Positions 1 to 64,000 of a stretch of DNA of 64,000 nucleotides are shown here, piece after piece; positions within the stretch are counted from its first letter, which is position 1, and the number at the start of each line of letters is the position of its first letter. Both the position numbers and the translations under genes were made by a program. The stretch covers positions 868,001 to 932,000 of the forward strand of contig NC_089434.1 in NCBI RefSeq assembly GCF_026210795.1, read 5' to 3'. Below the pieces are notes generated by a model, which saw only the letters and a program-made list of their open reading frames with translations, had not been told where the DNA came from and did no database searches. Source of the DNA: Rhizophagus irregularis (Eukaryota > Glomeromycota > Glomeromycetes > Glomerales > Glomeraceae).

Positions 1-1575
1 ATTCAATTTTTTAAATATGGTAAATTGATTTATATCCAGTCACCGCTATACAGTAACGTGTTCTATAATATATCGTTTTATATACAGTATTACATAATTA
101 TATTTACTCTATTTATATTGTACCATTGGAACCATTGCCGACTATTAGGCGTAGGAACTGCAGATCTAGTGAGTACAAAGTGTTATCTGCATGATTATTT
201 CCTGAAATTTTAGCAAGGTGGCTGCCGGCTTATCATGAAAATTTTTTTTCTTTTTTTCTTTTTTTTGTTAAAAAAAACAAAGCAAAATTTTAAAATCAAA
301 TCGCTTATCTTAAAAAGCCCTAACGAAAAAAAGAAAAACAAAAAAGAAAAGGAAAATTTCGGAAACCGATTTTCGATTCTTAAAAAGTTTTCATGAAATT
401 TGCCGTAACAGTTTCGGAATTCTGTGTACATTGTGATTACTGGGATGATTAGATAATATTATTGCATGGTAACACAACTCTAAAACAGCGATAAATGAGT
501 TAAAACGTTTATAAAAATGTGACATATTAAATTAATGACTCTATCAATATATGATTATAATTATTTGATATAAACCCTTATTATTGTGGAGCAGCAAATT
601 TCATGATTTAGAAGCACCAAATGACTCAAACGATAATTATTAAACGACAAAAATTTATCTCGGGAAATCTTTCTTTAAATTCTTTAAATAGATTAAATTT
701 ACCCTTAAGAGGTAAGTAAGCTGTATTTTTTTTTATTTTCCAAAGTCCGAAAGGTCCGATTACATAACTTTAATAATTCCTTCTCATGTGAATCATATTC
801 TTGTTTGCATTCTAGTTTTTCATTCAACCTTCTTTATTTGTCGATAAAACAAAGTGAATTTTAAATCGGAATTACCGGATTACTTTGTCTTTATATCCTT
901 TTTTTTTCTTTGAAAGAAGAATTTCCAACAAAGAAGAAAAAAAAAGGAAACTAAAAAAAGAACAAAACCGTGTCACTATATAAAAGATTTCTGATCTTTT
1001 CTCCAAAAACACCCATCGGCTACTGAATCCAAATTCGTTAATGATAGTTTTCATTATGAGATTTCATTTGGCGTATTTTAATAGCTGATTATATATTTTT
1101 TTATAGTGTACACGAACGTAATATATTATAGGATAATACGGATAACACGTCTGCGATTACGCATCCGGCATTAACAATAAATTTATTACATTATTACGGA
1201 GATACCTTTTTTAATTAAATGATTTAGAAACATCATATGTTGGCACAAAATTTTATAAAGGTATAAACGATAAACATATTATAATTTTTTTTTAATCTTA
1301 ACTCCGATAATCCGGTCTATACAACTTTACTTTTTTAGACATTAGAACAACAATCCTTTACCCCTTTTTTTCATATGTTCACAATAGAAAATTAACAATT
1401 AAAAAATAATAATAATAATGTGTATATATATATATATATATTATTTATTTATTTATAAAAAGAAATAGTCTAATATATTGTCGATAACACGTATTTTTAT
1501 AATATCATTAATTGTAAAAATTCTTCCTTGCGCCCGGTATATGTATAAATAGTAGTATATGTTTGTGCATTGCAA

Positions 1576-1576
<1 letters not shown>

Positions 1577-1626
<50 letters not shown>
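1577..1626. repeat. (AAT)n microsatellite
   Basis: About sixteen uninterrupted AAT units. A similar tract lies directly before the start codon of the gene at 15427. Confidence 0.95.
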
Positions 1627-1627
<1 letters not shown>

Positions 1628-1916
1628 GTAAATAATAAATGAATTTGGCTAGTGAGATGATTTTTTTTTTCCATACAAAATTCTTTTTTTTGTTAATAAA
1701 ACAAAGAAAATTTTTAAAACCGGATTATTGCCCCAACAAAAAAAAAAAAATAAAAAAAAATAATATATCTCGTCAGAACCCTTTATTGTGACAATAACGA
1801 ACATGATCTACCATCACTTCATGTGATATGTAATTTTATGTCGATGATAATCTTAACTATTAATAAAATTAAATCATAATAAAAAATTCATTTTGCATCC
1901 TTTTAAAGAAACTAGA

Positions 1917-1940
1917 TTTAACTATAAAAAGTAAGCATAT
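1917..1940 (+). promoter_or_regulatory. Shared upstream motif of array gene 1
   Basis: TTTAACTATAAAAAGTAAGC lies about 247 nt before the ATG at 2164. Close relatives lie 220-335 nt before the starts of array genes 2, 3, 5, 8 and 9. It could be a TATA-type core (TATAAAA) or the donor side of a 5'UTR intron (AAG/GTAAGC). The sequence alone does not decide. Confidence 0.5.
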
Positions 1941-2163
1941 CAGATTTCATTTTTTCCATTTTTGATTATAAAATTTTTCGACCCTTTTTCTTCACAGATT
2001 TACACCCATATATTTCTATAAAAAAAAAATTTAATTTGTACTTTACGAAAAAAAAATATCAAATTGGTTTTTTTTTTAAAAAAAAATAAAATTTAAAATT
2101 TTAATTATTCAAATTTGATATTATTTACTTCTTATAACCCATACCCTTTTTCTTAAAAAAAAA

Positions 2164-2936
2164 ATGTCATTATCAAAAAAAAGAAAAGAATTACATCGAG
2201 ATCAATCAAATACTCAAACACACTGGAAACCCTTAGAACTTATTGGCGTCCTAACATTTCTAAATGAAAATTTTGATTTATGGAGTGTAAATCATCTTGA
2301 TGCTAGTAATAAGGCAATTAAGGAGACTAATATCAATCGTGATGGTAAAGCACTTTATAGTAAAATTTATAATATGGTTAAAGCTATGGAAGACTATGTT
2401 GAAAAAAATAATAAGTCAACTTCTTACACCATCATGTGGGAAAATAGTAAAATTTACGATTTAGTAAAAGAAATGTATGATAAAACCAAAGAAACAAAAG
2501 AAACCAAAGAAGGTGAAAGAAAAAAAGAAAAAAGAAACCTCAAATCATATGAGTGACGGTGATGGTGACGTCACAATGAAAAATAAGTATGATGACTTTG
2601 AAATTTCTAATTCTTTTTAAAATGCGATTAATTATCAAAGCAATGTTAAAATTTTATTTTTTTAATTTTAGTAATACGACGACTACAAATCAAATTGATG
2701 TTCCTCAATTACCTTTTACCATCGAAACGATTGACAAGGTTTACAATGAACAAGTTCAAAATTATGACCGATTGATAGTAATAAATAGAGATATGATTGA
2801 AAAGAGAAATAAAGAAGTTCGTGAATTGTACGAACAAATTTCTCGCCGCCAAGCTGAACTAATCAAATTAATTCAAAAAGCTAATAATAAATTAGATGAA
2901 TTGGGGAAAATTACTGGAAAATCTTACATGATATAG
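2164..2936 (+). pseudogene. Array gene 1: helical-domain/coiled-coil family, frame broken near the end of exon 1
   Basis: First of ten paralogues. Exon 1 starts at ATG 2164 after an A-tract. It codes for a basic N-terminus (SKKRKELHR), then the family domain: W-K-P-L-E-L-I-G-V, NENFDLW, KETNINRDG, MVKAMEDY, MW, IYDLVKEMYDKTK. By homology exon 1 should end at 2586, the intron should be 2587-2671 (GTATGA...TTTTAG), and exon 2 should be 2672-2936 (PQLPFTIETIDKVYNEQ to the stop). The reading frame from the ATG instead meets TGA at 2554-2556, just after an A-rich run at about 2519-2535. The expected acidic motif (HMSDGDGDVTM) is intact but one frame over. This is either a recent frameshift in a homopolymer or an assembly error. 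Everything else looks as well conserved as in array gene 2, its closest relative. Confidence 0.75.
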
Positions 2937-4763
2937 ATTTATTTTTTTGTTTTCCTATATTTTATGTAAGCAAGATTTTAAAGTTTAACTTGTTTACGTG
3001 AATTTAAACAGAATTTAACTGAATAAATTTTTTAATTTTTAAGATGATTTTTATTTTTAAAAGTTTCTTTAATCGATCGCGTCTCATTTAAAAAAATTCC
3101 CACAGTATCGACGTTTTTGGTGACACGAATAACGTCATCTGCGTGGTGATCGAATGAATATCAGTTATAGAAATTATTTTCAGAGAATTTTGTTAAAGTT
3201 AAAATTAGATAAAATCACACATTTGCACTCTAATTATAAACTTGGCACGTGATATAGTCTAATATTAGATTCAGCTACATAAGTACCAATAAGAATCACG
3301 TAAAAAATCTGGTTTTGTCGTTACGAGGCTACACTATTTCGAAAATGGCGATAAACAAAATAAGCAATACTAAAAAGTTGAGTAACCGATATTATGTGAC
3401 GATTAACTTGTAAACTTCCAGAAATTATGATGATTGACACCCAACCTAGTAGAGTATCTGATGTTACAATATAAAGGTTCATTTTCTAATTTTCATAATT
3501 CTTTTTTTAATTTTTTATTTTTTTTTTCCTGGTAAACAAGGAGATAAACATATTTCATATTCCGAACATTAATACTAATTATATTTTTATGATACCATGT
3601 TTTGTGTATTTTAAGTATCTCTTTATCTATCAGTTTGTGTCACGAAAGATTTAGCTGGAAATCATCTGATTTTAATGTTCCACAAAATTATCAATTTCTT
3701 ATGATCAGCATTTTTGTGAAATTGATAATATTTTTCGTCATTGTTTTTTTTTAATAAGATGGTCCCCGCAGCAGGGATGCTGCGTCTTATTTTTTTTCAA
3801 AGAAGTTATGTAAGCTTAAAATTAAGCTGTATATATAAAATTATATTAATTGTTTTATGCAGAAGGGCTAATTAAAATGGATCAACGTATATGCTAAAAT
3901 CAGTCCAATCAGATGTAAATAATGTATCGCGCGCATACACTCAGATACAAATAAGGGATAGTAGATTAACAATACTAACAAACAAAATAAAATGTATGAT
4001 AAATTATTCAATGGATTCTCAATGGACCTTTCTCTCGATTCTTTTCTACAAGTACCTTGCTATTTATACATTTTTAGCCCTAATTGGTTAATGTTCAATA
4101 TACGATTATATTAAATAGCTATATTCGATATGTTTTTCGAAACATTGATCCGCAGTCACGTGACAAGCGGATTTTAGTCATCAATTTCGGCAATTGCATT
4201 ACCCGATAACATACCAGCAACACTATTTTGATTGATTGAACTTAAGATTACTTAATTGAATTATGAAATTTGTTTACAATACAAATATTGTGTATGATAC
4301 TATTATCTGTTTAAAAATTGAGTATACAGGCCTATCATTTTCTTAGGAAGGTTATTGGTAGGCAAAGAATTTTGTGTTTGATAACTTGAATAGGAGCCAT
4401 CTGCTAGAATTTTCGTGTTATTGAAAGTTTGTGTTCATATTTTAAGATGGTAACAACAATGAAAAAAATGTGCGCAAATAAAATACAGTTTAATGTAACA
4501 CAAAAAATAACAAACCACCAGCAATGAAATAAAAAAAAAATCAATATTTAGCTATTCTAATTATAGACCGTGGGACATGGGTATGAATGGCGGTAAATCC
4601 TTTAATAAAATATTTACGACTTGACAATACATTTTTTATTTACATTTCTTCGCCACCTAAAAAATTTTGTTGACATTTGATTATCAAGTTATAAAAAAAC
4701 AAATATTATTTACAAAAGATTATACCATATTACGATTGAAATAATAATAATGATATGCATAAA
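2937..4763. other. Spacer without recognisable genes
   Basis: AT-rich spacer. About 3075-3360 matches the sequence downstream of array gene 2 (10340-10525). Shared marks are CGCGTCT, TTCCCAC, ACGAATAACGTCATCT and a CTACAC.ATTT.GAAAATGGCG block, so the duplication that made genes 1 and 2 included several hundred bases of 3' flank. The rest holds nothing I can name. Confidence 0.6.
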
Positions 4764-4980
4764 GCACTGTGGGGTAGTCTTACCACACCACCCTCGGTTA
4801 CACAAATATTTGTTGGGGTGTGATGTCCGAGGTATGTGACAAATAGAGATCAGGCTAGTAAAAAAAAACTAAGTCCCTCAGATAAATATAAAAAATGCGA
4901 ACGCGGATATCACGTGATAATGTGACGCTAAATGTCACTGTGTAACCGAGGGTGGTGTGGTAAGATTTTCCGCACTGTGG
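4764..4980. mobile_element. 199-bp MITE with near-perfect terminal inverted repeats and 9-bp target duplication
   Basis: The element is 4773-4971. Its ends carry CTTACCACACCACCCTCGG followed by TTACACA, and the exact reverse complement sits at the other end (about 26 identical bases), with outer tips GG...CC. It is flanked by the direct repeat GCACTGTGG (4764-4772 and 4972-4980). There is no coding capacity. A 9-bp duplication with long inverted repeats suggests a Mutator-like origin (inference). The near-perfect arms suggest recent activity. Confidence 0.85.
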
Positions 4981-4982
4981 TA

Positions 4983-5355
4983 GGACCCAGAAATATGTAT
5001 ATATATATATATAGGTAGGCGTTGATTTGCGTTTGTTAGATCATCAGATTGCATATTTTTTTATCAAAATTTTTGTATATCCAATTCGTGCAACACTAAA
5101 AAAAACGGTAAAGGACAATCAATACCTATTGTTCCGATTGGAAGAAATTTTCTAAGGTTTGAAAAGTATATTATATTTTAACTATCTTAACTATTTGAAA
5201 AATATTATTGAAAAAATGAAGACAAATTTTATTTTTTCATATTAGTATTTGGTTTTATAAATAATAAAAGCCAAGATAAAATAAATCATGTGAACTTTAT
5301 GTCTAAAATTGCAGGATTTTCAAAATCAGGTGTCAATTATGCGTAAAAAATTTTT
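4983..5355. mobile_element. MITE family A, copy 1 (right end lost)
   Basis: Begins GGACCCAGAAATATG right after a TA dinucleotide and directly abuts the 9-bp duplication of the preceding MITE. Its interior matches the complete copy at 21905-22394: TTGATTTGCGT, ATCATCA.ATTGC, TTTCTAAGG, GAAGCCA.GATAAAATAA-like and GGTGTCAATTATGCGTA. The terminal inverted repeat seen at the right end of the complete copy is missing. Confidence 0.7.
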
Positions 5356-5839
5356 TGTGTGATACAGGCAAGGGCTTTTAGCTGCATGATGAAAATATTA
5401 TTTCGTTTTGAGGCTATAAATACCTGTATGTATTGTACTGTATATGATTCTTTAAAATAATATTTTACGAGACGAATAATTAATAATTTGTGATAGCACT
5501 ATTATTAAAATTAAAGATACCCTAAGAATTGTTTCTAAATTTTTTTTTTTTATTTTAAACACTCATAATAGTATTAAATTATTGTTGTTCAACGTAGTCC
5601 GTGGTCTTCTATCAGGAAAAACAAACTCCTGAATCATATGTTTGGAGAAATCTATGTAACAAACATTTAACATTTTACAGGTTTTATTTGGTTAGTATCG
5701 AGGAATTCTCCTGTGGCGATTACTCGATTACGCATCGGCCCAGAACGTTTGTTTATTTGTTTATGGTACAATTAATATTTGAATTTATAAGGAAATTTCC
5801 AAGTTTAAAAAGATAGTTTTTTGTGTAAATTATTTTAAA

Positions 5840-6235
5840 GAATTCCCTTTTAATTTTCTTTAAAAAAAAAAGAAAGAAAGAAAGAAAAAGAAAAGGAAAA
5901 AGAAAAAGAAAAAGAAACATATTGAAGATTAAATAAAAAAAAATGTTTGTTCATGAATTCTCTTTTTGATTATTTGAAATTTTCTTAAAAAAAAAGAAAA
6001 AAAAGAAAAAGAAAATATTGAAGAAAAAAAATGTTTGTTCATAATCTAACAATGAATTCCCTTTTTAATTATTTGAAATTTTCTTTAAAAAAAAAAAGAA
6101 AAAGAAAATATTGAAGATTAAATAAAAAAAAAATGTTTGTTCATAATCTAATAATATTTTAGAATTCCCTTTTAATTATTTGAAATTTACTTAAAAAAAA
6201 AAAAAAGAAAAAGGAAAAAGGAAAAAAAGAAAAAT
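5840..6235. repeat. Four imperfect tandem copies of a unit of about 105 bp
   Basis: The unit contains GAATTCCCTTTTAATTATTT, GAAATTTTCTT, an (A)nGAAAAAGAAAA run, ATTGAAGATTAAATAAAA and ATGTTTGTTCATAA. Copies begin near 5840, 5956, 6052 and 6161. They differ mainly in the length of the purine run. No coding potential. Confidence 0.75.
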
Positions 6236-6651
6236 AATTATAATTTATAATAATATTTTAGTAATCTTATTAAAAGTAGGCTTGTAAATAGCTTATTGTA
6301 CTACGACTTTGTAAGAAGATCAGTTAAGCCACATCGCTTTGCAGTATGCAGAATTGTTTTGTAACTATTCAATCTATTCATTGAGTTTTCCAAAAAGAAA
6401 CTTTTTTTTTTTTAAAAAAAAAATAAAAAAATCTTAAGAAAATTTTTTTTCCCCCCGGAATAAAAAATTAAATAATCAAAGCGTCGCTGAGCGCTTTGGT
6501 CAGCGAATCTCGTATATAAATAGATAACGGAATTTGGGATCGTGTGGAGCCAGGTTCAATAAAATTGAACGCGGGTGTCAAATTTCTAAAATTAATGATA
6601 ATTATAATTAGTTATAGTACGATACATATATCAATAAATAAAAAAAAATAT

Positions 6652-7314
6652 TCACACTTGTCGTGAATCAGTGGTAACTGGGACATTGACATCCTTGATA
6701 AATACATCCCACTCCCCATTTCTATTTAAACGAAGTAATAAACAATATAAAATGTATAAAAATAAGAATTTCTTATTTTTAAAAATAAATAAATAAATAA
6801 AAATGAAAAATTATTATACTCACAAATTTGTATGACTTAAAGCTTTTTTATAAAGAAAAATACTCCACAAATTACGAATATCTCGTAAAATAAGGGATTT
6901 ATCGTCGTCTAGTAATCTTGAAGTATTTATTTTGTTATAAACAAAGTATGTTATTCCAATAAACGGATAAACATCTTTAAGATATGATATATTAGAATTT
7001 TTTAATAAGTAAGTTGTCCCAAGAACAAATTTCATAAACGTTGTTAACGACGGAAAATTATTATGAAAAATTTGTTGATAGATTTCGATGTTATTGGTTA
7101 GCGTAAGTAATTTTGGATCAATATCCCGACTAGTTACTGCATCAACAAATTTCCGAAAGTTAGGATCTTTTGGATTTAAGACGCTAGTTGTATCGATGTT
7201 TTTATGTCGACACCAATTCAAAATAGTTGGGTCCATATATTTGTTGAATAAATCGGCCAATATCCCTGAGACATTATCGATATTATCGTGGTAAATTGTT
7301 GAACGAGAATACAT
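6652..7314 (-). CDS. Orphan two-exon protein, 186 aa, function unknown
   Basis: I do not recognise this protein. Exon 1 is 7314-6824. The intron is 6823-6722 (donor GTGAGT, acceptor AAATAG). Exon 2 is 6721-6652 and adds NGEWDVFIKDVNVPVTTDSR to the C-terminus. Both exons keep frame (491 + 70 nt = 187 codons including the stop), which supports the model. Without the intron the frame stops in the donor at 6820. The protein begins MYSRSTIYHDN and is rich in Asn, Leu and Ile. It contains a Cys (NWCRHKN) and probable helices (YQQIFHNNFPSLTTFMKFV). I see no signal peptide or clear membrane segment. It lies between array genes 1 and 2 in the opposite direction and shares nothing with them. Confidence 0.7.
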
Positions 7315-9197
7315 TGTATTTTAAAAATCGGTATAAAAGAAACGAAAAAGTGAAAGAACGAAACTATCATAAATTAATAGAAAGGTTTTTAATCCATTTC
7401 ATAAATATTAACATATTTCAAGAACAGAAGCGATTTTTATATTTTTATTAAACGTCACGTGCAAAAGAAAACCGCAAAGAAGTGGAGTATTAAATATATA
7501 CATGATTCATATAATAAATATATACAAATGTAATTTAAAATTTAAAATTTAAAAAAAAAGTTGACAGATTAACGTTTTAGGGAAAAACATTATCAATTTA
7601 CGTAATACATCCTTTTTTAGTTTTTTTTTCAGCATGATCATTTAAATTATTCTGCGCTAAGGCTGGTACGGCTGGTGCATCCTTTTTGGGTTTTCATTTT
7701 GGAAGTCATCCCTCCCCTTGAAAATCTTCTGTGCTTTTTTCTTTTTCATCCAATAATCTGCCTTTTTTTTTATTTTTTTAATGAAGTAATCAGTTCTACA
7801 GATACTGTTTAAAATTGATCGTCATCATCTATAACACTAATTGTAAAATATATTTTTAAATAACATGTATTTTATATATACTTTTCTATTAAATGTATTA
7901 TATAACATCAAATTAAATAATGTAAAATCTCTTTACATAACATGTCTTTTGTGTTATGACTACTAGATGGGAAAAAACTTATCGGAAATCCGGATAATTA
8001 AAATACTAGATTTTCCACACTGAATTTCTACTGTTTCACAACATTTTATCTGCATGTTCTAGAGATCCATATGACAATATTTTTCATTCTGAAAAAAAAA
8101 AAAGATCCTAACGAAAAAGAGAAGGAAAAGAAAATGAAAACAATAGAATCGGATTTTGAACTCAAAACTTATTGTGTTTTGTAACATTTGGTGATTTTGG
8201 GATTTGTTTACGTATTTTAAATCAGCTGTATATTTTTTTAGATTATAAAAGGTTTTCATTAGTATTAATTGAGGTAACGCGTTAATTATAAAATGAGACA
8301 CGTTGAAACTATTTTTAATACACAGTATATTGACGATTATATTATTAAAAATTTTATTTGTATTTTTTCCTTTGCTGAGATGCCGAGATTAACCAATTTC
8401 TTTAATCATTGATTTAGAAGCACAAATGACTCATATTTTTTATTGAAATATCGGTACAAAATTTTACCCCGTATTTAAAAAAGGTAATTAGTGACTATAA
8501 GAAGTAAGTATATTAAAGCATTTTTTTACTTTTTTTTTACAAACTCCGATAACCTGATCATATATATAACTTTAAACTTTTTTTAATCATTAGTATAACG
8601 TTGTTTTAACCTTTTCTCATTGTAAAAAAATTATTCTTGGCACTCTAATGCATATTTGTGTATCGCAAAGAAAATATATAAAAAATAATAAATAAGTACA
8701 AATTCATGAATTTGGATTAGCAAGGACCTTTTTTTTTTTTGTTTTGTTAATAGACAAAGAAATCTGATTGTTGCCTCTTATATCTTTTCATTACGCCTCA
8801 ACAACAAAAAGGAAAACAAAAAAAAAGTATATCACGGATTCTAAGGATCGAATTTGGTATTACAATGAATTAGTTAAATACGCATATAAAGTAATTCATT
8901 TTTAATGAAATTATAATGAGATGAGAAATGATCTACAGATAGATAACACGTTATGTGTAATTTTAAAAACTTGTGTTTTTTTAACTGCATGTCGACGATT
9001 ATATCACACTATTATTATTAATAAAAATTTATTTGTATTCTTTACTTTTAGCTTTTATTTGATACTTTGGTACAGAACATAATAGATTATACATTTTTAG
9101 ATATCGCCGAGATTAACCAAATTTCTTTATAATCAATAGATTTTGAGGTACGGAGTTCCATGACCTTTGGCACAACTTTTTTTTATCTTGCAGCAAA
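7315..9197. other. Spacer with decayed upstream modules of the array family
   Basis: No convincing gene. About 8040-8290 resembles 900-1090. About 8380-8580 is a further promoter-like module (CCGAGATTAACCAA, GATTTAGAAGCACAAATGAC, GACTATAAGAAGTAAGTA, CTCCGATAACC). About 8740-8850 repeats the GTTAATAGACAAAGAAATC block. These look like remnants of serial duplication of the upstream part of the gene unit. Confidence 0.55.
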
Positions 9198-9220
9198 GCT
9201 AACTATAAAAGGTAAGCAAC
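9198..9220 (+). promoter_or_regulatory. Shared upstream motif of array gene 2
   Basis: GCTAACTATAAAAGGTAAGC lies 238 nt before the ATG at 9436. It is the clearest copy of the motif, containing both a TATAAAA core and a GTAAGC that would serve as a splice donor. A second shared word, GTGCTTTACGAAAA, lies about 120 nt before the ATG, as in array gene 1. Confidence 0.5.
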
Positions 9221-9435
9221 CTTATATTTCATTTTTTCTAAATCTTGATCCTTAATGTCAAGTAGTCTCTGCGCCATCTTTAAATTTATTTATAAAAGAA
9301 AAAATTATTCGTGCTTTACGAAAACAAAAAAAAAACATTTTTAAAAAGAAAAATAAAAATTCAAAACATTCAAATAATTCAAATTTTGATATTATTTACT
9401 CCTTATATCAATTTTTTTTTTTAAAAAAAAAAAAG

Positions 9436-10188
9436 ATGTCAGTACCAAAAAAAAGAAAAGAGGTACATCGAGATCAACCAACTCAAATACAAATACGCTG
9501 GAAACCTTTAGAACTTCTTGGGGTCCTAACATTTCTTAATGATAATTTTGATTTATGGAGAGAAAATCATCAAAAAGCTTGCAGTGATGCGATTAAAGAG
9601 ACAAACATCAATCGTAATGAACAAGCAATTTATACTAAAATTAACAGTATGATTAAGGCTTTAGAAGAATATTTTGAGACGGGTAGAAAGTCGAATTCTT
9701 GCGCTGCCATGTGGGATGATGATAATAGTAAAATTTATGATTTGGTAAAAGAAATGTATGATAAAACCAAAGGAGGAGAAAAAAAGGAAAGTGAAAAGGA
9801 AACTCCAAATTGTACGAGTGACGGTGATGACGTTGTAATGAATAAGTATGTTGATCCTTTTGAAATCTCTAATTTTTTTTTTAAATTTATTAAAATTTTA
9901 TTATTCTATTTTAGTATAAATATGACGACTATCAATATAGATGTTCCTCAAATACCTTTTACCATTGACATGGTTGACAAGATCTACAACGAACAAATTC
10001 AAAATTATGACCGATTGGTAGAAATAAATAGAAATATAATTAAAAAGAAAAATAAGGAAGTTCGTGATTTGCATGAACAAATTACTCATCGTCAAACTGA
10101 ACTAATCGAGTTAATTCAAAAAGCTAATAATATATTAGATGAATTGAAGAAATTCACTGGAGAATCTTCAAAATCTCCTATGATGTGA
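9436..10188 (+). CDS. Array gene 2: putative nuclear helical-domain/coiled-coil protein, 227 aa
   Basis: Exon 1 is 9436-9845, the intron 9846-9914 (GTATGT...TTTTAG, 69 nt), exon 2 9915-10188. The intron is a multiple of three and has no stop, so the unspliced frame is also open (250 aa). Position and phase match the introns of all its paralogues, so the spliced form is preferred. The N-terminus VPKKRKEV resembles an SV40-type nuclear localisation signal. The domain at residues 18-115 has WKPLELLGVLTFLNDNFDLW, AIKETNINRNE, MIKALEEYFETGRK, MW and IYDLVKEMYDKTK. A basic/acidic linker (SDGDDVVM) precedes the exon junction. The tail has PQIPFTIDMVDKIYNEQ, a long charged helix with EVRDLHEQITHRQTELIELI and KANN. 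Single long-block tail, like genes 1, 9 and 10. Confidence 0.85.
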   Translation: MSVPKKRKEVHRDQPTQIQIRWKPLELLGVLTFLNDNFDLWRENHQKACSDAIKETNINRNEQAIYTKINSMIKALEEYFETGRKSNSCAAMWDDDNSKIYDLVKEMYDKTKGGEKKESEKETPNCTSDGDDVVMNKYVDPFEISNFFFKFIKILLFYFSINMTTINIDVPQIPFTIDMVDKIYNEQIQNYDRLVEINRNIIKKKNKEVRDLHEQITHRQTELIELIQKANNILDELKKFTGESSKSPMM

Positions 10189-12029
10189 TGTAGATTATTT
10201 ATTTCAATTTATTTTTTTATTTTATTTTTATATAAGTACCGATTAAATGATCGCTAAATTGCAAATAAATTCAAATATAATTTAACCGAAATAAATTTTC
10301 TTTAAAAATGACCTTTTTTTTATCTGACGTTTATTTTAAAAAAGTTCCCTAGTCGAACGCGTCTTTAAGGACGTCATTTAAACATTATATTAAAAAAATT
10401 TCCACGTCAATGTATATGACATAACATTCTGACACGTTTTAGTGTTTTAGTGATACGAATAACGTCATCTACATGATTCGTTGATTCAACAAACCAGACT
10501 ACACCATTTTGAAAATGGCGTTAAAGTACTCTTTATTTAATTTTGACAAAATTCTTTGTATTAATGTTTCTGTAGAATTCTCTTTTGTAATACGCGATAA
10601 AGCTTAACTATGTAAAGAAATCATATTCCATTTTTAACTATGAGTAAGCGGAAAAGATTGATTTTATTTTGCCGTCTCTATTATATGTAAATAGTAATTT
10701 AAATTATATAGATAAAAAAATAATAATGAAGAAAAAAGTCCTATTATTTGTATAAATAAATAAATAAAATTCTACACTACCTTCTATTTGTAAATTATAA
10801 AGGAAAACAAAAAGGGGACAAAAGTATCAAAGTTTTCTGATCTTGTCTCCAAAAATGCCAGTCGGATTTAATTTCTTTGTTTTATAACGAGATTTTAGTG
10901 GTGATTCTTCTCCAGCGTGGCACGACATGATCTGCCGGATAGCACGTATATGGATAGCATGTAATAGCTCGCTTTTATATATTAATTAATATATAATAGT
11001 TATTTATGCAGACGTCCAAGATCATGTTCCATATAAAAATTGTAAAAATCTAAATGACGTAATTACGTAAATGCGTCAAAAATATTAAAGATATGATTAT
11101 GCAATAATAATTTATCTAAAAAAAATAAGTATGTTAAAAACCTATTTGGCTGCATAATAATTCTTACTTTAATCATTGTTTGATGCACTTTTGCGGAAGA
11201 TGCCGAGATTAACTCATATGACCTATAATTTTTTTCGTTGCAGAATCCTTTATTTAAAAAAGGTAGAAATTGAGTATAAAGAGGTTAGCAATTTATGATT
11301 GTTTTTTTTTCTATTTTATTTTTCCAAACTCCGATAAACCCGAACATTTATTCATCGCAATAAATTATGAGAATTTTTTTTCCCATGCAACTTTCTTTTT
11401 TTGTTAATAAAAACAAAGAAAAAATCTTAAAAACCGGATTATTATCTTTTTATCTGAAAAAAAAATGCCCCCAACAAAAAAAAAAAATAAAGTATGCCCC
11501 GAGAACCAATGACATTTTTTATGTTAGAATTGAATTTGGTAATTTATTAAATGTCACGTACTATAAAATAATTTATGAAGATTATATTATGTGATATGTG
11601 ATAATTATGTGATGTGTGTAAAATTTGTTTTTTTACTGTACTACAAGCAATATGATCATGACCATATAATAATACTACTATTAATAAAATTCTTTGTTTT
11701 TTACTGTACTACAAGCAATATATCGATGATCATATAATAATACTATTAATTAAATTCTTTGTTCATGACAGATTAATACATTTTTAGTTATTCCCACGAG
11801 GTTAACCGGATTTTACGGATTTTAAATCATGTCTATATTTCCGCAGCTAAAGATATGCATGCATTAAATTTCATTTATTCCAAATCTAATCAAAAAATTT
11901 AGCAAATCACTTCCAACTTTACTCCTTATATTTGTATAAACCAATAAATAACATTTATTGGTGCTTTACGAAAAAAAATTTTTTTTTTTGAATTTTAAAT
12001 ATTTAAACTTTAAACTACCTGAAAAAAAA
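10189..12029. other. Spacer with gene-less promoter-like modules and a tandem duplication
   Basis: About 10495-10790 is a diverged copy of the upstream region of array gene 3 (12207-12440): AGCTTAACTATG..AAGAAATCATATTCC at 10602-10630 against the gene-3 motif at 12289. Another module lies at 11190-11350 (CCGAGATTAAC, GAGTATAAAGAGGTTAGC, CTCCGATAAACC). About 11395-11520 repeats the GTTAATAAAAACAAAG block. Two tandem copies of a roughly 70-bp unit with TTTACTGTACTACAAGCAAT occupy about 11625-11765. No gene is visible. Confidence 0.55.
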
Positions 12030-12235
12030 ATGCCAAAAAAAAAACGCCATTTAAACATTATCTTCGCTAACGTAATTATAAAGAATCTTATTAATTTTTG
12101 AATACAACATTTTGTCCAACTGACGTCCAACTGATTGATGTATTGAACTTCTTTCCATTGTCTTGTAAATTGTCCGGCAAATCCGGTTTTCTTTTTTTCT
12201 TTAAAGCTACACCATTTGAAAATAGAGGTAAGCAA
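12030..12235 (+). pseudogene. Scar of a deleted array member: start codon joined to 3' flank
   Basis: ATG at 12030 follows the usual upstream sequence (GGTGCTTTACGAAAA at 11960, A-tract before ATG) and opens with MPKKKRHL, like the N-termini of genes 1 and 2. Right after CGCCATTTAAACATTAT the sequence no longer codes for the family domain. The same CATTTAAACATTAT occurs in the 3' flank of gene 2 at 10377-10391, and a 3'-flank mark (CTACACCATTT.GAAAAT) follows at 12207. The simplest reading is a deletion between short repeats that removed the whole body of one member. Confidence 0.6.
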
Positions 12236-12288
12236 AATTCATTGTACTAATTCTGTATATCATGGATAGGGGAAAATTCTCTCCGATA

Positions 12289-12314
12289 GCTTAACTATGA
12301 AAGGAAACCATATT
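12289..12314 (+). promoter_or_regulatory. Shared upstream motif of array gene 3
   Basis: GCTTAACTATGAAAGGAAAC followed by CATATT lies 260 nt before the ATG at 12549. CTCCGATA sits directly before it, as CTCCGTGAA does before the copies of genes 5 and 8. Confidence 0.5.
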
Positions 12315-12548
12315 CCATATTAAATAATTAATTGAGTAAACGGAAAAATTTGATTTTTATTTTACCGTCCCTAATATAAAAAAAGTCACGTTATTTGTGT
12401 AAATAATATAAAATGGAGTTCTATTCCTATTATTTGCATAGTATAAATAATAAATTGTATTTTTTTTTTTGTAAAAAAAAAACTTTAACAAAAAAAAATC
12501 TATATTATAATTTTATTTTAATTTTTTAATTTTTTTTTTAAAAAAAAA

Positions 12549-13287
12549 ATGTCAAAACCAGTTCAACCAATACGATGGAAACCTTTAGAACTTATCGGCG
12601 TTCTGACTTATCTAAATAATAATTTTGAGCTGTGGTGTGCGAATCATCGTAATGCTTGCAATATGGCGATTAGGGAAACCAATATCAATCGAGACGAAAA
12701 AGCTACTTATGCTAAAATTTACAATTTGATTAGGGCAATGGAAGAATTTCATCAATCAGGTAGGAAGCCATCGTCTTATAATGTCATGTGGGAAGATAAA
12801 AATATCTACGATTTAGTAGAAAAGATGTACAACAAATCAAAAATGAAACAGGAAAGTGAAAAAGGTAAAGAAATTACAGTTGACGATGACATTGAGATGA
12901 GCATAAGGTATGTTAGCTTTAAATTATCAATTATATCAATTATATAACATTTAATAATTATTATATTATATTTTCATTTTTAGCGATGATCAAACAAATA
13001 TTGATATCATGTCGCAATCAATTGCGCCTTTATCAATTGAGGCAGTGAACAAACTTTGTGATGAGAAAATTAATCAAGTTTATGAAAATCAAGCCTTGGT
13101 TATCAAAAAGATTGAGGAAGCCAATGATACATTTGAAAAGTCAAATGTTAAAATTTTTTATTCGGCTGAGAGAGCTAAAAGTATATGCGACGAGAAATTG
13201 AGCAAAATCGGTCAACTTCGATCCGAACTTATCGAAATGATCAATATTGCTAATGCTAAATATGAAGAATTAAAAAACTTTCAATGA
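12549..13287 (+). CDS. Array gene 3: helical-domain/coiled-coil protein with doubled tail, 220 aa
   Basis: Exon 1 is 12549-12907, the intron 12908-12983 (GTATGT...TTTTAG, 76 nt, phase 2), exon 2 12984-13287; 663 nt in frame. The start follows an A-tract. There is no PKKRK N-terminus. The domain begins at residue 8: RWKPLELIGVLTYLNNNFEL, then NACNMAIRETNINRDE, NLIRAMEEF, SGRKPS, MWE and IYDLVEKMYNKSK. The acidic DDDIEMS motif ends exon 1. The tail has two consecutive blocks: PLSIEAVNKLCDEKINQVYE with IEEAND, then FYSAERAKSICDEKLSKIGQ with LRSELIEMINIANAKYEEL. Relatives with the doubled tail are genes 4 and 5. Confidence 0.85.
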
Positions 13288-13524
13288 TCGATTGGTAATT
13301 AATTCGTTTTTTTTTTTCGTAAATTTAAATTTTCAAAATTTGAATTCTTATTAATATTTTTATTTCTTTCGTTTAGTTTCAACATGAAGAAGTGTTTATG
13401 AATCTATTATTACTTAATTTTACTTAATACGTATTTCATATGTAATATATTATTTTTTTTTTGAAATTCGAAATTTAATTACCTTTACTCTATAGAACTT
13501 TAATAAAACGTTGTAGCGGTGTAG

Positions 13525-13665
13525 CCTATGTGCGATTTGCATATCTTCTTGTACGCCTTCAAGTTTTAATCCCCTTAAAAGAACACTGATATGTGTGCGA
13601 TTTGCGTATTTTCTTATACGCCTTCGAGTTTTAGTTTTAATCCCCTTAAAAAAGAACATTGATAA
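13525..13665. repeat. Two tandem copies of a roughly 65-bp unit
   Basis: GTGCGATTTGC.TAT.TTCTT.TACGCCTTC.AGTTTTAATCCCCTTAAAA-AGAACA-TGAT occurs at about 13529 and 13597, downstream of array gene 3. The minus-strand ORF across it (13450-13695) has biased, repeat-derived composition, so I do not call it a gene. Confidence 0.75.
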
Positions 13666-14034
13666 ATTAGTTATATTTGATACACAAAATTGCACATCTT
13701 TGATGTAACAATATATCGATGTAACAATATTAGATTGGCATGTGAAATGTAAGGTAATTGAGAAAGAATTTCTTGTAAATAGAAATTTCTAATTGCCAAG
13801 CATAAATAAATAATGAATGTGCTGTACTACATCGCAACTGCTTTATTTTTTATATTATTATTGATGTTAAGATTAAAGTTATAAAATTATTGTGCAACTC
13901 GTTATCTATTGAATAAAATTTATAAAGATCTTCATATATCGCGTCTTTAGATATTTATGGTGGTTAAAATCTTTTGTTAAATAATACAAGTTGACATAAG
14001 CTTTGATGCAAGATGAATGTTCCCCATCACAAAA

Positions 14035-14945
14035 TTATTTAATAAATGCTTAAAAAAGATTTCAAAATAGCAGAATAGCTGATTTAATTCAGATGAAGCC
14101 ATGTGAAGAGCAAAGTTTTAAAGAATTTGTCTTTCATAATTTTTTGTTTATTTTTTCAGCCCTAACAAAATGAAATAATTTCCATTTAACGATTAGACGT
14201 TGATCGATAACGACACAAATTTCTTACAACAAAATAATTGGTTTCTCATGCTTAAAAAAGATTTCAAAATAGCAGAACAGCTGATTTAATTCAGATTAAG
14301 CCATGTGAATGAGAGTGAGAGAATTCCATAACTCTTTGTTTATTTTTTCAGCCCTAACAAATGAAATAATTTCCATTTAACGATTAGACAAAACAAGTCG
14401 ATTTATAACGATACGGCAAAATGATTGGTTCTCTATCATCAATAAATGATTAATAATAGTGAGAGACTTCCATAACTCTTTGTTTATTTTTCAGCCCTAA
14501 CAAAAATGAAATAATTTCCATTTAACGATTAGACGTTGATTCGATAACGACACGAATTTTTTTTATAACAAAATAATTGGTTCTCTATTACAATAAAAAA
14601 GATTTCAAAATAGCAGAACAGCTGATTTAATTCAGATCAAGCCATGTGAATAAGTGTGAGAGACTTCCATAACTCTTTGTTTATTTTTTTCAGCCTAACA
14701 AAATGAAATAATTTCCATTTAACGATTAAACGAAACAAGAGAAATAACGACACAAATTTTTTATGCAAAATGTTATTAAATAAATGCTTTAAAAAAAAAG
14801 ATTTCAAAATAGCAGAATAAGTTTAGATGAAGTCATATGAATATGGTAAAGAATTTGTCTTCCATGATTCTTTGTTTATTTATTTTAATTTTTTTTTTTC
14901 AGCCTAATAGAATAAAATAAAATTCATTTAATGACTAAACGAAAC
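14035..14945. repeat. Tandem array of about five units of roughly 190-200 bp
   Basis: Each unit has AAAAAGATTTCAAAATAGCA, an AGCTGATTTAATTCAGAT-AAGCCATGTGAA word, CTTTGTTTATTTTTTCAGCC, CCTAACAAAATGAAATAATT and TCCATTTAACGATTAGACG. The CAGCC(C)TAA word occurs at about 14157, 14350, 14494, 14690 and 14899. The third unit lacks the AAGATTTC part and the last is the most diverged. It ends about 480 bp before array gene 4. No coding potential. Confidence 0.85.
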
Positions 14946-15390
14946 TTCTTTGTTACTTGTTTTTTTTTACGAAAAATAAATTTTGCAGATCATATAATAA
15001 AATTATTATATTCTCTAATAACAATTATGCTAACCAAATCTCTTTGTTTTCATAGAATTTCATCAAACATATGAAACAAAATAAAAATTTACCATGGGAA
15101 TTTTTTCACCGAAAACTATTCTATTTTTGTAGTTATTATAAAAAAAAAATCCAAACTTTATTTCCCTTGTAAACTTTATTTTCTTTTTTGTACAACTTGA
15201 TTGAGGCAGATCATAACTTAATTGTCGTATGATGTAATTCCTGTTTTGCTATCCCCCCGAGATAAATAACATTTTGCGTTTAGCAAAAAAAAAAAAAATT
15301 ATTTCTAATTTATTCTTTTAACTTTGAAATTCTTAACTTTTTTTTTTTGAAAAAAAAAAAATTAAAGAACTTAAAAAAAAAACTCAAAAT

Positions 15391-15391
15391 T

Positions 15392-15424
<33 letters not shown>
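15391..15424. repeat. (AAT)n microsatellite directly before the start of array gene 4
   Basis: About ten AAT units run up to three bases before ATG 15427, where the other array genes have a plain T-tract/A-tract. Length changes here would alter the 5'UTR or core promoter spacing of this gene. Confidence 0.9.
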
Positions 15425-15425
<1 letters not shown>

Positions 15426-15426
15426 T

Positions 15427-16158
15427 ATGCCACCAATTAGAAAATCAAAAGAAATATTTCGAGAACAAGTGCGTTGGAGTTCTAATGAACTTATTGGAAT
15501 TTTAGATTTTCTTGATAATAATTTTGAAATGTGGAGAACAAATCGAGTCAACGCTTCCACGAAAGCAATCGAAGCAACTAATAATAAACGGGATGCAAGA
15601 TCAGTTTATAATAAAATTCATGTATTAATTAAAAGTATGGAAGTATATCATAAAACTGGCGAAAAATCAAATACTGGTACCGTTATATGGAGTAATAAAA
15701 GAATTCAGGAATTGGTAGAAAATATTTATATTAAAACTAAAGAAAAAAGTGAAGAAAATCAAGAAATCGAAGTTGATGATAATAATAGGTATGATGATCT
15801 TCAGATATTATTAATTGTAATATATTATTTATAAATTATTTATTTCCTTAGCGATGCATCCACTATTCGAACTGAAATGGACGATGAACCAGCACCTTAT
15901 TCAACTGAGGCGATTAATAAACTTTATAGTGAGAAATTAATTCAACTTTCTCAAACTCGATCCACGGTTATGAAAACTATTGAAGAAACTAATAATACAT
16001 TTGAAGTATCAAAAGTTAATTTGTTACTTTACTCAAAAGAAGCGGCTATTGATATTTTTGACAAAAAAATTGAAGAAATTACTAAACTTCGAGATGAACT
16101 TTCCTATATTATTAATGATATTAACAATAAATATGAACAAATGAAAAACTTTCGGTGA
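15427..16158 (+). CDS. Array gene 4: helical-domain/coiled-coil protein with doubled tail, 222 aa
   Basis: Exon 1 is 15427-15788, the intron 15789-15851 (GTATGA...CCTTAG, 63 nt, phase 2), exon 2 15852-16158; 669 nt in frame. The N-terminus is MPPIRKSKEIFREQ, then the domain: VRWSSNELIGILDFLDNNFE, NASTKAIEATNNKRDARSVY, KIHVLIKSMEVYHKTGEKS, IW and IQELVENIYIKTK. The acidic end is EVDDNN. The tail has two blocks: PYSTEAINKLYSEKLIQLSQ with IEETNN, then LYSKEAAIDIFDKKIEEITK with LRDELSYIINDINNKYEQMK. The RDARSVYNKIH word is shared with gene 5 and differs from genes 1-3. Confidence 0.85.
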
Positions 16159-17197
16159 ATGATAGATTAGAATTTTATATTTTCCTTTTTTTTAATGATT
16201 TTTTTTTATTTTTTTTTGGAATTTTTGATATTTTATACATAATTTTTTTTATTTTTTGCATACAATACAATACTTAATCGATCAAAATGTGTCTCTAGAA
16301 AATTTTAATAATAAATCAACAACTTTTCACTTCTAAACAAACTTTAATAAAAATTTTTAGCGTTTTTCGTTCTTCATTTTTATGACTCATAAACTCTACG
16401 CTCAGATAGATTTGGGCAAAACTATGATTGGTGGTTCGTGAACGGAAAGCTGAGGGCGACTGTAAATTTTATAAATAATATATAATATAAATAAAATTCT
16501 TTCTGTATCGGAATTTACCCGTTTAATATTTCCATTTCGTGATTAAGTTTCATCTAACAATTCTGCTGATTAAAACTTTCACATGCTGTGCATGAACAAA
16601 TTTAAATATTCAGGATATTTTCAAGTTTATTTTAAAATAGTTTATATTAAAGTGATAAAAGCAAAGCAAAGGATATTGAGTATTGACAATAAATAAAAAT
16701 GTTGTATCATCGGAGTTTGTTTATCAAAACTGTTGATCCTTAGGCACCAATTGTAACTTACCTTGTACAAATGCACAAACTTTTTTTATCATGCATATCT
16801 TATATATATATCCTTTCTTAAAAGAAAGTTTTGATAAAAATTCTTTTTCCGGTTCTCCGTGAACTTAACTATTGAAGGAAACTTTATCCTGCTTTGTATT
16901 TTTTGATTATATTTTTTGTTTATAACCTTATGATTTATAACTTGATTGTTCATTTTCTAAAATCTATTGTTAAAAAAATTATTTTAAAATTATTTTCAAC
17001 TTTTCTTGTACAACGAAACGACTAAGCAGTTTAGATAAATAAATATTTTTCTTTTCTTCCTTTTTTAACAAAAAAAAAAAATTCTAAACAATTCCTTTGA
17101 ACATTTTTAACGTAAAAAAAAAAAAAACTTTTTTCTTAATATTTCTTTGAATATAATATATATATATTTTTCTTCTTAATTTTTTATAAAAAAAAAA
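16159..17197. other. Spacer between array genes 4 and 5
   Basis: No gene seen. It holds the 3'UTR side of gene 4, several T- and A-tracts, and near its end the shared upstream motif of gene 5. Confidence 0.6.
16849..16885 (+). promoter_or_regulatory. Shared upstream motif of array gene 5
   Basis: CTCCGTGAACTTAACTATTG followed by AAGGAAAC, 335 nt before ATG 17198. The same compound word CTCCGTGAACTT(T)AACTA lies upstream of gene 8. Confidence 0.5.
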
Positions 17198-18035
17198 ATG
17201 CCTAAAGATACACCAATACGTTGGGAAAATGCAGAACTAATTAAAATCTTAAGTTACATTAATAACAATATTGATATGTGGTGTACAAACCATCTTAATG
17301 CTTGTCTCAAAGCAATAGAAGCTACCAACAATAATAAACGTGATGCAAAAGCAGTTTATAATAAAATTCATAGTTTGATTAAAGCTATGGACGAATTTCT
17401 TAAAACAGGGAAAAAGGCTCAAACTTGCAGCATTATTTGGGAGGAAACAAAAATTCATGATTTAGTAAGAAAAATTTATGTTAAAACCAAAGATAGAAAG
17501 AAGAAAGATGACAATAAAGAAAAAAAGAAAAAAGACGAAAATCTAGAACGAAGGTCAAAAGAAGGAAGTCAAGAATCTAAAACTCGTGATGATGATGGTG
17601 ATGTTGAAATGTCAAATAGGTATGTTGATGAATAACCTTAAATTAAGTGTCGTTAATTGAATATGTAATTACGATTATTTATTAACATTCATGATTTCTT
17701 TTTCTTTTCATTTAAGCTCTGATCAACTAACGCCCACTAATCGATCGACTGTAAATGGACCTGTCTCTCAGTTACCTTTTTCTCCTGATTTGATTGAAAA
17801 ACTTTATAATGAAAAATGTCAACAAATTGCTGAAACTCGGACTAGACTTACAAAAATAGCTGAAAGTGCCAAGAGTGAATTTGATATGGTTAACTTTCAG
17901 ATTCCTTTTCAACTTGATTCAGTTGAGACTAACTGTAACGATAAAGTACATCAAATTACTCTTCTTCGAACTGAACTTATCGAAATGATTGAGAAAGCTA
18001 ATAATAAATATAATGAATTAAAAGCATTTCAATAA
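17198..18035 (+). CDS. Array gene 5: helical-domain/coiled-coil protein with long basic linker and doubled tail, 246 aa
   Basis: Exon 1 is 17198-17619, the intron 17620-17716 (GTATGT...TTTAAG, 97 nt, phase 2), exon 2 17717-18035; 741 nt in frame. The domain starts almost at the N-terminus: PIRWENAELIKILSYINNNI, NACLKAIEATNNNKRDAKAV, KIHSLIKAMDEFLKTGKKA, IWEE and IHDLVRKIYVKTK. The linker is unusually long and Lys/Glu-rich (DRKKKDDNKEKKKKDENLER), followed by DDDGDVEMSN at the junction. The tail is the clearest internal duplication in the family: QLPFSPDLIEKLYNEKCQQI and QIPFQLDSVETNCNDKVHQI, the second followed by LRTELIEMIEKANNKYNELK. The basic linker could act as a nuclear localisation signal (inference). 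Confidence 0.87.
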
Positions 18036-19437
18036 CTTTGAATTAGGTAATTATTTTTTTTTAATCATTTTGGATTTTATACGTTGCTGTACATGATTCT
18101 TATTATTATGATCTTTCTATTGTAGATAATAAAATATTTCGAACACGATGGTGATTGGAGTATATTAATTTTAATGAATCTATTTAATTTTCTTTCCCTC
18201 TTTTTTCTCTTTTTCTTTTGATATCTTTATTTATACATATACACATTATTAAGTAAACTTGCATAGTCTAATCTCTTCACTGGTTAAAGTGTGTGTTTAT
18301 AATACCTCTTGATCATTTTAAATTTAGAATAAAAGGCCCTTTTTTTTAAAAAAAAAAAGAAAAAAGAAAAATTTATAGTAATAATTAATTCTTCACTGTA
18401 CGTATTGTACGTTATATTTATTCAAGAAGCGCATCGTCTCGTTTACTCAACGAGTTTGTCATAAATTCATCCGCGTGACCTTCATAATCTTCTGTTTAGT
18501 GACAAAGCATAAATAACGTTAAATTGAGCCGTTCAGTCAATTTTTGCTTAGTTTAGATTTTGTTTAACGTTGGCTTAGTTTAGTTTGCTTATCTTATGTT
18601 TAGATTAGTTTTAGTTTAGCATTAGATTAGCTTATTTATCCGATTATATACCATGTTTTTGTTATTGTAAATAAATAAATAATCATATATAATCACTCGT
18701 TTGATGTTGAACCAAATCCATGAGTATGCATTTATACAATAGTATATACATCGTACGTTAAAGATCGGAGAAAGCATACCGGTTAAAGTTTCATAACTAA
18801 AAAACAATAAGGCACAATACCGTAACAAATGCATAAAGATTAACACCTAAATGGCTAAATCGATGGTTAACTGATTGATAACCTACAGTACCTTTAAGTT
18901 CCTAATCTAATTACCTATTTTTTATCCTAACCTAAATCCTAATCCGGACGTACCAGTCGTACCACGTCTGGAAAGTCCGTACCTGCGGGTACCGAAAATT
19001 GATCCAACAAATCACATGATCAAACAATGATTCCATCCGTTTTAAAAAAAACCGTTCAATATAATATTTTTTTTTAAAAAAAATAAAATTTATAAAAACC
19101 GTTCAAATGTTCATTATGTTCATTATATAATAAATACTTTTTAATAAAATTTATTGGTGTCATTAGCGTCGATTAATAAATACGGTTTGTCGATTTGTCT
19201 ATATTAAATGAAGCAAGGGATAAAAAAAAAAAAATTATGGAAATTAAACATTAATTTATAATCTGTAAAGATACGGCAAAAAAAAAATGGGAATTTGGCG
19301 TTAATTCGTAATCCGCGGAAGCTACAGCAAGAAAAATAGGAATCTGGCGTTACGACAAATAAATAACTGTATTATATCACACAACAGAAAAGGCATCATA
19401 AATTGCATCTGAAATCGTATATGAATTTTTTACAGTT
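18036..19437. other. Spacer with short degenerate repeats
   Basis: No gene seen. About 18545-18645 has many TTAG-type words (TTAGTTTAG, TTAGATTAG). About 18890-18950 has the complementary type (CCTAACCTAAATCCTAATCC). The two stretches could be arms of a degenerate inverted repeat. About 18955-18990 has CGGACGTACCAGTCGTACC and GGAAAGTCCG, a short palindrome-like word. Confidence 0.45.
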
Positions 19438-19836
19438 TACAGTCAAACCTCTATATACCGATTATACCGATACAGCTATTTTTGGAAAAAAATATCGGTA
19501 TATCAAATTATCGGTGCAATTGTACATTATGAAAATTTTATATACCGAACTGGGCAGGCATGATGGTAGCTAGTTCTTTTGAACGCTAAGTCTTAAGTCA
19601 CCAATTTTATTATTCGATCTTGTGTATAACTAGATTAGTCTATATGTTTTAATTTCAATGTAATAACTAAATTAGTCTATATAATTTTATTTCAATAAAT
19701 TCTTTTTGTTTTCCTTTGTTTTAAAAAAAGAAAATTTTATATACCGATATTTGTATAAAAATTATTACAGTATATTAATGTATTAGATGTGTATTAGTAT
19801 ATACAGTGACACAGTGTACAGTGTACAAAAACTATA

Positions 19837-21430
19837 CTAAAGAGTTTGAAAAAAACTATCTAACGTAGTCTGCTTTGAGTTATTAATATGTGATTTCAAT
19901 ACTTGATGTCTTAACTTCTGCAATACATTTTGATTCATTTGAATTAATACAAACATCCGATGAATGTTTAAAAAATCATCCAAATAACCTAAAGCTTTTG
20001 TTACAGAAATTACTACTGGAGGCACTTCGTTTGGATCTACTTCTGGTTCATTATTATTATTTGACTTTACCATAGATACAAATGCATCATCAGTTAACCC
20101 TTCGTTACTTTTTAAACAATCATCAATACGAAGAAACTCATCTGCATCCATAGGATCATCAAATGGTAGTTTGCTAATTAAATCTTGTAATTCCATTTCA
20201 TCCCGAGATGCGTGATCCTTAATTTCATCAATTTCGCCTGTTTCACTTATTGGTAAGTTCCCTGTATGTTTTGACTTAAATATTCATGATTCTATTGATT
20301 TCAGCATAAATGCTTGGAATTCTTTAAGTTCTTGTGACATTTCATAGCTTCAATTCTATTTCTAACAAGTAATATCTAGTACCGTGCTTATATTAATGAA
20401 ATTTTATCATAAATTAAATTTTGATTTTGTAAAAAAAAAAACCTTTGCAAATTAACAATAAAAATACTAACCTTAAAAGAATTAATTATTCCTGCATCAC
20501 AAGGCTGTAGATGAGATGTAGTATTTGGCGGCAACCACATTGGTTAAATTTATTTCTTCATTTATAATATGTACGGGACTAACGGGTGCACTATCAACAA
20601 GCAAAAGGATATTGCGATTTTGTAATCGCATTTGCATATGCTCGTGGATTCTGGTATTTATGAATAAACAATGGCTTTAATTTTTCAGTACCAGTAGCAT
20701 TGTATGTAAAAAGCAGAGTAATCCGTTTTTTAGATTTCTTTGTTCCGGAAAGAAGCCCTTGCCAATGTTTTTGATGGTTCCCAACCCAAAGAAAGTAGTC
20801 GACCACGCTGGTGGAGGAAATTAAAAATTATGATGTTAAAACCCTTGTCTATTTTTTGCGTGGACAGAACATTCTTACTATGAAAATTATGAAAGCGAAT
20901 AAGATTCTTACCATCCCAATACAATCCTAAAATAAACAAAATTATAAATATAGAAAATAGAAGCCTTTTGAAAAAAAAAATTTACCAGTCAAAAACGTCA
21001 TTTAAGTCATAATCTTTGATTATTTCACGCAAAATATCTCTTTCTTCATCTAAAGTTTCCAATAGCGCGTTTTTTGCTTCACTCAACTTAATATATCCTT
21101 TTAAATTATGACGCTTTTTAAACTTATCGATCCAACTATTAGAAACTGAAAAATTATTGACTTCAAATTGTCGTGCAAAATATTTTCTTTTTCGCGTAAA
21201 ATATCGGTGTTAATACCCTGTAAAAAAAATTCTGGAAAAAACTCCGATAAATGATCGTTTTTCTGAAAAATTTTTTATAGGGACTGCAGCAAGCGCGTTC
21301 GTTATCCATAATGAAAGAGCTTCTTCTACTTGAGGAAAATAAATAGTTTGTTTACTTACATCTTCTGAGTCTGGATTACGAGTAACCACTTGCTGAAACA
21401 GTATTTTGTTTAATTTTATATAAAGCTACA
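19837..21430 (-). pseudogene. Tigger/pogo-like transposase remnant
   Basis: Broken coding sequence of a DDE transposase related to CENP-B. The readable pieces are a helix-turn-helix domain that would bind the terminal repeats (about 21360-21110), a partial catalytic domain with GLYWDGKNL and SKKRITLLFTYNATGTEK (about 20960-20594), and a 119-residue C-terminal piece (20196-19837) with an Asp/Glu-rich stretch and a final QTTLDSFF. The QTTLDSFF ending is typical of Tigger transposases as far as I recall. Several frameshifts and at least one stop separate the pieces. Confidence 0.75.
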
Positions 21431-21904
21431 AGTTCTGTCGTGAGAATCTAGACAGAGTTGACGTTTTTTGTGCATGTGTTAAAAATTACTCCTTTATTTG
21501 GTTTGGAAATATCTTGAACAGACTTCACGACGCGTTAAGCAAAAAAAAGTTAGTATTATATGCTGGTGTAACTTAGATTTATCGGTATATACTAAGTCAG
21601 AACTCGATGATTTTAGGTCGTTATACTGAGAGTTCGGTAAAACAAATATTCTTGTTACACCGAACTTAATATGTAAATTTTTTATAATTCGGTTTATCAA
21701 TTTTTTTTTTATAATAGACGCCTTATTTATTATATTATATTGGGTCATTATATTGAACTACAGATAAAGTAACACGTTTATTTGTATAATAAAAGAGTAA
21801 AAGAGTTAATAAAAGGGGCGAGATATTTAACTTACATCTGTTACATTACTCTCTTTGGTGAAGATCGAATAAAAAAAAAATTTTTTAAAACGATGATCGG
21901 TATA

Positions 21905-22394
21905 GGACCCAGAAATATATATACAAGGGGTAGGGTACACCATCATAGTGGAATTAGACGGAGTAAAGTTTTGATTTGCGTACAATTTTACTATAGTTAG
22001 GTCATCAAGATTGCGTATTTTTTATCAAATTTTTTATATGTAAAAAATTAGTTTGCGTATTTTTGACCTAAATTTGGCTAATCTTATATATTTACTGTAC
22101 GTACTTATTTAATTAACCGAATTGTAAGAAATTTCTAAGGGTTAAAAAGTGAAATTTTAGAAAAATATTATTAAAAAAATGGTAAATTCTATTTTTTCAC
22201 ATTAGTATTTATAATATAGAAGCCATGATAAAATAATTAATAACTTAATGTCTGAAATTTTATTTGCGTATTTTTGCAGGATTTTCAATATCAGGTGTCA
22301 ATTATGCGTACTACTCATATAAAAAGTCTCTGCGTACAGCTCATAGTAAAAAAATTTTTCGCCACCTGACCCCTATATATATATTTCTGGGTCC
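21905..22394. mobile_element. MITE family A, copy 2 (complete, 490 bp)
   Basis: Terminal inverted repeats GGACCCAGAAATATATATA lie at both ends and TA directly flanks each end (TA target duplication). There is no open frame. The TA duplication and tip suggest a Tc1/mariner-type origin (inference). It is inserted in the Tigger remnant, so it is younger than that element. Partial copies occur at 4983 and 33409. Confidence 0.85.
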
Positions 22395-22715
22395 TATCGG
22401 TATGTAGAAAAAAAAATCGGTATCGGCTTATCGTGAATAATACAATGTAACTGGTTTACAGCTTAACGTCGGTATAGCTATATCGCGAAATTTATAATAA
22501 AATCGGTATATAGAAATTAATTATATACGTGGGGAAAAAAAATCGGTATGAGTCAAAATCGGTTTATCCCGAATTTAAATTGCGAATTATAAATTTTATT
22601 TTATATATAAAAACAGTAATTTCAGTAATTTTTTTTACCGATGAGAATATATCCATAAAAAAAAAAAATTTCTAATGCTAATCTCAAGAATATCTACATC
22701 ACTCTATCCAATCAA

Positions 22716-23417
22716 TCACTGATATTGTTTTAGTTCTTCACATTTATTATTGATCTTATTATTGGCGTCCATAAGTGTTTCAATCATTTCGGATTGGATT
22801 TGGGAAATTTTTTCAATATCTTCTTTTCGTTTTGTTTCAATTCCTTGTATTCTTTCGTTACATAGAGTTTTAACCTCTTCAATTACTATAGGCATCTGAA
22901 AACTACCCATTTGATTCATTTGATTTGTAGATGTCTCACCTACTGTTGTTACTTGATTAGTTCTAAAATAAAATAAAATAAAATAAAATTAACAAAATAA
23001 ATTGTTTATTTTTTTTTTGTAAAAAAAAAAGTCACCGTACTCTATATTAACTTTAAAGTCACCACCACTTTTACGGTTTATTTTCTTTTCTTGACTTTCT
23101 TTTATTTGAGTTCTTTCTGTTCTTTCTCTAGTTTTGATACAAATTTTTCTTACTAATTTGCTTATTTTTTTGCTTTCTCTAAGAATATTACAAGTAGGTG
23201 ATCTATCCGCTTCAATAGAATTTTCCATATCTTTTATTAAAGTATGAACTTTACTATATATTGACGAAGCATCTCGATCGATATTTGTATTTTTAGACGC
23301 TGCAGTGCAAGCCTCCATATGGTTTTCAAACCATTTATTAAAATTATTATTAAGGAATTTAAGAACCTTAACTAGTTCCGTATAATCCCAGCGTTTCATT
23401 CTGTCAGCCCGAGGCAT
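22716..23417 (-). CDS. Array gene 6 (inverted): helical-domain/coiled-coil protein, 207 aa
   Basis: This is the only array member on the minus strand. The start is ATG 23415-23417 (MPRADRMKRWDYTELVKVL); the longer upstream frame is homopolymer. Exon 1 is 23417-23041, the intron 23040-22963 (GTACGG...TTTTAG, 78 nt, phase 2), exon 2 22962-22716; 624 nt in frame. Domain marks are KFLNNNFNKW, ACTAASKNTNIDRDASSIYS, KVHTLIKDMENS and ISKLVRKICIKTRE. It is diverged: MW/IW before the last helix is replaced by ILRES. The tail has SFQMPIVIEEVKTLCNERI, QGIETKRKEDIEKISQIQSE and LMDANNKINNKCEELKQYQ. It lies just beyond the decayed Tigger element, which may relate to its inversion. Confidence 0.82.
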
Positions 23418-23469
23418 ATTTTTTTTTTTTTTTTCACGAAAAAATACGGTTACGAAAAAAATATGGGGA

Positions 23470-23500
<31 letters not shown>

Positions 23501-25136
23501 GAGTAGCTTTCAAAATTACTTTTTGTCTAAAATCGTATTTTTTTTTCACATACTAAATTCTTTATGTTAATATTTTCGATGACTCATTGTTTGTTGTACC
23601 AACATTTTTTATCTATGAAAGATATATTTTTAAAGAAAGAAACCATTTATTTTTTTAACCGCTGATCGGACTAAATTAAAATTATCAAACACGCTTAATG
23701 AATACCACTCACATACCGATCCTAGTTTATTAACAAGTAAAATACCGGATCTTTAACAAACTTTAAATTGTACGAATTGTACGAACATCATTAATTTTTG
23801 TCATATAGTAAGGTATAAAAAAAATCGGTAAAAAATAATAAAATAATCCAACATTATTATTATTTCTTTTGCAAATAGATTAAATAAATTTCTGATTTGA
23901 TGTTTATTTATATATTATAATTTTTTTAATTATTAAATTTATGAATACACGTAAATTATTTAAAACGAACTAAATTGTGTAGAAACATTTTTATATAAAT
24001 GCTTTAGCAAATATTTCATCTCTTCGTTTTAATTGTCTTTACCAAGAAAAGATTTGTTGCATAAGGTGTAGATCATTTAAACGTATAAAGTTCCTGGAAC
24101 CGTCTTTGGAATCACAGATGAACATACCACATCAGTAGTATTGTCACATGCGCATATTTAAAGGAATTTCATAATGCCAGCCTAGTATTACTAAATGTGA
24201 TAAAATTTCAGTTGACATTATCCAAAAAAAGGATTGATTCACTTTATTTTTGTTTTTTTGGCTTAACTTTAATAACTGTATTAGTATGTTCTTTAAACGC
24301 ACTGTTTGGTTGTACAAAACTTAAATCATTCTTATTTGAGTACTTCTGCGGAATCAAATTTGTGCTGGGGACCAGGGCCCAGGGGGGCGGGGCAGAGGGG
24401 AACAACCGGGAGTAATGACTGATTAAACTTTATTTATATTTTAATTATTTTAATTGTGTACTTTATGTAAAAGTATGATAATGAAATGAATATAATTATT
24501 TATTTTATTTATTAATCATTTAGTACATAATTTTATATAATTTATATAAGAAAATAGAATGAGAATGAAAAATGTGTATTCGGCTTTATATTTTGTAAGG
24601 GGAAAAAAAATTTTTTTTTTATCAATAATAAAAATTCAAATAACCACGATATAAAAAAATAAAATTCATAAAAAAAAATGCACCAAAAAAAAAATACCTC
24701 TTTATGATGGAGTTGGTCTTGTAAAATGTTTACGATGTATGGACAAAGAAAATATCTACTTGGAATGAATTCTTTAACGATTAAGTATTAGTAGTATTAA
24801 TATATACTGTAACTATTATATATTTTCTATTAGATGAACGATTTTAAAAATAATAGGTTGATATTTTTTTCTCTTTTACTTAAAAAAATTTTTTTGTGAT
24901 ACCAGATACCCGCCAATATTTCCTATTAAAGCTAGTAACTAGTATTTAAGGAGTTATTTCTCCGGCATTTATTTGATTCTTTCCATAACAAATTTAAAAC
25001 GTTTTTAATACTTGTACGTTCTCACTTTTCTAAAAATTATAAATTTCGTTCCTTTTATTTTTTATTTTTATTTTTATTTATTTTTATTTTTATTATTTTT
25101 ATTTTTTTTATTTTTTTTAATAACAGGTAAATAATA
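23418..25136. other. Spacer with one GC-rich patch
   Basis: No gene seen. The only outstanding feature is a strongly G-rich patch at about 24366-24412 (GGGGACCAGGGCCCAGGGGG, then GCGGGGCAGAGGGG) in otherwise 75-80% AT sequence. The 72-aa ORF over it (24197-24415) has no recognisable features. Just before array gene 7 (about 25060-25120) is a (TTTTATTTTTA)n tract. Confidence 0.5.
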
Positions 25137-25964
25137 ATGACTGGAAAAAGCTGGAAGACCACAGAGATAATTAAAGTTCTCGAGTTTATTAATGAAAATT
25201 TTTCTTTATGGTGCAAACATCGGATAAATGCTTGTACTAAAGTGGCCAAAGTTCATAATCTTGATAGAGATGCTAAATCAATTTATAGTATGGTTAATAA
25301 GTTGCTTCAAGCTATTAAAACTCCTAAAAGACGTAAAGCTTGCAAAACTTTAAAGAGGAGAAAGATTAGTAGTTTAGTAAAAGAAATTAATAAAAAAACC
25401 GAAGTTTTGGACGAAGGATTAGACGACAAATGTAAAGGAAAAAAAAAAATTACGAGTGACAATAAACAAAAAATTACAACTAACAGTAACACTAATATGA
25501 CTACAAAGTATGGTAACTTTATAAGTTAAATATTTTAATTATCAAAATTATACGTTATCCATTATTTTTTTTAATTTTTTTTTTATTTTCTTTTTATTTT
25601 CTTTTTTAGCGCTAATCAAAAATCCGCAAGTCAAGCAGCAACAACATCCGCAAGTCAAATAGCAACAACATTCGCAAATCAAGCGGCAACAACATCCGCA
25701 AGTCAAGTAGCAGCAACATTCGTAAGTCAGGCAGCAACAACATCCGCAAGTCAAGCAGCGACAACATCCGCAAGTCAAGTACCAAATACATCTGCAAGTC
25801 AAGTACCAACAACATCCACAAGTCAAATAACGTCTGTAATTGAGGGTGTTTATAAAGAAAAGGTTAAACAAATTGATACTAGGCGTGATGAAGATATCCA
25901 GAATATTACTCAATATACAACTGATATTGTCAATAGTCTCCTGTTAAAGGGAATTCTTAAGTGA
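25137..25964 (+). CDS. Array gene 7: divergent member whose tail is a minisatellite-coded 8-residue repeat, 241 aa
   Basis: Exon 1 is 25137-25507, the intron 25508-25609 (GTATGG...TTTTAG, 102 nt, phase 2), exon 2 25610-25964; 726 nt in frame. Exon 2 has no Met, so a simple ORF search misses it. The domain is divergent: SWKTTEIIKVLEFINENFSL, NACTKVAKVHNLDRDAKSIY, MVNKLLQAIKTPKRRKACK and ISSLVKEINKKTE. The TGKK/IW part is replaced by basic KRRK words. Exon 2 opens with about nine copies of an 8-residue repeat (SASQAATT; variants SASQIATT, FANQAATT, SASQVPNT), coded by a 24-bp minisatellite. It ends in a shortened coil (IEGVYKEKVKQIDTRRDED). The repeat is Ser/Thr/Ala/Gln-rich and probably unstructured. 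Confidence 0.82.
25617..25830. repeat. 24-bp coding minisatellite in exon 2 of array gene 7
   Basis: About nine imperfect copies of TCCGCAAGTCAAGCAGCAAC followed by AACA. All length differences keep 24 bp, so the reading frame is preserved. Copies differ at few positions (GCA/GTA/ATA in codon 5, TCC/TTC in codon 1). The mirror-strand frames also stay open and give Cys- and Leu-rich artefact ORFs. Confidence 0.9.
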
Positions 25965-26550
25965 TCGGTTGATATTTGAATTATGAAAAATTATGTTTTA
26001 TACGTGATTTTGGCATCTTTTCGTTACTTTTTACGATATTAGAAATATGATTTGATGTATATATAGTATGAAAATAAAATTATTTTATGTTTTTATCGCC
26101 ATTTAAAGTGAAATTATATTGTCAAATAAAAAATATGATTTGTTGTCATAATATGTGATATAATTGTAGGATGAAAATTTCAATACAAAAAATAAAAAAT
26201 AATTTATGTGATGTCGATGGGCGGAATGATAATGTTTAAAATGTTGAATAGATTATCTTAAAACAGAATATAATCATGATGTAAAACATATAGTTTTTTT
26301 CTAATTGGTACTTAAATGATATATATTATTTATATTATTATATATTGTTCTTTATTTTCTGCTTATTAATGTTCTTTTCACAAAATGTATATAATATTCT
26401 AATATATATAACGCTAAATTTGATTCTATAAAAAATTTCTGTGGCACAAGAATACATCATTGAATACCATATTTGATTGTATTTAAATGGTACAAAGAAA
26501 CATAAACAATAACAATAATTTATACCTTATTAAAATTGATAGGAGTTTTT
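25965..26550. other. Spacer between array genes 7 and 8
   Basis: AT-rich sequence without a recognisable gene or repeat. Its 3' end leads into the shared upstream motif of gene 8. Confidence 0.5.
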
Positions 26551-26585
26551 CTCCGTGAACTTTAACTAAGGAAGGTAATCAATTA
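26551..26585 (+). promoter_or_regulatory. Shared upstream motif of array gene 8
   Basis: CTCCGTGAACTTTAACTAAG followed by GAAGGTAATC, about 260 nt before ATG 26818. It is the same compound word as upstream of gene 5. Confidence 0.5.
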
Positions 26586-26817
26586 ACATATAACTTCTAT
26601 TTCTTTTCGTGCTACTTAATGGTACAGGTCAGCAGGTAGATAAATAAACCATCCATTCTACTTTTTTAGGAACTTTTTCAGATGATTCTTTGTTGATATT
26701 TTCTAGATTCATTTCATTCCATTTCTTTTCTTTTCTTTTTCATTTCTTACTGTTTTACTTTATACTTTATTCTTTATTTTTTATTTTTATTTTTTATTTT
26801 TTTTTATCTTAAAAAAG

Positions 26818-27444
26818 ATGCCTCGAGATAAACCGAAACGTTGGGAAACTCAAGATACAATTAAAGTCCTTAATTATCTCAATGATAATTTTGAACTTTG
26901 GTATAAAAGTCCTTTCGTTGCATGTGTTAAAGCAATAGAAGCAACTAATATAATTCGAGACGGAAAACAAGTTTATAATAAAGTTCATGGTTTGGTTCAG
27001 GATATGGAAAAATTTCTCGATACCGGCAAAAAAGCAAATAATTCTGCCGTTATTTGGGAAAATGAAGAAATTCATAGTTTGGTAAGAGCAATGTGTGTGA
27101 AATCCAGAGAAAAAAAGAGAAATGAAAATCAAGAAACTTCAAGTCGTATGAGTGACGGTGATGTTGAAATGAAGTACGTTGTTGATTCATTAAACATTTC
27201 ATTATAATTATTAAATTATTAACAAATATTTCTTTTTAGCATCGATCAAATAACGGTATCATCTGAGGAATCTACTAATCAAAATGACACAAATAGGAAC
27301 ATTCCTAAATTATCTTTTACTGTTGAAGAGGTTAATAATGTTTATAATGAAAAAATTAAGAAATTTGAAAAACTTCGAGCCGAACTTATCGAGTCTATTG
27401 AGATTGCCAATAAAAAATTTGATGATTTTAAAAAATTTCAATGA
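26818..27444 (+). CDS. Array gene 8: helical-domain protein with compact tail, 186 aa
   Basis: Exon 1 is 26818-27173, the intron 27174-27239 (GTACGT...TTTTAG, 66 nt, phase 2), exon 2 27240-27444; 561 nt in frame. Exon 2 lacks a Met and is not visible as an ORF. The domain has KRWETQDTIKVLNYLNDNFE, SPFVACVKAIEATNIIRDGK, KVHGLVQDMEKFLDTGKKA, IWENEE and IHSLVRAMCVKSRE. SDGDVEMK precedes the junction. The tail is a Ser/Thr/Asn-rich stretch, then one compact block: KLSFTVEEVNNVYNEKIKKF, LRAELIESIEIANKKFDDF and KKFQ. It is the shortest member and may show the minimal tail unit from which the longer ones were built. Confidence 0.85.
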
Positions 27445-28410
27445 TTTAATTGGAGCATAGTAAATGGTAAATCAAAAATTTTCTTCTTTTTCTTGAATTG
27501 GTTTTACTGTACCATTTGTACGTGATTTTTATTAATATCATATCTTTTTTTTTTCTTTCGATAAAGATTTCAAATATATATGCGACGTATCACGCATATC
27601 ATTTGTAAGTTTAATTATTATTTAGTTAAGGTTGGGCAAATTAAGGTGCCCAAAGAATTAAAAGAATTTTTAAGATATTTGTACCAATATTCTTTCCTGT
27701 ATAGTTTAATTGTTCGTTTGGATATTGACATTTGAAAATTCTTCGATTCTTTAGATTCTTAGCTTAAGAACGATACTCATTTAATTGTATCCCTAAAAAC
27801 ATTACATCCTACGTTTTGATTAATATTATTCTGTACAAAATTTTATATTAAATCAAGATTTTAATTAATAAAAAAATATGTGTATATTCAATTATTAAAT
27901 TTTAAATACAACCGATATAAAATTTCGCGTCAAAAAAAAATATTTCTCAGTTGCTGCGCTTGACGACGGATTATGGATAATTATAGGATAATTTTTCGGC
28001 GGTGGCGTTATCAATGCATGTCACGATTTTCATATTGGTTCTTTTTAAATAATAAATATGGGCATATCGATTCATTTGATTGTATTAATGAAATTATCAT
28101 AAATTTGATACAGTACATTTATTTCTATTTTATTATTGTTCTTTTCTATTCAATTCTATTCTGCCCGTATATTCTGCCGATTATTTTTTTTCACACACTA
28201 AATTTTTTTTGGTAACATAGATGATTGAGATGACTCACTTTTACTTGTATAATCTAAACAAATTGACAGTTGAAAACAAAATAATATCCTTATATGGGTA
28301 GAAGCCATCCATTTATTCAAATGAGTTTTAAACACAAGAACACCAATAAATATCAACAATTATTAATATAAACTTTTATCTGCATATCTTACAGAAAATA
28401 TGGTAATGAT
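27445..28410. other. Spacer between array genes 8 and 9
   Basis: No gene seen. The 80-aa ORF at 27973-28215 is Phe/Ile/Tyr-rich, as expected from AT-rich noise. I see no repeat. Confidence 0.5.
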
Positions 28411-28415
28411 GACGC

Positions 28416-28440
28416 TGATTAACAGGAAATCATATTTCCA
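28416..28440 (+). promoter_or_regulatory. Shared upstream motif of array gene 9 (weak copy)
   Basis: GATTAACAGGAAATCATATT lies 220 nt before ATG 28637. It resembles the gene-3 copy (TTAACTATGAAAGGAAACCATATT) with a short internal deletion. Confidence 0.35.
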
Positions 28441-28636
28441 CTTTTATATTAGATACTTTATTTTTAAAAAAAATTCAAAGAACGTCGTTAACTTCCTTTT
28501 ATAGCTTAATTCGTTAGATAACGATTTTATATCCGCTCATCTCATTTCACAGAAAAAAAAAACTTTTTTTTTTTTGCGTTCTTTTACATACATACAAAGA
28601 TACGATCGATTTATTTTTTTACTATTAAAAAAAAAG

Positions 28637-29332
28637 ATGCCTAGACCTGAGAAACCAAGACGATGGGAATCTTCAGAAATAGTGGTAGTTTTAAATTATC
28701 TTTATGATAATTTTGACACGTGGTATGATAGTCCTTATGTTGCTTGCGCTGAAGCAATAATGGCTACTAATGTTAAACGAGGAGGTAGTTCAGTTTATGG
28801 TAAAGTTCATAATATGATTAGAATTATGGATGATTACCTTCGGACGGGTAAAAAAAATTCGAATACTTGCGACATCTTATGGCAGAATAAAAAAGTTCGT
28901 GATTTGATAAAAGAAATGTGTTATAAAAATACAGAAAGAAAGAGAAAAGATGAAACTACGAAAAATCGTAAGAAGAGGTATGACATCATTATATCACATT
29001 TTATACTAACAGTATTACAAATTTATATTAACCATCAATTCTCTAGTATTAGTAAAGCGATAACAACTGTAACAACTGAAGCATCTACGACTACAAGTCA
29101 GATAGATGTTCCTCAGATGCCTTTTTCAATTGAAACGATTGATGAGATTTATAATGAACAAATTAAAAAAGTTGAAAATTTGGTATTAAAATCAAAAGAG
29201 ACTATTGAGACAAGAAATCAAGAAATTCGTGATTTATATGAACAAATTTCTCATCGTCGTTCTGAACTTATCGAATTAATTGAGATGGCTAATAATAAAT
29301 TGAATGATTTGAAGGATTTTTCTATAGTATAA
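28637..29332 (+). CDS. Array gene 9: helical-domain/coiled-coil protein with long tail, 208 aa
   Basis: The start at 28637 (MPRPEKPRRWESSEIVVVL) follows an A-tract and aligns with its paralogues. The upstream in-frame ATG at 28574 would add 21 residues of T-tract/A-tract translation and is rejected. Exon 1 is 28637-28977, the intron 28978-29046 (GTATGA...CTCTAG, 69 nt, phase 2, in frame and open), exon 2 29047-29332; 627 nt. The domain has NYLYDNFDTWYDSPYVACAE, ATNVKRGGSSVYGKVHNMIR, YLRTGKK, LW and VRDLIKEMCYKNTE. The acidic motif is missing at the exon end (KNRKKR instead). The tail has PQMPFSIETIDEIYNEQIKK, EIRDLYEQISHRRSELIELI and MANNKLNDLKDF. Confidence 0.85.
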   Translation: MPRPEKPRRWESSEIVVVLNYLYDNFDTWYDSPYVACAEAIMATNVKRGGSSVYGKVHNMIRIMDDYLRTGKKNSNTCDILWQNKKVRDLIKEMCYKNTERKRKDETTKNRKKRYDIIISHFILTVLQIYINHQFSSISKAITTVTTEASTTTSQIDVPQMPFSIETIDEIYNEQIKKVENLVLKSKETIETRNQEIRDLYEQISHRRSELIELIEMANNKLNDLKDFSIV

Positions 29333-29388
29333 AAATTGGTATAAAAAATTGGTATAAAATTGGTATAAAATTGGTATAAAATTGGTAA
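29333..29388. repeat. Five tandem copies of ATTGGTATAAA just after the stop of array gene 9
   Basis: Units of 11-13 bp (AATTGGTATAAA with A-run length differences) begin one base after the stop codon. The 3'UTR of this gene thus opens with a length-variable repeat. Confidence 0.85.
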
Positions 29389-29926
29389 TAATCTCTTATC
29401 TTTAATTAGATTGATGTTTATTTTTGTAATATGATTTATTGATTAATTTACGTAATTTTTTTTTTTAAATAGAATAATAGGATTCTTTTTTTTCTTTCTT
29501 TTACATAATAAGAAATATGGGCTTAGCTTTTTGTATTATGTATATATTCTTTTTTACTTAAGCAAACATATGATTATTTATTATATAAGCGAAATTAAAT
29601 TGAGCACGATCGAAGAATTTTTATCATCATCAAATTCTTTTTTTTTATAGTTTCTTTTATAGTTTTATTTGAGGAATTTGGTATTTAAAATTGTAGTTTA
29701 TTTTAAGTTGTTAGTTAAATGAAAATTTTAAATAAAAAAGGGTTATTAAAATTTAACGATATTGATTTTTTGTATCATTAAATGTAACGTAAAAGTTTGT
29801 CGATCGACGATCATAAATTTGCCCATCTGCCAATCAAAATAAGAGGCGTTACTACCAGATTATGACGTATCAACTGGGTGAAATTAACAAAGTAACGTGA
29901 TTTTTAATGGTATTTTTTACAAAAAT

Positions 29927-30075
29927 GAGCATTGCTAAATCTCACCCGCAGGTGATCCTCACCAGCATTAGCAAATATTAATGGGCAGAGTTTCATAACA
30001 TTTTTAATTCCGCCCAAAATTCTACCCTAATTCTAGTAAGGTGACAATCGCCAGCGGTGATATTTAGCAATACTC
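29927..30075. mobile_element. Small MITE-like inverted repeat element, 149 bp
   Basis: The ends are imperfect inverted repeats of about 37 bp: GAGCATTGCTAAATCTCACC on the left, and GAGTATTGCTAAATATCACC on the reverse strand of the right end. The repeat continues through GC.GG.GAT..TCACC. No coding capacity. The target duplication is not clear. Confidence 0.65.
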
Positions 30076-30589
30076 TTAAAAATAGATGTATGTTTTAAAT
30101 TCTAAACCCATATTGTATTAGTGTGATAATTAGACTAGCATAATTGATTTACCGAGTAAATTATTTCTTTATGCGCGTTTTCTTTTTTTTCTTTAATTTT
30201 AATTTCAGTAATTTCGGCCTAATCATGTAAGTTGTAACGTTATAAAAAAATCGATGACGAGTCTTAGTCGTTTTATCATTTCGAAATAAAATAAAAAAAA
30301 TGTTTTTTTTTTTCAGTTAAATTATTTTCTCACGATTTTTCTTTTTTTGTTTAATGAGTGAATTTTTTTTTCACGTACTAAATTTCTTTTGTATAATTCA
30401 TTAAAAATTATTATGATATAATTTGTTTTATTTGTTTATTCTTTTGATCTTCTTACTTTTTTACCGTTTCTACTTTTTTTTTTTATTTATATATAAATAT
30501 AAAAATCTTATTAAACCAAATTTCTTAGCTAAAAAAAAAAAAAAAAAAAAAAGTAAATCTCTTAAATTCTTTTATACTTAAAAAAAAAG

Positions 30590-31358
30590 ATGTCTCAATT
30601 GGGTGGGGGAAAACGATGGAATGCTTCAGAGTTGATCGAAATTTTAATTTACCTTAATAATAATTTTAGAGATTGGTATGAAAATTCTTATGGAACTTGT
30701 AATAAAGCGGTAGAAGCCACAAATAATTCTCGAGGTGCTAATTCAGTATATTGTAAAGTTCATAAGATGATTAGAGCGATGGATGATTATCTTACAACTG
30801 GTAAAAAACAAACTCGTGATATTATTTGGAAGGATCAATTGATTTACGATTTGATAAAAAGAATTCATAGAAAAACTAAAGAAAGAAAGGCAAGAGAAGA
30901 AAATGAAGAAGCTATAAAGAGAAGAAATTTAAGTTATCGCATTATTGAAGATGATACTGAAATGCAATTGGAAAATATAAAGTAAGGATAGTAAGGATGA
31001 TGTTTAAAATTACTAATTTTTTTTTCATTATTTTTATCAATTTATTTTTATGGTTTTTTTTTTTAGTAGTCAAATGACAGCTGGGACAGAATCCACTAGT
31101 CAATTGAAAATTGAAGTTCCACAACTACCTTTTTCAGTTGATACTATCGATAGCCTTCGTAGTGAACAAATTCTAAAAACCGAACGTCATGCTCGAGAAT
31201 TAGTAGCATTATCAAAAGAATCAATTGATGCTAGACATAAAGAAGTTCGTGAATTAACTGGAAAAATTTCACAACATCAAATTGAACTTGAGAAAATGAT
31301 TAAAGAAGCCAATGATAAGTTAGAAAAGTTGAAAGATGTTAATAGCTTTAATGACTGA
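30590..31358 (+). CDS. Array gene 10: helical-domain/coiled-coil protein with long tail, 227 aa
   Basis: Last member. Exon 1 is 30590-30981, the intron 30982-31066 (GTAAGG...TTTTAG, 85 nt, phase 2), exon 2 31067-31358; 684 nt in frame. The domain has KRWNASELIEILIYLNNNFR, YGTCNKAVEATNNSRGANSV, KVHKMIRAMDDYLTTGKKQ, IIWKDQ and IYDLIKRIHRKTKE. The linker is RKAREENEEAIKRR, then EDDTEMQLE at the junction. The tail has PQLPFSVDTIDSLRSEQIL, EVRELTGKISQHQIELEKMI and EANDKLEKLKD. It groups with genes 1, 2 and 9 by tail type, and with 9 by the R-G-A/G-x-S-V-Y word in the domain. Confidence 0.87.
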
Positions 31359-32836
31359 CTGTTAGTATAGTACTGATAAATTGATCTGACTTTCTTTCTT
31401 ATTAAAAGAAAAAAACGAAATTATGATTTTGCAAGTATTCTTTTATTTAATTATGATTTTCATTTGTAAATACGGATTTCAAAGTATAATATCAATTAAT
31501 TTATTCAACTTTATGATTTTATAACAATTTATATAATTATCGTTATATATAACATAATCGAGCAAAATAGTAACAATATTATTACAAGGTTTAGAACATC
31601 TTATTTTAAAATGTATTATTTTTTTAAAATAAATTTAGGGTAAATCTAGATCTCGCACCCGTATAATGCTTTTAAATTTTGCATTCCCTATCATGTGATT
31701 TACTGTACAACTAAAATTTAATTGGCTAATTTAACTTGATTGGTTAATTTTTTTATAAAAAATGTATAAAAAACAGCTTAAATTATAAAAAATTTTTTTT
31801 TTTTAGAAAACTGTAACCAACTTTACAATTTTTAAACAGTTTTTTTTATTGATTCATTTGATTGTAAGGTTTTTTTTAAAAAATTGTACTCCTGGTTTTA
31901 TATTTTTTTTGAACATCACTAACATTCTTTGAACAACTACTGGACTTGAAATTTAGCAAAATGGTAGGTTAAAAAAGTGTGTGTTATACTTATTTTTTGT
32001 TGTAGAGACGTCACTAACGTTCCTTTTCTCTTTTTTCTTTAAGAACTCCTGAATTTGGAATTTGATGAAATGGTAGATTATAGAAGTGTGTATTGTAATT
32101 TTTTTTTTTGTTATAAGAACATTAACGTTCCTTTTTCTTCTTTTCCCTAGATAAAGCTCAAGTCAGCTTAAGTCCATAACAAGAAATAAAAAAGAATAAA
32201 AAAGAATTATAAGATAAGGAATCAAGATAAGAAAGAACTGTAACAATAGTAGGAAAAGAAAAAAAAACCAAAAAGAAGGATCTACCTCAATAGTAAGGTC
32301 TTAAATTATATTCTTGAAAGAAGAAAAACAATATCAACAAAAAGTAATTAAACAAAAAAAAAGTAAAAGCAAATAAAAAAGCTTTAAAGTAACAAGGAAA
32401 ATGCATTTAAAAAAAAATCATCCCGGCTGATAAACAAAACTGAATTATTATAGAACCACGTGATAAAAAGTAACTTTAAAAATAAGAACATTTTTTTTAT
32501 AATTTAATAAAAATTCAATAGTTTTTCGTTTAATAAAAATAAAGAAATTTTTTTCTATAATTTAATAAAAAAAAATCGAAAAATAGAAAAAAAATTTGAA
32601 TCATCTAACACGCTTTATTAAAAATAATTTTAGTCGTATACAACTATAGCGATAGGTGCCTCGGAATTGCTGAATTGAAATTATGACATCACAAAATATG
32701 GATTTTACCATTTAAATATTTAACAAATCATCGAGACCAACATTATAAATTTACGGATTACAAATTATCTACGGCATAACCAGAAAAAAATATAATTTTT
32801 GTATTTTTGACATCGGTATTGTGGCGATTTAATATA
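31359..32836. other. AT-rich spacer after the array, with a short tandem repeat
   Basis: No gene seen. About 31910-32130 has three imperfect copies of a roughly 100-bp unit (ACATCACTAACATTCTTTGA, GAATTTGGAATTTGATGAAATGGTAG-like, AGTGTGTATT-like words). From about 32160 to 32640 the sequence is A-rich low-complexity DNA. Confidence 0.5.
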
Positions 32837-33230
32837 CAGTCAGACCTCTTATGTACCGATATCCTATGTACCGATAATTGCCTGTACCGATAAATTTTCT
32901 ATGTCCCGTTTCATAATTAATAAAAAAACCTCATTGTACTGAACTACTGATGTTATATATAGTTTCACTAACAATTGTAACATGTACTGATACTTTAGGT
33001 TACACTGGTATTAATTCGGGCCAACACTATAAATTTGTGCCAGAGTTAACATAAAGGTTCCATCCAAATCACATGACAATTTAATATGTTAGCTAATCTG
33101 GAGTTTTCATAATGCTGGCAAGAATTGGATTTTGGCCCGTATTATGATTCACTGATGACAGTATAGTCGGTATATGTAACGATAATTTGATATATATATA
33201 CAACTATCCTAAAAAATAATGCTCACTTCC
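32837..33230. mobile_element. Tigger-type non-autonomous remnant with a nested 133-bp inverted-repeat element
   Basis: Begins CAGTCAGACCTCTTATGTAC after TA, close to the tip of the Tigger element at 19440, with repeated TACCGATA words. CGGTATATGTAACGATAATT at about 33165 belongs to its other side, but the tip is lost. Inside, 33012-33144 is a second small element with ends TAATTCGGGCCAA and TTGGCCCGTATTA and longer imperfect arms containing TTG.GCCAG. Related GGCC-AGAATTA words occur near 35495, 52400 and 62850. Confidence 0.6.
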
Positions 33231-33408
33231 GACGAACAATGAAGATGTGAAAAATGATTTATAGTTAATAAAAAAATCTATTTAATTTTAATAAAAAAAA
33301 AGTGACTTTTTTATAATTTAGTAAAAAAATTCTACACGTGGCCAAAATTCAGCCATTTAAGCATAATTCAGGTTTCAACTTTCAGTCAGCCATGCCGAAA
33401 CTGAAACA

Positions 33409-33770
33409 GGACTCAGAAATATATACATATACAGATATTGATATGTTGCCATCATAGTGGAGTAAAGTTTTGATTTGCGTACAATTTAAGATTTTTCGTC
33501 CATAATCATCAAGATTGCATATCTTTTATTAAAATTTTTATATGTAAAAAATAGGTTGTGTATTTTTGACCTAAATTTGGCTAATCTATGTATTTATTGT
33601 ATGTACTTATTTAGCTAACTGCATTGTAAGATTTAGCAAATTTCTAAGGGTTGAAAAAATATTATTTAAAAAATTTCTTTTTATATTAGTATTTGGTTTA
33701 ATAAATAATATAGAAGCCATGATAAAATAAATAGCGTGAACTTAATGTCTGAAATTTTATTCGCATATCA
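33409..33770. mobile_element. MITE family A, copy 3 (right end lost)
   Basis: Starts GGACTCAGAAATATATACAT and follows the complete copy at 21905 closely: CATCATAGTGGA, GTAAAGTTTTGATTTGCGTA, TTTTTGACCTAAATTTGGCT, TTTCTAAGGGTTGAAAA and ATAGAAGCCATGATAAAATA. It stops near 33770 without the right terminal repeat. Confidence 0.75.
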
Positions 33771-34089
33771 TAATAAATTAATTAACAGATGCCTTTTCCA
33801 GTCGTACTTTTTTATACATGTTTATCCGAACAATTCAAGAATTGAGGCGCATTACTATTCAAAAGGACGTTCATATTATAACATTATTTCGTCCTTCTAC
33901 ACAAAATTAACTTAAAAATCCACTCAAAAAATCAAAGATTAATACCCAATACCTGATAATTACGTAGAAACAGAATTTTTTGATCGAAGTCTTAGGTGTA
34001 AAACAAGGGCATGTAGAGAGGAATGTCAATAGTACAAAGACTTCAACAACAGCAGTTAACAATGTGTAATTAATAATTATTTATTAAAT

Positions 34090-34770
34090 CAGCAAATAAT
34101 CAAAATCAATCAACAAATTTTCTGGACCACTATTATTTGGATTTGATATTGAACCATTGCATCATTTTCGTCATCTTATTGCAACTCAAACAAAAAATGA
34201 TAAAATAAAGAGACCATTTGAAAGACATTGCTTCTTGATCACAACACAATAAGCGATTGAATAGCTTCGGTGATGTTCAACAAGTAGTTAGTCAATTAAC
34301 AAATTTAAATTCATTGAATTAGATTATAAAGAAAACCAAATTTATATTAAAGATTCTAATTCTGCAACTATGAACTACCAAAAAAAACTTGATACTGTTG
34401 TACGAGCATGTGATGAAGCGTGATGGATGCCGCCATTTAGCTGCAGTCATACCATCATACCAGCTATTTTTCGTGAATACTCAGTTGCTAATTATCGAAT
34501 GAATAAATAAACTCAAATACCTATAAGTATTTTTAATTTAAATCAGAAAAATTGATGATCAACCTAATGATAATAATTTAAATGAAAATACCAATGATAT
34601 TTTTCGATCTTTCTTAAAATTACTTAAAGTATTGATTCCTATTAAGAAAGGAGGTGAGAATCCCATAATAAATTCAGGAGATATATTTTTATAAAAATTG
34701 GTGGAGATGGAAAAAATCTAGAAAGGAAACAGAATCATGTATTATTGCTTTTTGTTTGTTAAATAAACCA
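34090..34770 (+). pseudogene. Decayed remnant of a repetitive gene family, function unknown
   Basis: Readable pieces in several + frames: DGCRHLAAVIPS, FRSFLKLLKVLIPIKKGG, KIGGDGKNLERKQNHV and LLFCLLN. The GGDG-(R/K)-N...KQ.HV...CLLN pattern reminds me of a large repetitive Rhizophagus family of unknown role (memory, not verified). Several stops and frame changes separate the pieces. Possibly a mobile-element passenger. Confidence 0.45.
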
Positions 34771-35196
34771 CCCTCTATCTCTATATGCAACTACAGTAAG
34801 TGCACACCCTCTATGTTCTACACGTGCAAGCAATTTTGATTGTAATTTTTGAATTCTGGAAATGTTTTTAACCAGTGCATTGTACTTCTTTATCGCTTCG
34901 TTAATAGTACTTTATCGCTTAGTTAACAATATTTATTTAGTTATCGACGGATTGGCAGATATTACAGAAAATATAGAAATTATTTGTAGTACCCGAGTAT
35001 ATTCATACTTGAAACAAAGATATGTTTTCATTTTAAATTAATTAGTGTTGAAGAAATTAAGATAACGTCGAACAATTTGACAAATATGAGCGAGAAACAA
35101 TATCTTGTATTAATAGACTGCTTAAAAATTAATTTTTGAAATTGAATTACGATCAAATATAAATTGATTTATCAGACAACGCGTTTCAACTAGAGC

Positions 35197-35811
35197 TGCG
35201 ACCCGCCAGAATTTCTGGATCCGGATCATACACCCGACTCCATAACGGGTATTACCCGTTTATACTCGTTTACTTTTTTATCAGATATGACTCGAGTAAT
35301 ATCCGGGTATTACCCGGATAAAATCAATTTTTTTCTAATAAATAATATACACTAATACACATCAAGATATTTATTGAAATTTATAACACTTTTTATTGTT
35401 TAAACTTTAGAAATTAAAAAAAAATTAAAATAAGTGTTGCTAGTTACGGCCAAAAATTAAAATCAATATAAACCTTAATTCTGGACGGCAATAAAATTCT
35501 GGCCAGAATTACAGCTATTAGGAGAAGATATATATCACGTGATATATATATATGATGGCGTAGTATATAAAAGTATAATTTAATTATGTTATATTAAAAT
35601 TTAATTAAAGTACACCCGTGTTATTTTCTTTTCTAATAACCCAACTAGCCGAGTTGCTGTAACATAACTCTGGCAAAATTAATTTTCGGTTGGAGTGGTT
35701 GGAGTAATTACCCGCCGGGTTGCATTACAGTAACATAAAAACGGATACAAAGCAGGTATTACTCACTTTTACCTGTTTGCTATTATCCGAGTAAACGGGT
35801 AAAGGGTCGCA
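35197..35811. mobile_element. Short hAT-like non-autonomous element, about 615 bp
   Basis: The tips are TGCGACCC at 35197 and GGGTCGCA at 35804-35811. Subterminal words CGGGTATTACCCG, CCCGTTTA..CTCGTTTAC and AAACGGGTAAA occur in inverted orientation near both ends. The 8-bp duplication expected of a hAT element could not be confirmed. The middle (about 35440-35515) contains GGCCAGAATTA-type words of another element. No ORF. Confidence 0.55.
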
Positions 35812-37600
35812 TTTTTATCTTCATATCTTCTTTACAGTAAATGATTTTTTTACACTCGATTCCTTCATTTTCATTCCATAATCTTATCGTTTTCATACAT
35901 TATCTGTTATCTTCGATTTTATTTTCTTTTGACTTCCTGTTTTTTTTTCTTCAGTCTCGACAAATTCACTAAACTCCCTTTTAACTTTAATTTTTTCTTC
36001 TCGGTCTTAATAACTTCAAATTCATTCTCACCCTTGACTTTAATTTTTCTTTTCGGTTTTAATAACTTCAAATTCACTTTCGATGACTTTTCTATCTTTA
36101 ATGGGTAACATCAAGAAGAATATTTCTTGTACGTAGCCAGGATACTGGTCTATAATGAATATGTAAAACAGCTACTGGAATCGTTAAAGTATTTTTGAGC
36201 ATTTTATTCAAAGTTATTTTAACTTAATATCTTGACTTTTTTGAAACTTCATTGTAGAAATTTTTATTCCCATTCCAATTCCAATTGATTCAGGAACTTG
36301 TACTTTTTCTACTTAATTTTTAACATAATTATCCAACCTTTCAACTTCTTCAGCTATATAAAAGTAGGCGGATATGGCATCAATTCCTCCGAACATTGAT
36401 TTTGCTTCGTTATCATTTATCTAAACGGTTTTGTCGTTTTTATCAATGAATCCAACCTCCGATGTTGTATAGTTGACGAAAATCTATACAGTATAGTTGC
36501 AAATTAACTATACTCTGAGTACTGGAGTATGGAAATTTTTAATACCACATCAGCTATACTGTTATACTTTATAGATTCGGGACATATGGTCATTAGACTA
36601 CTCGACTACTCGATAGACTGTATATCCATTATCCAATAAAATTTTTCTAACTGTATTTATTGTATAAAAAATAATCTAAACAAATATTAAAATTTAACGA
36701 TTATTACTTATAAAAGTAGAAAAAATAGATACGTTTGTGACTTTGTGTTAAAGAATTTTTAAATTAATTTCGAATTTTTTTTTTTTTTAAAGTAGTAACG
36801 CGTTTTTAATTAAGAACAATTATACAATTGATTACATAATTATTTAAACACCTGGAAAATATTATAAATTAAATTATAATACCCTCTAAAACCAAGTTCA
36901 ATCTAATCTAATTCTAAATAAAATAACTTATAACCCAGACTAAAATATCAACTAAACTATTTTAACTATCATACTCCAATAATTTTTAATCGAATTCCCT
37001 TCTGTTATTGTTCCTATCATTCTATACTTCGTTACTATCTTTAAATTTTTGATTAATTTTTTTTCATTTATTTCCTTTTCATTTGTTTTTTTCAGATTTT
37101 TTGTTATTTTTATTGTTATTTATATCCTCTTCAAAATCTCCTATTGACTCCTTCTCTACTTGCCTTTTCCTTTTCTTTAAATCCTTTTTCATTAGACCTC
37201 TTTCTTTTTCGATTTCGTATATCGTTTCGCATCTTTTTTCCATATTTTTTTAATCTAATATGTTCGTAATACCACAAATTTTTTATCGCTTTTTTATAAT
37301 CCTTTCTTTTTGAGATTTTATTAAAATTATGATTATATACGCCCCTTAATAATTCCCACTCTCTATTTTTCCCAAAATTCTAATAAATTCAAAATTTATA
37401 TCTTTCACTATTTCTGCTTCTTCCTTTTTCTTTTCTTCTATTAATCTCAATTCATATTCATAAACAGCATGGCGAAGACGTTTTTTATTAGTAATTAAAT
37501 TAAAAAAACGTTTTTCGCAACATTTTTTTAATTATGTTTTATTAAAAAAAAGTTTTTGCACATTTTTTTAATTGCCCTAATAAAAACATTGTGAAAACAT
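35812..37600 (-). pseudogene. Broken minus-strand coding remnants, function unknown
   Basis: Two stretches look formerly coding on the minus strand. About 36480-36200 reads EVGFIDKNDKTV, then NDNEAKSMFGGIDAISAYFY and IAEEVERLDNYV with stops. About 37480-37050 reads RLRHAVYEYELRLIEEKKKE and, one frame over, KDYKKAIKNLWYYEHIRLKK with YGKKM. About 35955-36090 repeats a roughly 62-bp unit coding for Lys-rich residues. I cannot name the gene or genes. No intact frame remains. Confidence 0.4.
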
Positions 37601-37725
37601 TATCGATCAAACGGTCGGTCAAACAGTCAGTCAGGCGGTTGGTCCATAGCAGTCGGTCAGAACGGTTGGTCGGTCAAAGGTTCTTGACCGGTTATGACTG
37701 ACCGATGACTGACCATGACCGACCA
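37600..37725. repeat. GGTCGGTCA-type short repeat in both orientations
   Basis: Repeated CGGTC / GGTCGGTCA / CAGTCAGTC words are followed by TGACTGACCGATGACTGACC, i.e. the complementary orientation, so the stretch could fold as a hairpin. It directly follows the point where the transposase-like gene (minus strand) loses homology. Confidence 0.6.
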
Positions 37726-40115
37726 TTGCCATACATATATAAAGTATAAATAATTGATTTTGATTTACCTGTGTGTGGTGTGAGTCTATGGCCATTTTTG
37801 ACTTTTACATTATACCATTTTGGCCAGCAGAAAGCCATAATCATCATTAAATCTGCATTATGGTAATGACTACCATTATCAGACATTATAATAACAGATT
37901 CTGGTTGTGAATCTAATGTTTCAAGAATAGCATGTAAGGAAGAGGCTGTAAACCAAAAATCTTGTCGGGTATCTGGAGACTAGTGGTCAAATGCTTAAAC
38001 TTGAAGTTTGGTTGAATTAGGTATTGTTATTGTATATACTAAAACAGAATGTAATGACCAGCCCTTTTTGCCAAACCAATCACTTTTTGTCTTCCAAACA
38101 GTTTTTGGCAAAATTTTTATTTTGTAATCAACAAGAATAAGAGCAGTCTTTTCGTTTAATGCTAACAAATTGGCATTAAATTGGGCACTTTTCTTGTTTG
38201 ATGTGTGAGATAATATAACAAATGTTCCTTCATATCTTGAAGATCATTATAATTTGTTTCATTACTATGAGTTTCAATATCAGCAAAAAAGTTGAAGAAT
38301 TCTTGGCATTTATTACATGTAAATGTGTGAGATTCTGTGCACTGGTTAAAAGCATAAAGTAAACAATGGTTTATACATAGATCATGGAAAGCAATGCCAT
38401 TTGAAGTTACATGAAAATGTTGCTTATAATCACATTTCAAGAATCTTTTCAGATTTTCACAATGTGCTAATAATTGTTTCCAATGTTAAAAAGATAGAGA
38501 TCTTATAATTAGTATTTCGTATTTAAAGTTCAATAAATCAAATAAATAAATACCTGTATAAAAGATTGCATAATATACTTGTTAATATATTCAGTAAAGA
38601 TCTGAAAAAATTTCATATCCATATTTTTGACAAGTTAAACACAATCCACCTAAATTTTCATGATAAATATATTTATTTCCTTCTAGCTTAGTGAAAAATG
38701 TAGTTCGTTGAACTCCATCAGGATATTGTTCATGATATTTTTTCCAAAGTGCAGTTTTTGTTTGCTTGAGATAATGCACAGGTTCATTAGTTGTTATGTC
38801 TGTTTTATATGAACTCATTACAACATTTGCTTTATCCATTAAAAAAGCCTGCAATTGTTCTTGCATTTCAATTGATAGTTTTTCACGTGTTATTACAGGT
38901 TTATCCCAAACTTGGCCACCAACACCATGTACATGAGCATGATTTAGGTAATTATAAAACTTGTAGTGTATGCTTAACGTTGTATGTATTGTATGCTTAT
39001 GTATGCTTTGATTGTGCCCATACATGTATGGATATTAAAAATGATGTATGGTATACTTATTTTTGCCATACATAATATTAGAATTTACAAAAAAAAATTT
39101 AAGTATTTTTATTATAAATAAAATAACTGTTCCTTATATTCATAGATGATGACTCAAGGAATTAAATTTCATTTTCAGATATAGTTTTGTCATTAGGAAT
39201 AGTAAAGAATAACAGGATTTACTTTAGATATAGTAATAAACGTAATAGAAATATTTTAAATGAAAGAAAGAGAAGATTGTAGTAATAAAACCACGTAGAA
39301 ATATTTATATTTGTTTTTTTTAAATGAAAAATTATAGTAATAAACATGGTAAAAATATTTATTTTTAAATAAAAAGAAAATATTATAATAATACGCGTTG
39401 AATTGTTTTAGCCAGTACATGAAAAATGTGTAAATAGTTAAATTTGGTAATAAAAAGTGTAGCAAGAAGGCAAAAGTATTGGACTTGACCCACGATATGG
39501 TGCTAAGAAGTTATCCTTAAATCAAATAATACATGAAATTACCACATTTATCATACAATACATACATAATTGGAAAAAGACTATACATACATTAAAAAGT
39601 TTTGATAATACAATACATACAAAGCTAACCATACAATACATATTTGCTATATACCCGCATGATTTTGTGCATAACGAATTGCATCATTTGATACCTAAAA
39701 ATTGATATTAGAAATTATTAACAATCAACTAGCCAGTTAATGTAATTTCAATTTACATTCAATTGACTTTTGATTTCATCGTAAGTAAATTTTTTAGCGA
39801 TAATTGATAAAATACGAGATTTTCCATCAAATCCATTTTTGTTAATATGCATTGCCTCCTGAAATGAATCCCAAAAGATCTGAGTTTTATTTTGAAAATG
39901 AATGGGAATTGGATTAATAAATCCTTGTTTGTATAGTATTTTCAGATTTTCTTAATTAATTGTAGGAGTAGGAGATCTAGACCAAAACTCACACTAAAAT
40001 AAAACAAAAATTAATTAATGTTCACTAATTATTCAGTTATTTTTACCAATTTACTAACCTCTGACTGTTCCTTATTAAAAGGAGTAACCTTCCAATTATA
40101 TATGGATGAGCCCAT
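37692..40115 (-). pseudogene. Transposase-like gene (DDE-type core suspected), split by a 712-bp insertion and by stops
   Basis: The minus-strand model starts at ATG 40115 (MGSSIYNWKVTPFNKEQSE). The next exon from about 39998 reads CEFWSRSPTPTIN and, after one stop, FWDSFQEAMHINKNGFDGKS. The next, from about 39700, reads SNDAIRYAQNHA, which continues at 38937 as HVHGVGGQVWDKPVITREKL once the insertion is set aside. Then come RTTFFTKLEGNKYIYHENLG and GGLCLTCQKYG (paired Cys), the Cys/His words HDLCINHC and FTCNKC, TALILVDYKIKILPKTVW, DTRQDFWFTASSLHAILETL and VIIMSDNGSHYHNADLM. The Asp in LVDYK and in MSDNG could be catalytic residues of an RNase H-like transposase (inference). The 3' end degenerates near 37740. 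Confidence 0.6.
38938..39665. mobile_element. 712-bp hAT-like element with 8-bp target duplication, inside the transposase-like gene
   Basis: The element is 38946-39657, flanked by CATGATTT on both sides (38938-38945, 39658-39665). The outermost about 20 bp of the arms are poorly matched. Further in, the arms align base for base, with TTGTATGTATTGTAT at 38980-38994 and its reverse complement at 39608-39622, both 34-35 bp from the ends. Other CATAC words make the interior repetitive. Setting the element and one target copy aside rejoins the frame NHA-HVHGVGG of the host gene exactly. Confidence 0.8.
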
Positions 40116-40540
40116 TTGGTACAAATTTATACAAAAACTATTTACTGGGATGATGAATTTAAGGGCTCATTGTAAAAATTTATATTAGTACATATCGTTG
40201 TGAATCATAAATTTTAAACATTGATACAGTTTAGTCAATTTCATCAAACAATTTATATTTATGTCAAAAGAACATATTATAGACTACTGAATTGACTTTG
40301 ATTTTAAATTTTATAAGTATTGCATAAAGAAATAAATTTATTTAAAGTTAATTTATATGATAACTAAATTGAATGAATAATTTAAATTACAAACTAAGAA
40401 ACATTGCTAAGTATTTTATCTTGCTACTCTAATCTCAGTGTTTAAACTATTCAGAAAAAAATATAAAAATATAAAATAAATTCAAAGAAACCAAAATCTA
40501 TAAAAATTTAGTAATTTAACATCATATAAAATTTAAAATA

Positions 40541-42639
40541 TTAAATACTATCAGGAATTTCCGATTCATCTTGTTCTTCTGAATGAAGATTTGGATTATT
40601 ATGTATTTCATTTTCGTCTGTAAGATAAATAAATTAGAAATTATGATATTATTGAATTGATATGATTTGATATGTAAATACCTTTAAGATTGATATTCTT
40701 AATCTGTTGTTGCATTGTTTCAATTTCATGATCATTTTGAGCGTCTTTACTATTAGCTAAAAAAGTTTAAGATATAAATTAATACCTTATTTGTAATTTT
40801 AAAAGATCTAATATTAGTAAAATTAGTACCTTTAATAATACTACTCATTTTTGATGTACTATTATTTTTCCAATAACTTGAATTATTAAAATCATCAACT
40901 ATAAAGCAAAATTCAATTAGTAAAAATGATTAGTGAATATCATATCATAATAGACACTTACTATTATCAGGAATTTGAAAGACATCATATGATTTACTAT
41001 AAAATGCTACAAAGAACTAAAATCATTAGATATTATAAGTAAATAACTTTCAAATAAAAATTGTTCATTCATACCTTCTTGTTCTTCTATTATAATTGAG
41101 AATTTGAAAAAATATAAATTTTACAATATTAATACATTTTAAATTTTATAAATAATGTTAAGTATATGATAATTAATACCTTCTGTTGCATTTTTCGGTT
41201 CAGGAAAAAATCCAAATTGATGAACTTTACTTGTAGATAATTTGCTACTTGCGTAGTTTGTTTTAAAACTACTTGTTTTATTTGTTTCAAAATTTTTATT
41301 TATTTCCAATTGAGTTGGTTCATTTGATTTTTTTTGATAATATAAATTAATTTCTCTCAATTTAATATGCAGTGTATGAGCATCAGGTCTTTTTAATGGA
41401 TCAGCATCCCAACATTGTTTCATTAAACTTTCATATTCTAAAGGAGTTCCTGATACTATTCTTGGTCTTATACCATTAATAATATTCAATATAAGATCAT
41501 AATCATGTTTGCAATTAAAAAATGGTGGTTGTCCAGATGAAATTTCCCACATAAGCATAGCAAAACTATAAATATCAGATGCTTTTGTAGCCTGTTTTCC
41601 AGCTATAACCTCAGGTGCTATATAAGGAAGATTTCCATATATACTTTTTAATGGTTTATCTGCAGGGCCACAAAATCCAAGATCACTAATAAAGAACCTA
41701 TAACTTCTTGCAGAATGTAATATGTTTCCAGAATGTAAATCTCTATGAATTGCATTCTCTTTATGAATATCATCAAGTGCATAAATTATACGAACAGCAA
41801 TTTGAATCCTTTCTTTCCATGTAAGTTGATTAAGATTTTGCTGTAAATATTCTCTTAAATTTACATCCATTTCATTTAATACAAGCATGAAATTTCCATT
41901 TGATGGATCTTGTGTTAAGCCATAACAGTTAACAATAAGTGGCCATTTATTGCTTATAGTTAAGTGTGATTTAGCCTATAAAAAAAAACAATTTTTAAAA
42001 AAAATTTATATTAAGGACTTTCTAATTATACATTTTTGAAATACAAACCTCTTCAAACCAACTTTGATTTGCATTTTCAACATTTTCTAATTTTTTAAGT
42101 ATTACTTTTTGTTTTCCAAATCTTTTTAATTGTTGTTTTTTAGAATTCCATTCAATATAATATCCATCAATCCAACTTGCTGTATAAATTTTAGAGAATC
42201 CACCTTCTGTTAGGTATTCAAGATTTTGTAAATTATTATATGGTATCCATTCAATTATTTGTTTCGGGATGAGTGTTTCTGATTGACATTTTTGTATTAA
42301 ATTATCAATATTATCATTTCCAGACGTCCAATTTGAAAAATTTGCTTTTAAATAATTTCGAACACAATATTCACAAAATAATGTAGCTAAACATTCTTGA
42401 TTACAATTCTCACAAATTCTTTTTGTTCCTGAATTATTAAAAACTTTATCTCTGTCATAAGTTTCAGTTATTTTTTTTATTGCTTCAGTTTTTTCATCTA
42501 CTGTAAGAGAATTATCAGCAAGAAGTGTTTGTTTTTTAAATTCAAAATGTTTATGTATATTATTATGAATAGCAGTATCTATTAATGAAAATGCTCTATT
42601 AATTGCTGCATTAACTACTTCTTTTCGAATATTAGACAT
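40541..42639 (-). CDS. Protein kinase, Ser/Thr or dual-specificity (TKL-like), 554 aa, seven exons
   Basis: Exons: 42639-42049, 41975-41180, 41086-41075 (12-nt micro-exon), 41006-40962, 40898-40830, 40756-40682 and 40617-40541. All have GT-AG borders and total 1665 nt in frame. The N-terminal region (1-140) has paired Cys (C76/C79, C83, C89/C92), possibly zinc-binding. The kinase domain has a Gly loop GGFSKIYTASW (146-156), the ATP lysine in VILKKL (K182), HRDLHSGN (H274-D276), DLG at 295-297 in place of DFG, APE at 317-319, and WEISSGQPPF. Catalytic Asp and Lys are present, so it may be active. The C-terminal tail is low-complexity, with acidic QIPDN and SEIPDSI words, and is encoded by the small exons. 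It is typical of the expanded kinases of these fungi (family knowledge). No transmembrane segment. Confidence 0.88.
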
Positions 42640-43077
42640 AATGTAATCTTATATTATCTTTTTACAAACTAAGAAATTTGTAGAAAAAGAAGGTTCAGTT
42701 TCGTGATCGACATTTTATTAACTTTGATTAAATAAGCAGTTAGGTGTAACAAAATATTACGCCATGGCAGATCAATGACCACTATATCGAGATTTATTAA
42801 AAACAATTGTAAATTTATTAAGTTTTTTCAGTAGTTATATATTTTTTCTCGATATTTTTCTTGAACATTACAAAAATTGCACTCTTTCATTATAAATTTA
42901 CGTTTTGTTCTTTAAAACATCATCATATAGGAAAGAAATATTGTCGACTAAAAATTTTTTTATAAAAGTCACCGGAAATGTCACATGCAGATCATTTTCA
43001 TATTAACCAATTTTGTGCAACATTAATCGGTATGGCATTTACTTCGCCCATTTTTATTATGTAATAGAATGGTTTGT
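42640..43077. other. Kinase upstream region up to the transposon end
   Basis: No gene seen. It contains the promoter side of the kinase. The sequence CGCCATGGCAGATCAATGAC at about 42761 recurs in similar form at about 60039 (CGCCATGACAGACCAATCAC) beside the kinase pseudogene, so the two kinase copies share upstream sequence. Confidence 0.55.
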
Positions 43078-43232
43078 TTAGGCTGTTCCAAGTTGATTCT
43101 TCGTTTAACATAACCCCCCCCTATTTTAGCAAATTTAAGACGAATATTATACATTATACGTGACCAATAGAATTGCGACATTTCAGTCATGTGATGATAT
43201 TTTATTGATTATTTTATATATCAGTGATAATG

Positions 43233-46200
43233 TACTTTTTTAAAGAATCGTGATCAAATCAATCAGATCGCTAAATCAAATGATCACGATATAATTTTAA
43301 GACATTATATTACAAAAGAAATTTTTTATGCACAAAAAACTGAAATTTACAAATTATATAATCATTTAAAACAAAAGAAGGATGACTTATTATCACAATG
43401 GAAAGTAGAAAGAATTGACCATTTCATTAACCAAAGAAACTTTGATCTATCTACCAATCAAACAAGAATGATCAATTCCATATTACAGCGTAAACCTAGA
43501 CAAATCACTTTGGATCGGCTTATTTTTAAAGATGATAACGATCAAATTATATTTACTAACAATCCAAAAATTATACAAAAAGAAGCCATCAAACACTATC
43601 AAAATATAGGAAAACACGAAAACCCATTGATTTATAATTCGTTTAACGACTTACCAACGCCGTGGCGCGACATTTACGATCCTAGTAACAACTCCATAAA
43701 TAACAATTGCTGGATTTTGCTCCAACAAAAAATAGAGGTTACTGATGTAATGAATATCCTTAAAAATTCCCCTACAAACAAGGCCCCTGGTCCATCACAA
43801 ATCACCTACGAAGATTTGAAACATCTCCATCCAGATGTGCTCGCACTTTTAACTCTTATTTTTAATCTATGTATTCACTTAGATACAATACCATCAAAAT
43901 GGCGTGATGCTTTACTATTCCCTATACCAAAACCACATGATTGGGATAGTAATCTCACAAACACTCGTCCAATTACGCTCTTAGAAACTCCTAGAAAACT
44001 GATGGTTTCAGTTTTTTCGCAAAGATTAAATCAAACACTAGCAAAATACAACATCCTACAGTTCAATAATCGAGCTGGCATTCTAGGTCAATCATGCTTA
44101 GAACCACTTTTCCAAATCCAACATTTAATCGAACATGCAAGAATATACAAAAACCCATTATGGATAGCAATACAAGACCTATCAAAAGCTTATGATAGAG
44201 TAGATATAGCGCTATTACAACTAGCACTACAACATATTAAAATTCCTGCAAAAATCATAACTTTTATTATCAATTTATTTTCTAATAGATATAATTCTAT
44301 CATCCTACCAAATGGTAATTTAGCACCATATAAGGTCTTACAAGGTATAGATCAAGGTGAAGTTATATCACCGCTACTATGGAATATTTACTACGACCCC
44401 CTATTCAGTCACATCAACAAACAATCAGACCTAGCGTATAAATGTGACACAATAAAAATTAAAAATATATACCAAAAACATTTAGATATTACTCATAGTT
44501 ATGAGTTATCATTAGTAGGATACCTTGATGACACCACTTGGTTCAGTCCATCTTTAGAAAAACTAGAATTGAAACTAGATATTGCACATTCATTTTATGA
44601 CATGGCAAAGATCAAAGTGAATATTGACAAATATAAGATTCTAACGAATCAAAAATTAGCTAATAACATCAAAAGTACTCAACTTACGATCAATGGACGA
44701 CAAACGGATGTAGCTATAGTTCCCAAATATAAGGGCACGAGAATTTTAGGTTTATACATTAATCCTTTAGATAGACATCATCAAACTCTAACTAAAGCAC
44801 GCTCTATCATCATGGCTCACGTTATCACAATGAGAAACAAAAAAATCACACATTCACACGGCATATATATTATTAATAGAGTTATATTTCCGAAGTTGGA
44901 ATATCTTTTCCAACATACTATTTTAAATTACACACAGGCTCAAAAACTAGTGGCACCACTTAAAAAATTGTTCAAAATTTTTTTTTCGTTACCGCTAAAT
45001 ACGGCGGATAACATTATTTATAATAATATGTTTCCCCATATCGATAATTTACTGGATCTATTAGTTAAGTCACAAACTAATTCATTATTGGCCTTATTCA
45101 ATACTGATACTTTAAGACCGATAGCAATACAAAAATTGGATATATTAACACAAGAATTATGGTACCCGGGTATACCTCAAGATATTAATAAATATATAGA
45201 AAAAATTTCAACACCTAGTTATTTATCAAAAAGTCTAGCGTTGATAGAACAATATCAAATTCACCTAGACCTTACTGTTAGTTATGGTATCATGGGAGGA
45301 TATACACCTATAGTGGATTATCTACCGAACTTATCGTCAAATGATTATAAATCTTTACGTAATAAACGAATAATGTATCTCGACCAACTTGTTTCGCCTG
45401 ATGGCAACTACCTTTTAACTTGGAATGAAGTTAAAAGACTTAACAACAACAACTTTAAAGAACCTAAACCAAAGTGGTTTAATCTATTAGAAAATGATTT
45501 CACTTTAAGTAATTACCGTATGTTAACGTACCCGCTCACTGACAATTACTCCATTCCTACGCGTTTACAAAATATCCCGGAACTTTCATTAGGTAGTCAT
45601 AAAAAATATAATGAATGGACATACCATTGGAATGCTAGTATACAAAATTGTGTTATTGGAAAAACATATCTACAAGATACTGAAACACATAGTTCTATTA
45701 GTACTATGGAACATTATATACCTATCAATAACTCCTTATTAGTGAATGATCCCTCCTTTCAATCATCACGATCATCACCTTTAATTTTAATCCCTTGTAT
45801 GGGTTGCCATTTAAACGATTATAGTTTAGTCTTGCAAGACGCACGTATTAAATGTACAATTTCTATTCGTATAAATCGTTTATCAGTTTTTAATATATTT
45901 CACCATTCAAATCAAGTACATAAAAGATATGCAAACCTCCTTTTGAAAAAATATTTTGTTAGTACCAAACCATTACATTTTATTAGATACAGCGCACATA
46001 GTATATATTTAGCTCAACATAATATTAATACTATCACTCCTGTTCACACATCATTGTCCGCTAATTCACAAACATCTGATAATGATGATATCATTAAACA
46101 ATTAACTTTACCCATACAATCTGCCCTTTTATGTAAAGACTTCATCAAATCATCCCTTATAGACATAGCTAAAAAATTCTTACCCTTTACTAACTTTGAA

Positions 46201-47976
46201 TTTTATTCAGATGGTTCCGTTTCCAATATAGGTACAATCAACAGTAAATCTGGTTTTGGATGGCTACAAACCAACCCATCAATACCACAATTATCTTTTA
46301 ATGGTTCAACTATATTTTTTCCTTCCTCGTTTAAGAGTGAAAGTTTAGCTATTTTAACAATTTTATTAGTTTTACCTTTTCATGCCACCTGTCATATATA
46401 TACAGATTCACAAAATTGTATAGATATTTTTAATCAAAAATTACTTTCACCTACTATTAGTCCACGTCGTAGACTCAAACAAAACAATTTTTTAATTTGG
46501 GATTTTATCTTTTGGTTAATTTCCCATCACCACTTAACGGTACACCTCGTTAAAGTCAAAGGACACAGTAACAACAAAGGCAATGATCAAGCTGACGCTC
46601 TAGCTAAAAAAGGTCGAATATCGGATGACCCGATACTGATAAACCACAAATTCTTTCAACAAAGCTCGTTGGCTTTATTCAATTATAACCATATATATAT
46701 AATCGACCGCAACATACGAAAATGGAGTGATACACCTATTCAATCGCGAATTTTTAACATGGCCGTGAACAATAGTTCATTGTCTCCTATTAATCATCAA
46801 ATTACACATGGAGATATAGATTGGCATTATACCAAACAATGGATCAATTTTAATCCAACGGATACACCTACATCAACGAAATTACGAAATATTAAATCGT
46901 CTAAAATTAAAAAATCTACTTTCAACCACCCTACTGGTAATATACTACAACGCAATTATCCAGATCTTTACCCTCTTGGACGAATTAATTGTACTGAATG
47001 TTCTTTCGATGAAGACACTAATTCACATATAGGCTTATGCCCTGCTCATCGAAGCGCCATCGAACCACTTTTATCAAAATTCAAACAAAAATTAATTGAC
47101 CTCATTAAGGACGAACATACTAGCAGCTTCTCATTCGATATTGAATGTAGAATCAATAATTCAAACATGTTCAAGTTACTTCCCAACATTTTAGACACAG
47201 CACGGCAGGCTGATCCTACTACTTTGATCCGTATTCCGCGCGAACAACCGTGGATTTTATTACTGCATCATTTGATCCCTCGAGATCTTGCAGTATTTTT
47301 CGATAATTATTTTAGTAAAAAGAATGAACGATCACGATTTTTAATTCGATTTGTATCTGAATTTATTTCTGAATTAACTACCATAACCTGGTCATCACAT
47401 TCCCGCTCATTTAAACGGTGGGAAAAAAGCCTGGATATCACGCTTAAAAAGAAGAAAAATTACCGAAAGAATAAATCACCTTCTCGCCTACAACCACCTT
47501 TATCAGCAGATGAGACGCCTCTTATAGCTCCATTTCAACGCCGCCGCCAATATACTCGTTACTACCATAATAAAGTCCTACCTTATTTTAAACAATTAGT
47601 CAATATTGACGTGTCCGCTTGTATAAGATGGACGACTTGTAATTTTCTACATAGTGGTACTTGGGAGTCATATAGAGACAGTTTCTTGTTTAATTTAGAC
47701 CAGTTTTCACCTATTCAATCCTTGTTAGACTCATATAATCCACCTAGAACTTAGTCCTTCAGTCTGTTCTTTGGTTTCTTTGGGATTGGTGTCGCAATTG
47801 GGACCCACCCTTGTTTCTTTTTTTGTACCAGAGTGACGCCATCCTCGGGCGGTTTGATTATAGCATAGTATTAGATAGCGTTTGACTTTTGTTTTATCTT
47901 TTGTTCTTGTCTATCTTTCTGTAATCTAGTTCACGTGGATTTAAAAATAAAAAATAAAAAATACTTTTTTAAAGAA
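43233..47976 (+). mobile_element. 5'-truncated LINE (non-LTR retrotransposon) with 15-bp target duplication
   Basis: TACTTTTTTAAAGAA occurs at 43233-43247 and again at 47962-47976. Between them lie an open frame from the first bases (CGT GAT CAA...), a short 3'UTR (47755 onward) and an A-rich tail (AAAAATAAAAAATAAAAAA). Direct repeats, an A-rich 3' end and a missing 5' part (no endonuclease domain) are the classic products of target-primed insertion with 5' truncation. The frame has no stop over about 1500 codons, so the insertion is probably young. Confidence 0.92.
43249..47754 (+). CDS. LINE reverse transcriptase/RNase H polyprotein, N-terminally truncated
   Basis: The frame is open from the element's 5' edge at 43249; the first Met is 43468 (1428 residues from there). 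Numbering from that Met: reverse transcriptase about 100-420 with KAPGPSQITYEDLKH, IAIQDLSKAYDRVD (first catalytic Asp), GIDQGEVISPLLW and GYLDDT (YLDD box at 352-355, a variant of YADD). RNase H about 910-1050 has the acidic set in FYSDGSV, FKSESLA, IYTDSQN and the KGHSNNKGNDQADALAK end. A CTEC...H...C motif near 1173 resembles the C-terminal zinc finger of LINE reverse transcriptases. The apurinic endonuclease expected upstream is lost. The codon pattern suggests a functional source copy elsewhere. Confidence 0.9.
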   Translation, partial: RDQINQIAKSNDHDIILRHYITKEIFYAQKTEIYKLYNHLKQKKDDLLSQWKVERIDHFINQRNFDLSTNQTRMINSILQRKPRQITLDRLIFKDDNDQIIFTNNPKIIQKEAIKHYQNIGKHENPLIYNSFNDLPTPWRDIYDPSNNSINNNCWILLQQKIEVTDVMNILKNSPTNKAPGPSQITYEDLKHLHPDVLALLTLIFNLCIHLDTIPSKWRDALLFPIPKPHDWDSNLTNTRPITLLETPRKLMVSVFSQRLNQTLAKYNILQFNNRAGILGQSCLEPLFQIQHLIEHARIYKNPLWIAIQDLSKAYDRVDIALLQLALQHIKIPAKIITFIINLFSNRYNSIILPNGNLAPYKVLQGIDQGEVISPLLWNIYYDPLFSHINKQSDLAYKCDTIKIKNIYQKHLDITHSYELSLVGYLDDTTWFSPSLEKLELKLDIAHSFYDMAKIKVNIDKYKILTNQKLANNIKSTQLTINGRQTDVAIVPKYKGTRILGLYINPLDRHHQTLTKARSIIMAHVITMRNKKITHSHGIYIINRVIFPKLEYLFQHTILNYTQAQKLVAPLKKLFKIFFSLPLNTADNIIYNNMFPHIDNLLDLLVKSQTNSLLALFNTDTLRPIAIQKLDILTQELWYPGIPQDINKYIEKISTPSYLSKSLALIEQYQIHLDLTVSYGIMGGYTPIVDYLPNLSSNDYKSLRNKRIMYLDQLVSPDGNYLLTWNEVKRLNNNNFKEPKPKWFNLLENDFTLSNYRMLTYPLTDNYSIPTRLQNIPELSLGSHKKYNEWTYHWNASIQNCVIGKTYLQDTETHSSISTMEHYIPINNSLLVNDPSFQSSRSSPLILIPCMGCHLNDYSLVLQDARIKCTISIRINRLSVFNIFHHSNQVHKRYANLLLKKYFVSTKPLHFIRYSAHSIYLAQHNINTITPVHTSLSANSQTSDNDDIIKQLTLPIQSALLCKDFIKSSLIDIAKKFLPFTNFEFYSDGSVSNIGTINSKSGFGWLQTNPSIPQLSFNGSTIFFPSSFKSESLAILTILLVLPFHATCHIYTDSQNCIDIFNQKLLSPTISPRRRLKQNNFLIWDFIFWLISHHHLTVHLVKVKGHSNNKGNDQADALAKKGRISDDPILINHKFFQQSSLALFNYNHIYIIDRNIRKWSDTPIQSRIFNMAVNNSSLSPINHQITHGDIDWHYTKQWINFNPTDTPTSTKLRNIKSSKIKKSTFNHPTGNILQRNYPDLYPLGRINCTECSFDEDTNSHIGLCPAHRSAIEPLLSKFKQKLIDLIKDEHTSSFSFDIECRINNSNMFKLLPNILDTARQADPTTLIRIPREQPWILLLHHLIPRDLAVFFDNYFSKKNERSRFLIRFVSEFISELTTITWSSHSRSFKRWEKSLDITLKKKKNYRKNKSPSRLQPPLSADETPLIAPFQRRRQYTRYYHNKVLPYFKQLVNIDVSACIRWTTCNFLHSGTWESYRDSFLFNLDQFSPIQSLLDSYNPPRT

Positions 47977-48099
47977 AGCCCCTCGTGATATTTACAAAAT
48001 AGATATAGATCTACAAAATTTAAATATATTTTCGCGATTTTTTATGTAAAACGCGGATGCTTTTAATTAGTCTTTTACAGTAAAATATTTGTGCAAAAT

Positions 48100-51000
48100 A
48101 TGCTTTATCTTTTGGTTCAAGTTAATGAAAGTATTAAGTGTGTTATTTCTGAACGTGTAGTGAGTATAGAAGCCATAGATAATAAATTTTCTGACCTTTT
48201 TGATGCAATAACATTAGGACAATATAACGATAGGGAGGTTAAAGTTTTTATTAGACAAGAAAAGTCTGAAAACTGGCGAAAAGTTGATAATGGACTAAAA
48301 GGAGACTTAAAAATACTAGAAGTTTTAGGGTTTTTGCGAGTTAAATTTTGTTTTGTTGAGTCAAATTTAAATACACAAGATATTCCTATTCCGACTCAAA
48401 ATAGAGAAAGTGCTTTTAGCATTTTAATGCAAAATTCAAGAAAACTTTTACTTCCTCAACGTATTACTGAATATAATAATTGTGATCGACTTTATAATGA
48501 AATTATCGAACTTCTTCAAGATCTAAAAGTTGGCTGGATGGGTGGTGTGCACGATACGATTGGCAAAATATTTGTAAATCGTATTAAGGATGCAATCTGG
48601 TATATTGATCCACATCACTCCACATTAAATGCACGTTCATGTCACTTGCCTATCCTTTTCACACAACTGAAAACCTATCAAGATGGTGATACATATAACC
48701 AATATTACCATTCCGGTCATCATAAAAAAATTCAATTGTCACAACATAAACTTCTTCAACTTTCAAGTTTTCTTGGATTATCTATTAGTCAACCATGGGC
48801 AAGTAATGATATATGGAATCAAGTAGTTCCAGCAATTCTTTCGCTAATTGGAATTCTGGAAAAATATGTTCAGTATCTAAATGAAGCTACTATTATTATG
48901 ACCAAGCATCACCATTGTGATGAAAGTGCTCGCAGTCCTGAAAATAACTGTATTATGTATCGGACTGCTGCTTGTAAACGTGATAACCTCAAAGATAAAT
49001 ATAAACAACTGAACAATCTTTTATTTGAAAAACAAGTTTATGAACATGTTAACATTCAGCAATATCTTCCAAATGATGTTATGAAAAGATACCGATTTAT
49101 AAAAGAATTGCAGCTCATGTTTCCAATAGGCATATATAGGTTCAAATATAAATCTATAACATTATATTAATTTATTTACATTATAAATTTATATAATAAT
49201 TATTTATCATTTTTAGGTATCATCAAGGCAGTCATTTGGGAACCATTAATTTTGTATGGAAAATTCCAGAAGCTGAAGAATTTAATGATGAACAAAATGA
49301 AACGTTGAAAGCACGAATGCTTGCTAGGATTCACGAAGGTTTACCTCATTATTTTACACGACAAATGCAAAAGAATGTGCTTAATAAGGTAAAAATAATG
49401 CAATAGATGTTTAACAAATATATTATTTTATCTCACTCATAATAATTTTTATAGTATTCGTACATTCAGAAAGTTACACCAGCTGTACTACGTATGCTTC
49501 ATTTTGATCTCACTGGTAATGCTGCCGTATCTTCAAATTCTATCAGTCGTGAAGTAGAAGAGAGATTACGATTGATGTTAACTTTGGCAGATCCCACCAT
49601 TATATCTGATTTGCGAACAAATAATGGTTTTGATGGAACAAAATTTAATATATTTTGGGATGAAACAGAAGCATATTTCAATGAACAGGTTGGACTTTCT
49701 ATTGTTTAATTTGTTATAAAGTGTTCTAATTCACTAAAAATAATAAAATTATTTTATTTGGAATTAATAATAGAACTTGCTTGCAGTAGATGAACGGAGA
49801 CATGAAACTATTCTATACATGCCATTAGCCTTATCTGTTCGTGATCTTCGTGAAATAATAATGGAAAAATTATATATCATCCATGGTAATCCTCTTCCTT
49901 TTACTATTCATATTCCATCAGAAGAATGGATCCGCCTACAGTTTTGCCCTACAAATGCTATTGCAACACGATCTATACATCACACTGGTCGATTCAACGT
50001 AAAATTTAAGGTACAAGGTCGGTTGCTTCGGAAAAATAGTGATGATGCACATTATTGTGCAGCATTTTTCCGGTATCTTAGAGAATTTTGCATTAAGTAC
50101 CATCAGTGGACTTGTTTGATTTCTGCAGATGACAAACATAAAGTTCCTATTGGAGAAGATATTGCAGTTTCTACAGGTGTACGAAACCGGCGCTCTATGG
50201 TGGATCAAAATAGTACATTGGCTGCTGCAGATCATGACTTCACAAAGCTATCTTTAACACCATCAGTTACGTTTTTCATATCAATCCCTGAGGATATTTT
50301 TGGATCATTTTATGATGGTCAAGTTTTTGTATCTTATAAAGATACAACCTTTGAGCCAAGTTCTGCCATCAGACATTCAACTGAGTTTTTAAATGCGCTT
50401 AATATCCAATATGAACATCAAGTAACGCCACCAATACTATGCCTTTATACTGATGGAGGGCCGGATCATCGATGCAATTATGGATCTGTGCAGATTGCAT
50501 TGATTGCTCTTTTTCTACAGGGGGATTTTGACATGCTCATTGCAGTTCGCACTGCGCCCAATCATAGCTGGACAAATCCAGCTGAACGTATTATGAGTAT
50601 CTTGAATTTGGGTTTACAAGGTGTAGCACTTAAGCGTAATCAGATGAGTCCTGAATCCGAAGCTTTGTTTGAAACGGCAAATACCTTAGATGATATACGT
50701 AAAAAGGCTCAAGAATTTAATGAATTAAATTCTGAATTAATAGAGAGTATAGCAAATATTCAAGACATGTTAAATAATCGAACAGAACGGCTAGTATTAA
50801 AAGATAAGAAATTCAAATGTCATGGATCAGCAAGTGAAGAAACAATTACTAAATTATTTGAGGTAATAATCAATTTCGTATGATAATAAATATTATTATT
50901 GAATTAAACTTTTATAACCACAAAATTTAATACTATATACACCATGAAATTCTATCTGTTGAAATGCAAATTGATATTAATATTATTTATTATTTTGAGA

Positions 51001-51971
51001 AGTCAATTTTTGTTATAGACCCCACTTTGAAAATTGACGAAACCACACAATCGCAAATACGTCGTCATTCTGCATTGATTGAATTTATGGATACTCATTG
51101 CCATGCGCGCGCCTATAGTTTTCAGGTTTTGTGATGACTATAGTAAAATTCATTTAAAATATTTTAAGCAGAATTGCCAAAGATATTATTATCCCCCCTA
51201 ATATACTCCATTGACATTAAGATAAAAAAGTGCAATAATCCTACTTGTCCATATTGTAAACCAATTCGTCTTCCTTCACAAGAATTTCATGATTTGAGTT
51301 TTCTTCCAGATCCGATCCCTTCGCAAGGTATCTATTAATTATTATTTTGTATGTTTAATATCAATTGTTATTTCATAAGTTTAATGTAATTCAACATATA
51401 AACTCCCTTTTAAAAAATAGAGAATACTGACCATTACGCGGCTTTTCAAAGTGTCTATGGAACTGAAACTACCGAAGAATATAGACCAACATATATGCAA
51501 TCACAGGCGAACGCAGAACCTATTCCAAAATCTATTCTAGTTGTAGGGAAAATCCGTGGTTATATTGATTGTGAAGATTGTAAAAAGCGTCGCTGTGTGT
51601 ATAGTGACAAATTCTTGAATAGTGACGAACAACAAGATTTTCAACAAGTACTAGAGTCATATTCATACTCCTGCGGTGCACCAATTTTTCCTGATGATCA
51701 CTACTTGAAAGAAGTAGTGTTTGTACGAACACGTATCAATTGTGACTCACCAATTGAAGTATTGTATTATTCAAGCCGTAAATCAGGAAATTATCCAATT
51801 TGTTACTATTGTGGAGAAAGTGAAGGTTTGGTGGCACCTCCGGAATCTTTGAAACAGCGTTTCAAACAAATTTATCCACTATGTGAGATGTGTATAGAGA
51901 ATAGAAAAGGTTTTCATACTAAAGGAGAGATTAAGACTAACGGACGTGCCTCAAAGCGCCGTAAAACATAG
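48100..51971 (+). CDS. Multi-exon transposase-like protein of the TIR element, about 1100 aa
   Basis: Exons: 48100-49139, 49217-49388, 49455-49688, 49774-50862, 51019-51125, 51222-51327 and 51421-51971. All junctions keep frame except 50862/51019, where the plain GT-AG choice is one base out (expected residues are I-D-P-T-L, found one frame over). Either a small indel or a misplaced splice site is involved. An earlier 5' exon is possible (TTTTACAG ends at 48080). Readable marks: WYIDPHHST, FWDETEAYFNEQ, ISADDKHKVPIGE (possible first catalytic Asp), LYTDGGPDHRCNYGSVQIAL (second Asp), and NHSWTNPAERIMSILNLGLQ (conserved N-P-A-E-R, possible third acidic residue). The C-terminus is Cys-rich: KKCNNPTCPYC, CEDCKKRRC, CYYCGE and CEMC, probably zinc-binding. 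I recall similar proteins as a large repetitive family in Rhizophagus; function inferred only. Confidence 0.75.
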
Positions 51972-52215
51972 ATTATATTGACAAATAGTGTAATTAGTTT
52001 TAACATACAATTATACAAATAAATAATTTTAAAATACTTTAATTATTTTTATTTATTTTTCGTTTAATACATTTTTAAATTACATCATACATCTAATAAA
52101 ATTGCAGTATAATTATCACGTGAAATTATTATAGTTGTATTATTTTTAGTATCCCCCCCCTCTCACCGTTCTACTTATGTTATGTTAAACGAAGAATCAG
52201 CTTGGAACGGCCTTA

Positions 52216-52718
52216 CGTAATAAAGAACATTTATTTTTGAATTAATATCATTTAATTAAAATTATGTCATACGGGGATACGGGGTTGGGAATTGTTTTTT
52301 AAAGTGCGTATTTAAAGTTTCACTAAACTATATTAAGGTTGTTTTCATAATATTTATGGATCGAAATTTAACCAGGACCGATAAGTCAAGACGTCTATGA
52401 GCATTGAGGGCCGGAATTACATAATGCCAGCTGGAATTAACCGAAAAGGAAATATCGGCATTATTTCATAAAATTCCGAGTCCTTTCCTTTTATGTATAT
52501 TTTGGGTCTTCATTATCCCGGATTTTAATAATTAAATCATGCAACAAAAAAACATTATACAACATCACATTCTTTGTGAACCCTGGCTAAGGTGAATTCA
52601 TTTTAATAATGACAAATTTAAAATTTTATAGCAAAGCAGCAAAGGGTAGACACATATAAATAAGCACCAAGTGTCAAAGTAAAATGAAATTCATCAAAAT
52701 ATTCGTTTGTTTGATAAA
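52216..52718. other. Upstream region of the aldo-keto reductase gene
   Basis: No gene. About 52405-52470 has GGGCCGGAATTACATAATGC, GCCAGCTGGAATTAACC and ATATCGGCATTATT words of a degraded small inverted-repeat element. The A-rich stretch before ATG 52719 probably holds the 5'UTR. Confidence 0.5.
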
Positions 52719-54903
52719 ATGTCTAAAGACGCTTCATCTCCCACCAAACCCATCAGTGCTCTTGATGATTATGTTTTATTGGGCCCTAGTGGATTAAGAG
52801 TTTCTCCATTATGTCTTGGCGCTTTGGTAATATAAATATTATAAATTTGGCCAAAATTATGACGTTAATTATAGGAAATTCCTTAATTTTTAATTTAATT
52901 TCTTATATTTCTTATGATGATCTGTTTTGATTTAATATATGAAAAGACTTTCGGAGAAACATGGGTAAGTTCATTTGTTAGAAAAAAAAACCGGTTTCGA
53001 TTAACAAAATAATATATAACATAAAAATATAAATAGGGATTAGGTTCTAACTATGAAGAATCGAAAAAAGTTTTTGACCTTTATTATGAAAAAGGTGGAA
53101 ACTTCTTTGGTAAGTAATTTATTTATGTTCGCACGGTCACGATACGTTACAGTTATTCTACGTTTAGAAGATACTTTAATATCATAATGTATATTACTTT
53201 TAGACACCGCTTGCAATTATAACATGGGTGAAGTAAGTATGATCATCTGCGCAATATTAATTTTGAAATTTTTTTTTTTTTTTAGCTGATAAATATTTAA
53301 ATAATAATTAAAAAATCAATTTAGAGTGAACGTTTCCTTGGGGATTATGTTTCCGATAAACGATCCGATGTCGTAATTGCAACAAAATTTTCAGGTGTTG
53401 AACTTTTTCTATTATGTAACATCGTTTAAATTTTTGATTTTAAATAATTTTCTAATTTTTTTTTATTTTATTTTATTTTATAGCTAATGTAACTAATATG
53501 CAAAAGGATAAGAGGTACAATCCGAATTCTGGTAAGTTGGTACTAAACTAATCATTGTTATATTAGTTGATGATCACGATCGAAAATACTTATAAATATA
53601 TATATTAATATCAATATATTTAGGAGGAAATCATCGAAAAAGTCTTGTGGAAAATTTGGATGCAAGTTTAAAAAGATTGAATATGAGTTATGTTGATATC
53701 TTATACGTTCATTTCTATGAATATCGAACTCCAATTGAAGAATTTATGAGATCATTAGATGATGTCATTCGAAGTGGAAAAGTAAGTCTAATTAAAATTT
53801 ACTCAAATTTGATATATATATTTCTAAAATATTATTAAAATAAAACAAATAGGTTTTGTATGCCGCTGTAAGCGATATGCCGGCTTGGGCACTCTCTCGT
53901 TCTAACACTATTGCTGAATTACGTGGATGGAGGTACAAGATTATGCGTGATAATAATAATTTATAAATAAATAAGCTTTTAGGTTAACAAATATCTATTA
54001 ACTGTATTTAGCCCTTTCATTGGACTTCAAACGCGTTATAATTTGTTGGAGCGAACGATGGAAACCGACCTACAACTTGCCTGTGCTGAACATGGTGTAT
54101 GTATTATAAGCGTTTGCCTATACTGATAAAAAGAAACAAATTAAATATTTTTTTTCAAAAAAAAAATAAAATAAAATAACATTTTAGGTTGGAATCATTC
54201 CATGGGGTGTTGTCGCAGAAGGGTAATTAACCATTGATACTCTTTTTTTTCATTTTTTCTTATACATTAAAATATATATTTACAACTTTTTTTTGTTTGT
54301 AACCAGGTTTCTTACCGGAAAATATTCAAAAGAAAATTCAGAAGCAACATCGGAATTTCGTAATAGATTTATCGCAGAACATTCGAAATCTGAAAAAAAT
54401 TGGAAAATCTTGGATGAAGTTAAAGCTATTTCAGAAGAGATCGGAAGAACACCAGTTCAAGTAATAAATTATATATAATATTACAAAATTTACTTTCTTT
54501 ATAAACTGATAATGTTATATATATATTATAATACGTAGGTTACTTTGAATTGGACCATGCAAAAACCTGGTATTACTTCTCCTTTAATTGGTGCTAAAAC
54601 AGTTAATCAGCTCGAAGAAAATCTTAAAGCACTTGAATTTAAGTAAGTGCATACTATTTAAATAAAAAAGAATTTTTTTTTTTGTTTCTTAAAAAAAATT
54701 AATTTATTAAAAATAAATATTTTTTTTTTAGATTGACACCTGAACAAATGAAAAGACTTGATGATGTTTCTGAAGTTGAACATCCATTTCCTTATAAATT
54801 AATTGATTTAATGGATTTAAATCTTGGAAAGAACATTAATATACCAACTAGATTTGAACCTTTTGCGGCTAAATTTGATTACGGAACTCGGCGTAATTTA
54901 TAA
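52719..54903 (+). CDS. Aldo-keto reductase (voltage-gated potassium channel beta / aryl-alcohol dehydrogenase-like), 377 aa, 13 exons
   Basis: NADPH-dependent oxidoreductase of the TIM-barrel aldo-keto reductase superfamily, cytosolic by lack of a signal. Exons: 52719-52826, 52947-52964 (18 nt), 53037-53109, 53204-53232, 53325-53394, 53484-53531, 53624-53781, 53853-53932, 54012-54096, 54188-54222, 54307-54460, 54539-54642 and 54732-54903. They total 1134 nt in frame with GT-AG borders throughout. Family marks are LGPSGLRVSPLCLGALTFG, FFDTACNYNMGESE (catalytic D67, Y72), VVIATKF (K97), DILYVHFYE (H145), VSDMPAW, QTRYNLLER, GIIPWGVVAEGFLTGKY, and the coenzyme-binding end SPLIGAKTVNQLEENL. The tetrad Asp-Tyr-Lys-His is complete and the length is normal, so the gene should be functional. 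Substrate unknown. Thirteen exons, several under 50 nt, is very high for a gene of this size. Confidence 0.93.
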
Positions 54904-56979
54904 TTTTTATTAACAAAAAGATATTTAAAGCTTTAAGGATAATAGTAATAAATTATAGTTAATTTAGTTTAATTATTGTATTGTGATCTCTAATGCATAG
55001 TTATTTATAATAAAATGCATGAATAAAGTTGGTAAAAGGCCAATAAGAATTTATTAGGATTATTATTGTATATTATTTTGTTTGTTAACATGACGAAAAA
55101 CCTGTGAAAAGTGAAATGTTGCCTAACTTTATTTGATATTTGATATATGATCGTACTAACCAATGAACTCGGTTAAAAAATTAGTATACGTAATAAAAAT
55201 TCATTTTATTAAATGTCCATTGCCAAATATAGCCTTTTTAAAGTAAAGATAATACTTTTTTGGTAAGAATATTCATTGTCATTCTTTTTTTAAAAAAAAA
55301 TCTTAGCCATTTAAGAAAAACTAAATTAATTGATATCACTTGTCAAATTATTATACGTTAATAATATTGTTTGTATATTTTTAATTAAATAAATAATTTG
55401 AATACAAAAATATATATAAATTTTTTAAATAATACTTTAAAATCTTTTGATGAAATATGTTTAAAAAAACTATACAATATGTAATAGTTATTTCACGGGG
55501 AGTCATGAAAATTATGATATTTATGCGACACGTGAAATAACTCTTTTATCTCATGGAGACTAACGTCCAGTGATGGGAAAAAGTGGGGAAGGTATAAATA
55601 AACTATAAAAACACGTGAGCATGAAAATATAATCAGAAAACTTACAGGCATGAATATTTACGTCATGAAAAAATTTATAATTTATGTAAATTTTCTATCA
55701 TTAAAATTCATTTTCATAGTATTTATAAATTGTAAAATCATTTTATAGATATCAACGAAAAAAATTGTTTTGGGCTATTTTTTTTCTCAATAAATTATAT
55801 ATTCATATAAAAATTAAAAATATTATTAAAAAAAAAAATTTAACGAACAATTAAAGTTTTTAGACTTTTATACTGACAGATTAAATCAGATTAAATAAAA
55901 TTTGATCCAATTTGTATAAAAAACCAAACCCAACAATAATTTATATAATAAAAATCATTTCTATATTTTAGCTGACATTATATCAAATTCCGATCACGTT
56001 TTTCCTGATTTCCTAATTAGATCTGACCTACGAATCAGAAAATTCTTCTTTTTAAAAAATTAGCGTTAATGGCAATAACATAATAAATTTTATATGATAC
56101 TTTTTTTAAATGATAATTTTTTTTAAAAATAATGGATTTATTTATTTACAGATTCACACGTGACTTCGGATAATGTTACATTCATTGTGTACATCAATCA
56201 TTCAATAATGCTTTCCAAAGATGAAACTTTGTATTGAACTTTCATCTTTTCTTAGAAAAAAGATCGTCAAAATTGAAGTGGCTTATCACAATTACAATCT
56301 ATCTCAGAGGGTGATGGATATTACTTTTATACTACAGGTTTATCCATTAATTTCAGTTGGAGAATTCTCAAATCGCAAAATTAGCAATCCACTAATAACT
56401 TAATATTCAGTTGTTGAGCATGAAAAATGTTTATGTTATTGAAAGACAGTTAATTATAATTTTATATATAATGAGAGTTTTGTGTATAATTCTGATTGTA
56501 TTTTAATCTTTATTGATTTCTAATTGCATTTAAGGCCAAAGGGCTGTTAAAACTTAGTAGAATCATTTAATAAAATCTAAAAACCATTTATGGTTAAAAA
56601 ATGTTTGCTCAGAATTTCAAATCACTGATTATATGGCATTAGAAAATAGAAGAATGATGGCAAAAACATGACAAGATTTAATAATAATATAATGTATTGG
56701 GAATGATAATTAAACTTTATAATTGGAAAAAAAAAAAAATTTTGAATTTTATTGTAATCACCATTTTTTCCGGGAGACGCTAAATTGCAACAGTATCACC
56801 ACAAAAAAATTCCATCCACACGTGATTTTGTGGCGTCTGAATTTTAATTGGCGCAATGTTATTTCACACGTTTATCTTAGGAAAAAAATCAAAAAAATCA
56901 AAAAAAAGTAAACTGATATTACTGATATTTTCCCTTTAACATGCTAATCATTTTATTACTTTTACAATAAATACACTTG
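54904..56979. other. AT-rich spacer downstream of the aldo-keto reductase
   Basis: No convincing gene. At about 55485-55540 GTTATTTCACG and CGTGAAATAAC form a stem-loop (11-bp arms, loop of about 35). The ORFs at 56221-56403 and 56723-56911 show no family features. Confidence 0.5.
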
Positions 56980-58528
56980 CCCTATAAGAAATATGTATAC
57001 GGAAAGGATACGTTTTGTATACATTTTATGTACGTTTCTATAGATTCCGTATACAAATTCCGTATATTTAATAAGCAATTCATTTTTGAACATTTTTTAA
57101 AAAAACTAATGTATACGGAAAAAATTAATCATGCGGAATGTATACGGAATTTTTAAACTTAATATTTTTAGAAAATTTTACAAAAATCCCGTATCATTAC
57201 ACGAGATCACGTGATTGTTTATTGATTTGTTATGATACGTTTTTTGTTTTTTTATATAAACCCTTACTTTGATGAGTTAGATCTTCCGATCTTCCTTTCT
57301 GTCTTTCCTTTCCTTTCTCTTATCTCTTGTCTTATTTTTGTTATTTTTTCTAAAATTTTCTTCTTTCTTTATCATCCCCCTTTTAAAAAAAAAATTTTTT
57401 TTCGTACCTCACTTTAAAAAAGTTTTTTTTTCGTCACTCTCCCTTAAAAAAAAAATTTTTGATTTTATTCTTTTATTCCCACTCTTCTTTTTTTAAAAAA
57501 AATTTTCTTATTTCTATTTCTATTTCCTCTTTATAAAAAATTTTTTATTATTCTAACTTTGACGTCCTCCCTTTAAAAAAAAATTTTTTTTAACTTTCCT
57601 AACTTCGTTACCCCTCTTTTTAAAAAAATATTTTTTTGATTTATTCTTTATTCCCTTTTCTTTTTTTATTTATATTTATCCCTTTTTTTATTTCATAGGC
57701 CAGCAGATTTTTTTTTGTGAGAAGATTCAGTTTTCTTTCTTCTTTTTTGTAGATCAGTTTGGGAGTCTTTTCCTTTTTGTAGGATGGTTCAGGATTTTTT
57801 CTTTTTTTAGGTCAGTTCAAATTTTCTTTTTTTTTTTTGTAAGTTGGGTTCAGATTCTTTTCTTTTATAGGTTATTACAGTTTTGTTGCTTCGGAGTCTT
57901 CTTTTTTTATAGGTCAGTTTTGGATTTATTTTGTTGTTTTGGTTTCTTTTCATCAGACACTTCATAATTCTTTTCTTTTATGTAGGTCAGACATTCTGGA
58001 GTTCTCTTTCTTTTTTTGTAGGAATGCTAACCTTTGGTGACTTGGATGATTGCAGATACTATATGAGGGGGGGGTTTTGTTTCCAATTTAGTTAGACGTT
58101 CTTATTGTTTCTTTTTTTTTTTTTTGTTTTTTTAGGTTATTTGATTCCAAATGAACCTGAACTTATAGATAATTTTGGTTGCAATAGGTGGTTTTAATAG
58201 GGAGGGAATTTTCATAATATATTTGTATTTTGTTTATTTTTTATTTTTTATTTAATTTAATAAAGTAAAATTAGATTTATGAAAATACAATTATAGTAAA
58301 CTGTAATACAAATAGTAAATTCAGTGACCAAATCGTATAAATTTCGTGATAAAAACAGTGATCAAATCATGTAAATTCCATATGAATCCCGTGCAAATTC
58401 CATATCCAAACCATATTTTTAGTGATACGGAATTGTGCATTTTTCCGTATCCTATTATGATACGTTATTTCTAAGGAAAAAAATCGTATGAAAACTTTAT
58501 AAAAAACGTATCCAATTTTTTTATAGGG
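56980..58528. mobile_element. Probable large non-autonomous DNA element, about 1.55 kb
   Basis: The tips CCCTATAA (56980) and TTATAGGG (ending 58528) are flanked by TTG on each side. Both subterminal regions are rich in GTATACGGA / GATACGTTTT / TCCGTAT words in opposite orientation. The interior has two parts. About 57240-57650 consists of T-tract/A-tract units (CTTTAAAAAAAAATTTTTTT). About 57690-58020 has roughly eight units of TTTTTTGTAGGTCAGTTCAG type, 30-50 bp each. No coding capacity. The inverted tips are short, so the boundaries are tentative. Confidence 0.45.
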
Positions 58529-58589
58529 TTGAAATAACCCTTTTCACTTTATTAAATTTAATTTTAATAAATAAATAAATATTATTGAT

Positions 58590-59110
58590 ATTTAGAGTTA
58601 AGTACACTATTGTAAAAAATGCTAATTACTCCATAAAAATTTAATAAAAATTTATATCTAAGTAATCCCACACCTGCTAACAACTTTACTTAATCTCCAA
58701 TGGCTTGTTTTATTTAACAAAAGTACCAAAATTACGCTGTAAAGTGAAAAAATCAACCGCACACGGTACAGTAATTTCCATACAAAATATTCATACTATT
58801 GCAAATATTCAAGATATTTTGATAAAAATCAATATTTGGGTGGTTCCATACCTGCTAAACAACTTTGTCTAAGCTACCTAAACCCATTACATTTAGCTAA
58901 AGTCCTTACATTACACTACAAAAATAAAAAAAAACAAATGCAACTCAATTTCTTTTTAAAAACGGCAATATTTTCACGAAAATAATGTACATACTTGTTA
59001 AATAACTTTCTTCAATGCTCAAACCTTGTTTCATTTAGCTAAAATATTCAAATTAATATTACAAAATCTATAAAAAAGCGCGTTTGTTGTAAATAAAAAA
59101 TTAACTATAG
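58590..59110. repeat. Three diverged tandem copies of a unit of about 190 bp
   Basis: Each copy carries a word like CA(C/T)ACCTGCTAA(A)CAACTTT, then a CTTGTTTCATTTAGCTAAA-like word, then ATTACACTACAAAA. Copies lie at about 58668, 58847 and 58990. Divergence is high, so the array is old. Confidence 0.6.
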
Positions 59111-59462
59111 CTTTATAACAATACTCTACACTCAAGCTTTTTCTAAATACTTAATTTATTTTATTGTTTAAAGGATTTTTAAAAAATGTTTTAACGTGAA
59201 AAAAAGTGGAGAGAAAAAAGGGAGAGAAATAGGTAATGAATAAACAACTGAATACTGATTACGCCATCGCGTCACAAAAGTCACGTGGGGTGGAAAATTT
59301 TGGTCGAGTCACGTGATTTTTAATGCCGGCCAGCTCTACCGATGTTCCGCCAACACTATGATTAACTTCGGATATCCGGACATCCGTAATCGGATATATG
59401 GATAAAATTGTATGTTTTTCAATCTGTGATGGATTGATTATCTACGGTTATCTGGGCCATAT

Positions 59463-61085
59463 AAGTTAAATGTGATTTAGCCTTCAAAAAAATAAAACTA
59501 TTTTAAAACCTCACTGTTTAAACCACTTCAATCCAACTTATATTTGCATTTTCAACATTTCTAGTTTTTAAGTATCACATTTTAGCTTCCCATCCTTTTT
59601 ATTTTCTGTTTTTAGAATCATGCTCATAAATCAAATTGCTATATAGTTTACTTTCACATTTTGATTATATGGAATCCATTAAACTATTTTGTATTTACAC
59701 TTTGTCACGGGATTTACTGACGATCAGAAACTTTACAACACCCTACGCTTACAATGCTGATCATTCATTATCCCAATCATTATCCAAAAATGAGCGTCGG
59801 GTTTGTATTGTCTGATCATCGAGATTTTAACGGCTCCCCGAGCTAAACTAAAATTATAGAAAAAGAAGGTTTGATAAAGCTGCCAGTTGTATTTATTTTA
59901 AAATTTGTGCAATGTTAGCATACTTGTATACAACGTTGTATTGGTAAATAAGTGGTAAATACAGTTGGCAAATTTATTAGTATAGTAAAGTTGTATTGAT
60001 GTATTGTAATAAATACAGCATTTGTTCACAACTTTGCGCCGCCATGACAGACCAATCACTAATTGAAAGTAAGCATATAAGCAATGAAACGTATGGTGAT
60101 TAATGCCACGAAAAATAAATTTATTCATCCCCAGTTTAAACAAATTATGATTTATGGATAACTAGATTTTAGATTTTTAATAGTTATAGTATTTATTTTA
60201 TTTCTTCCAAAAAGTAAATAAAATTTTATTTTATTTTCATGAACTTTATCAAATTATCTCTCTTGAATTGTGAATTTTATTCTTTAAACAATATAATACA
60301 TATACTTGCATATATATTATGATATTCATAAGCGAATTATTTTTAGGAATCATTAGAGTAATACAAAGTTGAAATCATACAAATTTTTTTACGGGAGAGC
60401 ACCCTATCAGTAATATAATTTAGCAAATAAATTTTTATTTTTCTGCGTTTCAAATTATTCGCACTTTAATCTCACTTTTAGAAGCAATTTTGTCACAATC
60501 ATCGATATTATTTTCGTTAAAATAGTTGGTTAATTTATATAGGACATATTAGCATCACGTATAGCATTTGAAAATATATTTAAATATCTTATATATAATA
60601 TCTTCACATGTATACTAATTATAGTTTGCAGTCAGTTCCAGGTTTTGTTTTATCTTTCATATATTGTTAATTAACAGTACCACTTGAGTTTAATTTTTTT
60701 TTCTCGTTCGTAAGTTTCACTTATTATTTTTTTTATCGCTTTAATTTTTTCATCTTTTGTAATAGTGAATCCGTCTATCAGCTACCCGCGGAATATCTTA
60801 ATCCATCGGATATCCTCAGATATTTTCGGATATACGGAACGGATACTAGTAATACGGATAAATGGATTAAACGAATACGGATAGGCGGATGACGGATACC
60901 CGCGGATTGGAACACTATTCCGTAAGAGATTTATCACAAAGATATGTTTGTTTTTGATATTCAAATTGCTTATGTACTGTACAGTCAAAACTCAAAACTC
61001 GATATGATGACTAGTATTGACTGTATTATCTAATAACTATTAAGTGCTGTGAAAACTGCATTTCAATAGCAGACATAATGTATTA
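59463..61085 (-). pseudogene. Decayed copy of the protein kinase gene, interrupted by insertions
   Basis: Minus-strand fragments match the kinase gene at 40541-42639 in order. 59463-59740 matches the first intron border and the end of exon 1 (AATGTGATTTAGCCTTCA, CACTTCAATCCAACTTATAT and TTGCATTTTCAACATTTCTA against 41960-42290). 60690-60770 matches about 42450-42510 (AAGTTTCACTTATTATTTTT, TTTTTTCATCTTTTGTAA). 60920-61085 matches about 42510-42640 (GTAAGAGATTTATC, TGTTTGTTTTTGATATTCAA, AGCAGACATAATG, i.e. the start codon). About 850 bp of foreign sequence separates the first two pieces. A CGGAT-rich block (about 60770-60920) separates the last two. No open frame remains. Confidence 0.75.
60778..60920. 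repeat. CGGAT/CCGCGG-rich block inserted in the kinase pseudogene
   Basis: GCTACCCGCGGAATATC at one end and GGATACCCGCGGATTGG at the other surround repeated CGGATA and ACGGAT words. A similar block lies at about 59367-59410 (TCGGATATCCGGACATCCGT), and shorter ones near 61167. It probably comes from a short hAT- or MITE-like element (inference). Confidence 0.5.
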
Positions 61086-61529
61086 ATTTTGAACTAAAAA
61101 GTAATGGCCATTTTAGTGTATATAAAGATGAGTGTTACACAACAATAGGTTTCTCTGGTGTATTCGGAAAATGTGCCGGATAACGGATAAATAGAATTTA
61201 TATAATTGCCCGAGATTTTCTGTTTTTTCCGCACACGTGTAAATAACAATTAAAATTTTGGATCTTTTGTAACTATTTTTTGTATTTTTGTTGTGATTTA
61301 ATTGTCCGAAGCTTCAAGTACACTCTCACGTCGCGTGTATGGCCAATGAAATTTTAGAATCAATAAATACTAAAGAAAATAAAGTTTAGGAGTTTATAAA
61401 ATTAATAATTATATTTATGATACAAAATTGTACAAAATATTAATATTTAGCACAAAAGTGATTATTTAGCAGGAGTTGTTTATATTAAATTCAATAGAAT
61501 GTCCATTTGGGATAACAGGATTCATAATA

Positions 61530-61735
61530 TTGGAATTCGAGATATGAGTATTTAGGATAAAATAATTCGGGAGAAAGAATTTGGGGAATTGGACGGTTCA
61601 TGTGATTCCCATAAATTAGGATTCGGGAAATAGGTGTTCGGGGAACTGGAGTTCGGGAAATTGGCATTCGGAAAATTGACTTCAGGAAAAGGTATATTCG
61701 AGAAAGAAGGATTTGGGAAATCGTACTGTAACACG
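61530..61735. repeat. Minisatellite of ATTCGGGAAATTGG type
   Basis: About twelve imperfect 13-16-bp units (TTCGGGAAATTGGCA, TTCGGGGAACTGGAG, TTTGGGGAATTGGAC). On the minus strand they stay open and read as FPN..F repeats (NFPNANFPNSSSPNTYFPNP). The ORF is short, has no conserved flank and is read as repeat translation rather than a gene. Confidence 0.7.
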
Positions 61736-63345
61736 CTGGAGGATTTATGTTATCTAATTATCAATATAAATAGTTTAAATTAATATTTAATTTACTCTCA
61801 TAAATTGTAAAACATTACTCAAATTTTTTTTAAAGTTTCATCCTTAATAGTTAATTATACCATAAAGCGCTTTGTGTTCTTGGATATAGGGAGTAAGAAA
61901 TATACATGCAGGAGTGTTCCAAAGAAGTTTTCTCCTTATTGTAACATTGAATATGAAATTTAAAACCATTGACCATTATATCATACAGATAGCCACGGCT
62001 ATTTATTACAATGAATTATTCGAAAATGGTTAAAAAAAATCCTAAATGATTCTAACAAGAATATTACCTTTATTACGTGCATTGCATATAATTATTTTCA
62101 CGTTCACAGAACGAATCGACAAGTAATATCATGAGCTTTCAACCCTTTTCACGTTTCAAAATAAATTAGAAATCGCTTGGCTTTCTTGATTTCTTTCTTG
62201 GTTTTTTTGATCGCGTTGTAAATCTTTCCAAAACAAGAATAATAAATCTTTATAGCCACACCTGCCACATCTTTATAAATTGTGCATATTACACAAACAA
62301 GATAATGATAGTCATTTCCCAAAAAAGAAAATTAACGCATAAATTTATTTTTAAAGAAAGTATTTTTATATAACTAATTAAGTATAGCCATATTCGGTTA
62401 AGTTAACCTTACACATACTTTTTTTTAAAGTACCCAATTCTTAACAATCACAGATTTAGCAACATTTTATTACCGTATGAAGAAAGTTATTATGGGGTAA
62501 AAACAATATTTTTTTAGTAATGACTAGAGGTCTGCATTTAGTCATATTTTTGAAACCCAGGATTTTATACTATTGTCTTTTTTACATTTTTACTGTTTAA
62601 AGTTATATTATTTTATTATTTTAGTGCTTTAAAGTTCAATTTTAATTTTCCTTTTTTTAATAAAAATGTTAAAAAAAAATTAGTGACATAGATCACATTA
62701 ATTTTGTGATTTTACATAACTTTACACTAAATTTATCATTCAGTATTTAAAATATCAACATTTAATAAGATAAAATTATTAAACATTTGAAAATATATAA
62801 CAACAATTTTAGGAAAAATGATGATGTTTGGATAATAATTTAAATTTCGGCCAGAATTAAATAAATAGTTTGGCCAGAATTAAAGAAAATCTTGGCTTAC
62901 ATTACCCGGCCCGAAAATAGTTTGCCTCGGCCCGAAAAATTTTTGAAAATAGATTGATCGGCCCGGGAATAGATTGATCGGGCCGGATCAAAATTTTGTG
63001 CCTGTACATCTATACCATAATTAGGATCTGTAAATCATACTACATTTGTGCAGTACGATTTTGCACGATGTAAACAATTGGTTTTTAGTAAAGATCTTTT
63101 TTTGACTTAACTTTATCGTTTCATCATTGAATTGTCTCATATTTAGATGTGTCAAATAAAAAAAAAAAATTCTATAAATATGTCATTTTTCTTCTCAAAA
63201 AAATAAAAAATAAAGTAATTTCGTTTTAAAAAATATTTTGTTATAATTACTTTCTACACTTTAAAAAAAATCTAAAAAAAAAAATAATTTTGTTATAATT
63301 ACTTTTCTACACTTTAAAAACTTTTTAAAGAAAAAACTTAAAAAA
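61736..63345. other. AT-rich spacer with a GGCC-word repeat
   Basis: No gene seen. About 62845-63000 contains TTTCGGCCAGAATTAAATAA, TTTGGCCAGAATTAA, CGGCCCGAAAATAGTTTG and two GATCGG(C)CCGG words. It looks like overlapping remnants of the GGCC-tipped small elements also seen at 33012 and 52400. The last 200 bp are A/T-tract-rich and lead to the start at 63346. Confidence 0.5.
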
Positions 63346-64000
63346 ATGTCGGTTGAGCGTGGACAAACGACTTCTTCCTCAACCTCGCAGGATAAAGTAC
63401 CTGGTCAATCCAAATTAAAAACTATTTTAAGGGTCGTATTAATGATACTTCTTGAATTCGCCCTTCCGATTGTTCTTTATTATGTTCTCAGAATTTTTAT
63501 GCAAGAAATATGGGCATTTCTCATATCGGGTGTCCCACCATTTATTATCGCTATATACGGACTTGTGGGTAGAAAGCGTGTGGAAATTATAGGAGTACTC
63601 GTATTAATCTGTCTTATTTTCAGTGCTATAGTATCATTATTTTATGACAATCCAAAGATTCAACTATTACAAAAATTTATGAGTTTGAATCTCCTTCCCT
63701 TTAATATAATAGCAATGATTAGCATAATTCCGATAAAAATTGGTACCTTTAAAATGCGACCATTATTATTCTATATTTGTAAAGATTTGACAACAGGTGG
63801 ATCCTTTGGTTCTTTAAATTCAGAAGTGGTAGATGAAAGTTGGGACAGGAATTGGGTTTCTTACCAATATTTTCGACGTGGTTTTATCTTTATGACAATT
63901 ATCTGGGGATATGGTCTTCTTTCTGAGGTTTTAGTTCGTGCTATGATTATTTACAATCTTACGCCCGTCAGAATGTCACCTGATAAAGCACTTGCTGCGT
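63346..64000 (+). CDS. Multi-pass membrane protein, VC0807-like (partial, runs off the window)
   Basis: ATG 63346 follows an A-tract, and the frame is open for 218 codons to the window end. The N-terminal 20 or so residues are polar (VERGQTTSSSTSQDKVPGQ). Hydrophobic segments follow at about 25-45 (RVVLMILLEFALPIVLYYVL), 53-70 (WAFLISGVPPFIIAIYGLV), 76-95 (VEIIGVLVLICLIFSAIVSL), 113-133 (LLPFNIIAMISIIPIKIG) and 180-205 (FIFMTIIWGYGLLSEVLVRA). The arrangement (LPIVLYY, SGVPP, IYGL with a basic loop, then FRRGF..MT..WG near the end) recalls the VC0807 family of bacterial/fungal membrane proteins of unknown role. This is pattern memory, not a search. No intron is seen in this part. Confidence 0.8.
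   Translation, partial: MSVERGQTTSSSTSQDKVPGQSKLKTILRVVLMILLEFALPIVLYYVLRIFMQEIWAFLISGVPPFIIAIYGLVGRKRVEIIGVLVLICLIFSAIVSLFYDNPKIQLLQKFMSLNLLPFNIIAMISIIPIKIGTFKMRPLLFYICKDLTTGGSFGSLNSEVVDESWDRNWVSYQYFRRGFIFMTIIWGYGLLSEVLVRAMIIYNLTPVRMSPDKALAA

Follow-up and report, generated by a model that had tools for sequence, protein, structure and literature searches.

What kind of protein is encoded by the cluster of related two-exon genes at this locus of Rhizophagus irregularis, and from what did the cluster arise? All ten paralogues that the initial annotation had described at positions 2164–31358 are present in the window (the whole stretch of 64,000 nucleotides analysed), with the following predicted structures.

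2164–2936, plus strand: g1, exon 1 2164–2586, intron 2587–2671, exon 2 2672–2936
9436–10188, plus strand: g2, exon 1 9436–9845, exon 2 9915–10188, phase-2 intron in frame, open
12549–13287, plus strand: g3, exon 1 12549–12907, exon 2 12984–13287, phase 2
15427–16158, plus strand: g4, exon 1 15427–15788, exon 2 15852–16158, phase 2
17198–18035, plus strand: g5, exon 1 17198–17619, exon 2 17717–18035, phase 2; first structure model
22716–23417, minus strand: g6, exon 1 23417–23041, exon 2 22962–22716, phase 2
25137–25964, plus strand: g7, exon 1 25137–25507, exon 2 25610–25964, phase 2; 24-bp repeat array in exon 2
26818–27444, plus strand: g8, exon 1 26818–27173, exon 2 27240–27444, phase 2
28637–29332, plus strand: g9, exon 1 28637–28977, exon 2 29053–29332, phase-2 intron in frame, open
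30590–31358, plus strand: g10, exon 1 30590–30981, exon 2 31067–31358, phase 2; second structure model (pLDDT 88.9)

As had been proposed, the copies share a phase-2 intron at a common site, and nine of the ten are predicted to splice in frame. The predicted introns of these nine genes are GT-AG introns of 63–102 nt in phase 2; the chance of at least nine of ten being in frame, at one third each, is 3.6e-4, a figure that ignores that the splice sites were chosen. The tenth gene, g1, carries a frameshift downstream of the domain, within the A-rich tail of exon 1, and is either a broken gene or the product of a sequencing error. An alternative pair of splice sites giving g1 an open frame of 219 residues was set aside because it truncates the domain at its end and translates across the usual intron. 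The domains of the ten window copies were 25–62% identical (median 39%), with 10 invariant columns. Two features ascribed to all ten copies proved to be common rather than universal: by eye, the acidic motif at the exon junction was clear in seven (in another frame in g1), weak in g6, and absent from g7 and g9, and A-runs preceded the ATG in about eight.

The tandem array itself runs past the window. Upstream of the window copies lie further units, five with the domain, two without it, and one broken (the 861-kb remnant, used in no domain analysis), and the array therefore comprises 18 units over 62 kb (C6:837253–899358). Among the array units modelled, g6 is the sole minus-strand copy, and the spliced frame is open in 14 of the 15 domain-bearing array copies. 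Two clear relatives were found outside the array (C28:1826017 and C6:3594468). The C28 copy lacks an intron between domain and tail, and its interpretation as a retrocopy was rejected because other apparent introns and a long gene precede the copy. The DNA pattern of the junction motif occurred at 28 places, eight of them exact, including both domain-less units and the C28 copy.

The N-terminal domain had been regarded as uncharacterised. Profile comparisons instead indicate that the domain encoded by exon 1 is of the Myb/SANT-like type, though divergent, and is homologous to the Myb protein that PIF/Harbinger transposons of this genome encode. The domain and tail are exemplified by g5 as follows.

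17216–17524, plus strand: predicted Myb/SANT-like domain of g5, residues ~7–109
17717–18032, plus strand: exon-2 tail of g5, with a heptad pattern beyond shuffles

Alignment by hhalign of 17 family copies with six Harbinger-Myb sequences gave a probability of 95.2 (E 2.6e-8), and that of 11 family copies gave 94.8 (E 5e-8); the score of 48.7 between family and Harbinger Myb compared with 21.8 for the best of 200 column shuffles. With a Harbinger-Myb HMM, 14 of 17 family domains scored above all 3400 shuffles, with modest scores of at most 28.5 bits for the array copies. In the converse test, among the results listed, four of six Harbinger proteins exceeded the best shuffle and the intact C23 protein fell below it. 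A decayed Harbinger at C16:2.2958 Mb (transposase remnant, 2e-48; Myb, 1.5e-15) was matched by family and Harbinger queries alike. The homology to PF13837-type proteins was detectable with the Harbinger subgroup only: with a mixture of eight PF13837 sequences that included Harbinger L073, hhalign failed to recover it (probability 3.5, E 0.012), and L073 alone gave a probability of 47. The curated cut-off of PF13837 (Myb_DNA-bind_4) was passed by the Myb protein of the resident Harbinger element L080 but by none of 14 family members scanned (one was listed, at E 0.28), and none of the 150 genome matches listed, from 150 of 246 candidates scored, lay in the array. Pfam searches of single copies gave only matches below cut-off that covered part of the domain, among them HTH_MCM7 in three of ten members (best E 1.9e-4), ARM_FBXO47 (4.6e-4), and RFX5_N (1.8e-3). 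A search of prokaryote genomes and viral contigs with one family member found no relatives.

The main helices of the g5 domain were predicted at residues 11–23, 25–30, 32–43, 50–70 (putative recognition helix), and 84–109, and three tryptophan columns were kept in 15, 14, and 13 of 17 family copies. Together, the Myb/SANT-like homology and the predicted fold support the DNA-binding character suggested by the initial annotation, binding itself being putative. A heptad signal (observed value reached by at most 5 of 200 shuffles) was present in only seven of the 17 tails; g1 and C28 were left out of this test.

The resident Harbinger elements allowed a comparison with the array. L080 (C23:2.931 Mb) is bounded by 54-nt terminal inverted repeats (TIRs) that are 98% complementary and contains a DDE_Tnp_4 transposase (PF13359, 5e-28) and a Myb gene (PF13837, 8e-9) with a helical tail. 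The Harbinger Myb query matched eight places in the genome at 89–100% identity; two of these matches contain a stop and one is partial. Neither two Harbinger transposase queries nor the one TIR searched matched C6:818–932 kb, and in all 17 units tested the best inverted match between the 1-kb flanks scored no higher than the best one from ten random places (control element, 94 bits). The array units are thus no longer inside an element, having neither flanking inverted repeats nor an adjoining transposase by these two queries and one TIR, and a non-autonomous transposon or mobile PIF/Harbinger element was rejected.

These data show Myb homology, no inverted repeats or match to the two transposases, tandem copies, and frames and a domain under purifying selection. 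We consider it probable that the array represents a domesticated Harbinger Myb protein whose tandem amplification produced a family of regulators that putatively bind DNA as dimers. The Myb protein of one Harbinger insertion would have been freed from its element, its gene would have gained or kept the phase-2 intron and the helical tail, and amplification in place would have followed. A long branch with support 100 parts the Harbinger sequences from the family in an unrooted tree, and we infer the direction from element to host. The proteins may contact DNA with a basic N-terminal arm and with helix 3, the latter lying in the major groove, and the exon-2 helix may pair them as homo- and heterodimers; the paralogues would then act in combination, as sequence-specific regulators or chromatin factors. 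Pairing partners unable to bind DNA might be provided by the two domain-less copies, and candidate bound DNA includes host promoters or remnants of Harbinger ends. If this explanation is true, an entire cluster of genes in an intensively studied mycorrhizal fungus ceases to be an "unknown domain" and becomes a DNA-binding family open to testing, with the resident Harbinger elements as obvious candidate binding sites. A more speculative extension, which we think unlikely to hold, is that a transposon DNA-binding subunit domesticated without its transposase gave rise to tandem, diversifying combinatorial dimers, in which domain-less copies would serve as intrinsic inhibitors and one member is a fusion with a kinase-Sel1 protein, as a fungal analogue of expanded transposon-watching DNA-binding arrays.

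Within the same origin, the function could be directed against transposons: the proteins would compete with the Harbinger Myb protein at element ends or recruit silencing there, diversifying as the elements change. Common ancestry with the Myb of resident Harbingers, the eight genome matches to the Harbinger Myb query, and the rapid divergence of the tandem array, some of whose units are decayed or lack the domain, are consistent with such a role. However, selection on the domain is purifying on balance, the binding site is putative, and the scores of the array copies against the Harbinger HMM are modest, so that we regard this function as distinctly unlikely.

By rank, the nearest solved fold is that of fission-yeast Sap1, with which the models appear to share Myb-type helices, a long fourth helix, and a putative coiled coil. 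In Foldseek searches, the Sap1 DNA-binding domain occupied ranks 1–2 for the g5 model and ranks 1–4 for the g10 model (probability 0.91/0.87, TM 0.49–0.62). The family might accordingly comprise Sap1-like replication or chromatin factors, in which a Myb-type domain and a coiled-coil dimer serve fork barriers or genome stability; the order of parts is apparently the same, and DNA binding by Sap1 requires its coiled coil in the part of the published account available (PMC6053445). Nevertheless, the best E-values were 0.66 and 0.48, and a PDB sequence search with the domain found no similarity to Sap1. Sap1 is, in the same partial account, a single essential protein, whereas the array has 15 diverged domain copies. 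Moreover, the Sap1 motif TAACG was not enriched upstream relative to dinucleotide shuffles (11 of 17 regions, P 0.40; 20 sites, P 0.17). We judge this alternative very improbable. PDB sequence searches with the domain and with the tail yielded no convincing relative, and a viral fold library yielded nothing useful.

A decaying tandem array without function would explain the g1 frameshift, the broken 861-kb unit, and the domain-less pair, for which omega of 1 was not rejected in two three-sequence tests. Codon analyses bore out the coding constraint predicted by the initial annotation. Domain omega was 0.39 over 17 copies (lnL −4664.5 versus −4722.9 with omega fixed at 1) and whole-protein omega was 0.41, with omega of 1 rejected by 58 and 85 log units, respectively; the full-length tests left out g1 (frameshift) and C28 (uncertain gene model). 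Exon-2 omega was 0.575 (lnL −2742.5 versus −2755.1), with g1 and C28 left out, together with g7, u837, and the C6:3.59 Mb copy as too different. The array domain is therefore under purifying selection, its wide divergence notwithstanding, and with the open spliced frames of nearly all domain-bearing array copies this makes neutral leftovers very improbable.

Two further suggestions of the initial annotation fared poorly. Self-regulation was unsupported, there being no convincing motif common to the upstream regions; ACGAAA occurred in 14 of 17 regions (shuffle mean 7.6, 0 of 1000 shuffles reaching 14) but was selected as the top scorer among 1449 hexamers. Although a widely diverged, multi-copy cluster of putative DNA-binding proteins recalls a mating or identity locus, this reading is scarcely credible, and a homeodomain MAT locus was rejected, since Homeobox_KN (E 0.001 or better) gave two matches, both on C12 and none on C6, and HD2 is assigned to chromosome 11 in an earlier assembly, according to the part of the published report available (PMC11414155).

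Domestication of Harbinger Myb proteins is described in animals and plants, with NAIF1 in vertebrates, ALP2 and HDP2 in Arabidopsis, and DPM7/APM in insects, in the available portions of two papers (PMC9710019, PMC7282668). Like these proteins as described there, the array family combines a Harbinger-type Myb/SANT-like domain with a C-terminal part free of an element, and its domain is under constraint. The known cases, as far as the accessible text of PMC9710019 covers them, comprise one or a few genes, frequently with a domesticated transposase as partner, and include one tandem duplication, in mosquitoes; in contrast, the array has 18 tandem units and no match to the two Harbinger transposases beside them. 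The literature matches listed contained neither a fungal case nor a tandem array of similar size. ALP2 has lost the three tryptophans needed for DNA binding, according to the portion available of PMC7282668, whereas the array family keeps three tryptophan columns, which may or may not correspond to those of ALP2. A further comparison is with the L080 Myb protein of Rhizophagus itself, in which a homologous domain is likewise followed by a charged, helical-looking tail; the L080 gene, unlike the array copies, is enclosed by an element that has inverted repeats and a transposase, and the gene's apparent intron precedes the domain, whereas that of the array follows it.

Ten gene models of two exons each were obtained for the window (g1–g10, window positions 2164–31358), in agreement with the initial annotation, and in nine of them the spliced frame was open across a phase-2 intron (186–246 residues); in g1, exon 1 was frameshifted in its A-rich end, past the N-terminal domain. 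Pairwise domain identity among the ten copies was 25–62%, and M1, W9, L18, N24, W28, N44, R48, Y54, L89, and K96 (g5 numbering) were invariant. The extent of the array was defined by six-frame searches of the whole genome (146.7 Mb, 32 contigs) with g5 and g10, which give lower bounds for counts, and by HMM and tblastn searches across 818–932 kb of the contig carrying the window (C6). The array comprised 18 tandem units from 837,253 to 899,358, including the following beyond the ten of the window:

C6, 837.3 kb: domain-bearing copy
C6, 856.0 kb: domain-bearing copy
C6, 858.0 kb: domain-bearing copy
C6, 863.5 kb: domain-bearing copy
C6, 866.9 kb: domain-bearing copy
C6:860065–860466 (860.07 kb): domain-less unit
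C6:862545–862953 (862.55 kb): domain-less unit
C6, approximately 861.4 kb: broken unit

Several local features accompanied these genes (window positions). Exon 2 of g7 contains eight or nine 24-bp repeats (25610–25840) encoding an ASQAATTS-like stretch that other copies lack. The introns of g2 (9846–9914) and g9 (28978–29052) are stop-free and divisible by three in length, so that unspliced mRNA would still code for a longer protein. A short repeat family (five copies, spacing 145–209 bp) lies between g3 and g4 (14051–14946). A protein kinase gene in two frames (41139–42648, minus strand; Pfam kinase domain at 41142–41975) resembles one at C6:831 kb, upstream of the array, and an open frame of 1507 residues (43231–47754), in which both a reverse transcriptase and an RNase H domain were recognised, represents a LINE-like retrotransposon.

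Codon models bore out the proposed coding constraint: omega (dN/dS) was 0.389 for the domain, and omega = 1 was rejected (17 copies; lnL −4664.5 versus −4722.9 at omega = 1). Full-length genes gave 0.410 (15 copies; −7963.8 versus −8049.0) and exon 2 gave 0.575 (14 copies; −2742.5 versus −2755.1), indicating that the tail encoded by exon 2 is less constrained than the domain.

The N-terminal domain had been regarded as uncharacterised, and scans of 14 family copies yielded no Pfam match above its cut-off. A genome-wide search with PF13837 gave at least 150 Myb/SANT matches, many of them equal-scoring in frames of 122–140 residues that are dispersed across the chromosomes and apparently carried by transposons; among the 150 matches listed (150 of 246 candidates were scored), none fell in the array. 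One PF13837 match, at 2.9308 Mb of contig C23, aligned with the family over most of the domain (hhalign E 2e-4, probability 47). It belongs to the following transposon:

C23:2930142–2933072: PIF/Harbinger element (L080) with two convergent genes

This element has 54-nt inverted repeats (98% complementary). It encodes a transposase (DDE_Tnp_4, 5e-28) and a Myb protein in which the PF13837 match (8e-9) precedes a charged tail that looks helical; no clean target-site duplication was seen. Seven further genome matches to the Myb protein were 89–100% identical. As a genome query, it gave 26 matches at E ≤ 0.01, including C16:2.2958 Mb (1.6e-8) and C27:0.3965 Mb (1.4e-4), and these two loci were also matched by g5 (9.7e-4 and 0.18) and the array HMM (9.6e-9 and 4.3e-6). 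What remains at C16 is a decayed Harbinger, with matches to the transposase (2e-48) and to the Myb protein (1.5e-15); no transposase was found within the 5 kb examined around the C27 locus.

Alignment of the family with six Harbinger-type Myb sequences, for which a transposase alongside was shown for C23 and C16 only, gave an hhalign probability of 95.2 (E 2.6e-8; second run, 94.8 and 5e-8) and a score of 48.7, versus a maximum of 21.8 in 200 column shuffles. The domain is thus better described as related to Harbinger Myb proteins than as uncharacterised. Weighing against this, the probability was 3.5 when the family was compared with eight PF13837 sequences of mixed type. With the Harbinger HMM, 14 of 17 family domains outranked all 3400 shuffles; those of the units near 837 and 858 kb and of a relative at C6:3.59 Mb failed to do so. 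The converse test also weighs against the link: the family HMM placed only four of the six Harbinger proteins above the best shuffle, and the C23 protein was not one of them.

AlphaFold2 models of g5 and g10 (mean pLDDT 84.2 and 88.9; ten window rows each) showed one short and five main helices, of which the one at 50–70 and the last are long. In Foldseek searches of the PDB, the Sap1 DNA-binding domain took ranks 1–2 for the first model (probability 0.91, TM 0.58–0.62) and 1–4 for the second (probability 0.87 to 0.30, TM 0.49–0.57); with E-values of 0.48 or more throughout, this fold match alone is a lead. The Myb-type domain of Sap1 includes a long fourth helix, and DNA binding by Sap1 requires a C-terminal coiled coil (PMC6053445).

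The array units do not resemble a mobile Harbinger element. C6:818–932 kb contained no match to the two Harbinger transposases tried or to the 54-nt repeat, and inverted matches between 1-kb flanks exceeded the best of ten random places in none of 17 units (94 bits for the Harbinger control). In an unrooted tree, in which many inner branches were poorly supported, a long branch (support 100) set all Harbinger sequences apart from the family; closest to that branch were the 837-kb pair and the C28 copy, with the rest of the array beyond.

Genome searches located two clear copies outside the array, again as lower bounds. One of them, at C6:3.594 Mb, shares 90% identity with the copy at 837 kb (dN/dS 0.32). 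That at C28:1826008–1826577 has domain and tail in a single open frame, and forms the end of a predicted gene whose product would combine a protein kinase with eight Sel1 repeats and a MACPF-like match below threshold. It is preceded by small repeated exon-like stretches, each ending in the acidic DSDIEMD junction motif of the family, and a second gene (C28:1840776) ends in the same junction; this arrangement suggests exon shuffling. Weaker fragments were found with g5 and g10 on C16, C27, C19, and at C6:1.097 Mb.

Exon 1 of the two domain-less units is 77 nt long and passes directly from the start into the acidic junction, leaving out the domain. Both units retain the start, the junction motif, the phase-2 intron, and the tail (109 residues each). 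Pairwise dN/dS was 0.93, and two three-sequence tests did not reject omega = 1 (lnL −1299.6 versus −1300.0; −1245.5 versus −1245.6); a five-sequence set of the pair and three domain-bearing copies did (−2385.7 versus −2397.6). In neutral simulations, both frames stayed open in 53 of 5000 runs, and in 34 of 5000 when the number of changes was raised by a fifth. These units could possibly act as natural inhibitors.

Most likely, the proteins would pair via exon 2 and bind DNA through the Myb-like unit. A heptad pattern beyond shuffles (≤5 of 200) in 7 of 17 tails makes a coiled coil likely in some tails and possible in others. N44, R48, Y54, and K56, conserved at the start of helix 3, and three tryptophan columns mostly kept (15, 14, and 13 of 17 copies) would fit DNA contact, by analogy with Myb proteins generally. 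Self-regulation had also been suggested; we looked for a shared upstream motif indicating it, and none was established.

A domesticated Harbinger Myb protein is an already known kind. Among the matches listed from open-licence PMC papers, there was no fungal tandem array of this size that lacks an adjoining transposase and includes domain-less and kinase-fused members. A paper on R. irregularis transposons has PIF-Harbinger in its set of profiles and touches on domestication in general terms (PMC11075540). The Myb protein of a zebrafish Harbinger recognises a 9-bp motif close to the ends of the element, and Myb–transposase contact is required for nuclear entry of both; both proteins have been domesticated repeatedly (PMC9710019, PMC7282668). 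At the array, the Myb part was the only one found.
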